The position numbers were made by a program, and so were the translations under genes. From NCBI GenBank assembly GCA_024516155.1, contig JAJJXM010000107.1, positions 1-64,000 on the forward strand: DNA of 64,000 nucleotides, written 5' to 3'. Positions 1 through 64,000 of this stretch are shown here, piece by piece. The stretch's first letter is position 1, and the number at the start of each line of letters is the position of its first letter. This DNA comes from Pyronema omphalodes. Lineage: Eukaryota > Ascomycota > Pezizomycetes > Pezizales > Pyronemataceae. The notes under the pieces are model-generated. The model did not search any database. It was not told the DNA's origin and was given only the letters and a program-made list of their open reading frames with translations.

Positions 1-1493
1 ACTCCACCCCGACACCGCTCCGATTAACGCCACACCTCCCAGCAACGCCGACCTCGCTCAATCCATCGACGTCCTCCACCACAATCTCGCTACCACCGCG
101 GACATGTTTCGTCACGCCGACCAGACAACGACGACAGAATCAACAAAGCGTTCAAGGACAATCAACAAGAACCAGTCCCTCCTCCAATCCCATCTACGGA
201 CGCCCGTTCCAACTCCTCGCCCCGTCCCTCCTACCGAAAGGAACAGCTACCGCCGTGTCCCCCACCCCCGTCTCCGCATCCCCCACCCCCCTCGAGACCA
301 CCAGCCCCCGATACCCAGCCCGTTAACGCCCCTCTCGATTTACCTCCAAACATGCCCCCCGCCTCAGCGAAGCCGAGTACTGGAAGCAGAGGTGCTTGAA
401 CGCCGAAGCTGAACTCCGGAAGAACGAGCTCACTCCTCCCCCTCACCTACCCCCTCCCCCACCCCAAGCGAACGAACCGTGGCAAGGACCAGTACCCGCG
501 AGCCACCAAGTTGTTCAACGAGAAAGCCGCTGCCCCATCAAAGACCCCCCCTAAGACCACCAAACCCAACCCCCAACGCAAGAACCCCCCCCCGCGTCCA
601 AGACATTGTGATCCCCTGCCCTGACCCCCCGTACCCTGCCCGATAGCTCTAAGATCGCCATTGGATTAGCTGTCAACGAAGCCCTACACAAGGCGAAGGT
701 GGAAGGAAACATCATGACGGTTAGGAAAAATATGGCAGGAAGCCTCATGCTTACCCCCTCCCCGAACACATCCATTGCCGATCTCACCCCCCACCTCTCT
801 GTTATCCACGCCGCTGCCTGCACAGTCCACCCGAACCTCTTGCCCCCCCGACTTAACGAAAAATGGTATAAGCTGGCAGTCCACGGAATCCCCACGGACT
901 ACTACGAGGACACCGCCGAGGGTATGCAAAAATTGCAGCACGAAATCGAGACGAACCACAAAGTACGCCTGACACAACCCCCAAGGTACATCTCTCACCC
1001 GGACAAGCGTGTTGGTAAGACCGCCTCCAGTGTGATGATCGCACTGAAGTCCAGCGAGGAATACAACCTCCTCAAGAGAACAAAGGTGACAGTATTATTC
1101 GAACAACGCAAGGTGACAGAATTCTTCACCGCCCGTTCCATTGACCAATGCCGCAGGTGCCAGAAATTTGGACATCATCATGCAATCTGCCCAGCTAACA
1201 ATGGCCCCGCTTGCGCGATATGCGCCGCCCCTCACCCCACCGAATATCACCAATGCGGCCAGTGTCCCACAATCCAGGGCCGCAAATGTCAACACACCCT
1301 CTACAAGTGTGCCAATTGTGTCGCCGCTGGCCACACAGATGTCCACCACGCCGCATACAGCACCCGCTGCCCCGTCAAAGTGAACGTCGTCAGGGAAGCC
1401 TGGCAGAAAACTCGCCCGGAGACAACACCCCAAGACGCCATCCCCGCCGAAATAAACCCCATCGCCGACACCACCATGACCACTGATGAATAG
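1..1493 (+). pseudogene. LINE A1 ORF1, gag-like nucleic-acid-binding protein, frameshifted
   Basis: The open part (699-1493, 264 residues) has a conserved block around WYKLAVHGIP, then three cysteine-histidine knuckles: CRRCQKFGHHHAIC, a second starting CAICAA and a third starting CANCVAAGH. ORF1 proteins of this kind bind the element's RNA. Upstream, 104-412 is in another frame and starts MFRHADQ, matching the MFRHADR segment of A2 ORF1, so the N-terminal half is present but frameshifted. The Pro/Ser/Thr-rich linker between them is poorly conserved. The stop codon TAG at 1491-1493 overlaps the ORF2 start in ATGAATAG, suggesting that ORF2 is translated by termination-reinitiation. Confidence 0.82.
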
Positions 1494-2472
1494 ATACGAC
1501 TCATCAGCGGCGACCCTTCGCATCGTGTCACATAACACGAATCGCAGCGCCACCGCACTAACAACACTGCTGAACTCAGCAGGATCCAAAATAGACATAT
1601 TGCTGGTACAAGAGATTAACATTAAAGATCCCCGGTACGCAATCACACATCCAGATTTCCTTTTGTTACTTCCCCCCCGCAGCCACCACAAAGTCAACCG
1701 CACTGCTGCATATATCTCTCGCCTCAACCCACACGTTCGAGTCACACCAAGACCGGACGTCAGCGGAGATCCTGACCTCCAGGTACTCGAGGTCAGCACC
1801 ACACTCATTCCCTCCTTTTACCTCCTAAATATCTATAATGAAAAAGACCCACAAACAAAATTATATACCGTCCCCCGCTCCCTTACCCCCCTCACTCTCC
1901 CCCACCGTTGCGTGATCACAGGGGACCTCAATGCCCATCACCCTCTGTGGAACTCCCACGCACGCAGACCAGCGAGAGCAGACGTGCTGGTGGAACTGAT
2001 GGAAGACCATCACTGGCAACTGGTAAACGTCCCGGACGTTCCTACTTACCACTATCGAGACGGATCGGGCTCTTCGGTCCTCGACCTGACTCTGGCAGCC
2101 CCGGCGATGGCAAGGGAAATTTCTTCTTGGGCTATTGACGACGGCATTGCCACGGGATCGGACCACGAGGTGATCCGTTTCCAAATCAACTCCTTACACC
2201 CAGACCACCACAACACCGCCGGCGACACTACACGACTAAACTGGCGCAAGACGGACTGGGAGACCTTCGCCGAAGAATTGCAAGCGTCTCACCGAAGCTT
2301 CCTACCCCCGGTGGTCCCACCTCCGAGCCAACCCCTCCGCCAAGAACCTCGACGAATGGGCTGCCCTCCTTCGCGACTCTTGTCAAACCGCCGCCGCGAC
2401 ATCAACACCTACCCTCACCCCAACCCCGCGGTCGAAGAGATGGTGGACGGAGGAGGTACGCCTGACACGTAA
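1486..2472 (+). pseudogene. LINE A1 ORF2, endonuclease portion
   Basis: This is the N-terminal third of ORF2, an exonuclease-endonuclease-phosphatase fold that nicks target DNA to prime reverse transcription. Visible motifs are the first block around SHNTNRS, the catalytic QEIN, ITGDLNAHHPLW near residue 145 and GSDHEVIRF near residue 225, in the order expected for LINE endonucleases. The start ATG at 1486 overlaps the ORF1 stop. After about 2300 the frame becomes a proline-rich nonsense reading, so a frameshift near 2290-2320 separates it from the reverse transcriptase frame. Confidence 0.82.
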
Positions 2473-2476
2473 AGAC

Positions 2477-3814
2477 ATGACCCGGGCCAGGAGGAGATGG
2501 AAACAGACCCGCCTTCCCCAACACCTCGCTGAATACAAACAGTCTCGAAACGCCCACTACAGGAAAGTCCGACATGCAAAGGACTCCATGTGGAAGGAAT
2601 ACTTAGCCGCGGTGGAAGGACCAGACATATGGGCGGCCTTCCGATATACAAACCCGCGGCGCGCTCAATTGACACCACCGATCAAGACACAGGTAGGAGG
2701 AAGGGAGAAGGTATGCGTCGACTTCGACAGTAAGGTAGAGGCCTTTCAAGCGTTATTCCCTCCCCCCCCAGCTGCCCCCCCCACACGCACCTCACGACCC
2801 AACCCCCAACTCCCCTGGAAAACATTCACCCCCGAAGAAATTCGTACCGCTATCACAGCATCCTCCCCCAAGAAAGCCCCCGGCCCGGACTCCATCACGT
2901 TCGCGTGCCTTAGGAAGGCGTACGATGCAGTCCCCAAAGTTTTCAACGCCCTGTACTCAACCTTAGGAACGAAAGGATATCATCCGCGGAGCTGGCGAGA
3001 GGCCATGACGGTGGTGATACCTAAACCAAACAAACCGGACTATAGCGCCATAAAGGCATACCGCCCGATCGCCTTACTCAACTGCTTGGGCAAGGTGTTA
3101 GAAAAACTCATGGCGACCCGGCTCAGCCTTATGGCGGAGTCGCACGACATCCTGCATAAGGACCAGATTGGCGGGCGCCCAAAACGCTCGGCAATTGACG
3201 CCGCGATGGCACTGACGCATGAGGTAGAAGTTAACGCGGGAAATCGCTTCGTGACGTCTGCCCTATTTTTAGACGTACGAGGAGCTTTCGATAACGTCTC
3301 CTCCGCCAGATTACTGGCAACTATGCACTCACTCGGCTGCCCACAGGCGGTAATATCGTGGTGTTCCTCATTCTTAAGTGACCGCACAACCGCCCTATCA
3401 TTTGACGGCAGAACAGATTCACAGCGACCAATTCAAACCGGCATTCCCCAGGGATCCCCCGCGTCGCCAATACTCTTCCTCATATACCTTCGCCCCCTCT
3501 TTGACGCCTTACAATCCGAACACCCGACCCTGTGGACCCCTAGCTATATAGACGACGTTGCCTTGGTGGCCCATGGACGAACGAGAGAACAAAATGCGTG
3601 CGCCCTGGAAGCAGCCGCTCGCACCGCATTCAACTGGGCGCAGACAAACGCGGTAGCATTCGACGATTCCAAATCGGAGATGCTGCACTTCCATAAGTCG
3701 CGAATCGATGAACACAGCGAAGCAACAAACGTGCGCTTACCTAACGGCACCATATCACCCTGGGACTCAAGGAGGCAGCAAGGACGTGGTCCGGTGGATT
3801 GGCATACATTTTGA
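2477..3814 (+). pseudogene. LINE A1 ORF2, reverse transcriptase portion
   Basis: The frame carries the standard non-LTR reverse transcriptase blocks in order: PNKPDYSAIKAYRPIALLN, FLDVRGAFDNV, GIPQGSPASPILF and the catalytic YIDDVALV (YIDD for YxDD). It sits one frame off the endonuclease and loses its frame at about 3760, where the RNase H frame takes over. The polymerase core is intact within this reading frame, but a continuous ORF2 protein cannot be made. Confidence 0.85.
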
Positions 3815-5486
3815 TCGCAAACTTTCCTTCTCCCAACATGTAAAAATAAGACTGACGACCGCCGCTAGGTCCCTCAACGCCCTCCGCAGTTTGGTACGTC
3901 ACGAAACAGGTCTGTCCCCCTCAGCGACCCGTACACTTTATCAAGCGTGTGTAACCTCTAGGTCGGATTTTGGCTCTGAGATCTGGTGGAATGGACAAAA
4001 AGGACTGGCCAGCACACTACAAACGCAACAAAACTCCGCCCTACGCCGCATACTAAACGCATTCACATCGACCCCCATAGTGGCCCTACACAACGAAGCC
4101 GCCATACCCCCCGTCGCAGTTCGCCTTCAACGCCGCAGCCGCAAATACGTTCTCCGCCTCCTCTCCCTCCCCCCTTCCCACCCCGTAGTTAGACGCTGCT
4201 CTTCCTCCTTCCCCGTGCCCAACCACTTCCCCACCTCCATATGCGACCCGTCCGAATATGACCACCCCTGGAACACCACCCGGAAAGCCCCCTCGCGCCT
4301 CGTTCGCATGCTCCGCTCCGTCGGTCAGTGGATATTACCAGACGACGTAATCGAGGACACGGCACACCCAAATCCCACCCCGTGGATAAGCTCACCCCTA
4401 CGAATAAAGATATCCTCCCTCCCCAAACCCGAAGCCGCCGTCGAACACCTCTCGCTGATCCGCGACCTGAGTGACAACACAACCAACATTATCGCCTATA
4501 CAGACGGCTCCCAACTCGAAGGAAAAACAGGCGCCGGATACTGCATCACCTCAGGTTTCCCCCGTCAAGTCAACGAATCCATCCCCATGGGCACGACCAC
4601 GGAAGTATTCGACGCCGAACTACGAGCAATTCACGACTGCCTCGAGATGTGCCACAAAATCATCTCCCACAACCACCTCCGACGCCGCCGGATACACGTC
4701 TTTACAGACAACCAGGCGGCCATCCTCCGCGCCTCCCGCACAACATATGGTCCGGGCCAAGAGCTCGCCCGCGCAATACACGACATCGCCTCCTCCTTCC
4801 GTTCCAGAGACACATCCGTCACCTTACATTGGGTCCCAGGACATACCGATATACCCGGGAACGACCAAGCCGACCTCCTCGCCAAAACTGCAACCACCCT
4901 AACTCCCCCCTCTTCGCTACCGGTCTCCCTGTCCTGGATACGTCGACAGATTCACGATCAATACATCCAAGACTGGACGACCTGGTACTCCTCCGCGCCG
5001 AAACTTAAAACATACGACGCCCCACACCGTCGACGCCTCGACCATGCCTATACGGCCCTACCACGCAAACTATCAACCGCAATCTTGGGATTGCGAACCG
5101 GACACGGTTATTTTCTGGACTGCCTTGCTCATCCCCCCACCGCCCAATACCCCTCCCGCTCGTGCTCATGCCCCCTTCACCCTCCGCAATCCCCCAAACA
5201 TCTCATTCTCTCGTGCCCCTACTTCACTTCCCAACGGACCGAACTACGACGTACACTGAAAATCCCACGACGACGACACCTCACACTACCGACAATCTTA
5301 CATACCACCGCCGGAACCAAAGCACTGTCCGCTATGATCTCAGAGACCAAGATAGCGACTGCGGAGTGGGCTCACGCAAGGTTAAGTAAACTCCCTGCTG
5401 AGGAGGACACATCTGCTACGCTGACAACAGACTGGGGGGCGCTGCTGGACCTGACGGACGAGCACGCGGTTACCTCTAATAATTAA
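3708..5486 (+). pseudogene. LINE A1 ORF2, thumb, RNase H and C-terminal zinc region
   Basis: The frame starts in the thumb region (WIGIHFDRKL, RLTTAARSLNALR) and continues into RNase H, with IAYTDGSQ, EVFDAELRAIHDCL, VFTDNQAAILRAS and HWVPGHTDIPGNDQADLLA. These supply the acidic residues and the histidine loop of the RNase H active site. A cysteine-rich tail (CSCPLHPPQSPKHLILSC) follows. RNase H on ORF2 is known in the Tad, I and R1 groups and removes the RNA template strand. The stop is at 5484-5486. The frameshift upstream at about 3760 disconnects it from the reverse transcriptase. Confidence 0.85.
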
Positions 5487-6285
5487 AAGAAAAAAAAAAA
5501 ATAATAATAAAAAGAAGTAGGAGGAGGACGGAGGGAGGGAGAAGCGGGAGGCGAGAGCGGAGAGAGAGACGAGGGAGAGGGGAGATGGAGGAAGCGGACG
5601 ATGACGAGGAGAGAGTGGAGACGGGAGACTGGGAGAGCGGAGGCGTGGTTGTTGTGGAGAATGGAGTATTGTGTTTTTTTTTTTTTTTTTTTTTTTTGAA
5701 ACGGGAATGAAAGTGAGGCGAGGAGTCGAGGGAGAGGAGAGACGCGGTGAAGACGGACGGGAGGAGCACGAATGAGGCGAGTACGAGATGGTGACGCGGA
5801 GAGAAGTGGACGGAGTGGGACGATGGATGGCTGGCGAGCCGAGAGGGAGGAGAGCGGTGAAGGGCGAGGGGAGGGACGTCGAGTAGGGTAGTGGCACAGG
5901 GGAGAGAGGTGCGATGGGGGGGCGTTGACCCGGGGGAGTTATATCTTCTTTTCTTTTCTTTTTGCTTGTTTGTTTTTGCTTTGTGGGGGAAACAAAGGCG
6001 GAAAAATGGTTAAAAATGGGAGGGGAAGGGTGGAGGAAATGGGGGAACGACCCGGCGAGGTGGCCTCCGAGCGTACAGGGCTCCTGGAACAGACGACGCT
6101 TGACGAACAAAAGCACAACGAGACTTGGGGGTCTACAACCCCACACCCTAACGACAAGCTCTGGGGCATACCCAGTGAGAGCCTGGCCTGACACCCGGGT
6201 TTCTTAATTTTGTATTTACTGTAGATTCCGCCATAACCTTACGGTTGGATGCGTGTATGAGTTAATAAAGAAATAAATAAATAAA
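5487..6285 (+). other. LINE A1 3' UTR with terminal hairpin and TAAA tail
   Basis: This 0.8-kb stretch has no credible gene. It begins with an A-rich run, then a strongly purine-rich (G/A) segment at about 5515-5740 broken by a run of about 23 T at 5677-5699. A conserved block at about 5990-6080 (around GGTTAAAAATGGGAGGGGAA) recurs in the family B and D 3' UTRs. Near the end is a small hairpin, AACC-TTAC-GGTT (6235-6246), followed by the tail (6261-6285). The same block, hairpin and tail occur at the 3' ends of A2 and D4. The terminal hairpin is a likely recognition site for the element's own reverse transcriptase (inference). Confidence 0.75.
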
Positions 6286-6640
6286 CCTGTTTCGTACCGT
6301 GCTAACCTACACAGTGCTTTCAGAGTTCTTTGCGCGGCGGTTACTCGTCTAGCTACATGTTTTCTAAAGTTTAGTTTCCTATCTAAATACAGGCCTATCC
6401 ACCTCACAACATCCTTCTCTCCTCCTTGTGTTCCCGGTGTGATAACTGTACCGTTTGGTAACTTAACTTTTTCCTCCTCAGTGATGCTATCGGTGCGTGC
6501 CCAGTGGAAATGCAGGAGCTCTGACTTGGCATCGTCAAATGCAACGGCGTTTGCGTCGGCCCACCGAAAGGCTGTTGTCGTGATGTTCTCAAGTGCGCGG
6601 GCGTTCGCTTTTCTGGTGCGTCCCTGGACGACGATCGCTA
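6286..6640 (-). pseudogene. LINE B1 ORF2 fragment, reverse transcriptase thumb side
   Basis: The minus strand encodes VVQGRTRKANAR, FRWADANAVAFDDAKSELL and WIGLYLDRKLNFRKHVA, nearly identical to the region just after the YIDD motif of B2. It covers only about 118 residues. The downstream side is cut by the A1 tail after RYETGL. The upstream side ends abruptly in DDDRY, where family A 5' UTR sequence begins. Confidence 0.85.
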
Positions 6641-6925
6641 CACCACCCAGCAAAGAGCGACCCCCCCCCTGCCTTTTCAACAACCACGCCGAAATCGCAA
6701 GATTGTATCGCGGATTATTGTTCGGCAGCCCCGAATTACCTATTCGCAGCATTTCCAGATCAGGCCCTCTCTTTTTCGTTGAGTTTTCATCGAAAAAGAG
6801 TTTTCGGGCCCCTGAGAAAAGCCCCGCGAACCGGTTCCATCAACACCACCCTCCACCCACATCAACAACCATCATTTCAGTCACGGATTCCTTGTCGCTA
6901 CCGCAGAAACAACTTATTCCGAACT
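6641..6925 (+). repeat. Family A 5' UTR segment embedded in LINE B1
   Basis: The segment starts with the family A 5' terminus (ACACCACCCAGCAAAGAGCG, then a C run and TGCCTTTTCAAC). It matches the 5' UTR of A3 (33331-33620) and, in reverse complement, the 5' UTR of A2 (about 19480-19757). It ends within the 5' UTR, just before the ORF1 start would occur, and is joined directly to the family B endonuclease. It carries no coding sequence here. Confidence 0.8.
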
Positions 6926-7317
6926 CTCGGGATGGTATAAATATTGCTTTCGGGGTGTTTTTCGTTGTACATATTAAAAAGAAAGAAAGAAGGAATTAAG
7001 TCAGTGCCTACCTCAAGGACCTGGAGGTCAGGATCCGCGCATATATCGGTGCGTTGAGAAACCCTGAGGTATGGGTTTGTCCTGGTCACATAGGCGGCTG
7101 TTCTGTCGGTGGTTCTATCTCCACGCGGTGGCAAGACCAGTGTGAAAGATGGGTGTGTGGTGGCGTATGTTATGTCGGTTATGTGAATTTCTTGTATTAG
7201 GATTATGTCGGCTGTGCTGTGTGCGCTATTCAGCAGCGCATCGAGTGCTGATCGTTGTCGGTTCACGTTGTGGGAGACGATCCGTATGGTTGCTGCCAGT
7301 CTGTTGTAGCTAGACAT
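6926..7317 (-). pseudogene. LINE B1 ORF2 fragment, endonuclease N-terminus
   Basis: This minus-strand fragment starts MSSYNRLAATIRIVSHNVNR and contains ILIQEIHITD and the TRTNPYLRV block, matching the first about 130 residues of B2 ORF2. The ATG overlaps the ORF1 stop in the pattern ATGTCTAG. After YTIPR the reading runs into inserted family A 5' UTR, so the catalytic GDLNAHH and SDH motifs are missing and the domain cannot work. Confidence 0.83.
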
Positions 7318-9020
7318 GGGCGTTCATCTCAGTGTCTCTGTCGGCTGGGTTGGGTGGGGCGGCGGCGGGGTTTTGTGACGCTGTCCAGGCTTCTTTGAAT
7401 ATGCGGATGCGTACGGGGCACTGCTTGCTGAAGCCTGGGTGGTCGAGGTCGGGGAGGTTGGCGTCCGCGCAGTTTTTGCAATGGTATCTAGTGTGTTCAC
7501 AACTCTTACCTTTGCGTTGGGGGCAGTCGTTGCAGGCGTGGTCGTCCGTGGGGTGGTTCTGGCCGCAGATGCCGCAGGTGGGGCCTTGCGGTCCAGTGCA
7601 GTTGGTGTAGTGGTGGCCAAAGAGCAAGCAGCGCCGACACTGGTCGGTCCGTCGGGCAGAGTGGTACTCGGTGACTCTTCGGGGCTCGAAGAGTACCATG
7701 ACTCGTTTGCGCTTCAGGAGTGCGAGCTCGTCGGCGGTACGTACCGCAATAACCACACTGGACGCTTCCTTGCCCACACGTTTCTCCGCGGTCGTCATAT
7801 ATCGGGGGGGTTGCGCCAGGGTGACATGTCCGTTGCTGCGTTCGATCTCCTCTTGGAGGAGGCGCATTCCGTCGGGGGAGTCGGGGTATTGGCTCGTGGG
7901 GATTCCATGAACTGCGAGCTTATACCACCGCTCGTTCAGGCGGGGTGCGGCGATGGAGGTATTGACTTGTTGCGTCGCTGTGTGTATGGTCCCTAGGTTC
8001 TTGGTCAGCTCGGATTCAGTGGTGCCGTCTGTCATGGTCACGATGAGGTTTCCTGATGAGGCTTGTCTGATCGTGGCGACAGCCATGTGAGGCGGCGCCT
8101 GCGTCTGGGTGAGTGCAGCGTTGATCGCCCTTCCCAGTTGGGCTTTTGTATTGACGTCGATTTCCGCAGGGTGTGGGATGGGTATCATGATGGACTGGGG
8201 GGGGGTGCGTTGGCGTCGGGGGTGTGGTTTTGCGGGGGGGGTTGCTTTTGGGGGCGTGGGCGGGGAAGGAGAGGTCAGCGACGGTTGTGCCGGAGGTCCA
8301 CGGCTGGTGAGTGGTCGTGGGGGGGTTGTGGCGGCGAGTAGTGGTGGAGGTCGGTATGGCGATGTTGTGGTGGCGAAGGGCGTTTTCCAGGAGTCGGCAT
8401 CGTTCTTTCCAGTATTGGAGGTCGTCGGGGGGTGAGTTGGCGGTGGTCGTTTGTTCGGGGTGGGGTTGACGCTGGGGCTGTGTCGGGGGGGGCGGGCTGG
8501 GTTTTGTGATTTTGTCGAGTCTTTTGTTGATGGTGTTGATGGAATGGACAATAGGTCGGAGCGCGTCGTTGGTGTTTTTCGAAATCATAGTGGCGATGGC
8601 TGAGAGAAGGTTGTTGTCGGGCTGAGGCTGGGGGTCGGGGTTGACGTCGGAAGCGGTTATTGCGTGCTGGCTGTCGTTGAGGTTTAGGTCAGAGTCGGAT
8701 TCGGAGTCGGTGTCGGGGCAACTGTCAGTGTCCATGGCGGTCGGCATTGTTTCGACGGGGGTCCCATCGAGGTTCACATGGGTGTTTGTTTTCGGTCGGG
8801 TGACATTTTTGCGGAGGAGGTCGAGGTCACGTCTAGAGGCGGATTTTTTGGTGGGGGGTTTGGTGACTTTTCCGGAGACGGTCGTTGGTTTCTTAGAGGT
8901 CGCGATGGCGGAGGAGCCAGCGTGCGGGGCGTTGATTCGGGAAAGCTCGTCGGGGCTAAAAATATGCTCGGGTACCTGCATACGCGAGGGCGTGGCGGGG
9001 ATGGGTGCGTTAGCGTCCAT
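7310..9020 (-). pseudogene. LINE B1 ORF1, gag-like protein, frameshifted
   Basis: The start MDANAPIPATPSRMQ is at 9020 and the stop is near 7310, matching the 569-residue ORF1 of B2. A frameshift lies near 8200-8235, where B1 has a longer G run than B2 and the N-terminal and C-terminal halves switch frames. The C-terminal half keeps the WYKLAVHGIP block and the knuckles CRRCLLFGHHYTNC, CGICGQNHPTDDHAC and CKNCADAN. The N-terminal half is acidic and Ser/Thr/Pro-rich. It would bind the LINE RNA if intact. The break is a single homopolymer indel, so an assembly error is possible. Confidence 0.83.
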
Positions 9021-9452
9021 CGCTTAACCGGTGGTACGGTAAGCGATGGCGAAGAGTCACGTGAGGAGGCTCTTGCTAAGCGAGCACGAAAATTTCTCGC
9101 GAGGAAAGGGGTCCGGAGGGGGGGAAAATTGGGGTATCACCACAACCAGTGCTGCTGGTGGGGGGGGGGGTTTGGGGGGGGGGGGGATTTCGGTATGCCG
9201 AAACCCAAAATAAGGTCGGTTTGATGATTGGGGGGCGGGTGGTGGAGCGGCGTTGATGAAAGTGCCCGGAATCCGGCCCGGAGGTCCCAGAATCGCGTTT
9301 TTCCGCTGAATCTCAACGGTAAACGGTAGCTGGGTTCCGAAAATCGAGATTCGGGGTAATTCCGAGGTAAGAAATCGATTGCCGATTCGAAATTCGGGGA
9401 AATTGTTGTTGTTGTCGCAAATGCGGGGGGGGGTCAGCGGTTGCTGTGTGGT
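9021..9452 (-). other. LINE B1 5' UTR and 5' end
   Basis: This non-coding stretch matches 29646-30082 of B2. Read on the minus strand it begins ACACCACACAGCAACCGCTG followed by a C run and GCATTTGCGAC, which is the conserved 5' terminal signature of the LINE families here. Short G runs occur near 9160-9183. No separate promoter can be defined, though LINE promoters usually lie within this segment. Confidence 0.7.
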
Positions 9453-9590
9453 GTGTAACAAAAACAATGTAGAATTCCCTGAAAATTCAGAGAATAACAT
9501 AACAGAGTGCTGCGAATCCGAATCCGATGAGAAAACCGGGGGTTTCGGTGCTCGTTGTTGAGAATGCGGGGGGGGGGGGGGGTCGCCTCT
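9453..9590 (-). repeat. Truncated family D 5' UTR fragment
   Basis: On the minus strand this is the first about 130 nt of a family D element: a long C run, CATTCTCAACAACGAGCACC and onward to the GGGAATTCTACATTG block. The B1 5' end is inserted at 9453. At about 9585 its C run is joined directly to family D coding sequence of another copy (D1), a D-on-D junction lacking the usual ACACCACACGG start. Confidence 0.7.
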
Positions 9591-10905
9591 TCGTTGTGGG
9601 GGTCTGTTTGGGTATCGCTGCCGTAGATGTCGTCTCCTTCGCTTTCATCATCTTCTTCTGTGTAGCCTTTGCCTCCACAGTCCTCCATCCGTTGGTCTCA
9701 GCAGGGGCAGTGCTTGGGGCGTCGGGTAGAGGTGTGTCCTGAGCAGATGAACTGTCAGGGTGAGGTTCCGGTGTCGCATCGGTTGACGTGATCGCGAGGA
9801 GAGGTAGGGGGGACATAGGCTTGAGGGCATCAAGCTTGTCCTGGGCGGCGGTAGTCGCATGTTTCGAGTGCATCAGGCTTCGCACCGGTGATGCCGTTCA
9901 CGGTTTGTCGTTCACCGGTCTTCTGTTTGTCGGTGAGGTGGGTTCGGTGTTCTGGTCGCTTCCCCTTCGCTTTCTCTTGCCAGGAGGGTTGCGAACAGCG
10001 TCCAGGACATCCTGAATGTCATGTTGGACGACGGACAGTTGCATAGTCATCTCTTCCATCGCTGAGGAAGAGGCCGTGAGGTTCGGTGAGGGGGGCGCCG
10101 AAATGACTTGTTGCTGTTCGTCGATTTTCTTCGTCAGGGCGTCTACAGCAGCCTTGAGAGCTGCTGTTTCTGCCTGTGTAGAGTCGTATGCTGCGCGCAG
10201 CTTCGTGTTTTCGCCGAGCAGATCGTTGAATTTGGCCATCATGACGTCGAATCTGCTGTGTATCGCATCGCTGTTGTTGCGCATGGATTCATCGAGGGTA
10301 TTGAAGCATCGCTGTGTATTCCGGTGGATCTGTTGTATCCCTAGGAAGTTGGCTCCAGTGAGTTCGGCGTAGTTGTCATGGAACAGCTGATCCAGGGTGA
10401 CATAGTTGTCATCAGCTGCGACTGCCTCATTAATCGCAGATACACACAAGCGACGGTAGTTACTGAGCCGGCTGTGCTCAGTTGTCGCCTGTTGCTGCTT
10501 TGTTGAAGCCGAAGGAACTGGTGATCCTGCCAAGACCACGCTCTGGAAGGGTTTCCAGCGGAGTTTCCATCAACTTCATCAACTTTTCCATCTCTTCCAT
10601 CAAAAGTAGGAGTAGGTCCATCATGAGGAAGGTCGGCTAGAACATTGTACGCGTTTTCGGACCGTTTCGATCGTTGGGCGTTGTTCTGTCGTTGTTTTGG
10701 CGACATTTCATGAGGTGGGGTAAGCCAAAACTCGTGAAAACTCTGATTTTGCGACAAAAGTCGACAAAAACAACGTAGAATTCCCTGAAAATTCAGAGAA
10801 TAACGTAATAGAGTGCTGCGAATCCGAATCCGATGAGAAAATCGGGGGTTTCGGTGCTCGTTGTTGAGAATGCAGGGGGGCGTCGCCGTTGCCGTGTGGT
10901 TGTGT
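9591..10905 (-). pseudogene. Family D element D1, 3'-truncated, coiled-coil ORF broken
   Basis: The minus strand carries the family D 5' end (C run and CGGCAACGGCG near 10895), the ATG at 10706 (MSPKQRQNNAQRS) and much of the single D ORF. Visible parts are the N-terminal block, IQQIHRNTQRCFNTLDESM, a coiled coil (ENTKLRAAYDSTQAETAALK) and KRKRRG, then a Pro/Ser/Thr-rich region up to about 9592. A frameshift near 10530-10560 splits the frame. The 3' third is lost at the junction with another D fragment, so it cannot encode the full protein. Confidence 0.8.
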
Positions 10906-11125
10906 GTGTCCCGGTGAGAGGGGGTCCGAAAAGGGGGGAAATTTTGGGGTCCACCACAACCAGTGATGCTGGTGAAAGGGGAATTTGGGGAGGGGGGGAA
11001 TTCGGTATGCCGAGACCGAATATGAGGTTTGTATGATGATCGGAGGGCGGGTGGTGGGGCGGCGTTGATGGAAAGGCCCGTTGGCCGGTCCGGAGGTCCC
11101 AGAATCGCGTTTTTCCTCCTCCGCT
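10906..11125 (-). repeat. Family B-like 5' UTR fragment
   Basis: The stretch is similar to the B1 5' UTR (about 9110-9300): shared blocks are the ACCACAACCAGTG segment, the TTCGGTATGCCGA palindrome and GGAGGTCCCAGAATCGCG. D1 inserted at its left edge. At about 11125 it gives way to gypsy G1 sequence. No gene is present. Confidence 0.65.
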
Positions 11126-12106
11126 ATAATCGCACCAGTTCCAAGACTTCCCCCCCGAGACCCCGAAATCCTCCTAACCCCGGAGGAACAAGCAGATACG
11201 AATGAAATTCATGACTACGAGAAGGAGCTCACCCGCCAGTGTTAACTCATCAACGCGCTACTCGCCTCCCCCGGCATCCGCGTTACCGGAGATAAAACTT
11301 CGGATCCACCAACCTTCGATGGGTCCAACAGGGAGGACCTCCGCCGCTTGATCTCCTTGCTTCGCATTAAGTTGGTGAGGGAGGAATTACGCTTCCCAAC
11401 CCCTCACAAGCGGATTTCTTATGCCATGGGCCGCTTCCGCGGACGCGCCTTGGATCAGATTCTTCCTTATATCAAGGAAAATGGCAACCGCTGGGCCCTC
11501 AACGACGTCCAAGACGTCATTAAAATCCTACAGCGTACCTTTGGAGACCCGGACGAGCACGCAACGGCTCGTTTCAAACTACAAAATCTCCGACAAAACA
11601 ACCGCGAATTTTCAGACTATTATGCAGAGTTCTCCCGCCTGGTCGCAGAATTAGGCTGGGATGAAGCCGCCACCATGGATGCTCTGCGAAACGGCCTATC
11701 CCTCGAGTTGCACGAAAAGTTGGTTGGCGCCCCGCCCACCGCTACGATGCACGAATTCGTTGAACAGTGCTAAAAATTGGACTCCCAATTGAGAGCACTT
11801 GAGAATCTCCGCAAGCTGCGTATCAACCGCGGCCAAGTTAAACCCACTACCGGCGCCACCCCCGCCACCAGTCGCGCCACCCCCGCTACCCAAGCCACCA
11901 CCGCCGCCTCCAGCAAGCAAACCCCTGCCCAGGGACCACGTCAGAAACTGTCGGCACAGGAACGCGCGACCCGCCTGTCAGAAGGACGTTGCCTCTACTG
12001 CGGTGTCCTTGGCCACATGGCTGCTTCGTGCCCCGCCAAGACGAATGTTAAAGTGGCGAGTGTGGAATTATTGGATAGTGAAGAGGAGGTGTCGGGAAAA
12101 GACTAA
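11126..12106 (+). pseudogene. Gypsy G1 gag (capsid and nucleocapsid), in-frame stops
   Basis: The reading frame carries a Ty3/gypsy-type gag: PPTFDGSNREDLRRLI, a retrotrans_gag-like core (FGDPDEHATARFKLQNLRQ, FSDYYAEFSRLVAELGW) and one zinc knuckle, CLYCGVLGHMAASC, near the C-terminus. Gag forms the virus-like particle. Two in-frame stop codons, TAA at 11243-11245 and TAA at 11771-11773, interrupt an otherwise open frame. Each would become CAA by one base change. The 5' LTR and gag start are missing, replaced by LINE sequence at 11125. Confidence 0.8.
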
Positions 12107-12800
12107 ACCAGCTGCAAGAAGATGGCTCTGCCGCTGGTGGGAAAATTATTGCTGATTCATTGTTATTATCGGGCGCAAGTTTTACTGGAAAGTTAGAATG
12201 CAAACACCTTGTTCTTCCTTGCTCCTTGTTTTCCAATAACCGCTGCGTGAAAACAGTAGCGCTCGTTGACTGCGGCGCCACTGGTATCGGCTTTGTTGAT
12301 CGCAATTTCGCCCGCCATCACAAAGTCCCTCTAACCCCCCTACCCACCGCCCGAACGGTCGAAGTTATCGACGGCCGACCCATATCCTCAGGAAAAATCA
12401 CACACCTAGCCCAAGTAGAGTGTACCATCAATGGTCACTCGGAAACCCTGCCCATGTTCGTCACCAAGTTGGGTCACTACCCGGTGGTGTTGGGCATCCC
12501 TTGGTTGAAGAAACACGGCGTAACAATAAGCTTCAGTTCCAACACTGTAAGCTTCGACTCACAATACTGCCTAAGGAACTGCACCCCATTACCTGTGAGC
12601 ACAACCGGTGTCGAGGTCCTGGACCCGGGCCCCCCTCCCGCCACCCACGAGCCCGACACAAAACCCATGCCGGAGTTGGAAGACTCTGTCACCGACCCTC
12701 CAGACGAACCTCCAATAGCGATCTCAAGCCTGACCATCTCCGACTTCAAAGAGATGGTAGAAGACGAAAGCCTGACAGTGTTCTCGCTATCGTTGGACGA
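12107..12800 (+). pseudogene. Gypsy G1 pol start, aspartic protease, cut by LINE A2
   Basis: The open frame lies one base back (-1) from gag, as is usual for gag-pol. It contains an aspartic protease: ALVDCGATGIGFVD is the catalytic D-x-G block and LGIPWLKKHG is the conserved ILG-type block near its end. The frame runs to CTATCGTTGGACGA (12787-12800), where the tail of LINE A2 begins. The rest of pol is found on the opposite strand at 33315-21390, beginning at the same 14 bases. Confidence 0.8.
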
Positions 12801-13552
12801 TTTATTTATTTATTTCTTTATTTATTTATTTATTCATACACGCATCCAACCGTAAGGTTATGGCGGTATCTACAAGTTAAGTACAATGTTGAGAACCTGG
12901 GGGTGATGCCAGGTTCCCACTGGGTAAGCCCCAGAGCTGTCTATGTGGGTGGGAGTGTAGTCTCCCAAGTCTCGTCATGCAGTTTTTCATCTCGTGTCGT
13001 CAGATCCAAGGAGCCCTGTGCGCTCGGAGGCCACCTCGCCGGGTCGTTCCCCCATTTCCTCCACCCTTCCCCTCCCATTTTTAACCATTTTCCCGCCTTT
13101 ATTTCCTCCACAAATCAAAAACAGAACAAAAGAAAAAGTAACTCCTCCGAGCCACCGCCCCCGCGCCTCCCCTCTCTCCCCTCTCTCCGTCCGCGTCCTC
13201 GACTCCTCTGCTCTCACCCTCTCATCCCTCTCCGCTGCTCCCTCCCGTCCGTGCCTCTTCCCCTTCTCTATCGCCCCGCATCATCCCCTCTCACTCGCCG
13301 CCGTCGCCTATCTTCTTTTCCGCGCGCCTTACATCTTCGCCTCCCCACCCATCTCACGTCCCTCTTGACCTTCCCCAAAGAAACAAAAGAAAAACAGGAA
13401 AAGTAACCCTCCTCGTCCCCCCGTTGCTCCTCCTGCCCCTTCTGCCTCGCTCCTCGTCCCCTGTGTCTCCGCCCTCTCTCCTGCCCTTCCTCCCGTCGTC
13501 ATTCCTATTTTTCTTCTTTTTTTTTTTTTTTATTATTTTTTTTTTTTTTTCA
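12801..13552 (-). other. LINE A2 3' UTR, hairpin and tail
   Basis: On the minus strand it holds the poly-purine/A segment after the ORF2 stop (13553), the conserved GGTTAAAAATGGGAGGGGAA block (about 13065-13090), the AACCGTAAGGTT hairpin (12848-12859) and the TAAA-rich tail. It is the same 3' end as A1. Pyrimidine-rich ORFs on the plus strand here are low complexity and are not genes. Confidence 0.72.
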
Positions 13553-16500
13553 TTAGTTATCGTGGGTTTCCGCGTGCTCGTCCGTTAGGTCCAGCAGCGT
13601 CCCCCAGCCTGTCGTCAGTGTACGAGGAGTGTCCTCCTCTGCGGGGTGAGTACTCAACTTCGCGTGTGCCCATTCGGCGGTCGCCACCTTGGTGTCCGAG
13701 ATCATGGTAGACACAGCTTTTGTGCCGGCGGTCGTATACAAGATCGTGGGGAGAGTCAGTTGGCGTCGTCGGGGGATTCGTAGTGTACGTCGTAGTTCAG
13801 TCCGCTGTGTGTTGAAGTTCGGGCATGAGAGGATTAGGTGTTTGGGGGTCTGTGGGGGATGTAGTGGGCAGTGACATGAGCGGGAGGGGTATTTGGCAGT
13901 GGGGGGGTGGGCTAGGCAGTCCAAGAAATATCCATGGCCTGTGCGAAGTCCCAATATAGCCGTCGATATCTTACGCGGGACGGTGGTGTATGCGTTGTCG
14001 AGTCTTTTGCGGTGGGGGGCGTTGTATGTTTTGGGCTTCGGTGACGAAGAGTACCAGTCTACCCAGTCGGTGACATACTGCTCTCGTACCTGGCGTCTAA
14101 CCCAGGAGAGGGAGATCGGGGGAGGCGCGGTTGGATTGAGGGAGGTAGCTGTTTTTGCTAGGAGGTCGGCTGTGTCGTTCCCGGGGATGTCCGTGTGTCC
14201 GGGGACCCAATGTAGAGTGACGGATGAACCAGATCGGCTAAGAGCGGACACCGTCGTGAGGATCGAGAGGGCCAGTTCCTGGCCGGGGCCGTAGGAGGAG
14301 CGGGAGGCGCGAAGGATTGCTGCTTGATTGTCCGTGAAAATGTGTATTTTACGGCGGGTGTGTCTGTTGAGGGTGATGATCCTTTGGCATGTGGTGAGGC
14401 AGTCGTGTATAGCTCTGAGCTCTGCGTCGAAGACTTCGGTTGTGTCGCCCATTGGGATGGATTCTTCCACCCGGCGAGGTAAGCCGTCGGTGATGCAGTA
14501 TCCCGCTCCGGTTCTTCCGTTCAGTTGTGAACCGTCGGTATATGCAATGATGTTACGGGGGTCTGCGCGGAGGGTCTGGAGCAACCCTACGTGTGTCGTG
14601 GCCGCCTCTGATCACGGGAGGGAGGAGATGTTGATTTTGAGGCGGGGGCGCTCCCATGGCGTGGGGTTGGGCTGTGATGTGTTTTCGATGGTGTCGTCAG
14701 GCAGTACCCACTTGCTTACGGAGCGGAGCATGGTGACGAGCCGGGAGGGGGCTGTGCCGGGTGACTGCCACTGGTGGTCATATTCGTGTGGGCTGCAGAT
14801 GGAGGAGTGAAAGTGATCGGGGACGGGGAAGGAGGAGGGGCAGCGTCTAACTACGGGGTGATTGGGGACGAGAGAGAGGAGGCGGAGAAAGTATTTGCGG
14901 GTGCGGTGGTGTAGGCGGACTGAAACTGGGGGGATAGCTGCTTCGTTGTGGAGGGCTAGGATTGGCGTCGAGGTGAATGCGTTCAGAATTCGGCGAAGGG
15001 CGGAGTTTTGTTGCGTTTGTAGTAAGTTGGCGAGGCTTTTTTGCCCTGTCCACCAGATCTCGGAGCCAAAGTCGGACCTAGACAGCACACACTGCGATGT
15101 AAAGAGTTCTCGTCGCAGACGGGGACAGACCTGTTTCGTGGCGAACGAGGCTTCGGAGGGCGTTGAGGGACCTGGCGGCGGCCGTCAGTCTTGTTTTCAC
15201 ATGATAAGAGAAGGAGAGTTTTCTATCAAAAAATATTCCAATCCACCGAACCACGTCCGTTCCGTCCTCCTTTCGTTCCTGGGGTGATGATTGTTCCGTT
15301 GGGCAAGCGTACGTTGACTGCGTCGGTGATCGTGTCTGTGCGGGAGCGGTGGAAGTGCAGCAGCTCCGATTTCGAGTCGTCGAATGCTACGGCGTTCGTT
15401 CGGGCCCATGCGAAGGCGGTGCGAGCCGCGGCTTCCAGTTCTCGGGCATTTTCTTCTCTGGTACGTCCGTGTGCGACGAGAGCTACGTCGTCCATGTAGC
15501 TCGGGGTCCATAGCGTGGGGTGAGTTGTCTGTAGTTTGTCGAATAGTGGGCGTAGGTAGATAAGGAAGAGGATGGGGGACGCCGGGGAACCTTGGGGGAT
15601 GCCCGTCCTAATGGGTCGCTGTATGTCTGTTCGTCCGTCGAATGATAGGGCCGTTGTTCTGTCGCTTAGGAAGGTCGAACACCAGGAAACAACTGCGGTC
15701 GGGCATCCCAGTGCGCGCATTGTCGTGAGGAGGCGCGCGGAGGAGACATTATCGAAGGCTCCTCGCACATCTAGAAATAGCGCGGAGGTCACCATGCGGC
15801 GCCCCGCGTTCGCTTCGACCTCGTGCGTTAGGGCCATTGCAGCGTCAATAGCCGAGCGTTTAGGGGCGCCCGCCTATCTGGTCTGCATGCAGTATGTCGT
15901 GTGACTCCGCCATGAGGCTGAGCCGAGTCGCCATAAGTTTTTCTAGAATTTTTCCCATGCAGTTCAGCAACGCGATGGGACGATAGGCCTTAACTGCGCT
16001 GTAGTCAGGTTTGTTCGGTTTCGGGATAACCACCGTCGTTGCTTCACGCCAGCACCTTGGGTGGTATCCTTTGTCACCTAGCCTTGCGTACAGCGCATCG
16101 AACACCTTGGGGATTGCGTCATAGGCTCTCCTTAGGCATGCGAACGTTATCATGTCGGGACCGGGGGCTTTCTTGGGGGAGGAGGAGTAGATTGCGTGGC
16201 GTATTTCTTCGGGGGTGAATGTGTGCCAGGGGATAATGGGGTGTGTGGGGGGGGTTTGAGTCTGAGGGGCAGCGGGGGGGGGGTGGGAAGAGAGCCTGAA
16301 AGGCGTCTACTTTGCCTTCGAAATCAACATGTACCTTATCTATCCCACCTACCTGGGTCTTTATTGGGGGGGTCAGCTGGGCGCGCCGGGGGTTTGTATA
16401 TCTGAAGGCGGCCCAGACATCGGGACCTTCTGCGGCGGCCAGGTATTCTTTCCACAAGGAGTCCTTTCGCGTGTCGTACTCTGCGGTAGTGGGTGTTCCG

Positions 16501-17560
16501 GAGGCGTTTGTATTCCGCATGATGGGCTGGGAGGCGAGTAGATTTCCACCTCTTTCTGCGCGCTCTGCATGTTCCGTCGAGTCGTGTTTAGTTCCTCCGT
16601 CCACCACCTCTTCGAGCGAGGAGTCGGGGAGAGGGTGGGTGTCGCCTTTTGGGCAGCTGCTTGAATGGAGTCACGAATGAGAGCGGCCCATTCGTCCAGG
16701 TTACTTGCGGACGGGTTTGCGCGGAGGTGTGTCCAGTACGGGTGACTGGCCTCGGCGAGGGTTTGTAGCTCCCTGGTAAAGTCTCCCAATCCGTTTTTTG
16801 CCAGTTAAGTCGTGGGGCGGTAGGGGTGGCGGTGTCATGGTCTGGGTGGAGGGACGTTAGTTGAAAGCGGATGACCTCGTGGTCTGAACCTGTGGCTAGG
16901 TCGTCGTCGACTGCCCAGTTTGTGAGTTCCCTTGTCATCGCGGGGGATGTCAGGGTCAGGTCCAGAACCGACGAGCCAGAGCCGTCTTTGTACTGGTGGG
17001 TCGGGACGTCGGGGACGTTCGCCAGATTCCAGTGGTGGGTTTCGATCAATTCCACAATCTCTTCAGCTCGGGCTCTCCTGCGAGTGTTGGAATCCCACAA
17101 CGGGTGGTGTGCGTTGAGGTCTCCCGTGATGACACATCGGCGAGGGAGGACGAGGGGGGTGAGGGCTCGGGGTAGGGTGTATAGTTTGGAGAGTGGGTCA
17201 CGTTCATTATAGATGTTAAGTAAAAAGAAGGGGGGTATTAGGGGTGTGCGGACCTCGAGGACTTGTAGGTCTGGGTCTGCGGTGACATCTGGTCGAGGGG
17301 TGACGCTGATGTGGGGGTTCAAACGAGAGACGTAGGCGGCGGTCCGGTTGACCTTGTGATAAGCCGCGGGGGGGAAGCAAAAGAATGAAGTTGGGGTGGG
17401 TTATAGCAAATTTGGGGTCCTTGACGTTTACCTCTTGGACAAGAATGATGTCGGTGGTAGCGCTTGCTGTATTTAGCAGCGTCGTGAGGGCGGTGGTGCT
17501 GCGATTCGTGTTGTGGGACACGATGCGGAGGGTCGCCGCTGATGAATGTTGTCTATTCAT
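13553..17560 (-). pseudogene. LINE A2 ORF2 (endonuclease, reverse transcriptase, RNase H), multiply frameshifted
   Basis: The start MNRQHSSAATLRIVSHNTNR is at 17560 and overlaps the ORF1 stop. Endonuclease motifs are ITGDLNAHHPLW (about 17120) and GSDHEVIRF. The reverse transcriptase shows PNKPDYSAVKAYRPIALLN, FLDVRGAFDNV, GIPQGSPASPILF and YMDDVALV (YMDD in place of the YIDD of A1). RNase H shows IAYTDGSQ, FDAELRAIHDC, FTDNQAAILRAS and HWVPGHTDIPGND, ending at 13553. At least five frame changes are visible, at about 17280, 16640, 16400, 15860 and 15100-15230, and another near 14600, so it is a dead copy. Confidence 0.85.
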
Positions 17561-19477
17561 CGGCGGTCATGGTGGTATCGGTAATGGGGTCGGTTTCGGC
17601 GGGGATGTTGTCGTAGGTGGTGTCTGGGCGGGTTTTGAGCCATGCCTCTCTCACAATTCCTATTTTCACTGGGCATTTAGTGCTGTATGCTGCGTGTTGG
17701 GTGTCAGCATGTCCAGCGGCTACACAGTTCGAGCATCTGTAAACGGTGTGGATGCACTTCCTGCCCTTCTGTTTGGGGCATTCTCCACAGAAGTGGTATT
17801 CCGTTGGGTGTACGGCGGCGCATATGGCGCAGGTAGGTCCGTTGTCGGCGGCGCACGTTGCGTGGTGGTGGCCAAACTTCTGGCACCTACGACATTGGTC
17901 GATGGGCCTGGCGGAGAAGAACTCGGTGACTTTTCGTGGTTCGAACAGGACGACGACCTTCGTGCGTTTCAATGTGTTGTAGTCGTTGAGAGAGTTGAGG
18001 GCGATCATGACGCTCGACGCCGACTTACCGGCCCGTTTGTCGGGGTGTGATATGTACCGCGGTGGTTGGGTTAAGCTGACGGAGTGGTTACGTTCGATCT
18101 CGACTTGCAGTTTTTGCATGCCTTCTTCGGAGTCTGGGTAGTACTCGATTGGTACGCCGTGGATCCGCCAGTTTGTACCACTTCTCGTTTATGCGGGGGG
18201 GCAGCAACGTAGGGTGTACTGTGCGGGCGGCTTTGAGTATAAGGGGCAGGTGGGGGGTAATATCGGCGGGTGTAGTTTGGGGGGGGGGGGGGGTCAAAAT
18301 AAGATTTCCTTTCACGTTCTTCTTCACCATCGAGATGGAGACCTTCTCGGTAACAGTTTGCTGCGCGCAAGGCGTCGTTGAACGGCAGTTCCGATTGCTA
18401 TCTTGGAGCTCTCGGGGAAGGAACGGGGGTCTGGGCATGGGATAATAATGTCGGTGGGGGGGGGGGGATTCTTTCTTTGGGCTTTGGCGGGTTTGGTGGT
18501 TTGTTTAGGAGGTGTGGGGGCAGCGGCGGGGAATAACTTCTTCGTTGCGGGTACTTCTTCTTGCCATGGGGTGGAGGGGTTCTGATCGGGGCGTGGGGCA
18601 TGGACGGGGAGGGGGATCTTGTGTTTCTTGAGCTCGTTCTCGGCATCAAGACAGCGCTTCTTCCAGTAGGCAAGTTCCTTAGGGGAGGGGGCAGCGGGGG
18701 TGGGGGCGTGAATAGAGGGGAGAGTCGTTGGATTCGGGGGAGGGTGGGGCGAGGGTAGTGGGGTTCTCGGGGGTGGAGGAGGATTCGACGGGGGAAAGGA
18801 GGGCTGAGATGTCTTCGTTGGGGAGTATGACGGGGGCAATGCGGGACAGGAGGTCGTGGACGGCACGGATTGTAGACTGGTATTTGTGGATAGATCGGAA
18901 CGCTTGGGTGACTCTGTCGTTCGTGGCTCTGTCGGCGTGTCGAAACATGTCCGTGGCGGTGTTGAGATTGTCGTTGAGTTGGTCGATGGATGTTGCGAGG
19001 CTGTCGGTGGCGGGGTTGGTAGACAGGGGGTTGTCGGTGTCACGGCGGAGGCGTTGGACTCCAGCGGGGACTGGGGTGGAGTCGGCGGCGATGTGGGTGA
19101 TGGAGTGGGCGGTGGAGGCAGCTGGACGTTTCTTCCGATTTGTCGGTTTAGCGTTGAACGGTGTATTTGGGGTCGGGGTTGGTCAATACGTCGGGGGTGT
19201 CATTGTTGTCAGGTAGGGTTTTCTTATTGTGGGGGGTTTTGGGGGGAGCGTTATTGGTGTTGCGCGCGACGGGGGTGGGGGAGCTTTCGCGGGAAGACGC
19301 GTCTTCGTCGCTAGAGTCATCGCTGACGTCAGAGCACGTGTCTACGTGCATTTCCGTGTCGGACGCGTCGGACCCTTGCGGCTCCGCGTTAGCGCGTTTT
19401 TCTTTCGCCAGCGCTCGAGGGGGCGCTTTGTCGGGGGGGAGGGGCTGTTTCTCAACAGCGGAGGATCGGGTGGGCAT
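17553..19477 (-). pseudogene. LINE A2 ORF1, gag-like protein, frameshifted
   Basis: The N-terminus MPTRSSAVEKQPLP starts at 19477 with an acidic stretch (SDVSDDSSDEDASS). The middle contains MFRHADRATNDRV and a helical segment. The C-terminal part (17553-18119) holds the RNA-binding knuckles CRRCQKFGHHHATC, CAICAAVHPTEYHFC and CSNCVAAGH. Frameshifts near 19150, 18700 and 18120-18300 split it. The stop overlaps the ORF2 start in ATGAATAG. It matches A1 ORF1 and supplies the N-terminus that A1 lacks in this window. Confidence 0.82.
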
Positions 19478-19757
19478 CGGAAGTTCGGAATAAGTTGTTT
19501 CTGCGGTAGCGACAAGGAATCCGCGATTGAAATGATGGTTTTTGATGTGGGTGGAGGGTGGTGTTGATGGAACCGGTTCGCGGGGCTTTTCTCAGGGGCC
19601 CGAAAACTCAGTTTCGATGAAAACTCAACGAAAAAGAGAGGGCCTGATCTGGAAATGCTGCGAATAGGTAATTCGGGGCTGCCGAACAATAATCCGCGAT
19701 AAAATCTTGCGATTTCGGCGTGGTTGTTGAAAAGGCAGGGGGGGGGTCGCTCTTTGC
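19478..19757 (-). other. LINE A2 5' UTR
   Basis: This 280-bp non-coding segment is the reverse complement of the family A 5' UTR also seen at 6641-6925 and 33331-33620. Its upstream end is a C run (G run at 19738-19746 on the plus strand) preceded by CCAGCAAAGAGCGA. The outermost GTGGTGT of the terminal motif is missing. Confidence 0.72.
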
Positions 19758-19928
19758 TGGTGATTTATTTTGTTTTTCCTCTGAAACTCAACGGTAAACG
19801 GGAATTCGGGCCTGGAAATCGAATTCGGGGTAAACTGAGTGCGATAATGCGATTTCCGTCGGCAGAGCCGGGAAATTTGAGGTTGTTGTCGACAATGCAG
19901 GGGCGGGTCAGCGGTTGCTGTGTGGTGT
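19758..19928 (-). repeat. 5' terminal fragment of a further LINE variant
   Basis: On the minus strand it begins ACACCACACAGCAACCGCTG followed by a short C run and TGCATTGTCGACAACAAC, the family 5' terminal signature. The body differs from A, B and D (for example GGGAATTCGGGCCTGG on the plus strand), so it may be the 5' end of a fourth family, possibly E. It is only about 170 bp, joined to A2 on one side and A4 on the other. Confidence 0.55.
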
Positions 19929-20787
19929 TTCGGGTGAGGTTTGTGGGGGGGGGGTGAGCATGAGGTTTCCATTCATGTTGCGTTTGACCATCATGATGGA
20001 GATGTGGTCGGGAACCTTTGTTTCTCGGAGGGCAGCGTTGATGGAAAGACCGATGGCGGCTTTTGCGCTGTCTGGGCAGGGGATGATGATGTCTCTGGGG
20101 CTGGGGGGAGGCTTCTTTTGGGCTTTGGCAGGCTTAGGGGTTTGTTTAGGACGCGTGGGGGCGGCACCGGGGAACAACCTTTTCGTTGCGGGTCCTTCTT
20201 CTTGCAATGGGGTAGAGGGGTTCGGATCGGGGCGGGGGGCGTGGACGGGGAGGGGGATCTTGTGTTTCTTGAGCTCGTTCTCGGCTTCAAGACAACGCTG
20301 TTTCCAGTAGGCAAGTTCCTTGGGGGAGGGGGCAGCGGGGGAGGGTGCATGAATGGAGAGGAGGTCGTTGGATTCGGGGGAAGATGGAGCGGTGGCAGTC
20401 GGGTTTTCGGGGGTGGAGGGTTCGACAGGGGAAAGAAGGGCTGGGATGTCTTCGTTGGGGAGTATGACGGGGGCGATACGGGATAGGAGGTCGTGGACGG
20501 CGCGGATGGTGGACTGGTTCTTGCGGATAGATCGGAACGCCTGAGAGATTTCTGTCGTTCGTAGCTCTGTCTGCGTGTCGGAACATATCCGTGGCGGTGT
20601 TGACGGTGTTGGATAGTTGTTCGAGGGTCAGGGGGGAATCGTCGATGGAGGTGGCGGCAGTAAGTTGGGTGCGTTTGACTTTGGCTGGAACAGCAGTGAA
20701 ATCGGCGGCGATGTGTGTCACGGAGTGGGCGGTGGATGTGGCTTGGCGTTTGTTACTTTTGCCGGTGGTGTTGTGGACGGTGTAGCG
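19929..20787 (-). pseudogene. LINE A4, ORF1 fragment
   Basis: The minus strand encodes family A ORF1 from HNTTGK/NKRQATSTAHSVTHI through MFRHADRATNDR and the Pro-rich linker to DHISIMMVKRNMNGNLMLTPPP, matching the middle of A2 ORF1 with diverged positions and at least one frameshift near 20540. It lacks the knuckles and all of ORF2. The G1 LTR borders it at 20788. Confidence 0.72.
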
Positions 20788-21312
20788 TGTCAGGGAACTA
20801 GGAACGGACGTTCGAAGAACACACTGAACACTACCGGCAAGGGGGCACTAGGCGGGTTCCGGGATGGGGAACGGAAGAACAAGGACCGAAGTGCACGGCA
20901 GACGGACGGCACACGAAACAGGGACAGGGAGAAGGACAAGAATGATGTGGGACTGAAAGGAGAAGTCTTTGTTAAGGACAAGGGAAAGACACAAGACGTT
21001 CGATGGAGAACTCAAGAACGGGGAGGCAAGCCTGCTTATGTACAAAGGGGCGGCCAGCACTCTTGCTGGGCCGTCATCCAACATCGCTACATGACAGCTT
21101 CCGTTCTCCATCATTTCACCTGCGACGCCATAGCTCTCCAGCTCATGGTACGTCATCCATCATCAGTCAGTCTATGAACAACAACGGCACGGCACACACA
21201 ACAACACAACAACAACACAACACGGCAAGACAACGGCACGATGTCAACACCAACAACGACAACACAATTATGGCGCAACAACACAACGGCTCGTCAGCCG
21301 TGTGCCGTGACA
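20788..21312 (-). repeat. Gypsy G1 3' LTR
   Basis: On the minus strand the segment begins TGTCACGGCAC and ends GTTCCCTGACA, giving TG...CA ends with a 5-bp inverted TGTCA/TGACA. A polypurine tract (AATGGGGGGGTAC on the minus strand, just right of 21312) directly precedes it. It follows the integrase stop by about 80 bp. No second LTR copy is in the window, so the boundaries rest on these features only. No gene is seen within it. Confidence 0.68.
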
Positions 21313-21389
21313 GTACCCCCCCATTAGGCTCGAGTTCCTACGAGAGGAGAAGGTTTGTCTGGGTATAACTGGTGGAATTTCTCAGCGGC

Positions 21390-22743
21390 CTAAGTTTCGG
21401 ATAGGTTCGTTTCCGGTTCCCAGGTTGGAGAGTCATGGCTGGTCCACTTGACGAGGTACTGCAGGTTCCCTCTTGACCAACGGCTATCCAGAATTTCATC
21501 CACGAACCAGTCTTCTTCGCCGTCTACTACTACCGGTAGGGGCAGTGGGATCATCTGGCCAGGGAGGGGGTCCGAAGGGGCTGGGTTTAGTAGGCACACG
21601 GGGAAGGTCCTATGATGTTTCATTGTTTCCGGTATATCCAACTCATAGGCGTGGGATCCAATGGGCCGTACCACGGTGGAGGGGCCTAGGTGTTTGTTTT
21701 CTAGTTTCTTTGAGGGGCGGCGGGTTCTGAGGTTGCGGGCGTCCAGCCATACTAGGTCTCCTGGTTTGAAGACCGGTGCGGGGAGTCGGGAATTGTCGGC
21801 GGCTTCTATGTGGCGGGCTTGGGCGTATTTCATTTCAGAACGTAAGACGTCATGGATGTTTGACATCCTTTCTGCTACCTTGTTCGCTTTCACTTCTTCA
21901 GGATTGTCTGTCCTGATTTCCAATTCGAAGGAGGATTTGGGGTGTCGGCCGTATACGGCGTAGAACGGGGACAGCGACGTTGTATCCGATACTCGGTTAT
22001 TTGCAGCAAATTCTGCCAGTGGTAAAAATTTCTTCCAGTGGTCTTGTAGATAACAGACATACGCGCGCAGATATTGCTCCGTAACCGCATTGATTCTTGC
22101 TGTTTGGCCATCGGTCTGGGGGTGGAAGGCCGTGCTCATGGCAATCTCGATACCCATGCAATTTGCCAGGTGTTTCCAGAAGTGGGCCACAAATTGTGGG
22201 CCGCGGTCGGACACTACTGTGTCTGGCAGACCGTGTAGTTTGAATACGTTTTCCAGGAAGAGTTGCGCGAAGCCTTCTGGGTCTATCGTGGAGTGACAGG
22301 GCACCAAGTGTCGCTGTTTCGTGAGTCGGCAAACGATCGCACATATTGCGTCGAAGCCTTCTGATGTCGGTAGTCCAGTAACAAAGTCCCCAGATATATT
22401 CTGCCACGGGTGGTGTGGGACCGGTAGGGGTTTCAAGGTTCCATAGGGTGCATGGCGGGTAGCTTTTGTTCTTTTACAAATGTGGCAATTTCGGACGAAT
22501 TGGTCCACATCTTTTCTCATCGAAGGCCAGTAATAATTCCTGGCGAGGAGTTCGAAAGTCTTTGCACGGCCGGGGTGTCCCATGGTGGGGGGGTCGTGGT
22601 GATCTTGTAGTAGTTTCAATCGTAATTTGTCCAGCGCGGGGACATAGAGGCAGTCTCGGTAGTACAATCTGTTTTTCAACACGGAGCAATCGGCGAGTGA
22701 TATGTCCTTACAGATTTGTGTACCGTCTTCCAGCATTCCCAAC
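21390..22743 (-). pseudogene. Gypsy G1 integrase and chromodomain
   Basis: The integrase inserts retroelement cDNA into the genome. The frame shows the zinc-binding block (GHPGRAKTFELL, CHICKRTKATRH), the catalytic core with GDFVTGLPTS, VVSDRGPQF and STAFHPQTDGQTARINAVTEQYL, and the GPY/F-type region (LDARNLRTRRPSKKLENKHLGP). It ends in a chromodomain (EEDWFVDEILDSRW, LQYLVKWTSHDSPTWEPETNL) that in chromoviruses targets insertion to heterochromatin. The N-terminal connection to RNase H is interrupted by D2 at 22744, so this part alone is not a complete gene. Confidence 0.86.
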
Positions 22744-23143
22744 ACACCACACGGCAACGGCGACCCCCCCCCTGCATTCTCAACAACGAGCACCGAAACC
22801 CCCGGTTTTCTCATCGGATTCGGATTCGCAGCACTCTATTACGTTATTCTCTGGATTTTCAGGGAATTCTACGTTGTTTTTGTTGACTTTTGTCGCAAAA
22901 TCAGAGTTTTCACGAGTTTTGGCTTACCCCACCTCACGAAATGTCGCCAAAACAACGACAGAACAACGCCCGACGATCGAAACGGTCCGAAAACGCGTAC
23001 AATGTTCTAGCCGACCTTCCTCATGATGGATCTACTCCTACTCTGGATGGAAGAGATGGAAAAGTTGATGAAGTTGATGGAAACTTCGCTGGAAAGCCCT
23101 TCCAGAGCGTGGTCTTTGCACGATCACCAGTTCCTTCGGCTTC

Positions 23144-24021
23144 GTTTGTTTGTTTGTTTGTTTGTTCTCTCATTACTTGTTTGCAACCCGAAGGTTATGA
23201 CAAGGGACAGATAAATACAAAAGAGAAGAAGAAAGAAATGTAAAAGCAAAAACCTCGTCTCCACCTCTACCAGTCTCCTCCTCTTGATCGTTGTGGTTGT
23301 GGGGTCTGTCCCCACTGTATACTTCGGGGGTTTCTTGTCCAAGCGCGTCTGATGTTCCAAGTGCCCTGCTTGCACAGAGGCCGCCTCGCCGGGCTCCTCC
23401 CTTTCCTCCTCCCTTCCCCTTCCCATGTTTAGCCATTTTACCGCCTTTGTTTCCTCCGCGTACAAAAGAAAAAGAAAAAGAAAAAGAAAAACTCCCGCCG
23501 CCCTCCTCTGCTCCTTCCCCGTGCCCCTCTCTCTCCCTTCGCAGCGCCGCGCACTCCTCCCGCCCCTCGAACATAAGAAAAACATCGTCGCACCCAAACA
23601 AAGGAAAGTACAAAAGAAACTCGTCTGCCCTCTCTCGCCTTCCGTCCCCTTCATTTCCCTTCCTGTGCACCATTCCACCCTCCGTTCCCTTCTCATCCGT
23701 CGCACCATAAAACAACTCCAACCCGTAAGACAAACAATTGAAAGACAAAGAAAAGAAAAACAACAGAAAACAAGAAGAAAGCAAGACTCAAAACACCCGA
23801 ACCCCAAGCAGACCCAAGCAACGACCCCAGCCCGATCCCGTCACCGCGTGCCCGTTCCCTTTCTCTCCGCCTATCCCTCCTCTACCTTCCCCTTCTGCTT
23901 GTCCCCTTTTTTTTTTTTTTTTTTTTTTTACAAAACAAAATCCTATGTAAGAAAGCACTGCAAAATCAGCGCGCGCGAAAGGTCCTAAGGTACTGCGGTC
24001 AGTGTAGTCAGCGGTAGGGGT
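23144..24021 (-). other. LINE B2 3' UTR, hairpin and AAAC tail
   Basis: On the minus strand this 0.88-kb non-coding region runs from the ORF2 stop through A-rich and purine-rich stretches (T run at 23909-23929 on the plus strand), a block shared with family D 3' UTRs (about 23280-23460), the AACC-TTC-GGGTT type hairpin (about 23187-23198) and the AAAC tail. Plus-strand ORFs here are low-complexity shadows. Confidence 0.75.
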
Positions 24022-27000
24022 CTATCCCCTTCTGCGAGGCTTCTCTAGCCGGGAGTGTGCCCAGGTCGAGGTAGCAACCTTGGTTGCAGAGATGAAGGTG
24101 GAAAGAGCCTTGGTGCCGGAGGGGGTGTCCAGAATGGTGTTTAGATTGATCCGGGAGTGTTGTCTGAGTTTGAGGTCCTTCCTGAGTGTGGAGCGAGCGG
24201 CCTGGAATTCGGGGCAGCTCAGGAGGAGGTGTCGAGGCGTCTGCGGTGGGTGGATTGGGCAGCCGCAGCTACGGGAGGGGTATGCGTCGGATGGAGGGTG
24301 GGCCAAGCAGTTGAGGAAGTACCCGTGGCCGGTGCGAAGACCCAGGATTGCAGTTGATATCCAGCGGGGGTTTTCGGTGTACGCAGTGTCCATTTTGCGG
24401 CGGTGAGTGGCGGTGTACGTGCGCGGTCGGGGGGAAGAGGTGAACCAGGTAGCCCAGTCTTCGGTGTACCTTTCTCGAGCGCGGCGGCGCAGCCAAGTGA
24501 GGGATATCGGTATTCGTCGGCGTGGCGGTACTGTTGTCGCCTGTCGGGCCAGTTCGTCGGCGGCTTCGTTTCCGGGGACGCTGGTGTGTCCTGGGACCCA
24601 GTGGATGGTAATTGAGGTACCGTAATCGTGAAGGTCGTGAGCGGTGCTGTGGATGGCCCAGGCGAGCTCCTGGCCGGGGCCTCGACGGAGGTGAGAGGCT
24701 CGATGTATAGCGGCCTGGTTGTCTGTGAAAACGTGGATGTGTTTGTCGTATAGGTCGTTGCGTCGAATATGTCTCAGGCATGTCCGGAGGCCTTCGTGAA
24801 TGGCCATGACTTCCGCGTCGAAGACTTCCGTTCTGTCACCCATGGGCACTATGGAGTCGACAGGTCGTGGCAGCCCATGGGGGATGGTGTATCCCGCGCC
24901 TGTTATGCCGTCAAGTTGAGAGCCGTCCGTGTACAGTAGGATAGTATCCGATCGTTGGCGAAGGGCGTGGAGGAGGAGGAGGTGGTCGTCGGCAGCGTCA
25001 GCCTTCGGGGAGGAGGAGATGTCGATCGTTAATGTAGGGGCGAGGTCGTCATCGGGGATGTTTTGGGAGGTGTTCTCGATTTCGGCGTTTGGTTGGACCC
25101 ACGAGGAGAGGGTGCTGATGACGTGCAGGAGGCGGGACGGGGCTTGTCCTGGGACGTGCCACGGGTGGTCGTACTCGGTGTCCGGGTTGATTGAGGCCTC
25201 CTCGATACTCGGGGCGGGGAACGAGACGGGGCAGCGTGTGATGATAGGATGCGAAGCGGGTAGAGTGAGGGTGCGCAGGGCGTATTTCCGCTGGCGGTTG
25301 TCAAGACGTATTGTGACGGGGGGGAGTGCGGATTCGTTGTGGAGGGCCAGGATCGGGGTAGAGGTGAAGGCGTTGAGAATCCTGCGGAGGGCGGTGTTCT
25401 GTTGATTCTGAAGGGTGCGGGCAAGGTCTTTTTGCTGGTTCCACCATATCTCTGCGCCGTAGTCTGCTCTCGACTGGACACACGCCTGGTAGATTAGTCT
25501 GGTAGCAGCGGGGGACAGACCTGTTTCGTACCGTGCTAACCTACACAGTGTGTTCAGAGTTCTTTGCGCGGCGGTTACTCGTCTAGCTACATGTTTTCTA
25601 AAGTTAAGTTTCCTATCTAAATACAGGCCTATCCACCTCACAACATCCTTCTCTCCTCCTTGTGTTCCCGGTGTGATAACTGTACCGTTTGGTAACTTAA
25701 CTTTTTCCTCCTCAGTGATACTGTCGGTGCGTGCCCAGTGGAAATGCAGGAGCTCTGATTTGGCATCGTCAAATGCAACGGCGTTTGCGTCAGCCCACCG
25801 AAAGGCCGTTTTCGTAATGTTCTCAAGTGTGCGGGCGTTCGCTTTTCTGGTGCGTCCCTGGACGACGATCGCTACGTCGTCAATGTAGCTAGGTGTCCAG
25901 GCGTACGGGTGTGTCTTCGCTAGTTCGTCGAATAATGGGCGGAGGTATAATAAGAAAAGTATGGGGGATGCAGGGGAACCTTGTGGGATGCCTGTTTGCA
26001 CTGGGCGTTGCGTGTCAGTTCTCCCATCGAACGCCAGAGCGATCGTGCGGTCTGCGAGGAAAGTCTGGCACCACGATACTACTGGTCTCCGGCACCCGAG
26101 TTGTCGTAATGTTTGTTGGAGGCGGTCAGCAGAGACGTTGTCGAACGCTCCACGAACATCGAGGAAGAGGGCAGAGGTTAGCATTCCGTGAGATTTCCCA
26201 ATCTCGACGTCGTGCACCAGCGCCATCGCCGCGTCAATTGCTGATCTCTGCGGGCGTCCACCTATTTGGTCTCTATGTAGTAAGTCGTGAGAGTCTGCCA
26301 TCGTGCCTAGGCGAGTGGCCATTAGTTTTTCGAGGGTCTTCCCAAGGCAGTTTAGGAGCGCAATCGGACGGTATGCCTTTGGATTGCTGTAATCCGGCTT
26401 GTTGGGTTTGGCGATAATGACTGTGGTGGCCTGGCGCCAGCATCGCGGATGGTAGCCTACCGTCCCTAATGTGGCGTAGAGGTTGTTCATGTGTTCCGGG
26501 ATGGCAAGGTATGCTTGGCGTAGGCAGGCGAATGTGAGCCCATCGGGTCCGGGCGCTTTCTTCGGCGAGGAGGAGAATATCGCTGTTTCTATCTCTGTCG
26601 GCGTAAAGGTTGTCCACTGCAACTCGCGGCGCGGGGGGAGGGCGGACGGAGGCGGTGGTGGTGGCGGCGGGGGAAACAACTTTTGGAAGGCCTCTACCTT
26701 TGCGTCGAAGGAGCTGCAGATTGTTTCTTGGCCGTTTATCATTGCGCGGAGGTTTGGTGTTAGCTGAGCACGCCGAGGGTTGGTGTACCTAAACGCCTGC
26801 CACACATCGGGTCCTTCGGCTTGGGAAAGATATTCCTTCCACTTTGCATCTTTCGCCGTTCGAATGGTCCTGTGGTATTCGTTTCGGTGTTGTTTGTAGT
26901 TTAAGTGGGATCTATCGTCACGTTTGCGTTTCCACTTACGTCTTGCTTTGGTCATCTTTTTCCTTGCCTCGGTGACTTCTGCGGTCCACCATCTTTTCGA

Positions 27001-27943
27001 TTGTGGGGTCACTTGTAGTACGGGGGTGGACGTAGTCGCGGCATTGAGGATGGCGTCACGTATTGACTCTGCCCACGCATCGAGGTTGTCTGTGGTAGGG
27101 TGGTTGCGGTATTGTGTCCATGATGGTGTGAGGGCTAAGCACGAGGCACGGAGGGCTTCGGCGAAGAGCTCCCAATCCGTCTTTTTCCAGTTCAGTCGGT
27201 TTGTTGGGGGGGTTGGTTCAGCGTCTGGGTGGGTTGTGTGCACTTCGAAACGTATGACTTCGTGGTCAGATCCCGTAGCGTTGTCGTCGTCAATCGCCCA
27301 GTTCGTTGTTTCCTCTGCCATGTGGGGCGATGCTAGGGTCAGGTCGAGGACGGAGGAACTGCGGCCTTGGTTGTAGTAGTAGGTGGGAATGTCAGGGACG
27401 GACACGAGGGTCCAGTCTCGTTGTTCGATGAGGTCAACTATCTCGGTGGCTCGGGTGGGGGAACGTGTGGAGGAGTTCCACAGGGCATGGTGAGCGTTGA
27501 GGTCACCTGTGATGATGCACCTGCGGGGGAGGGGGAGGGGGGGTGAGGGCTCTCGGGATGGTATAAATGTTGCTTTCGTGGTGTTTTTCGTTGTATATAT
27601 TAAAAAGAAAGAAAGAAGGAATCAAGTCGGTACCTACCTCAAGGACCTGGAGGTCAGAATCCGCGCATATATCGGTGCGCTGAGAAACCCTGAGGTATGG
27701 GTTTGTCCTGGTCACGTAGGCGGCTGTTCTGTTGGTGGTTCTATCTCCACGCGGTGGCAAGACCAGTGTGAAAGATGGGTGTGTGGTGGCGTATGTTATG
27801 TCGGTTATGTGAATTTCTTGTATTAGGATTATGTCGGCTGTGTTGTGTGCGCTATTCAGCAGCGCATCGAGTGCTGCTCGTTGTCGGTTCACGTTGTGGG
27901 AGACGATCCGTATGGTTGCTGCCAGTCTGTTGTAGCTAGACAT
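24022..27943 (-). pseudogene. LINE B2 ORF2 (endonuclease, reverse transcriptase, RNase H), one frameshift
   Basis: The ATG at 27943 overlaps the ORF1 stop (ATGTCTAG). The first 130 residues are endonuclease (SHNVNRQ, IQEIHITD). A frameshift then occurs in the C-rich run at about 27518-27550. The second frame is open for over 1100 codons to 24022 and contains the rest of the endonuclease (GDLNAHH, GSDHEVIRF), reverse transcriptase (PNKPDYSNPKAYRPIALLN, FLDVRGAFDNV, GIPQGSPASPILF, YIDDVAIV), RNase H (YTDGSQ, FDAEVMAIHEG, VFTDNQAAIHRAS, HWVPGHTSVPGNEAADELA) and the tail motif CGCPIHPPQTPRHLLLSC. With a single homopolymer break it may be functional in reality if that base is a sequencing error. 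Confidence 0.87.
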
Positions 27944-29645
27944 GGGCGTTCATCTCAGTGTCTCTGTCGGCTGGGTTGGGTGGGGCGGCGGTGGGGTTTT
28001 GTGACGCTGTCCAGGCTTCTTTGAATATGCGGATGCGTACGGGGCACTGCTTGCTGAAGCCTGGGTGGTCGAGGTCGGGGAGGTTGGCGTCCGCGCAGTT
28101 TTTGCAATGGTATTTAGTGTGTTCACAACTCTTACCTTTGCGTTGGGGGCAGTCGTTGCAGGCATGGTCGTCCGTGGGGTGGTTTTGGCCGCAGAAGCCG
28201 CAGGTGGGGCCTTGCGGTCCAGTGCAGTTGGTGTAGTGGTGGCCAAAGAGCAGGCAGCGCCGACACTGGTCGGTCCGTCGGGCAGAGTGGTACTCGGTGA
28301 CTCTTCGGGGCTCGAAGAGTACCATGACTCGTTTGCGCTTCAGGAGTGCGAGCTCTTCGGCGGTACGTACCGCAATAACCACACTGGACGCTTCCTTGCC
28401 CACACGCTTCTCCGCGGTCGTCATATATCGGGGGGGTTGCGCCAGGGTGACTTGTCCGTTGCTGCGTTCGATTTCCTCTTGGAGGAGGCGCATTCCGTCG
28501 GGGGAGTCGGGGTATTGGCTCGTGGGGATTCCGTGGACTGCGAGCTTGTACCACCGCTCGTTTAGGCGGGGTGCGGCGATGGAGGTATTGACTTGTTGCG
28601 TCGCTGTGTGTATGGTCCCTAGGTTCTTGGTCAGCTCGGATTCAGTGGTGCCATCTGTCATGGTCACGATGAGGTTTCCTGATTTGGCTTGTCTGATCGT
28701 GGCGACAGCCATGTGAGGCGGCGCCTGCGTCTGGGTGAGTGCAGCGTTGATCGCCCGTCCCAGTTGGGCCTTTGTGCCGACGTCGATTGCCGCAGGGTGT
28801 GGGATGGGTATCATGATGGACTGGGGGGGGGTGCGTTGGCGTCGGGGGTGCGGTTTTGCGGGGGGGTTGCTTTTGGGGGCGTGGGCGGGGAAGGAGAGGT
28901 CAGCGACGGTTGTGCCGGAGGTCCATGGTTGGTGAGTGGTCGTGGGGGGGTTGGGGCGGCGAGTAATGGCGGAGGTCGGTATGGCGATGTTGTGGTGGCG
29001 AAGGGTGTTTTCCAGGAGTCGGCACCGTTCTTTCCAGTATTGGAGGTCGTCGGGGGGTGAGTTGGCGGTGGTCGTTTGTTCGGGGTGGGGTTGACGTTGG
29101 GGCTGTGTCGGAGGGGGCGGGCTGGGTTTTGCGATTTTGTCGAGTCTTTTGTTGATGGTGTCGATGGAACGGACGATAGGTCGGAGCGCGTCGTTGGTGT
29201 TTTTCGAAATCATATCGGCGATGGCTGAGAGGAGGTTGTTGTCGGGCTGAGGCTGGGGGTTGGGATTGACATCGGAAGCAGTTATTGCGTGCTGGCTATC
29301 ATTGAGGTTTAGGTCGGAGTCGGATTCGGAGTCGGTGTCGGGGCAGCTGTCAGTGTCCATGGCGGTCGGCATTGTTTCGACGGGGGTCCCATCGAGGTTC
29401 ACGTGGGTGTTTGTTTTCGGTCGGGTGACATTTTTGCGGAGGAGGTCGAGGTCACGTCTAGAGGCGGATTTTTTGTTGGGGGGTTTGGTGATTTTTGCGG
29501 CGACGGTCGTTAATTTCTTAGAGGTCGCGATGGCGGAGGAGCCAGCGTGCGGGGCGTTGACTCGGGAAAGCTCGTCGGGGCTAAAAATGTTCTCGGGTAC
29601 CTGCATACGCGAGGGCGTGGCGGGGATGGGTGCGTTAGCGTCCAT
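27936..29645 (-). CDS. LINE B2 ORF1, intact gag-like RNA-binding protein
   Basis: This is an uninterrupted 569-residue frame starting MDANAPIPATPSRMQ at 29645. The N-terminal third is Ser/Asp-rich (DTDSCPDTDSESDSDLN). A helical, Gln/Pro-rich middle follows, then the conserved block with WYKLAVHGIP near residue 365 and, in the last 120 residues, three knuckles: CRRCLLFGHHYTNC, CGFCGQNHPTDDHAC and CEHTKYHCKNC. Proteins of this type coat the LINE RNA and help target-primed reverse transcription. The stop TAG lies inside the ORF2 start context ATGTCTAG, so ORF2 is probably made by reinitiation. Confidence 0.88.
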   Translation of the reverse strand: MDANAPIPATPSRMQVPENIFSPDELSRVNAPHAGSSAIATSKKLTTVAAKITKPPNKKSASRRDLDLLRKNVTRPKTNTHVNLDGTPVETMPTAMDTDSCPDTDSESDSDLNLNDSQHAITASDVNPNPQPQPDNNLLSAIADMISKNTNDALRPIVRSIDTINKRLDKIAKPSPPPPTQPQRQPHPEQTTTANSPPDDLQYWKERCRLLENTLRHHNIAIPTSAITRRPNPPTTTHQPWTSGTTVADLSFPAHAPKSNPPAKPHPRRQRTPPQSIMIPIPHPAAIDVGTKAQLGRAINAALTQTQAPPHMAVATIRQAKSGNLIVTMTDGTTESELTKNLGTIHTATQQVNTSIAAPRLNERWYKLAVHGIPTSQYPDSPDGMRLLQEEIERSNGQVTLAQPPRYMTTAEKRVGKEASSVVIAVRTAEELALLKRKRVMVLFEPRRVTEYHSARRTDQCRRCLLFGHHYTNCTGPQGPTCGFCGQNHPTDDHACNDCPQRKGKSCEHTKYHCKNCADANLPDLDHPGFSKQCPVRIRIFKEAWTASQNPTAAPPNPADRDTEMNAHV

Positions 29646-30082
29646 CGCTTAGCCGGTGCTACGGTAAGCGATGGTGAAGAGTCACGTGAGGAGGCTCTTG
29701 CTAAGCGAGCGCGAAAATTTCTCGCGAGGAAGGGGGTCCGGAGGGGGGGAAAATTGGGGTATCACCACAACCAGTGCTGCTGGTGGGGGGGGAATTTGGG
29801 GGGGGGGGGGGATTTCGGTATGCCGAAACCGAAAATGAGGTCGGTTCGATGATTGGGGGGGCGGGTGGAGGGGCGGCGTTGATGAAAGTGCCCGGAATCC
29901 GGTCCGGAGGTCCCACAATCGCGTTTTTCCGCTGAATCTCAACGGTAAACGGTAGCTGGGTTCCGAAAATCCGGATTCGGGGTAATTCGGAGGTAAGAAA
30001 TCGATTGCCGATTCGAAAATCGGGGAAATTGTTGTTGTTGTCGCAAATGCAGGGGGGGGTCAGCGGTTGCTGTGTGGTGTCT
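29646..30082 (-). other. LINE B2 5' UTR and 5' end
   Basis: This 0.44-kb non-coding region matches the B1 5' UTR. Several G runs on the plus strand (29786-29812 and 30051-30057) are C runs in the RNA sense. The extreme 5' end carries the shared signature ACACCACACAGC followed by a C run and GCATTTGCGACAAC. It probably includes the internal promoter, but no specific site can be named. Confidence 0.7.
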
Positions 30083-31347
30083 TTCCTTCGGCTTCAACAA
30101 AGCAGCAACAGGCGACAACTGAACACAGCCGGTTCAGTGACTACCATCGCATGATGGTATCTGCAATCAATAAGGCAGTCGCAGTTGACGACAACTATCT
30201 CACCCTAGATCAACTGTTTCTAGACAACTACGCCGGACTCACTGGAGCCAGCTTCCTGGGGATACAACAGATCCACCAGGACACACAGCGACGCTTCAAT
30301 ACCCTCGATGACACCATACGCAACAACAGCGATGAGATGCGCCTCAGATTCGACGTCATGATGACGAAATTCAACATTCTGATGGGCGAAAACACGAAGC
30401 TGCGCGCAGCTTACGACTCTACACAGGCAGAAACAGCAGCTCTCAAGGCTGCTGTGGACGCCCTGACGAGGAAAATCGACGAACAGCAACAAGTCATTTC
30501 GGCGCCCCCCTCACCGAACCTCACGGCCTCTTCCTCAGCGATGGAAGAGATGACTATGCAACTGTCCGTCGTCCAACATGACATTCAGGATGTCCTGGAC
30601 GCTGTTCGCAACCCTCCTGGCAAGAGAAAGCGAAGGGGAAGCGTCCAGAACACCGAACCCACCTCACCGACAAACAGAAGACCGGTGAACCACAAACCGA
30701 GAGCGGCATCACCGGTGCGAAGCCTGATGCACTCAAAACATGCGACTACCGCCGCCCAGGACAAGCTTGATGCCCTCAAGCCTATGTCCCCCCTACCTCT
30801 CCTCGCGATCACGTCAACCGATGCGACACCGGAACCTCACCCTGACAGTCCATCTGCTCAGGACACACCTCTACCCGACGCCCCAAGCACTGCCCCTGCT
30901 GAGACGAACGGATGGAAGACTGTGGAGGCGAAGGCTGCACAGAGGAAGAAGCAGAAAGCGAAGGAGACGACACCTACGGCAGCGCCACCCAGCAAGACCC
31001 CTACAACAAAGAATGGTGGACGGGGAAAGAACACCCACCAACCCAGAACGACAACACCCTCTGCAAAGAAGACTTGGGCAGAAGTCGTCAAGAGCGGAGG
31101 CATCAACGTCCAGATTGTGCTTGGGAATGGCAATCTTGGACTGACAACACCACCGACAAGAAGGGGAGAGAGGCGAGGGGGAGCAGCGAGGAGGCTGAGG
31201 AAGAAGGAAGGAGAAGGGGAGAGAGGGGAGGAGAAGAGGGGCAGGGCGGGCCCGGGTGTCTCAAAGGGCAAAGAGTCAGGGGACACCGGCGGAGGAGGGG
31301 AGAGAGCAGAGGAGAGTGGGGGCACGGGTGGCCCGGCGGCTGTTTAA

Positions 31348-31680
31348 CTTTGCTTTGGTTTTGTTTTTGCTTTGTGGAGGAAATACAGGAGGAAAAATGG
31401 TTAAAAATGGGAGGGGAAGGGAGGAGGAAAGGGAGGAGCCCGGCGAGGCGGCCTCTGTGCAAGCAGGGCACTTGGAACATCAGACGCGCTTGGACAAGAA
31501 ACCCCCGTAGTATACAGTGGGGACAGACCCCACAACCACAACGATCAAGAGGAGGAGACTGGTAGAGGTGGAGACTGGGTTTTTGCTTTTACATTTCTTT
31601 CTTCTTCTCTTTTGTATTTATCTGTCCCTTGTCATAACCTTCGGGTTGCAAACAAGTAATGAGAGAACAAACAAACAAAC
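31348..31680 (+). other. D2 3' UTR of family B type
   Basis: After the D ORF stop the sequence follows the B2 3' UTR closely: the GGTTAAAAATGGGAGGGGAA block, the segment around ACAACGATCAAGAGGAGGAG, CTTGTCATAACCTTCGGGTT with its hairpin, and AGAGAACAAACAAAC ending in the AAAC tail. This similarity suggests that B-encoded reverse transcriptase recognises D transcripts. Confidence 0.8.
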
Positions 31681-33309
31681 CAGCATTCCCAACACTCAGT
31701 TTGGGAATGAATCTGTCTTGTAGCCCTCCTAAAACAGGAGGTCCACTTCGGAGGGTGCAAGTTTCATGGGTGGGGTCATTCACAATTGAAAGTTTTGTGG
31801 CTTTAGGACAGCTTGCTGATTCGCTAGTATACGTTCGTCTCCCTCTCCCGGGAGGTTGGCAGCTCGTCTCGTCAGGGCGTCCGGTTTCCCTCCCAACGTT
31901 CCCGGTCGGTAGGTGATGACAAAGTTGAACCGAGACAGGAATTCGGACCAGCGTGCTTGTCTTCTGTTTAGTAGCTTTGTCGTTATAAAGTATGCGAGGT
32001 TCTTGTGGTCTGTCAATACTTTTATCGGGAAGGCGGAGCCGTCCAAGTGGGGACGCCATTCCTCGAAACAACGAACTATTGCCAGTAGTTCTTTGTCATA
32101 GATCTCATAGTTGCATTCTGCCGGGGAATGCTTTTTGGAATAAAACGCGACGGGGTGTAACACGTTATCGTCGTCGTATTGTGATAAAACTCCAGCAGAC
32201 ACATAGTCAGATGCGTCTGTCTCTACTACAATCGGTTTCTCGTAGTCGAAGTGCTTGAGAATAGGTGCTGATGTAAATGCGTCCTTCAGTCGGTCGAAGG
32301 CGCTCTGCTGATCTTTACCCCAGGTAAAGGGGATTGCTTTACCATCTTTCTTTCTGGTCAGAGCCGTTAGCGGGGAGACCACTTTTGAGTAGTCCTTGAT
32401 AAATCGTCGGTAGAAGTTCGCGAAACCCAGGAACTCTTGGACCTGTTTCAAATTGGTTGGTTCCTTCCAATCTCTGACTGTGGCTACTTTAGAATCCATC
32501 ATGCGAGCGCCGTCGCGGCCAATGTTGTAGCCCAGGTACTGTACTTCTGCCTTGCCAAACTTACACTTCTCTGGCTTCAAGTGCAGTTTTTCTTGCTTGA
32601 GTCGTTCCAAGATCTTTCGGACGTGTGAGGTGTGATCGGGCTTTGTTTCAGAGAATACGAGGATATCGTCCAAGTATGCTGTACAAAACTGGTCCAGGTA
32701 TGGTCTCAGGACATCATTTATGAATGCCTGGAAATCGGCAGGCGCGTTGGTGAGCCCGAAGGGCATCACTTTCGACTCGAATAGGCCGTACCGTGTGCCG
32801 AAGGCCGTCTTCCATTCTTCGCCTTCTGCCATATGGATAAGGTTATAAGCGCTGCGGACATCCAGGGTCGTAAAATATTGGGCTTTGGAAAGATTCATCA
32901 TCGTTTCCTGTATCAATGGCAGCGGGTACCGATTCTTCTCGGTACCTTCATTCAGACTTCGGTAATCGACGCATAAGCGTAGGGATCCGTCTGATTTTTT
33001 CACGAATAATATCGGCGAGGCGGCTGATGATTGGGAGCGTTGTATAAATCCTTTCTCCAAATTCTCATCGAGCCACGCTTTCAGCGTCTGTAACTCGTTG
33101 CGTGACAGCGAGTATAACGGGCCAAAGGGGGGGACGAATCCCTCTTTCAGTGGGATCTTGTGGTCGTACGGTCGGAGTGGGGGGAGTTCCTTCGCGTTGA
33201 CCTCCTTGAATAAATCGAGGTAGTCATAGTACTCTTCGGGGATCATGTCTTTCAGTTCATCATCCGTAAGGGGGGGCTTGTCGTGTAGGGCGACGGTGAT
33301 TTCGTCCAA
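31681..33309 (-). pseudogene. Gypsy G1 reverse transcriptase and RNase H, in-frame stops
   Basis: The main frame (33309-31780) is 509 residues and contains the Ty3/gypsy reverse transcriptase: [53 protein letters not shown], the catalytic YLDDILVFS and [17 protein letters not shown]. RNase H follows with [26 protein letters not shown] and [11 protein letters not shown]. Past the TGA at 31780-31782 the same frame continues to the D2 junction with a TAG and another TGA. All three stops are one C-to-T change from a sense codon. YLDD replaces the commoner YIDD or FIDD without loss of catalytic aspartates. Confidence 0.87.
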
Positions 33310-33315
33310 CGATAG

Positions 33316-34008
33316 AACAGCGTCCAGGACACACCACCCAGCAAAGAGCGACCCCCCCCCCCTGCCTTTTCAACAACCACGCCGAAATCGCAAGATTTTA
33401 TCGCGGATTATTGTTCGGCAGCCCCGAATTACCTATTCGCAGCCTTTCCAGATCAGGCCCTCTCTTTTTGGTTGAGTGTTCATCGAAAAAGAGTTTTCGG
33501 GCCCCTGAGAAAAGCCCCGCGAACCGGTTTCATCAACACCACCCTCCACCCACATCAAAAACCATCACTTCAACCGCGGATTCCTTGTCGCTACCGCAGA
33601 AACAACTTATTCCGAGTTTCCGATGCCCACCCGATCCTCCGCTGTTGAGAAACAGCCCCTCCCCCCCGACAAAGCACCCCCTCGAGGGCTCGCGAAAGAA
33701 AAACGCGCTAACGCGGAGCCGCAAGGGTCCGACGCGTCTGACACAGAAATGCACGTAGACACGTGCTCTGACGTCAGCGATGACTCTAGCGACGAAGACA
33801 CGTCTTCCCACGAGAGCTCCCCCACCCCCGTCGCGTGCAACACCAACAACGCTCCCCCCAAAACCCCCCACAATAAGAAAACCCTCCCTGATAACAATGA
33901 CACCCCCGACGTATTGACCAACCCCGACCCCAAATACACCGTTCAACGCCACACCGACAAATCGAAGAAACGCCCATCTGCCTCCACCGCCCACTCCATC
34001 ACCCACAG
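33316..34008 (+). pseudogene. LINE A3, 5' UTR and ORF1 N-terminus
   Basis: The family A 5' end (ACACCACCCAGCAAAGAGCG at 33331, then a C run) is followed by the 5' UTR and the ORF1 start MPTRSSAVEKQPLP (33623), acidic stretch DVSDDSSDEDTSS and KKRPSASTAHSITH. The reading stops at about 34008, where D3 begins. A 13-base patch (33316-33328) between the TSD and the 5' motif matches the family D ORF in antisense. The preceding TCGTCCAACGATAG (33302-33315) is the exact reverse complement of the 14 bases flanking the A2 tail. Confidence 0.8.
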
Positions 34009-34996
34009 AATTACTTCACACACGGCAACGGCGACCCCCCCCCCCCTGCATTCTCAACAACGAGCACCGAAACCCCCGGTTTTCTCATCGGATTCGGATT
34101 CGCAGCACTCTGTTACGTTATTCTCTGAATTTTCAGGGAATTCTACGTTGTTTTTGTTGACTTTTGTCGCAAAATCAGAGTTTTCACGAGTTTTGGCTTA
34201 ACTCACCTCACGAAATGTCGCCAAAACAACGACAGAACAACGCCCGACGATCGAAACGGTCCGAAAACGCGTACAATGTTCTAGCCGACCCTCCTCATGA
34301 TGGACCCAACCCTATTTTTGATGGAGGAGATGGAATAGTTGATGAAGTTGATGGAAACTTCGCTGGAAAACCCTTCCAGAGCGTGGTCTTGGCAGGATCA
34401 CCAGTTCCTTCGGCTTCAACACACCAGCTACAAGCGACAACTGAACACAGCCGGTTCAGTACCTACCGCCGCTTGTGTGTATCCGCGATTAATGAGGCAG
34501 TTGCAGCTGATGACACCTATGCCACCCTGGATCAGCTGTTCCATGACAACTACGCCGAACTCAATGGAGCCAGCTTCCTGGGGATACAACAGATCCACCG
34601 GGACACACAGCGACGCTTCAATACACTCGAGGAATCCTTGCGCAACAACAACGATGCGATACACGGCAGATTCGACGTCATGATGACGAAATTCAACGAT
34701 CTGCTCTTCGAAAACGCGACGCTGCGCACAGCATACGACTCTACACAGGCAGAAACAGCAGCTCTCAAGGCTGCTGTGGACGCCCTGACGAAGAAAATCG
34801 ACGAACAGCAACAAGTCATTTCGGCGCCCCCCTCACCGAACCTCACGGCCTCTTCCTCAGCGATGGAAGAGATGACTATGCAACTGTCCGTCGTCCAACA
34901 TGACATTCAGGATGTCCTGGACGCTGTCCGCAACCCTCCTGGCAAGAGAAAGCGAAGGGGAAGAGACCAGAACACCGAACCCACCTCACCAACGAC
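34009..34996 (+). pseudogene. Family D element D3, 3'-truncated
   Basis: It starts at CACACGGCAACGGCGA with a long C run, then the D 5' UTR, ATG at 34215 (MSPKQRQNNARRS) and an open D ORF through the coiled coil and KRKRRGRDQNTEPTSP to about 34990. It then changes abruptly into a family A 3' end (AACCTTACGGTTGGATGCG and tail). Its 5' flank is A3 ORF1 at CCATCACCCA. The C-terminal third and its own 3' UTR are missing. Confidence 0.78.
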
Positions 34997-35102
34997 CGGA
35001 GCACAACCTTACGGTTGGATGCGTGTATGAATAAATAAATAAATAAATAAATAAGGACTCCGGCGGGGACTGGGGTGGAGTCGGCGGCGATGTGGGTGAT
35101 GG
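34997..35102. repeat. Two inverted LINE A tails flanking 48 bp of A ORF1
   Basis: From left to right there is a family A hairpin and tail on the plus strand (34997-35054), then about 48 bp identical in reverse complement to A ORF1 (compare 19062-19110, containing GGTGGAGTCGGCGGCGATGT), then the tail of D4 on the minus strand from 35103. The arms can pair as a foldback with a loop of about 50 nt. The 48-bp piece begins, in minus-strand sense, with CCATCACCCA, the sequence at the D3 5' junction. Confidence 0.72.
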
Positions 35103-37072
35103 ATTTATTTATTTATTTATTTATTAACTCATACACGCATCCAACCGTAAGGTTATGGCGGAATCTACAGTAAATACAAAATTAAGAAACCCGGGTGTTA
35201 GGCCGAGCTGTCACTGGGTATGCCCCAGAGCTTGTCGTTAGGATGTGGGGTTGTAGACCCCCAAGTCTCGTTGTGCTTTTGTTCGTCAAGCGTCGTCTGT
35301 CCCAGGAGCCCTGTACGCTCGGAGGCCACCTCGCCGGGTCGTTCCCCCATTTCCTCCACCCTTCCCCTCCCATTTTTAACCATTTTTCCGCCTTTATTTC
35401 CCCCAGAAAGCAAAAACAAAACCAAAGCAAAGTCAAACAGCCGCCGGGCCACCTACGCCCCCACTGTCCTCTCCTCTCTCAACTCCTCCGCCGGTGTCTC
35501 CTGACTCTTTGCCCTTTGAGACACCCGGGCCCGCCCTGCCCCTCTTCTCCTCCCCTCTCTCCCCTTCTCCTTCCTTCTTCCTCAGCCTTCTCACTGCTCC
35601 CCCTCGCCTCTCTCCCCTTCTTGTCGGTGGTGTTGTCAGTCCAAGATTGCCATTCCCAAGCACAATCTGGACGTTGATGCCTCCGCTCTTGACGACTTCT
35701 GCCCAAGTCTTCTTTGCAGAGGAGGTTGTTGTTCTGGGTTGGTGGGTATTCTTACCCCTTCCACCATTCTTCGTTGTAGGGGTCTGTTTGGGTATCGCTG
35801 CCGTAGATGTCGTCTCCTTCGCTTTCATCTTCTTCTTCCGTGTAGCCTTTGCCTCCACAGTCCTCCATCCGTTGGTCTCAGCAGGGGCAGTCCTTGGGGC
35901 GTCGGGTAGAGGTGTGTCCTGAGCAGATGAACTGTCAGGGTGAGGTTCCAGTGTCGCTTCGGCCGACGTGATTGCGAGGAGAGGTAGGGGGGACGTAAGC
36001 TTGAGAGCATCAAGCTTGTCCTGGGCGGCGGTAGTCGCATGTTTTGAGTGCATCAGGCTTTGCACCGGTGATGCAGCTCTCGGTTTGTGGTTGACCGGTG
36101 CTCCGGTCGTTGGTCAGGTGGGTTCGGTGTTCTGGTCGCTTCCCCTTCGCTTTCTCTTGCCAGGAGGGTTGCGGACAGCGTTCAGGACATCCTGAATGTC
36201 ATGTTGGACGACGGACAGTTGCATAGTCATCTCTTCCATCGCTGAGGAAGAGGCCGTAAGGTTCGGTGAGGGGGGCACCGAAATGACTTGTTGCTGTTCG
36301 TCGATTTTCTTCGTCAGGGCATCCACAGCAGCCTTGAGAGCTGCTGTTTCTGCCTGTGTAGAGTCATATGCTGCGCGCAGCTTCGTGTTTTCGCCGGTCA
36401 GAATGTCGAAGTTCGTCATCATGAGGTCGAATCATGGCGCATCTCATCGTTGTTGTTGCGTATGGTGTCATCGAGGGTATTGAAGCGTCGCTGTGTGTCC
36501 CGGTGGATCTGTTGTATCCCCAGGAAGCTTGCACCTGTGAAAAGCAGTTCATGTTCACAGAACAGGGCGCTCAAGCTGCTATCGTTGTCGTCTTTTTCGA
36601 TAGCGTCCCGCGTAGCAATAACCAGATCGCGGCGAAATTCTCTGAATCGGTTGTGCTCAGGTGTCGCTTGCTGCTGGTGTGTTGAAGCCGAAGGAACTGG
36701 TGATCCTGCCAAGACCACGCTCTGGAAGGGCTTTCCAGCGAAATTTCCATCAACTTCATCAACTATTCCATCTCTTTCATCAAATGTAGGATTAGATCCA
36801 TCATGAGGAAGGTCGGCTAGAACATTGTACGCGTTTTCGGACCGCTTCGATCGTCTGGCGTTGTTCTGTCGTTGTTTTGGCGACATGTCGTGAGGTGGGG
36901 TAAGCCAAAACTCGTGAAAACTCTGATTTTGCGACAAAAGTCAACAAAAACAACGTAGAATTCCCTGAAAATTCAGAGAATAACGTAATAGAGTGCTGCG
37001 AATCCGAATCCGATGAGAAAACCGGGGGTCTCGGTGCTCGTTGTTGAGAATGCAGGGGGGGGGGGTCGCCGT
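35103..37072 (-). mobile_element. Family D element D4 with a family A type 3' UTR
   Basis: On the minus strand the 5' end is at about 37072 (CGGCAACGGCGA and C run, terminal ACACCACA lost), followed by the D 5' UTR, the frameshifted D ORF and a 3' UTR that is not of the D2/D5 type. It matches A1 6000-6285, including GACGACGCTTGACGAACAAA, CATAACCTTACGGTTGG and the TAAA tail. This shows that family D exists with two kinds of 3' end. Confidence 0.8.
35430..36886 (-). pseudogene. D4 coiled-coil ORF, frameshifted
   Basis: The ATG is at 36886 (MSPKQRQNNARRS) and the stop is near 35433 after GGVGGPAAV. The coiled coil (ENTKLRAAYDSTQAETAALK), KRKRRG and KTWAEVVKSG are all present. Frame changes near 36420 and 36070-36115 break it. 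The segment corresponding to the start of the coiled-coil region (36480-36660) has diverged from D5 (FREFRRDLVIATRDAIEKDD), hinting at a D subfamily. Confidence 0.75.
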
Positions 37073-37117
37073 TGCCAGTTGTACGATGGATTGGTATGTA
37101 CCTAGACAGACGCCTTA

Positions 37118-37599
37118 GGCCGCGTTTGGTTCGCCAACGGCCGTTTGGTGCAAACGGTCTCAAAACGGTCGGACCATGGAGCAACCGTTATGATTTTGTG
37201 CTGAGAAGGTGTTTGGTTGGGCGACCGTCTGTTGCCACGCAGAGACCCCTGTCGCCCCACCAAACATCTTGACCGCTGCTGCAAATTTTGACCGTGAAGA
37301 CTTCCTTCCCCAGTGTACAGATCAATTTCCGGTCTCAACAATGCCGCCCAAGAGTACAAAGAGACGCAGCAAACATGATGCAAATCTAAAAAAGTGCTGA
37401 CGGGCATCCTGAGGACTTTGAGGGCTCGGCGTGGATGGGCATTGAGAATTTCGCGCACGAAAATGTCTCCAGTGCGAATGGAAGTGCAGACAGGCGTCTT
37501 TAAACGGTAGAAACGCGCGTACAAGGCGAGAATAATGGCGATTTTACGGCGTTTTAGTTGTATTTTTTTGCGTCGTGCGAGGGCTTCTTCCGGGGTCAT
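37118..37599 (-). pseudogene. Possible N-terminal remnant of a Harbinger transposase
   Basis: The minus strand opens with ATG at 37599 (MTPEEALARRKKIQLKRR) and includes DIFVREILNAHPRRALKVLRMPVSTFLDLHHV. This resembles the region of PIF/Harbinger transposases just before the catalytic domain, where a helical ...FRM...F..L motif is common. No DDE catalytic residues are present, and the frame then runs into AACGGT repeat sequence. This suggests that the small element is a deletion derivative of an autonomous copy. Recognition is by eye only. Confidence 0.45.
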
Positions 37600-37814
37600 T
37601 TTTTTCGGTGGTTGTGTTGCGTCTTGTCAGTCGCAAACGGTTGCAAACGGTGCTGGCGAGGTCCTTTTGCAACCGTTTGCAACCGTTTGGGACTGGAAAA
37701 TGAAACGGTTGGTGCCAAACCAAACACCCCCGACCGTTTGCCAAACGGTCAACCGCTTGCAAACGGTCATTTTACTAGTAAATCCTAACGGCCGTTGGCG
37801 AACCAAACGCGGCC
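37118..37814. mobile_element. PIF/Harbinger-type non-autonomous element with TTA TSDs
   Basis: The ends are perfect inverted repeats of about 28 bp beginning GGCCGCGTTTGGTTCGCCAA, flanked by TTA at 37115-37117 and 37815-37817. A 3-bp TTA/TAA duplication is the hallmark of the PIF/Harbinger superfamily. Removing it with one TTA restores the LINE E frame (DRRL-TFKAH). The interior has many copies of an AACGGT/ACCGTTTG motif, possible transposase binding sites. At 697 bp it is too short to be autonomous. Confidence 0.9.
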
Positions 37815-39105
37815 TTACCTTTAAAGCCCATGTACGTAGAAAAACAGCCGCCGCACAAGGAACGCTCAACGCGCTATGCCGATTAGCAAGATATGAAACT
37901 GGTCTGTCTCCCCTCGCGACCCGATTAATTTTCCAGGCATGCGTCCAAACCCGTGCGGACTTTGGCGCGGAGATATGGTGGACGCGACAGAGAGACCTTG
38001 CCTCGAAACTACAAACCCAACAAAATTCAGCCCTACGCCGCATACTCAACGCCTTTAACTCGACTCCCACACTGGCGCTCCATAACGAGACCGCGCTACC
38101 TCCGGTACCGATACGCCTGGACCACAAGCAACGCCAATACGCACTTCGCGTCCTCACTCTCCCTCCGACACATCCGATCGCACGCCGGTGTCCCACATCC
38201 TTCCCCATACCGAGCTTACAATCCGCCGCTATTGAGATCGCAAACGAGTACGACCACCCGTGGCACAACACCACACGACAGCCCACAGGCCTCCTCAGCG
38301 CTCTACACTCTCTCTCGCCTTGGCTCTCTCTCAACGCACCGGTCGAAGACACCTCCCTCCCCGTTCCGCTCGACGCCGACGAAAACCTCTTAACCGTCGA
38401 CATCCCCACAGCCCCGAAACCCGAGACAGCACACGACCACCTCCTACTCCTCGACAACCTCAGACGACGCCGCAATGCCATCATCGCACACACGGACGGG
38501 TCGCAGACCACGTCTGGCACCGGCGCCGGATACACCATCACCATTGGACTACCCACCACCATTAACGCCATCGTACCTATGGGAGACACAGCTGAAGTGT
38601 TCGATGCAGAGGTGCGCGCAATTCAAGAATGCCTCTTAACGTGCTTGAAATACATCGCTCGCCTCAACCTCCACAACCGTCGACTGCACATCTTTAGCGA
38701 CAACAAAGCTGCGCTCCAACGTGCCTCACACCTCCGACGCGGCCCCGGCCAGGAAATAGCCCACACTATACATGAGACAGCCGAAGCCCTACTACAACAC
38801 GACGTTACAGTCACCCTCCACTGGATCCCTGGTCACTCCGACATACCCGGCAGCGATGCCGCAGACCGCCTGGCTAAACAAGCCACCCAATCCCTCCCCC
38901 GTGCGAATCTACCCATTACACTCACCCGGCTACGCAAGAAAGCACGCGAGAAGACCGTCGCCGAGTGGACACACTGGTACTCCTCCTCCGATCGACCACA
39001 CACATACTCTGCCCCGCACCGGATGTCACAACGCTCCCGTGACATGCTCATGGCCTCAGCCGTCACCACCGCAGGGCTATGGGTGGTCGTCATCACCCTA
39101 GCAAC

Positions 39106-39113
39106 CTGCTACG
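39106..39113. repeat. Left 8-bp TSD of the giant transposon
   Basis: CTGCTACG directly precedes the terminal sequence CACCTAACGGGTGG. An identical CTGCTACG follows the mirrored terminus at 62807-62814. Confidence 0.9.
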
Positions 39114-39945
39114 CACCTAACGGGTGGAACTCCACCATCAACTTAGTTAGGAGGCGGCGCACGCCGCCTCCAACTAATTTGATGGTGGCCCGCAGGGCAG
39201 CCGCCCGGCTTCAAAAAATGTTTTACTCACACATGAACTTTCAAGAATAAAAAAAATTGTTCCATCGCTTTTGCGATGAATAAAAAGCTGTTAAATATAC
39301 TTATTCGCGTGACAATGTTTTGAAAAAAAAAAAAAAAAAATTGGTGACTGGAAACAGCACCAATGTCGTAAGCGAGCGGTGCTGCTCCACTGGGGCGTCG
39401 CCACGCTCCAAATCTTTTGGATCAAAAACAACATCTTTTAAAAATAAAAAAAATTATTCCATCGCTTTTGCGATGAATAAAAAGCTGTTAAATATACTTA
39501 TTCGCGTGACAATGTTTTGAAAAAAAAAAAAAAAAATTGGTGACTGGAAACAGCACCAATGTCGTAAGCGAGCGGTGCTGCTCCGCTGGGGCGTCGCCCC
39601 GCTCCAAATCTTTTGGATCAAAAACAACATCTTTTAAAAATAAAAAAAATGATTCCATCGCTTTTGCGATGAATAAAAAGCTGTTAAATATACTTATTCG
39701 CGTGACAATGTTTTGAAAAAAAAAAAAAAAATTGGTGACTGGAAACAGCACCAATGTCGTAAGCGAGCGGTGCTGCTCCGCTGGGGCGTCGCCCCGCTCC
39801 AAATCTTCTGGATCAAAAACAACATCTTTTAAAAATAAAAAAAATTATTCCATCGCTTTGGCGATGAATTAAAAGCTGTTAAATATACTTATTCGCGTGA
39901 CCATGTTTTGAAAAAAAAAAATTAAAAAAAAAATGTTAACCAGTG
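39114..39945 (+). repeat. Left TIR with about 196-bp subterminal tandem repeats
   Basis: The outer about 125 bp contains the terminus and an internal hairpin (the CACCATCAACTTAGTTAG side pairs with CTAATTTGATGGTGG around a GGCGGCG/CGCCGCC stem). Then about three and a half units of roughly 196 bp follow, each with TCCATCGCTTTTGCGATGAA, a poly-A/T run, GGTGACTGGAAACAGCACCA and a GCTCC-rich stretch (units start near 39261, 39458, 39654 and 39849). Such subterminal repeats are typical transposase binding regions. The ORFs seen here are repeat shadows. Confidence 0.87.
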
Positions 39946-40113
39946 TTGTAAGGGATGGTGCGCTGCTGGAAGGTTACCCGGCTTTACAAATTACGCGTAA
40001 CGAACTACACGTCCTAGCAACAACCACCACCTCACCCCATCTCCTTGCAACAAACACCAACTGACCCACACCGCTACACCAATCTCAACGTTTCGTATCC
40101 TACTGGCATTCAA

Positions 40114-42832
40114 ATGCCTGTCCTGAAGATTAGTCGCAAAGGACGCAGCCTGCAGCACGTCAGTGCAGGTCTCCGCGGTGGAGCGTTCACCCGCACTCTG
40201 CCCTACACTGCAGCCCGGCGGTGGGAAGAGTCACTGAAGACGAGACCGAATCGCTTGATCCCGCCACCTGGATACCATCGCAGTCAAAATGATGGTCCCA
40301 TTGAACCACCCACGCTCGAAAGCGATATCGAAAATCCATACCACCTCGATCCACACGACATCGAACAACATGCGCAGCACAACATGTTTGGGCGCTACCG
40401 TCGGGCCAAGGCGGCTGAACAACAAGCGACTGCGGCAAACTGGATCAAGGCTGAGCAGAGGATGATCGCATTTCGGACATCTGCACAGCGACCTGAGCTA
40501 TGCGACTGTCCGACTGAGGATATCAATGCCCGTTTCATCTCCTTGGAGTCATATGAGATACGCATGGTTCCTCTGTGCATTTGTGGACAACGATCTTCAT
40601 CATTTGTTCAGGACGGATTCTTCCCATCAACCCCAGTCAAACCTCGGACATTCTTTTCGATCAGACTCTTACGCCTTTTGCATGAGCAAGGGATTAGAGG
40701 GGGCCCTTCAAAGTATGCATGGGCTGCTGGACTTCGAGCGGTACATGAGATGTATATGGCCAAGACGTTACCGGACTTCTACGACTTGTTACTGGACGCA
40801 TATCATCACTTTGTTGCTGTTGAGAATGTGGTGGAAGCTTATACTAGCATGTATTTACAGACATGTGAAAGGGCAATCACTGGGGACGACCATTCATGGG
40901 AAGATGAAAACGTTGCAAATTCCTGTCCAGCATGCTTCGACTTCAGTCATCACCCAGCGGACAGATCTGTGGGAATCACCATTGATGGCAACTTTCAGCA
41001 TATTCGCTTTAAAGACAGAGGGGGAACCAATCATGAATACTTGGAACCCAGGAAATTCGTTTCTTATAGGATCCGGGACTTTTCTTCTGAGCATACGCCA
41101 GCAGCCAACAACAACACCGCCGGATGCGACAACAGGTTTCATGCAACAGGTGGATGGGGCAAGACTCTTAACACTTCTAGCAAGAAGCACCTGGATGAAT
41201 CTGGACTTATGGGAATGACCTGTTTTCATGGTATACCACTTCGATACCTCAATATTCATGGAACAGGTGAAAGGCAAAGTCACGGTGTTGAGCTGGTTAA
41301 GGATATACTCCAGCAGGATCCAGCTATGAAAGTCAGATTGTGCTATGATGTATCCTGTGTATTTGTCCCAGCATTGGAAAGGCTTTTGCCAGAAGATGCA
41401 AGGAGGGTACAGGGTGCAATTGGCAGGTTTCACATATACGCCCACAAATATGCCTGTCATGTTCTATGGAGTACTCTACGGTTGAAGGGGTTTGGATTAA
41501 TGGTTGGAGAAGAGATTGAACAGCATTGGTACATGCTATCTCATCTAATTGCATCCGGACGAGTTACCAGTGGACCAAGGAAGATGCAGAAAATTGACTC
41601 CTGCAGCTTGTCTATTGCCAGGAGGGCACTGGAGACCTTTGGAAAGAACCTAGAGAGATGCTGGAAGAAGGCAAAGCAAATGGAACTTGAAGAGTCAGCC
41701 AAATTACAGCTTATTCTGCGTCGAACAGTCCCAGAAAGGAGAGACAAAGGAGGACAGCTTCATCCTAGACAATCAGTCACTGTGGAGTATCTTGATGAGC
41801 AAGCCTCTGACCAGATTGAGTACTTTACCAGGTTCACGTGAGTACATTCCCATTTTTATCTTTATATATCTGTTCTCATGTTTTCCTCTTGTCATTAGCT
41901 AATGAAAGTATAGTGAAGCCCAAACTGAACCTGGAGATCTAATCTATGCTGCACTGGCTAAAGAGAATAGGCTGGCCGAACTACTGGCTAATCCTGGAAT
42001 GGGTGGAGGAAGAGGTTCAGATGGTAGAGGCCGTGGGGGTAGAGGCAGAGGGGGTAGAGGCCCACAGGCCCATGCAGTTGGTCTTCCTGTGCGGCCACCA
42101 CTCACATTAGCCGAATTGAGAACTTACAGGCATGGGGCAGAAGCAATTAGAGCAACTGACAATCTCTTTAACCAGCATGGAGAGCGTCGAGATGACCCTG
42201 CCTGGCAGTCTCCTGATGGGGAAAAGTTCAGAAAATTCCAACAAAGGGCAGCAGTGTCAGCATTGCATAAACTGCAGACCCAGTTAATTCATCATCTGAC
42301 TGAAAGGTCAGCCGAGCTTGAGCTCCTTCACCGCAGAATTGGACAAGAAGCAGCAAAAACATTTCTCAATGGGATCAGGCAGCGGAGCAAGGCCTTGGAC
42401 AACCTGGTTCAAGAATACAATCAGGTTGCAAGGGGTGCTGGAGTTAGGACATTGGATGCAGAACGTTTGAGAGATGAAGGGCTGGACAATGAGGAAATCT
42501 GGGATGTGGATTTGTTTATGGCTCGAGGTGACTGGGCAGTATACGACTTTGTTCGTGCGGGTATTGAGGCTCGAGCTCGCCTTGAAAGAGTTGAAGAAGA
42601 GAGAACTCAGCTCCGTTTGCATGCAAAACGAATTGTTCATTGGGCACATCGTCGTTTGGCTATCCTCCTACAGGTGTTAGATGACCCGGAAGCAGAACAC
42701 CTCGACAAGTTGAAGACAATCATAATTCACGATTACCGTGTTATTAAGTGTCTTCTGAAAGTCGATGCTCCTCTTTTTGAGCCGGAGGAAAGAGCCATGT
42801 TGCTTACCTCGCAGAGACGGATTATTCTTAGG
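40114..42832 (+). pseudogene. KDZ-type transposase gene, two exons, cut by gypsy G2
   Basis: The start ATG at 40114 (MPVLKISRKGRSLQ) precedes a 574-codon exon 1 (to 41837). A 76-nt intron (41838-41913, GTGAGT...TATAG, with GCTAATG as probable branch site) is followed by an in-frame exon 2. Motifs, by residue from the ATG, are a cysteine cluster CDC/CIC at about 131-157 (CxC-like), CPACFDF at about 271, IDGNFQHIRF at about 290, HGIPLRYLNI at about 371, YDVSC at about 410, FHIYAHKYACH at about 439 and GEEIEQHW at about 465. The D, D and E of the blocks are the expected RNase H-fold catalytic residues. Exon 2 has a Gly/Arg-rich stretch (42000-42065) and a long helical part. The G2 LTR ends the frame at 42832. 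Confidence 0.86.
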
Positions 42833-44189
42833 CACACCCTATATTGTGTGAGTATAGAATAGGTAACATGTATAACATTTAGAGAACATGGCAAACTCGA
42901 CAGGAGAATGAATAATAAGGTTAGTATTCTCGGGCCGGAACCCCCTGAGGAGCTCCAGCTAGCCACGTCACGTGATTCGTGACTTTCCGAAAGGACCTCA
43001 CGAGGATCCCGGCCCGAGGCGTCGCTACCTGTTATTCACTGTCAGTTTGGGAGGATCACAGATGGATGGGAACGAGGAACAACTTACCTCATGGGTGTCG
43101 ACTTACCCATGAGAAAACTACAGACGACGCTGATGGAGACAGAAGACGACGGCGAAAGGACACCTCCTTATACTTGAGGTCGTGTTCCACCAAGCACGGC
43201 TACCAGAGGGCTTGCAAGAGAAGGGAATTCTCAGGACAATGCAAGGCAGACGAATAGGATCATCCGAGGTCTGAGTTGGGCGGATAGTCGGCCAAGGAAC
43301 AAGGCAGAGTCTAGTCAGCCAACAGGAGTGGAGCTCAGAACAAGGGTCGAGATTGCGTGAGCATGAGACGACGTTCTGCAGCAAGGAACACCACTCAGGG
43401 AAACTGTTGGATGGAACTGATATGACGCGACCTTAGGCCAATGACTACCAACTGCAAGATAAGACGGCGTTTGCGTACACACCAGGGTGTGGCTGCGCGC
43501 AAGTGTGCGCAGGTGGGGCAGTTATGACATCACACAGGAATGTGACGGGGCAGTGCGCTCCGGTAAGGCATAGTCTGCCTTATGATGTCAGATTCCTCCA
43601 CTCGCAATCGAGATTCTCTAGGGAGATCTATGATCAAGACGACTCATAAGATATATGACTCACATGTCATTATCAGAGGAGTCATCGCATTATGCGCTCA
43701 AGTGGAGTAACCCTTCACTGGGCGTTTAACCCCAATACCTGATTGGAAGGTGTGGTAGCACGGCGAGGAATGTCAAGGATTAATCTGACACGAGGGTCAT
43801 CATGCAAGTGAGCAATTAATGTAATTGCGCATGCAGCATGATGCGAGCCATCAGCAGATTTGTCAAAGAATTGACTCACGTCTTATCTCCTAAGCTTAGT
43901 TTGGAAGTTGGTTCCCTTGGGAAGTCTGGGCGAACTTGTAGACGAAAGTCTATAAAAGACCCTAAGTCTTCCCACCGTCTCCTCCAGCATCAGCAACTTG
44001 ATCTCTTGTTACGACGTTACCATTCTACACCAAATACCTCAGGACGAGACCCTTAAGTTTATTCGGCCTGTGATCGATTAGTTGAACTTCCTAGCTCTTG
44101 GGAAATCTATTAGTTATCTATCTTGCGAACGAAGCGTTAACTGATCGGACAAACCTCTGTATTGAAAGCCTCAATACCCAGGTTCACAC
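42833..44189 (+). repeat. G2 5' LTR
   Basis: It starts CACACCCTATATTGTGTGAG and ends CCCAGGTTCACAC. The 3' LTR has TGT immediately before the same start, so the true start may be TGTCACACC with the first bases lost here. A TATA-like TCTATAAAAGACC (about 43949) could be the promoter, with the transcript start soon after. Small ORFs within it are duplicated in the 3' LTR and are not genes. The leader to gag, 44190-44314, holds no gene. Confidence 0.88.
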
Positions 44190-44314
44190 TATAAACTTAA
44201 GGCTCAAGCTACTAAGTTTACTTTTCGACACGTATACGGAAGACCCTCTTCTAGGGCAAGACGACACCAAAGATCCTCCTACAAAAAACTACAAAGAAAA
44301 ACATTCAACCAACA

Positions 44315-46504
44315 ATGGCCGCTCGAAGAATCACCGGCACTGCTCGTCACGACGATGGACTTGATGCTCCAATGGGCGATACCGTCAGCATCACCCGCCC
44401 TCGCTCTTGGGAGGAAGTTACTGCGGTTGGAGCTCCTAGAGTTCACCATGGAACTACCCTCCATCTGGGAGAAGTCCCTGACTGGGTCATTCTAATGATG
44501 GAAAGAATGAACGCCAATGAGGAGGACATCAAGAGGTTGGTTGAGGCAGTCGGGTCTGGGGCTGCCATGAATGATGAGTTACAGCGGGTAAAAGGGCTTT
44601 ACCAAGAGATGGCCCAGGGAATGCAAAAAGCGTACGACACCTTGGCAAAGAAAGGTGACCTGGACCAAGAAGTAAACCTTCAAACCGTCACTCGACTCGT
44701 CCAGGCTAGCAATGATTTTGCGGGCCAAGTTTGGAGGACCATTGGCAATCTTGCCACGGATGCACAAACAAAGGAGGCAGCTCAGCGGGCAGCTGCAGAC
44801 AGACTTAACCAGGGCATTGAAACGACAAATGCCATCCTTGAGGCCTTTGCCCAGAGGCAACTCGAAATCAATAAAGAAATTGAGGAATGGGCAATCGAGA
44901 AAAATACACAGGACGCCATCAGGAAGGAGGACGATAAGCAAAGGGATAGGCGCATCGCAGCTCTGTCTAGGGCTGAAGAGATGCATCAGCAGCGCCTACT
45001 GGACTATTATGAACAGAGGTAGGATGAAAAATTGGAATTGGTAAACAAGGTCATTGACCTTGTTATGTCGAAGATCCAGAAGAAGGAGCATTTCGATGCT
45101 AAGTCTCTAACCGAGGCTATGCATGAGGAGATGACTCCCAGACCACCCTCTCTTGGCAAAGCACCCGAGGTCCCATTGCCTCCATCAGTGGCGGGATCTG
45201 TTCAAAATGACGGCAGAAACGGAGGAAGGGGAAGCAAACCACCAGGAGGAGGACTTCCGCCACCACCACCACCACCATCTGATCCTACGGACAGCGAGGA
45301 TTCAGATGACTCATATATTAGAAAGGCTTTGGAAAGGAAGCGCCAGGAGCGCAAAGAAAAGGCTCAACAAAGAAAGCCTGAAGCAAAGAATGCCACGGAG
45401 GCATTCTTGGAATCACTTGTCACGAAATTGCAGCAATCGGGGGTTAACGAGCCGAGGAGACCTAAAATGCCAGAGATGAAGGCTCCTCAATATTTTTCCG
45501 GGAAGGACAAGAATTTGTTTAGGGCTTGGTGGATGTCTGTCCAAGATTACATTGCGACATACGCCAAGGCGTTTCCAGATGAGGACGACCAGGTAAAATG
45601 GGTTGGGAGCTTGCTTACTCACAAAGCTCTCAGTTGGCACCAGGAACGGCGAAAGTCCATTCAAAGATCAGGACTTAAGGATACATGGCAAGCTTTCTCA
45701 AGCTCTATTGAAACTAGGTTTGAGGATAAGCGAGAAGCACAAAAGGACGTTAAAAGGATTACGGAGCTCCAGTATGATGGAGATATTGACGACTATATAA
45801 CTAAATTGGAAGATCTGAATATGCGTGTGGGAGCAATTGGCCCCATGTATAGGAATGTAATTTGGGAGGCCATGACACCAGCCATTAAAAAAATGGTATA
45901 TCAAAGATTTGGGGGGATCCCAACTGATGATGAAGGAATGATTGATGCAGTTAAGGAAGCTGCTCATGTTGTGGAAAATTTGGAAGAGGAATTAAAGGGT
46001 CATAAGAAAAAGACTTTGGAAGTGCGGGAGGACCGCCATAGGGATAAAGGAAAGAACAAAGAAACTGTGCGCCCCAAGGAGGTGCAGCACAAGGACAAAT
46101 TTAAGGATAAAAAAGAGAAAAAGAGTTTCACTGGGAAAAAGGACAAGAAGTCAATTTTTGCGTCAGGGAGGGAAGCTCTGCAGAATGTTCCTCAGAGCGA
46201 AATTGATAAACATAAGAAGGAAAAGGCTGACTGTTGGAGATGCGGGCGATCAGGACATAAAATGTTTGATTGTTACGCTAAGAAGACAGTTGGAGGAACA
46301 GAGCTCTCTGGCGAAGGAAAGGTTGCTTCCTCTGGCAAGAGGAAGAGAGACGATGACGATGATGGAAACAAAGGGCAAGAGAAGCCCAAGGAAACAAAAA
46401 AGACAAAGACCGCAGCAGTGCGGCAGGATGAGGATGAAATAATGGAAGATGCTCAGCCCAGGATTTGGGAGATTGAGCAGAATGATGAGGAGTCGGATTT
46501 TTAA
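44315..46504 (+). pseudogene. G2 gag, one in-frame stop
   Basis: The ATG at 44315 (MAARRITGTARHDD) opens a frame of about 730 codons broken only by TAG at 45020-45022. The same frame continues on both sides. The N-terminal half is coiled-coil rich. The C-terminal half has a Pro-rich linker, a retrotrans_gag-like core (FRAWWMSVQDYIATYAKAFPD, FEDKREAQKDVKRITELQ), Lys-rich stretches and one knuckle, CWRCGRSGHKMFDC, followed by acidic residues. It would form the particle and package RNA. The TAG is one C-to-T change from CAG (Gln). The alternative, programmed readthrough, is less likely. Confidence 0.85.
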
Positions 46505-49500
46505 GATCCTCTAGGGTTGCGTCACCTGAGGAGGAGGAATGTATATCTGACGCAGAAAAAATAATTTGTTCAGGGACAAAAAGGAAAATATCGGACAGCT
46601 TGGAGTCGACCAAGACAAAACTTCGACGAACCGACAAAGGAACCTCTTCCAAAGGAACAAAAATGGAAGCTGTGGTTCCACCCCATCACGGAAAAAGGCC
46701 AATAATCAACATGGTGTTGAATTGGTCAAAAAACAAATTTCGAACGGTGCGAGTCCTACTTGATACAGGCTCCACCTCAGCTTTACTGGACAAAGGGTTT
46801 GTCCGAACTTACAAAATTCCTACTGTGAAGAGAGACCAGCCTCTTCAAATACGCAACTTCAATAATGAGGTAGTTGCTGGAGCTGGAGAATTCTTTACAG
46901 TTCCTTTTATGCTGCAACACAAACAACACTTTGCAGCCGAAGCCTTCGAAGTCGCACCTCTTGACAGCGACTGCGATGTCATCCTCCCTTATTGGTGGAT
47001 GGCCAAACATCAACCTTGCAACATGTGGGGAGACAGCAATAACATCTCCTTCACAACTACACGTTGCATCGAACATTGTACTAAGGCTCAGGCCAGTACA
47101 TTTTCACTCAAGGTCGACCGCCGCGTACTCGACCATCCCGAGGCCTCAGTAATAGGCCATATTTCAGCTGTTGCCACGAAGGAAGAATTATCAGAGGCAC
47201 TTCAACAAGTCCCTGAGAAATTCCGTAAGTGGATTAACATCATGACAAAGGAAGCAGCAGACAAGCTTCCTGAACACAAACCCTACGACCACGCCATAGA
47301 CCTGAAGGAAGGGGAAACTCCTCCTTGGGGACCAGTCTATGCGCTTAATGAAGTGGAGCTGGAAACATTGAGAGAATGGTTAAAGGAAATGCTAAGGACA
47401 GGAAAGATTAGACCATCAAAATCTCCTGCCGCAGCACCAATTCTCTTTGTGCCAAAACCCCATGGGCGAGGTTTAAGGCTTTGTGTCGATTACAGGGGGA
47501 TCAACAAAATAACAATAGCAAATCGCTACCCCCTCCCTCTTATGTCTGAATTACAAGACAGAGTAAGAGGAGCTAAGTTCTTCACGAAAATGGATTTGAA
47601 GAACGGTTACCATTTGATTAGAATCAAAGAAGGAGATGAGTGGAAAACTGCTTTTAGATGCAGGTATGGGCTATATGAATTTTTGGTAATGCCTTTTGGC
47701 TTAAGCAATGCACCGGCCACGTTCCAAGATATGATGAATCATATCTTTAGGGATATGTTGGATCAGGGAGTAATTGCTTATATTGATGATGTTCTTATTT
47801 ACGCGGAAACGGAGGAGGAACATGATAAATTGGTAAAGGAAGTCTTGAAGAGACTGGAAGAAAATGGGCTGGTAATATCTCCGGAAAAATGTGTTTGGGG
47901 GACAAACAAAGTGGAATTTTTGGGGTATATTATAAGCGAAAAAGGAATTGAAATGGCAAAGGATAAAGTGGAAACCGTCCTGGTTTGGAAACCTCCTAAA
48001 TCCTTGAAAGAGACACAAGGCTTTCTTGGATTTGCAAACTTCTATCGCCGATTCATAAAGGACTTTTCAAGAATTTGTCGTCCTCTTACTGAATCTACCA
48101 AGGGCGATCCAAAGAAGTGGGAATGGACTGTTGCCATGGAACTGGCATTTGATGAGTTGAAGCAGAGGTTTACGAAGGCACCAATATTGGGTCATTTTGA
48201 TCCTAAAAAGGTTTGCCTTGTTGAAACTGATGCTTCTGACTTTGCCTTAGGCGCAGTCCTTTCTCAGAAAGGAGAGGACGGAAAGCTGCATCCCATTGCT
48301 TTCCATTCTAGGAAATTCACTCCAGCTGAGATCAATTACGAAATCCATGATAAGGAGCTTTTAGCTATTGTCGATTCGTTTAAGATTTGGAGAAGATACC
48401 TGGAAGGAGCAATGCATACGGTTCAAGTATTCAGCGACCATCAAAATTTGGAGTACTTCACCACAACAAAAGTACTCAATCGTCGCCAAGCAAGGTGGGC
48501 TCAAGAACTTGCTGGTATTGACTTTAAAATTTTTTACAGACCTGGAAACAAGAATGGGAAGCCTGATGCTTTGTCAAGGCGTCCGGAGTTCCGCCCTGAA
48601 AAGGGGGGAGGTGAGGATCAGCCGATTACGACTATCCTTCACAAAGAACATTTTGCTTCTATTTCAGCAATAAGTAGTGGAGGTGAAGGAACATCATTCA
48701 TTGTTTCTTCGGCACGGCTCAATTCTATCCCTTCTGTTAAATGGTCTGAAGAATTTTTAAAGATGGTTAAAGAGGCTGGAGAACTGGACGAAAATTATCA
48801 AAAAGCAGCAAAACGAATAAAAGATCCACTAACGATAGAAGATGGCATAATCTATCGGAAAGAGAAGTTATGGGTACCAAAGGATTTGGTCAACATGGTC
48901 CTTGAATCAGAGCACGACTCCAAAATTGCTGGGCACTTTGGTCAGGACAAAACAATTGAATTAATAAGGAGAAACTTTTGGTGGCCGAAGATGGATGAAA
49001 AGATAATTGAATATATACAGAGCTGTTTGGAATGTCAGAAGGACAAGACGGCTAGGCACCTTAAGTATGGGATGTTGCAACCTTTGGAATTAACATATGC
49101 CCCATGGCAGTCTATTGCTATGGATTTCATCACCGACTTACCAGAATCAAATGGGTGTGATCAACTATGGGTTATAGTTGATCGATTTACAAAAATGGCA
49201 CACTTCATTCCTTTACACAAAGACGGCAAGACAACTGCAGACCTTGTCAGGATTTTCGCAAAGGAAATATGGAAACTACATGGCCTACCCAAGGATATTG
49301 TGTCGGACAGAGACTCCAGGTTCACAAGCACCACCTGGAAAGCATTTCTTGGAACCCTAGGAATTAAACCAAGAATGTCGACAGCCTTCCACCCACAAAC
49401 AGATGGACAAACGGAACGGCTTAATCAAACAATTGAAGCATACCTCCGCTCTTTTGTTAACCACGAAATGGACGACTGGGCTGATCTCGTACCTATGGCT

Positions 49501-50199
49501 GAGTTCGCATACAACAACTCAGTCACAAGCGCAACTGGACTATCACCCTTTTACGCCAACTACGGATTCTATCCAAATACGAGCAACCCTTCGGCAACTG
49601 CTGTGCGTAACCCAGCCAGCAAAGCCTACGCCCACTGGATGCATACGATTCATGAAGGAGCCAAATCAATGCTTCAAAAAACCCAAGAAAGAATGAAGCA
49701 ATATGCAGACCAGAAACGTCAGGAGGCACCAGAATACCAAGTAGGAGACTTGGTTATGTTAGATGGACGAAACATACGAACTAGACGCCCATCGAGAAAG
49801 TTAGACCATAAACTGCATGGTCCCTTCCAAGTCGAAAAAATCATCTCCCCAACAGCAGTTTGACTTACGCTCCCACGAAAATGGAAGATACACAACGTCT
49901 TCCATACTTCTTTACTTGAGCCCTTTAGAGCAGGAACTCGGGCTCCACCTGATACGAACAAAATTCTACGGGAAGCAGACGACGTTGAGGGAAGCGAGGA
50001 ATATGATATCGATGAAATAATGAGCAGCTACAAATCTGGAAATCGAATCTTATACCTCGTTAAATGGTTAGGTTGGCCTAATAAAAAAGACTGGACGGCA
50101 GAACCTTTCGACAACTTTTCAGTAGGAGGTCAGGAGAAGTTACGAGATTTTCATCTCAAGTATCCTGATTCTCCGAGGGACTACCGACTCAAGGATTAA
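46489..50199 (+). pseudogene. G2 pol (protease, reverse transcriptase, RNase H, integrase, chromodomain), one in-frame stop
   Basis: The pol frame is -1 relative to gag and overlaps its last 16 nt, so a -1 frameshift near GGATTTTTAAG is likely. Domains in order are protease (VLLDTGSTSALLD), reverse transcriptase (FFTKMDLKNGYHLIRI, MPFGLSNAPATFQDMM, YIDDVLIYA), RNase H (VETDASDFALGAVLSQ, FSDHQNLEYF), and integrase with the zinc block (CLECQKDKTARH) and core (MDFITDLPES, IVSDRDSRF, STAFHPQTDGQTERLNQTIE). After TGA at 49861-49863 the same frame continues through WKIHNVFHTSLLEPF to a chromodomain (EYDIDEIMSSYKSGN, YLVKWLGWPNKKDW) ending at 50199. The TGA is one C-to-T change from CGA (Arg). Confidence 0.88.
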
Positions 50200-50370
50200 G
50201 GCTTAATGTTTTTCCCCAAGAGGTTTTCATTAGGTCGAGTTGGTAGTAGGATGTAGGGGCTGGAGGACTACATCTATATATGATCACTAAGTCACTTGGC
50301 TGCGGCGAGGTGCGATCACAGAATGATAAGCTACTTGCTTCGGGACGAAGCTTGAACAGGGGGGAGGTGG
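50200..50370 (+). other. G2 3' untranslated leader and polypurine tract
   Basis: The 170 bp between the pol stop and the 3' LTR hold no gene. The last 15 bases (ACAGGGGGGAGGTGG) are a polypurine tract that primes plus-strand DNA synthesis in LTR retrotransposons. Confidence 0.75.
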
Positions 50371-50373
50371 TGT

Positions 50374-51730
50374 CACACCCTATATTGTGTGAGTATAGAA
50401 TAGGTAACATGTATAACATTTAGAGAACATGGCAAACTCGACAGGAGAATGAATAATAAGGTTAGTATTCCCGGGCCGGAACCCCCTGAGGAGCTCCAGC
50501 TAGCCACGTCACGTGATTCGTGACTTTCCGAAAGGACCTCACGAGGATCCCGGCCCGAGGTGTCGCTACCTGTTATTCACTGTCAGTTTGGGAGGATCAC
50601 AGATGGATGGGAACGAGGAACAACTTACCTCATGGGTGTCGACTTACCCATGAGAAAACTACAGACGACGCTGATGGAGACAGAAGACGACGGCGAAAGG
50701 ACACCTCCTTATACTTGAGGTCGTGTTCCACCAAGCACGGCTACCAGAGGGCTTGCAAGAGAAGGGAATTCTCAGGACAATGCAAGGCAGACGAATAGGA
50801 TCATCCGAGGTCTGAGTTGGGCGGATAGTCGGCCAAGGAACAAGGCAGAGTCTAGTCAGCCAACAGGAGTGGAGCTCAGAACAAGGGTCGAGATTGCGTG
50901 AGCATGAGACGACGTTCTGCAGCAAGGAACACCACTCAGGGAAACTGTTGGATGGAACTGATATGACGCGACCTTAGGCCAATGACTACCAACTGCAAGA
51001 TAAGACGGCGTTTGCGTACACACCAGGGTGTGGCTGCCCGCAAGTGTGCGCAGGTGGGGCAGTTATGACATCACACAGGAATGCGACGGGGCAGTGCGCT
51101 CCGGTAAGGCATAGTCTGCCTTATGATGTCAGATTCCTCCACTCGCAATCGAGATTCTCTAGGGAGATCTATGATCAAGACGACTCCTAAGATATATGAC
51201 TCACATGTCATTATCAGAGGAGTCATCGCATTATGCGCTCAAGTGGAGTAACCCTTCACTGGGCGTTTAACCCCAATACCTGATTGGAAGGTGTGGTAGC
51301 ACGGCGAGGAATGTCAAGGATTAATCTGACACGAGGGTCATCATGCAAGTGAGCAATTAATGTAATTGCGCATGCAGCATGATGCGAGCCATCAGCAGAT
51401 TTGTCAAAGAATTGACTCACGTCTTATCTCCTAAGCTTAGTTTGGAAGTTGGTTCCCTTGGGAAGTCTGGGCGAACTTGTAGACGAAAGTCTATAAAAGA
51501 CCCTAAGTCTTCCCACCGTCTCCTCCAGCATCAGCAACTTGATCTCTTGTTACGACGTTACCATTCTACACCAAATACCTCAGGACGAGACCCTTAAGTT
51601 TATTCGGCCTGTGATCGATTAGTTGAACTTCCTAGCTCTTGGGAAATCTATTAGTTATCTATCTTGCGAACGAAGCGTCAACTGATCGGACAAACCTCTG
51701 TATTGAAAGCCTCAATACCCAGGTTCACAC
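50374..51730 (+). repeat. G2 3' LTR
   Basis: It is the same length as the 5' LTR (1357 bp) and nearly identical. Differences I could see include CCCGGGCC for CTCGGGCC, GAGGTGTC for GAGGCGTC, CTGCCCGC for CTGCGCGC, AATGCGAC for AATGTGAC, ACTCCTAAG for ACTCATAAG and GCGTCAAC for GCGTTAAC. It is preceded by TGT at 50371. Confidence 0.9.
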
Positions 51731-52023
51731 TGGATCCCGAGAACATTGCAGAGACTGTGGTCGAGCAAGATGAGGATGCCGACACAGTGGGATCCGACGA
51801 TGACGGCATCGATAGGGAGTTTGACGAAGATGAACTCGGTGAATTCATATCCGATCGCCTGCAAAATGTGGTCAACGAGGAGCTCGGGAATTTAGGAAGT
51901 CAGGGGAATGTTATAGGTGTTGAAGATGATGAAGGGTCAATTGACGACGATGATGTTGTTGAAAGGTTGGATCCTGACAACATTGAAGGGACTGTGGTGC
52001 GGCAAGATGATGATATTATATAG
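51731..52023 (+). pseudogene. Acidic ORF tail, possibly the C-terminus of the KDZ transposase
   Basis: The frame continues out of the G2 LTR and encodes about 97 residues rich in Asp and Glu (DEDADTVGSDDDGID, EFDEDELGEF), with two related repeats, LDPENIAETVVEQDED and LDPDNIEGTVVRQDDD, before TAG. It directly follows the 3' LTR on the same strand as the transposase and may be its displaced end. However, the frame does not join exon 2 cleanly under any simple target duplication I tried, so the link is inference. No known family is recognised. Confidence 0.5.
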
Positions 52024-52076
52024 TTGGTGGTTGTTGTAGCTGTGGAGGAGAGGGGGCAGGGGTAAATACAGAAGGG

Positions 52077-53320
52077 CGAAGAGGAGGAGACGAAGCGGCA
52101 AAGGGAGGTCGATAGTTGTAAATAGCTGAGTGTTGTGGAGGAATAGCGGCGGAGGGAGGTCGATAGTTGTAAATAGCAAAGCGGCGGAGGGAGGTCGATA
52201 GTTGTAAATAGCTGAGTGTTGTGGAGGAATAGCGGCGGCGGGAGGTCGATAGTTGTAAATAGCAAAGCGGCGGAGGGAGGTCGATAGTTGTAAATAGCAA
52301 AGCGGCGGAGGGAGGTGGAAAGTTGTAAATAGCTGAGTGTTGTGGAGGAATAGCGGCGGCGGGAGGTCGATAGTTGTAAATAGCAAGGCGGCGGAGGGAG
52401 GTCGATAGTTGTGAATAGCTGAGTGTTGTGGAGGAATAGCAAAGCGGCGGAGGGAGGTCGATAGTTGTGAATAGCTGAGTGTTGTGGAGGAATAGCAAAG
52501 CGGCGGTTGTGAATAGCTGAGTGTTGTGGAGGGAGGTCGAAAGTTGTGAATAGCTGAGTGTTGTGGAGGAATAGCAGCGGCGGAGGGAGGTAGATGATTG
52601 TGAATAGCTGAGTGTTGTGGAGGAATAGCAAAGCGGCGGAGGGAGGTCGATGATTGTGAATAGCTGAGTGTTGTGGAGGAATAGCAAAGCGGCGGTTGTG
52701 AATAGCTGAGTGTTGTGGAGGGAGGTCGAAAGTTGTGAATAGCTGAGTGTTGTGGAGGAATCGCAAAGCGGCGGAGGGAGGTCGATGATTGTGAATAGCT
52801 GAGTGTTGTGGAGGAATAGCAAAGCGGCGGTTGTGAATAGCTGAGTGTTGTGGAGGGAGGTCGAAAGTTGTGAATAGCTGAGTGTTGTGGAGGAATAGCA
52901 AAGCGGCGGAGGGAGGTCGATTATGTGAATAGCTGAGTGTTGTGGAGGAATAGCAAAGCGGCGGAGGGAGGTTGATTATGTGAATAGCTGAGTGTTGTGG
53001 AGGAATAGCAAAGCGGCGGTTGTGAATAGCTGAGTGTTGTGGAGGGAGGTCGAAAGTTGTGAATAGCTGAGTGTTGTGGAGGAATAGCAAAGCGGCGGAG
53101 GGAGGTCGATGATTGTGAATAGCTGAGTGTTGTGGAGGAATAGCAAAGCGGCGGTTGTGAATAGCTGAGTGTTGTGGAGGGAGGTCGAAAGTTGTGAATA
53201 GCTGAGTGTTGTGGAGGGAGGTTGATGATTGTGAATAGCTGAGTGTTATGGAGGAATAGCAAAGCGGCGGAGGGAGGTCGATGATTGCGAATAGCTGAGT
53301 ATTGTGAAGGAACAGCTGTC
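52077..53320 (+). repeat. Left minisatellite arm
   Basis: Tandem units combine a few modules: GAATAGCTGAGTGTTGTGGA, GGAATAGCAAAGCGGCGG, AGGGAGGTCGATGATTGT, and variants with AGTTGTAAATAGC on the outer side. Module order varies, so unit length ranges from about 30 to about 130 bp. Long stop-free frames on the minus strand result from the repeat and are not genes. Confidence 0.88.
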
Positions 53321-53339
53321 GGGGGGGGGGGGGGGGGGG

Positions 53340-54000
53340 TTGGTGTAATTATTAGGCGCGGGAAATAAAAAAAAAGATTACAAATTAAAAGAACAAGGCA
53401 GCTCGAGATTTCCTGCTGTGTTTAAGCGCCCCGCGGGGTTCTTCAGATTGATGATACAATCCCGCGAGGCGTTTAACCATACGACGTTGCGCGCCAGCAA
53501 AACAGGATTAAAAATCTTGAGCTACGTAACGCTGTGTGTTTAAACGCCTCGCGGGATTATTCACATTTTTAATCCTGTTTTGCTGGGTGTGTTTAAACGC
53601 CTCACGGGATTATTCAGATTGATGATACAATCCCGCCAGGCGTTTAAACATACGACGTTGCGCGCCAGCAAAACAGGATTAGAAATCTTGAGCTACGTAA
53701 CGCTGTGTGTTTAAACGCCTCGCGGGATTATTCAGATTTTTAATCCTGTTTTGCTGGGTGTGTTTAAACGCCTCGCGGGATTATTCAGATTGATGATACA
53801 ATCCCGCGAGGCGTTTAAACATACGACGTTGCGCGCCAGCAAAACAGGATTAAAAATCTGAATAATCCCGCGAGGCGCTTAAACACAGCAGGAAATTTGG
53901 TGATACCTAGCGTTGTGAGTTTAAACGCCTCGCGGGATTATTCAAATTGTTAATCCTGTTTTGCTGGTGCGCAACGTCGTATGTTTGAACGTTCATTTAG
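53340..54000 (+). repeat. Left array of hairpin-forming repeats
   Basis: After an AT-rich bridge (about 53341-53395), units built on TTTAAACGCCTCGCGGGATT and its reverse complement alternate with GCAAAACAGGATTAAAAATC and CATACGACGTTGCGCGCCAG. Each unit can fold into a hairpin, and the array mirrors 55731-56440. Confidence 0.85.
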
Positions 54001-55730
54001 CTAAGTGCGCGTGTCTGCGGGGCGCGCATTGCGGCAACCGATCAGGCTGCTGCGCGCCAGTCAGCACTACAGCCCCTTGGTGGATCACATGCGCTGCGCA
54101 CTACGGCCGTTGCCAAGGTAGCAGTTGCCAAGGCGTTGGCTGCCAAGATGCCTGTTCCTGAAACGGTCGTTGCCAAGACGGCCATTGCCAAAGCGGCTGT
54201 TGCCGAGGTGACCTTTCCCAAACTGGCTGTTGCCAAGGCGGATGTCTCCAAAGTGGCTGTTGCCCAGGCGGCCCCAACCAAATCGGCTGTTGCCAAGGCG
54301 GCCCCAACCCAATCGGCTGTTCCCAAGGCGGCCCAGAACCAAATCGGCTGTTGCCAAGGCCTTCATTGCCGAGGCTATGCTGTTCCCCCGTCGCACAACC
54401 ACCGGCCCAATCGGCCAAAAGCATCTTGGCTGAGCGGGGTACAAAATGGAAATTTTCCACCGCCCCACCGTCTTTTCCTTCTTTCCCACATCACCATCGT
54501 GAAGTACGTAGTTTTTCCTGTAATTTCAATTTTTTTCTGTGCCGTTCGTTCCCCTCTCCTTTCCATTCCCTTGTTTCACCCATTCCGGTCCTTCCAACCC
54601 CCCCCCCCCCACCCCCCACTCCGGCGGCCCCAATTCCTACCCACGTGTCCCATCCGACTCTTCGTCCGCCCTCCAACGCGCTCATCGCTGTGACATAAAT
54701 CGTAACCTTAAATATCAACCCTGCTTGTGAAACAAAATTTCGCGTAGTCTTTGCTTTTTGAAACTCGGTCACACAACCGTGTGAATACGCGTCTCCTGAG
54801 CATTATCTTCCCGTATCTACATTCTCCTTGGTGAGCCAAGGGGGCGGGTTGCAGAATAATAATTTCGTGCGCGAAGTTTTTGTGCTGCATTTTCTTGCAA
54901 TTAGCGATTTTTGCGTATTGTGGCAATTGATCACCGCATACTGCGCGTCGCCATGTGCTCTAGTATTCAGATGAATATTGTCACGTACGCGAAGTTTGTT
55001 CAAAAAAGCATCAATAACATCATGCACGTAAACACAGCGACTTGTCAAATCACAGGGACCCTCAACCGCGGGAAAATCGGTGTGAAATTAAGAATATTTG
55101 GAACAATGTTGACTTGTTTTTGAATTTGTTTTGTTTTTGAATTTAAAATGCTACGTGTATCATGTACAAGGCACTCTGCGCAGAGCCAAATTTGTTAATG
55201 ATCACAGCATGAGTTGAAATTCATTTAATCTATAGAAACAAATTCATATTCAAATCGACATTGCAATGCCTCCCTCCTGTCGCGTCCACCCGACGATATT
55301 CAGCGCGCTGCGTGAAGAACGCGTCTTGTTACATCAGAACGCGTCTTGTAACATCACGTGATTGATTCAGCGCGCTGCGTGAAGAACGCGTCTTGTGACA
55401 TCAGAACGCGTCTTGTAAAGTCACGTGATTGATACGGCTCCCAGCGCGGTCCCGAACCCAGTGACGCCGAGCCCGAGTCACATCGCGCCACCTGCATCGC
55501 GCAGCAACCGCTCCGTGCCGACTCGGGTTTTGTCCCGACTAATCACGTGCGCTGGGTGCCATGGCTCGGCAGCTCCTCCGTGCCGACTGGGGGTCGCTTC
55601 CGACCAGTCACGTGCGCTAGGTGCCGGGGCTCGGCAGCTCCTCCGTGCCGACCCGGGTTCAGTCCCGATCAATCACGTGCGCATGCGCAAAGTGCTGCGC
55701 GTGAAACCTGCTGCAGCGCCCGCATTGCGG
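54001..55730. other. Core of the foldback region, no recognised gene
   Basis: Three kinds of sequence are visible. At 54100-54400 are imperfect tandem repeats of about 30 bp with GTTGCCAAGGCGG (a frame reading Ala/Val/Lys repeats, probably not a protein). At 54440-55290 the sequence is non-repetitive with small ORFs that match nothing I know. At 55300-55435 is a direct duplication of GCGCTGCGTGAAGAACGCGT, and at 55510-55690 are three units of about 65 bp with CCGTGCCGAC and CACGTGCG. I find no transposase. Confidence 0.6.
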
Positions 55731-56440
55731 CAACCGAAATTAATCTTGTTTTGCTGGGTGTGTTTAAACGCCTCGCGGGATTGTATCAACAATCTGAATA
55801 ATCCCGCGAGGCGTTTAAACACACCCAGCAAAACAGGATTAAAAATCTTAATAATCCCGCGAGGCGTTTAAACACACAACGTTACGTAGCTCAAAATTTC
55901 CTGCTGTGTTTAAGCGGCTCGCGGGATTATTCAGATTTTTAATCCTGTTTTGCTGGCGCGCAACGTCGTATGTTTAAACGCCTCGCGGGATTGTATCATC
56001 AATCTGAATAATCCCGCGAGGCGTTTAAACACACCCAGCAAAACAGGATTAAAAATCTGAATAATCCCGCGAGGCGTTTAAGCACGCAGCGTTACGTAGC
56101 TCAAGATTTTTAATCCTGTTTTGCTGGCGCGCAACGTCGTATGTTTAAACGCCTCGCGGGATTGTATCATCAATCTGAATAATCCCGCGAGGCGTTTAAA
56201 CACACCCAGCAAAACAGGATTAAAAATCTGAATAATCCCGCGAGGCGTTTAAGCACGCAGCGTTACGTAGCTCAAGATTTTTCATCCTGTTTTGCTGGCG
56301 CGCAACGTCGTATGTTTAAACGCCTCGCGGGATTGTCTCATCAATCTGAAGAACCCCGCGAGGCGCTTAAACACAGCAGAAAATCTCGAGCTGCCTTGTT
56401 CTTTTAATTTGTAATCTTTTTTTTATTTCCCGCGCCTAAT
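55731..56440 (-). repeat. Right array of hairpin-forming repeats
   Basis: The array mirrors the left one: CGCCTCGCGGGATTGTATCA, AATCCCGCGAGGCGTTTAAAC, GCAAAACAGGATTAAAAATC and GCGCGCAACGTCGTATG recur in about seven units. The right end passes through the bridge TCTCGAGCTGCCTTGTTCTT into the C21 tract. Confidence 0.85.
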
Positions 56441-56472
56441 TATTACACCAACCCCCCCCCCCCCCCCCCCCC

Positions 56473-58322
56473 GCAGCTATTCCTTCACAATACTCAGCTA
56501 TTCACAATCATCGACCTCCCTCCGCCGCTTTGCTATTCCTCCACAACACTCAGCTATTCACAATCATCGACCTCCCTCCACAACACTCAGCTATTCACAA
56601 CCGCCGCTTTGCTATTCCTCCACAACACTCAGCTATTCCCCATCATCGACCTCCCTCCGCCGCTGCTATTCCTCCACAACACTCAGCTATTCACAACTTT
56701 CGACCTCCCTCCACAACACTCAGCTATTCACAACCGCCGCTTTGCTATTCCTCCACAACACTCAGCTATTCACAATCATCGACCTTCCTCCGCCGCTTTG
56801 CTATTCCTCCACAACACTCAGCTATTCACAATCATCGACCTCCCTCCGCCGCTGCTATTCCTCCACAACACTCAGCTATTCACAACTTTCGACCTCCCTC
56901 CACAACACTCAGCTATTCACAACCGCCGCTTTGCTATTCCTCCACAACACTCAGCTATTCACAATCATCGACCTCCCTCCGCCGCTTTGCTATTCCTCCA
57001 CAACACTGAGCTATTCACAACTTTCGACCTCCCTTCACAACACTCAGCTATTCACAACCGCCGCTTTGCTATTCCTCCACAACACTCAGCTATTCACAAC
57101 CGCCGCTTTGCTATTCCTCCACAACACTCAGCTATTCACAATCATCGACCTCCCTCCGCCGCTTTGCTATTCCTCCACAACACTCAGCTATTCACAATCA
57201 TCGACCTCCCTCCGCCGCTTTGCTATTCCTCCACAACACTCAGCTATTCACAATCATCGACCTCCCTCCGCCGCTGCTATTCCTCCACAACACTCAGCTA
57301 TTCACAACTTTCGACCTCCCTCCACAACACTCAGCCATTCACAACCGCCGCTTTGCTATTCCTCCACAACACTCAGCTATTCACAATCATCGACCTCCCT
57401 CCGCCGCTTTGCGATTCCTCCACAACACTCAGCTATTCACAACTTTCGACCTCCCTCCACAACACTCAGCTATTCACAACCGCCGCTTTGCTATTCCTCC
57501 ACAACACTCAGCTATTCACAATCATCGACCTCCCTCCGCCGCTTTGCTATTCCTCCACAACACTCAGCTATTCACAATCATCGACCTCCCTCCGCCGCTG
57601 CTATTCCTCCACAACACTCAGCTATTCACAACTTTCGACCTCCCTCCACAACCCTCAGCTATTCACAACCGCCGCTTTGCTATTCCTCCACAACACTCAG
57701 CTATTCACAATCATCGACCTCCCGCCGCCGCTATTCCTCCACAACACTCAGCTATCTACAACTATCGACCTCCCTCCGCCGCTATTCCTCGACAATACTC
57801 AGCTATTTACAACTATCGACCTCCCTCCACTGCCTTGCTATTTACAACTATCGACCTCCCTCCGCTGCCTTGCTATTTACAACTATCGACCTCCCGCCGC
57901 CGCTATTCCTCCACAACACCCAGCTATTTACAACTTTCGACCTCCCTCCGCCGCTTTGCTATTTACAACTATCGACCTCCCTCCGCCGCCTTGCTATTTA
58001 CAACTATCGACCTCCCGCCGCCGCTATTCCTCCACAACACTCAGCTATTTACAACTATCGACCTCCCTCCGCCGCTTTGCTATCCCTCCACAACACTCAG
58101 CTATTCACAACTATCGACCTCCCGCCGCCGCTTTGCTATTTACAACTATCGACCTCCCTCCTCTGCTATTCCTCCACAACACTCAGCTACTTACAACTAT
58201 CGACCTCCCTCCGCCGCCTTGCTATTTACAACTATCGACCCCCCCGCCGCCGCTATTCCTCCACAATACTCAGCTATCTACAACTATCGACCTCCCTTCG
58301 CCGCTTCGTTTCCTCCTCCTCG
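56473..58322 (-). repeat. Right minisatellite arm
   Basis: It is the reverse complement of the left arm's modules (CCACAACACTCAGCTATTCA, GCTATTCCTCCACAACAC, CAATCATCGACCTCCCTCC, CTTTGCTATTTACAACTATC), longer than the left arm by about 600 bp. Stop-free frames of up to 576 codons in three frames are by-products of the repeat. Confidence 0.88.
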
Positions 58323-58881
58323 CCCATCGGAAATTCTAATTGCTCTTTGTATACATTCTATTCAAGAATCTATACTTTACAGCTCATTTCGACCAACTTT
58401 TTATTCAACAATTTAATCAACATTTCCCACCCCTCCACTCCTCAACTCCATTCAGTTGCTATGGGTGTCTAACTGCCTTCAGTGTACCACGTCGAAATCC
58501 ATCAACTACCTCCCGTAGCTCGGACTTATGGGTACTGATCAGTTTTGCCTCGATGTCCTCCTCCTCCCCGTGTATCCACGTTGAGGGTATCTCCCAATGC
58601 AATTTCCGCAGTTTCATAGCTAGGTTGAGCCCACCAGGCTTTCGAGGAATAGCCGTGAGTTCAGGAATTTTCATCCTAGTGGTTCCATCTGCCACCCATT
58701 AGATTACTACTAATATCAGTCAGAAATATTGAAGAACATACTGATTGCTTTGAGAATCAGTAAGGCAGCTTCCGATCTTAACCCATCCTTCACGCGGCCC
58801 TCTTTAGCAGCTACCTTTAATACCTCAATTGCCTTCTCAGCAATCTTGCCACCCTTGCACATCATCTCAAACTCCCCTGCA

Positions 58882-60886
58882 AAAAAGACCCACACCACAC
58901 GGCAACGGCGACCCCCCCTCTGCATTCTCAACAACGAGCACCAAAACCCCCGGTTTTCTCATCGGATTCGGATTCGCAGCACTCTGTTACGTTATTCTCT
59001 GAATTTTCAGGGAATTCTACGTTGTTTTTGTTGACTTTTGTCGCAAAATCAGAGTTTTCACGAGTTTTGGCTTACCCCACCTCACGAAATGTCGCCAAAA
59101 CAACGACAGAACAACGCCCGACGATCGAAACGGTCCGAAAACGCGTACAATGTTCTAGCCGACCTTCCTCATGATGGATCTACTCCTACTCTGGATGGAA
59201 GAGATGGAAAAGTTGATGAAGTTGATGGAAACTTCGCTGGAAAGCCCTTCCAGAGGGTGGTCTTGGCACAATCACCAGTTCCTTCGGCTTCAACATCGCA
59301 GCAACAGGCGACAACTGAACACAGCCGGTTTAGTGACTACCGTCGCATGATGGTATCTGCATTTAATAAGGCAGTCGCAGTTGACGACAACTATGCCACC
59401 CTAGATCAACTGTTCATAGACAACTACGCCGAACTCACTGGAGCCAACTTCCTGGGGATACAACAGATCCACCGGGATACACAGCGACGCTTCAATACCC
59501 TCGATGACACCATACGCAACAACAGCGATGAGATGCGCCACAGATTCGACGTCATGATGACGAAATTCAACGTTCTGCTCGGCGAAAACACGAAGCTGCG
59601 CGCAGCATACGACTCTACACAGGCCGAAACAGCAGCTCTCAAGGCTGCTGTGGACGCCCTGACGAAGAAAATCGACGAACAGCAACAAGTCATTTCGGCT
59701 CCCCCCTCACCGAACCTCACGGCCTCTTCCTCAGCGATGGAAGAGATGACTATGCAGCTCTCCGTCGTCCAACATGACATTCAGGATGTCCTGGACGCTG
59801 TTCGCAACCCTCCTGGCAAGAGAAAGCGAAGGGGAAGCGACCAGAACACCGAACCCACCTCACCGACAAACAGACGACCGGTGAACCACAAACCGAGAGC
59901 GGCATCACCGGTGCAAAGCCTGATGCACTCAAAACATGCGACTACCGCCGCCCAGGACAAGCTTGATGCCCTCAAGCCTATGTCCCCCCAACCTCTCCTC
60001 GCGATCACGTCAACCGATGCGACACCGGAACCTCACCCTGACAGTCCATCTGCTCAGGACACACCTCTACCCGACGCCCCAAGCACTGCCCCTGCTGAGA
60101 CGAACGGATGGAAGACTGTGGGGGCGAAGGCTACACAGAGGAAGAAGCAGAAAGCGAAGGAGACGACACCTACGGCAGCGCCACCCAGCAAGACCCCTAC
60201 AACAAAGAATGGTGGACGGGGAAAGAATACCCACCAACCCAGAACGACAACCTCCTCTGCAAAGAAGACTTGGGCAGAAGTCGTCAAGAGCGGAGGCATC
60301 AACGTCCTGATTGTGCTTGGGAATGGCAATCTTGGACTGACAACACCACCGACAAGAAGGGGAGAGAGGCGAGGGGGAGCAGCTAGGAGGCTGAGGAAGA
60401 CGGAAGGAGAAGGGGAGAGAGGGGAGGAGAAGAGGGGCAGGGCGGGCCCGGGTGTCTCAAAGGGCAAAGAGTCAGGAGACACCGGCGGAGGAGGGGAGAG
60501 AGGAGAGGAGAGTGGGGGCACGGGTGGCCCGGCGGCTGTTTAACTTTGCTTTGGTTTTGTTTTTGCTTTGTGGAGGAAATAAAGGAGGAAAAATGGTTAA
60601 AAATGGGAGGGGAAGGGAGGAGGAAAGGGAGGAGCCCGGCGAGGCGGCCTCTGTGCAAGCAGGGCACTGGGAACATCAGACGCGCTTGGACAAGAAACCC
60701 CCGTAGTAACAGTGGGGACAGACCCCACAACCACAACGATCAAGAGGAGGAGACTGGTAGAGGTGGAGACTGGGTTTTTGCTTTTACATTTCTTTCTTCT
60801 TCTCTTTTGTATTTATCTGTCCCTTGTCATAACCTTCGGGTTGCAAACAAGTAATGAGAGAACAAACAAACAAACAAACAAACAAA
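58882..60886 (+). mobile_element. Family D element D5, full length
   Basis: A 10-bp TSD (CTCCCCTGCA at 58872-58881 and 60887-60896) flanks an element of about 2.0 kb. It starts with AAAAAGACCC, the terminal motif ACACCACACGGCAACGGCGA and a C run, and ends with AGAGAACAAAC and a (CAAA)n tail. It has one intact ORF and a family B type 3' UTR with the AACCTTCGGGTT hairpin (60831-60842). It interrupts exon 2 of the HMG-box-like gene. Confidence 0.9.
59089..60543 (+). CDS. Family D single ORF, intact, coiled-coil protein
   Basis: The frame of 484 codons starts at ATG 59089 (MSPKQRQNNARRS). The open frame upstream has no ATG. Approximate order is a conserved N-terminus with NVLADLPHDG; residues about 70-160 helical with QQIHRDTQRRFNTLDD; about 165-200 a coiled coil (ENTKLRAAYDSTQAETAALK); about 210-250 a second helix (MQLSVVQHDIQDVLDAV); a basic patch KRKRRG at about 255 that could be a nuclear signal; then Pro/Ser/Thr-rich sequence, KTWAEVVKSG and a Gly/Arg/Glu-rich tail. 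There is no zinc knuckle, endonuclease or reverse transcriptase. It resembles LINE ORF1 proteins in layout only. A role in binding its own RNA is inference. Confidence 0.8.
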   Translation: MSPKQRQNNARRSKRSENAYNVLADLPHDGSTPTLDGRDGKVDEVDGNFAGKPFQRVVLAQSPVPSASTSQQQATTEHSRFSDYRRMMVSAFNKAVAVDDNYATLDQLFIDNYAELTGANFLGIQQIHRDTQRRFNTLDDTIRNNSDEMRHRFDVMMTKFNVLLGENTKLRAAYDSTQAETAALKAAVDALTKKIDEQQQVISAPPSPNLTASSSAMEEMTMQLSVVQHDIQDVLDAVRNPPGKRKRRGSDQNTEPTSPTNRRPVNHKPRAASPVQSLMHSKHATTAAQDKLDALKPMSPQPLLAITSTDATPEPHPDSPSAQDTPLPDAPSTAPAETNGWKTVGAKATQRKKQKAKETTPTAAPPSKTPTTKNGGRGKNTHQPRTTTSSAKKTWAEVVKSGGINVLIVLGNGNLGLTTPPTRRGERRGGAARRLRKTEGEGERGEEKRGRAGPGVSKGKESGDTGGGGERGEESGGTGGPAAV

Positions 60887-61769
60887 CTCCCCTGCACTCC
60901 CTCCTTGCTTGCACATCAATGCATAATATTCATATCCCTTTCCCATTGATGTGAATAAAACTGGACCAAGATTCTCAGAGGGTACTGCCCTGCAGATTGT
61001 ATGGATTTGCTGACGCTCAAGCAGGACTAGCTGAGGATTTAACCATCAGTATAAACAGTGATATATAATTAGATACTCCGGAATATAACTTACCTGCTTT
61101 TTGAGATTCTTCAGACTTTGTTTCTGTATTTCCTTGTGTGACTTCAGACGCACCTCTGACTCCTCATGAATATCAGTATGCCCTGAATCCAGTTCGCTAT
61201 CATCAACAGAAGTAGCTCCAGTAGATCCCTTTGCCAACCTTTCATACTTTTGACGCAGCTCTGGTTCTGTATCCCATCGCTGCTTCATGTATTGTTGGTA
61301 GTCACCCTTGAGACCTGGACGGCTCTTATTGTATGCCACACCTGCATTCTGTTGGAGTAGCTCCTCTGGAGCATTATCTTTTTCATGATGTAGAAAGAGG
61401 TTCCAGGCATTGGGCTTTCTGGTCTGAAGCCGAGGCAACTCACCAGGAATATAGAAGCCAGCAGCCAACAGAAGCTGATCAGCGCTATATTCACCACATC
61501 TCTTAGAGATCCGCTGTGCTTGTGCTAGTATGATGTCCATGAGCTCTCTGACATACATATTGTCTGCCTCTGGCATACCCTGCTGATTGACTGGATGTTG
61601 CATTGCAGTGATGTTCATGATGTTGAAGATGCTGCTGATATGGGGATCAATGGTGACACAGGAGTTGTTGGGTGACACAAGACTTGGTTGATCAGACTCC
61701 ACAGATTTCTCGTTGGACGTCTGATTGCTTGGCGCCAGCAACGCCCCAGCAGAGCACAACCACTCGCTT

Positions 61770-62806
61770 ACAACATTGGTGCTGTTTCCAGTCACCAATT
61801 TTTTTTTTTTTTTTTTTTAAAACATGGTCACGCGAATAAGTATATTTAAATGCTTTTAATTCATCGCAAAAGCGATGGAACAATTTTTTTTATTTTTAAA
61901 AGATGTTGTTTTTGATCCAAAAGATTTGGAGCGGGGCGACGCCCCAGCGGAGCAGCACCACTCGCTTACGACATTGGTGCTGTTTCCAGTCACCAATTTT
62001 TTTTTTTTTTTTTCAAAACATGGTCACGCGAATAAGTATATTTAACAGCTTTTAATTCGTCGCAAAAGCGATAGAATAATTTTTTTTATTTTTAAAAGAT
62101 GTCGTTTTTGATCCAGAAGATTTGGAGCGGGGCGACGCCCCAGCGGAGCAGCACCGCTCGCTTACGACATCGGTGCTGTTTCCAGTCACCAATTTTTTTT
62201 TTTTTTTTTTCAAAACATTGTCACGCGAATAAGTATATTTAACAGCTTTTAATTCATCGCAAAAGCGATGGAATAATTTTTTTTATTTTTAAAAGATGTT
62301 GTTTTTGATCCAGAAGATTTGGAGCGGGGCGACGCCCCAGCGGAGCAGCACCGCTCGCTTACGACATTGGTGCTGTTTCCAGTCACCAATTTTTTTTTTT
62401 TTTTTTTTTCAAAACATTGTCACGCGAATAAGTATATTTAACAGCTTTTTATTCATCGCAAAAGCGATGGAATAATTTTTTCTCATATTTAAAAGATGTT
62501 GTTTTTGATCCAAAAGATTTGGAGCGGGGCGACGCCCCAGCGGAGCAGCACCGCTCGCTTACGACATTGGTGCTGTTTCCAGTCACCAATTTTTTTTTTT
62601 TTTTTTTCAAAACATTGTCACGCGAATAAGTATATTTAACAGCTTTTTATTCATCGCAAAAGCGATGGAACAATTTTTTTTATTCTTGAAATCTCATGTT
62701 TGAGTAAAAAATGTTTTGAAGCCGGGCGGCTGCCCTGCGGGCCACCATCAAATTAGTTGGAGGCGGCGTGTAACTAAGTTGATGGTGGAGTTCCACCCGT
62801 TAGGTG
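61770..62806 (-). repeat. Right TIR with about 196-bp subterminal tandem repeats
   Basis: It mirrors the left end: about five units (GCGATGGAA near 61871, 62069, 62266, 62463 and 62661), each with TGGTGCTGTTTCCAGTCACC, a T run and AAGTATATTTAACAGC, then the outer unique part with the GCCGGGCGGCTGCCCTGCGG hairpin and the terminus GAGTTCCACCCGTTAGGTG at 62806. The innermost unit overlaps the 5' side of the HMG-box-like gene, so the repeat may include its promoter. Confidence 0.87.
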
Positions 62807-62814
62807 CTGCTACG
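62807..62814. repeat. Right 8-bp TSD of the giant transposon
   Basis: CTGCTACG follows the right terminus and is identical to 39106-39113. Confidence 0.9.
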
Positions 62815-63545
62815 CCATCATGAAGTGATAGGGATAGGGTTAGGGCAAGGGGCTGGGCCCCTTGCCGGGGATTTTTATATGTTAGGAGTTATTTATTATT
62901 TTGGATTTATTTTAGGTATCACGGCGGCTAGGAAAATGTTGGAATCTTTACTTATCTCTTTTGGTATGTACTCTTTCTTTATTATTTGGAATCACGGCGG
63001 TTAGCCAGGTAGTTATCTCTTTTTGGTATGTACTCTTTCTTTGCTATTTGAAATCACGGCGGTTAGCCAGGTAGTTATCTCTTTTGGTATGTACTCTTTC
63101 CTTGTTATTATTATTTGGAATTACGGCGGTTAGTTATCTTTGGTATGTATTGTTCCCTTGCTTTCTTATTTGGAATTACGGCGGTTGGCAAAGGGTGGGG
63201 AATGTTGGTCATGTATGTAGTTATCACGGCGGTTAGCATCGGGAGCATTCTCCGCAGGCGGAGAATGCTGAGTCACGAGTCATGAAGGAGAAAAGTATAA
63301 GAGGAGGAAATTTGTATGTAGTTTATTTCTTCACGCAATCAAGTTTCTATTTACCACAATCCTATCTACAAAAGTTCCCTTGTGATATCCCATCTCTCCA
63401 AACTCACCTGTGATTTCCCAGCCCCAAAAACCCTTGCCCATTCCCAACTTACCAGCCTTACCTAACCCGCCGCCGCCCTCCTCGCCGGCGAAACCCCCGC
63501 GCTGCCTGTCGTCAGTAACCGTGGATACGGATTCTGATATTTGAT
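62815..63545 (+). other. Probable LTR or leader region of gypsy G3
   Basis: No gene is seen. A 10-bp stem GGCAAGGGGC/GCCCCTTGCC lies at 62844-62866. Tandem repeats of about 50-75 bp occupy 62915-63240. A 12-bp perfect stem AGCATTCTCCGC/GCGGAGAATGCT is at 63244-63269, and a TATA-like AAGTATAAGAGG at about 63293. Its position just before a gag-like frame suggests the 5' LTR or leader of a gypsy element, but no second LTR is in the window to confirm the borders. Confidence 0.45.
62915..63240 (+). repeat. Short tandem repeats with ATCACGGCGGTTAGC
   Basis: About six imperfect copies of a unit containing (A)TCACGGCGGTTAG and TATCTCTTTTGGTATGTACT occur near 62918, 62993, 63056, 63124, 63178 and 63226. 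They probably lie within the G3 LTR. Confidence 0.75.
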
Positions 63546-64000
63546 TGCGTCCTGTGTACGACACCCAACGCGGAACGAAGACCCAGAAAACCCAGAAAAC
63601 CCAGAAGACCCAGAAAACCCAGAAGAAGGCGCACACAGTGGCGTCCTTTCAGCTAAAAGAGCTCGGAGAACATATCGAACAAGAACCGACCGGATTGGCA
63701 AGCCCAGTGACCCCCGAACAACCATCCAGACCACAGACCCCCGAATCACCCGAACTCCCCCATACCTCTACCGACGAACCTGCGGAAATGGCGACCCCGG
63801 CAGGATTGGGACTTGTCACTCCGGTCACGATGACCCAGGAGCAGTTGAACCAGATCCTCATTCAACTCCATCGCCCCACGACAAACAGTAACCCCAAGGT
63901 GGAAGACCCGGAGCTATACTACGGTGAACGGACCAAGCTGAGGGCATTCCTGAATCAATGCGAACTGAAGTTCAATTGTGAAGGGAATAGATTCGACACC
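63546..64000 (+). CDS. Gypsy G3 gag, N-terminal part cut by window end
   Basis: The frame is open from about 63546 to the window end. The first good ATG is at 63788 (MATPAGLGLVTPVTMTQEQL), after Pro/Glu-rich sequence. The last residues, PELYYGERTKLRAFLNQCEL followed by KFNCEGNRF, match the start of Ty3/gypsy retrotrans_gag domains (YYG-x-R-x-KLRAFL-x-Q). Upstream, repeats of the 9-mer ACCCAGAAA (about 63580-63625) encode a simple peptide in any frame. Gag would form the particle. The rest of the element is outside. Confidence 0.7.

Follow-up and report, generated by a model that had tools for sequence, protein, structure and literature searches.

A KDZ transposon of Pyronema omphalodes found at a fixed distance from telomere-type repeats

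Introduction

In a stretch of 64,000 nucleotides from Pyronema omphalodes, referred to as the window throughout, 23,693 bp with mirrored ends lie between two identical octamers, and the locus raises the question of what kind of element this is, how large it is in its native state and how it came to this site. An initial annotation made from the sequence regarded it as a giant KDZ-type transposon and thought that its combination of features looked undescribed. For KDZ elements, 8-bp duplications and long TIRs have been reported before, in the accessible parts of two studies (PMC12730594, PMC12810828). The most unusual feature of the element, which that annotation did not include, is a telomere-type repeat located 24 nt from its right end.

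Results

The ends of the element in the window and their immediate surroundings are organized as follows.

39106..39113, no strand: left target duplication CTGCTACG, within a LINE-like open frame, at its end
39114..39218, + strand: left TIR, about 105 bp, a hairpin for the most part (hairpin z -8.1)
39238..39921, + strand: left subterminal array, 3.5 copies of a 196-bp unit
61741..62691, - strand: right subterminal array, 4.8 copies of a 196-197-bp unit, inverted
62714..62806, - strand: right TIR, with 12 bp deleted in the hairpin, matching the left TIR over about 93 bp
62807..62814, no strand: right target duplication CTGCTACG
62831..62845, + strand: telomere-type repeat GGGATAGGGTTAGGG, 24 nt past the end of the element, a distance made up of the 8-bp duplication and a further 16 nt

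The termini, CACCTAACGGGTGG... and its mirror, directly adjoin both copies of CTGCTACG, exactly as the initial annotation had stated, and the arrays of about 196-bp units that it had seen at both ends do run in opposite orientation. In the copy at C179 (C-numbers denote contigs of the 60.8-Mb genome holding the window) the TIRs are identical over 105 bp. Few changes were found among ten variants of the TIR hairpin that were aligned with compensatory changes in mind, and when an RNA gene was sought between 39000 and 63000, a single match below the gathering score was obtained.

A search of the genome with the terminus gave 27 rows. In the loci examined, 23 element tips retain the outer 20 bp, of which 18 belong to nine two-ended copies and five are single (one-ended copies C172a, C178, C151, C152 and C200), and in the remnants C46 and C165 the tip is lost or altered. 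A perfect 8-bp duplication flanks eight of the nine two-ended copies, and in the ninth (C213) 7 of 8 bases agree. The perfect duplications are GAGAAGTG at C208, ATCACGTT at C179, GAGCTGTG at C24, GCTTTGCA at C124, AACTGATC at C186, CTGCTACG at both C172b/c and C10, and AGCAGGGG at C183/C177, a copy on two contigs that were joined by inference. Empty sites were also encountered. For the LINE site with a single CTGCTACG followed by the repeat, all 40 scored rows (of 247 candidates) were uninterrupted with a 231-base query covering the telomere-type repeat, and the site with a single CTGCTACG is present in the genome as 52 exact 30-mers, which stop short of this repeat. The C208-type empty site was uninterrupted in 36 of 40 rows, and for the C186-type site, a weaker case, the best foreign match is uninterrupted at 83%.

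Some of the target repeats appear at regular intervals. The LINE-like target (37511-39113 and 62815-63200 in the window) ends in a telomere-type repeat and its copies lie 6.5-6.9 kb apart at several places, for example at C203:60306 and 67127; this spacing, together with the terminal repeat, suggests head-to-tail arrays. The C208-type target repeat occurs on C206, C213 and C209 in steps of about 6.5 kb (e.g., C213:113537, 120050 and 126563).

Two genes are located within the element.

40114..41837, + strand: transposase exon 1, containing the CxC1 zinc cluster and the KDZ domain; relatives were compared to set its start and splice site
41914..42832, + strand: transposase exon 2, first part, interrupted by a retrotransposon
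51732..52023, + strand: transposase exon 2, tail and stop
61046..61618, - strand: gene 2, encoding about 190 aa with a possibly HMG-box-like domain, start set by relatives

The KDZ-type transposase proposed in the initial annotation was supported by Pfam matches above the cut-offs for both the KDZ domain PF18758 (97.5 bits, cut-off 26.6, E 1.2e-27) and CxC1 PF18802 (33.2 bits, cut-off 26.9). Residues D326, D435 and E489 as well as further acidic positions are invariant in 19 aligned relatives, and we take them to be the conserved acidic residues of the KDZ catalytic core, with a putative catalytic role. A structure model of the transposase had a mean pLDDT of 52.6, which is too low to reveal the fold. 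PF18758 matched nine rows in the genome and, since every one of them coincides with a match of the window transposase, we see a single KDZ family there. Strong C-to-T decay was not evident among six copies of transposase exon 1. Because its transposase gene is interrupted, the copy in the window would probably be mobile only with help from another copy. The product of gene 2 is possibly HMG-box-like; no HMG family was among the Pfam matches up to E 10 when nine members were scanned, and its profile gave three matches to solved structures (E 0.28-1.1), none of them an HMG box. Altogether, the assignment to KDZ transposons with an 8-bp duplication stands: further copies and empty sites exist, the transposase falls within KDZ and the duplication has this length.

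As a native size, the 23.7 kb that the initial annotation had called giant did not hold. Three copies that possess both genes and both ends (E208, E179 and E186, located at C208, C179 and C186) measure 13,827, 13,563 and 12,412 bp, respectively, and the excess in the window consists of two nested retroelements, without which this copy amounts to about 12.8 kb.

42833..51731, + strand: nested Ty3/gypsy LTR retrotransposon, 8.9 kb, a later insertion foreign to the KDZ element, LTRs 99.6% identical
58882..60886, + strand: nested LINE-like fragment, 2.0 kb, with (AAAC)n tail, foreign to the KDZ element

The LTRs of the Ty3/gypsy element (42833-44190 and 50374-51731) differ at 6 of 1,358 sites. No clear target duplication was found at its flanks, and its left junction apparently lacks the first LTR bases. 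The LINE-like fragment is enclosed by a 10-bp duplication CTCCCCTGCA (58872-58881 and 60887-60896). An identical 16-bp tandem unit occurs within this fragment (60743-60773) and at 31548-31578, which suggests that a second copy of the fragment lies near 31.5 kb of the window. A still larger distance was observed on C172 (442409-546801), where a pair of ends with matching duplications is 104 kb apart. Within this interval, the transposase is present in collinear pieces (442.9-443.4, 458.7-459.6, 460.7 and 484.6-485.0 kb) and gene 2 is split in two (536.5 and 545.8 kb), and because these pieces are scattered in order, the C172 pair is apparently the same element riddled with nested insertions. 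On the evidence of the sequence, the native element is about 13 kb and grew to 23.7 kb in the window by nested retroelements. A native giant element carrying cargo in the manner of Starships, for which the length in the window and the C172 ends with their matching duplications might speak, deserves hardly any credence given the 12.4-13.8 kb of the three gene-bearing copies, the retroelement nature of the excess in the window and an order of gene pieces on C172 such as nested insertions would give.

Between the genes lies a palindrome, which the initial annotation had noted and which is real; in the copy of the window, its arms match at 88% identity along 1.9 kb.

52093..53998, no strand: left palindrome arm, short tandem repeats followed by 171-bp units with hairpins
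53999..55740, + strand: core, in an orientation relative to the transposase opposite to that of four other copies
55741..58304, no strand: right palindrome arm

The best inverted self-matches in four copies show 84-91% identity, and the 171-bp arm units form hairpins (z -10.4 for one and -3.5 for another). As a gene, the core gave just a sub-threshold low-complexity match. Its direction relative to the transposase is opposite in the window to that in each of the four comparable copies (E208, E179, E186 and E183); a 2.27-kb block of 97.5% identity is inverted between the window and E208, with which E179 and E186 are collinear. Recombination between the arms, which at their 84-91% identity could flip the core, is the likely cause, and the apparent inversion may also reflect a mis-assembly.

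Three short, non-autonomous derivatives possess both ends and the core and neither gene (C24:504613-507190, C124:370617-373724 and C213:74765-85213). The C24 (2.6 kb) and C124 (3.1 kb) derivatives have their internal junctions in common and C213 shares one of them; the C213 copy is enlarged by a 7.7-kb insertion which by eye is LTR/Ty3-like. Their duplications differ, so that a transposase made elsewhere appears to have mobilized these short forms. A single deletion event may lie behind all of them, and they are therefore no proof of a need for the core. Exact GGGTTAGGG motifs were counted 11 times inside the C213 copy versus none in nine other copies or pieces.

In order to describe the target, the flanks of all copies were compared. 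A telomere-type dimer GGGTTAGGGTT (≤2 mismatches) was present on exactly one flank of all nine two-ended copies, 24 ± 1 nt beyond the end of the element, the layout outward from the element being the duplication, about 16 nt and then GGGTTAGGG or a close variant. The best GGGTTAGGGTT match has an offset of 24 in nine of the flanks (C179, C24, C186, C213, C172a, C172b, C177, C151 and C10), of 25 for C208 and of 23 for C124; C172b is degraded. Among the one-ended copies, C172a and C151 display the telobox and the visible sides of C178, C152 and C200 do not, and it was not found at the remnants C46 and C165. When up to 2 mismatches were allowed, offsets 23-25 contained the motif in 11 of their 69 position tests, compared to 8 of 10,281 elsewhere (binomial 1e-22, or 5e-15 with each of the seven contexts counted once), probabilities which are descriptive as the motif was picked from these same flanks. 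When the genome was searched for the pattern with the spacing left free between 9 and 39 nt, seven places were recovered, with spacings of 24 (five), 25 (one, C208) and 30 (one, C10, in which GGGATA starts at 24); the reversed pattern gave no match in the same search.

In each of the 11 flanks the G-rich strand reads outward, and no reverse-strand motif was seen at the offset in the flanks examined. Element orientation, judged from gene order where visible, is variable, the transposase end facing the repeat in five copies (C208, C179, C172a, C172b and C151) and the gene-2 end in three (C186, C177 and C10). The target analysis comprises seven distinct contexts in one genome, and across these the mean information per position is 1.21 bits for the motif, 0.21 for the spacer and 0.19 for the duplication. 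Genes for a haem peroxidase and a Tle1-like hydrolase are near the C24 site, and a C2H2 zinc finger gene is near C124. Exact matches to the 11-mer number 1,270 genome-wide versus 760 for the reversed control, and therefore most such sites are unoccupied.

Discussion

We consider it very likely that this locus holds a two-gene cut-and-paste KDZ transposon of about 13 kb. Sequence comparison shows its insertion at a fixed offset from a telomere-type repeat on one side, and a protein bound to that repeat would dock the insertion complex. In the mechanism that we propose, the transposase would pair the two ends via the subterminal repeats, perhaps with the gene 2 product bending the DNA, and the target would be cut with an 8-bp stagger in a cut-and-paste reaction as in other KDZ elements. 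Such a rigid offset favours a repeat-bound protein that touches the integration complex and would dock it rigidly, fixing the distance at which the cut occurs; TnsD plays this part for Tn7.

Concerning the origin of the putative docking protein, we lean towards one encoded by the element, either gene 2 or a domain of the transposase, to which we would assign about an even chance; a host telobox protein is somewhat less favoured and still a serious candidate. By analogy with Tn7, we tentatively suggest that an element-encoded putative binder of the two-unit repeat puts the insertion 24 nt 5' of the repeat, with numerous scattered LINE-like tails and intergenic teloboxes as low-cost sites. It is about as conceivable that a host protein of the Myb/telobox type flags the site and docks a KDZ transposase that has no other specificity, which would suit a target that is a host regulatory and telomere motif and would agree with Pfam scans in which neither gene 2 nor the transposase matched a known telobox-binding domain. 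Tethering by chromatin proteins usually scatters insertions over a range of positions, and an offset fixed to within 1 nt speaks against the host protein.

The repeats might also merely reflect the host repeats in which copies reside, with LINE-like ends carrying them and copies spreading by repeat duplication and not by site choice. The 11 telobox flanks fall into seven contexts, and seven of these flanks are indeed in repeats (three in one LINE-like element and two in each of two others), with C151 and C172b/c occupying the same site in the same orientation. However, the remaining four single sites (C179, C24, C124 and C183/C177) are mutually dissimilar, have a duplication each of their own and display the same offset, and C10 is oriented opposite to C172b/c in the same LINE site, which makes this explanation very improbable. 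For the four single-copy sites, it is refuted by the absence of similarity to the other contexts. That the telomere-type repeat was added after insertion, for instance by the healing of breaks, at which such tracts can form in other organisms according to the accessible text of one report (PMC8537989), is barely credible, as the repeat is already contained in the empty repeat-borne sites (the C186 type, at 83%, being the weaker instance).

Docking by a repeat-bound protein finds its closest model in Tn7. TnsD binds the end of glmS and Tn7 inserts about 25 bp away, with no sequence required at the insertion point, as stated in the accessible part of that account (PMC2918618); both systems thus share a fixed offset from a recognized sequence and need no sequence in between. 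In contrast, Tn7 is an unrelated bacterial system with one insertion orientation, whereas both orientations (five and three copies) occur here. Dada transposons are likewise target-specific eukaryotic DNA transposons, but target small RNA genes and belong to another transposase superfamily, as far as the portion available describes (PMC3706591). MoTeR and FoTeR are fungal mobile elements tied to telomere repeats, though in the passages available they are retrotransposons at telomere repeats (PMC12810828, PMC12857005) and the Pyronema element is a DNA transposon 24 nt from an internal repeat.

Among KDZ elements, KDZ1, KDZ2 and KDZ3 of Cryptococcus neoformans also combine a KDZ and CxC1 transposase; they are about 9-11 kb long with TIRs of 139-241 bp and duplications of 8 bp (KDZ1) or 4-8 bp (the others), and the accessible text mentions no telomere-type target, second gene, 196-bp arrays or palindromic core (PMC12810828). 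Active elements of this group inserted into a reporter gene, in the same portion of that work (PMC12810828), and therefore telobox targeting is not known to be general in KDZ. Fungal Zisupton and Dileera share the KDZ transposase, TIRs and 8-bp duplications, but the families characterized in the part available carry a TET/JBP gene (PMC12730594), none of which was seen in the Pyronema element. Kyakuja-1_LB and -2_LB of the KDZ group have CA..TG ends as well, and differ by 7-bp duplications and a lack of TIRs in the available description (PMC12730594) from the 8 bp and 105-bp TIRs found here. KDZ families are also listed without telomere-type targeting in the accessible parts of PMC8290104 and PMC7473861, and the part available of PMC12730594 likewise contains no mention of it. 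No report of KDZ insertion at a distance from telomere-type repeats was found in the open-licence literature, as judged from listings, and landing at a fixed distance beside telomere-like repeats looks like a new targeting mode for such an element.

At telobox sites, the element might find quiet chromatin. When telomere repeats were inserted in Neurospora, they induced H3K27 methylation, some with 8 units and a high level with 17, and short internal repeats of N. crassa were not preferentially located in H3K27-methylated regions, according to the part of the study available (PMC5752202). As the targets here hold only about two units and because of that distribution of short repeats, this link is speculative. 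Few eukaryotic DNA transposons choose their targets strictly. With the offset from an 11-bp motif fixed and the spacer free, the way in which such a transposase finds its target becomes directly accessible to tests that require two proteins and one short oligonucleotide.
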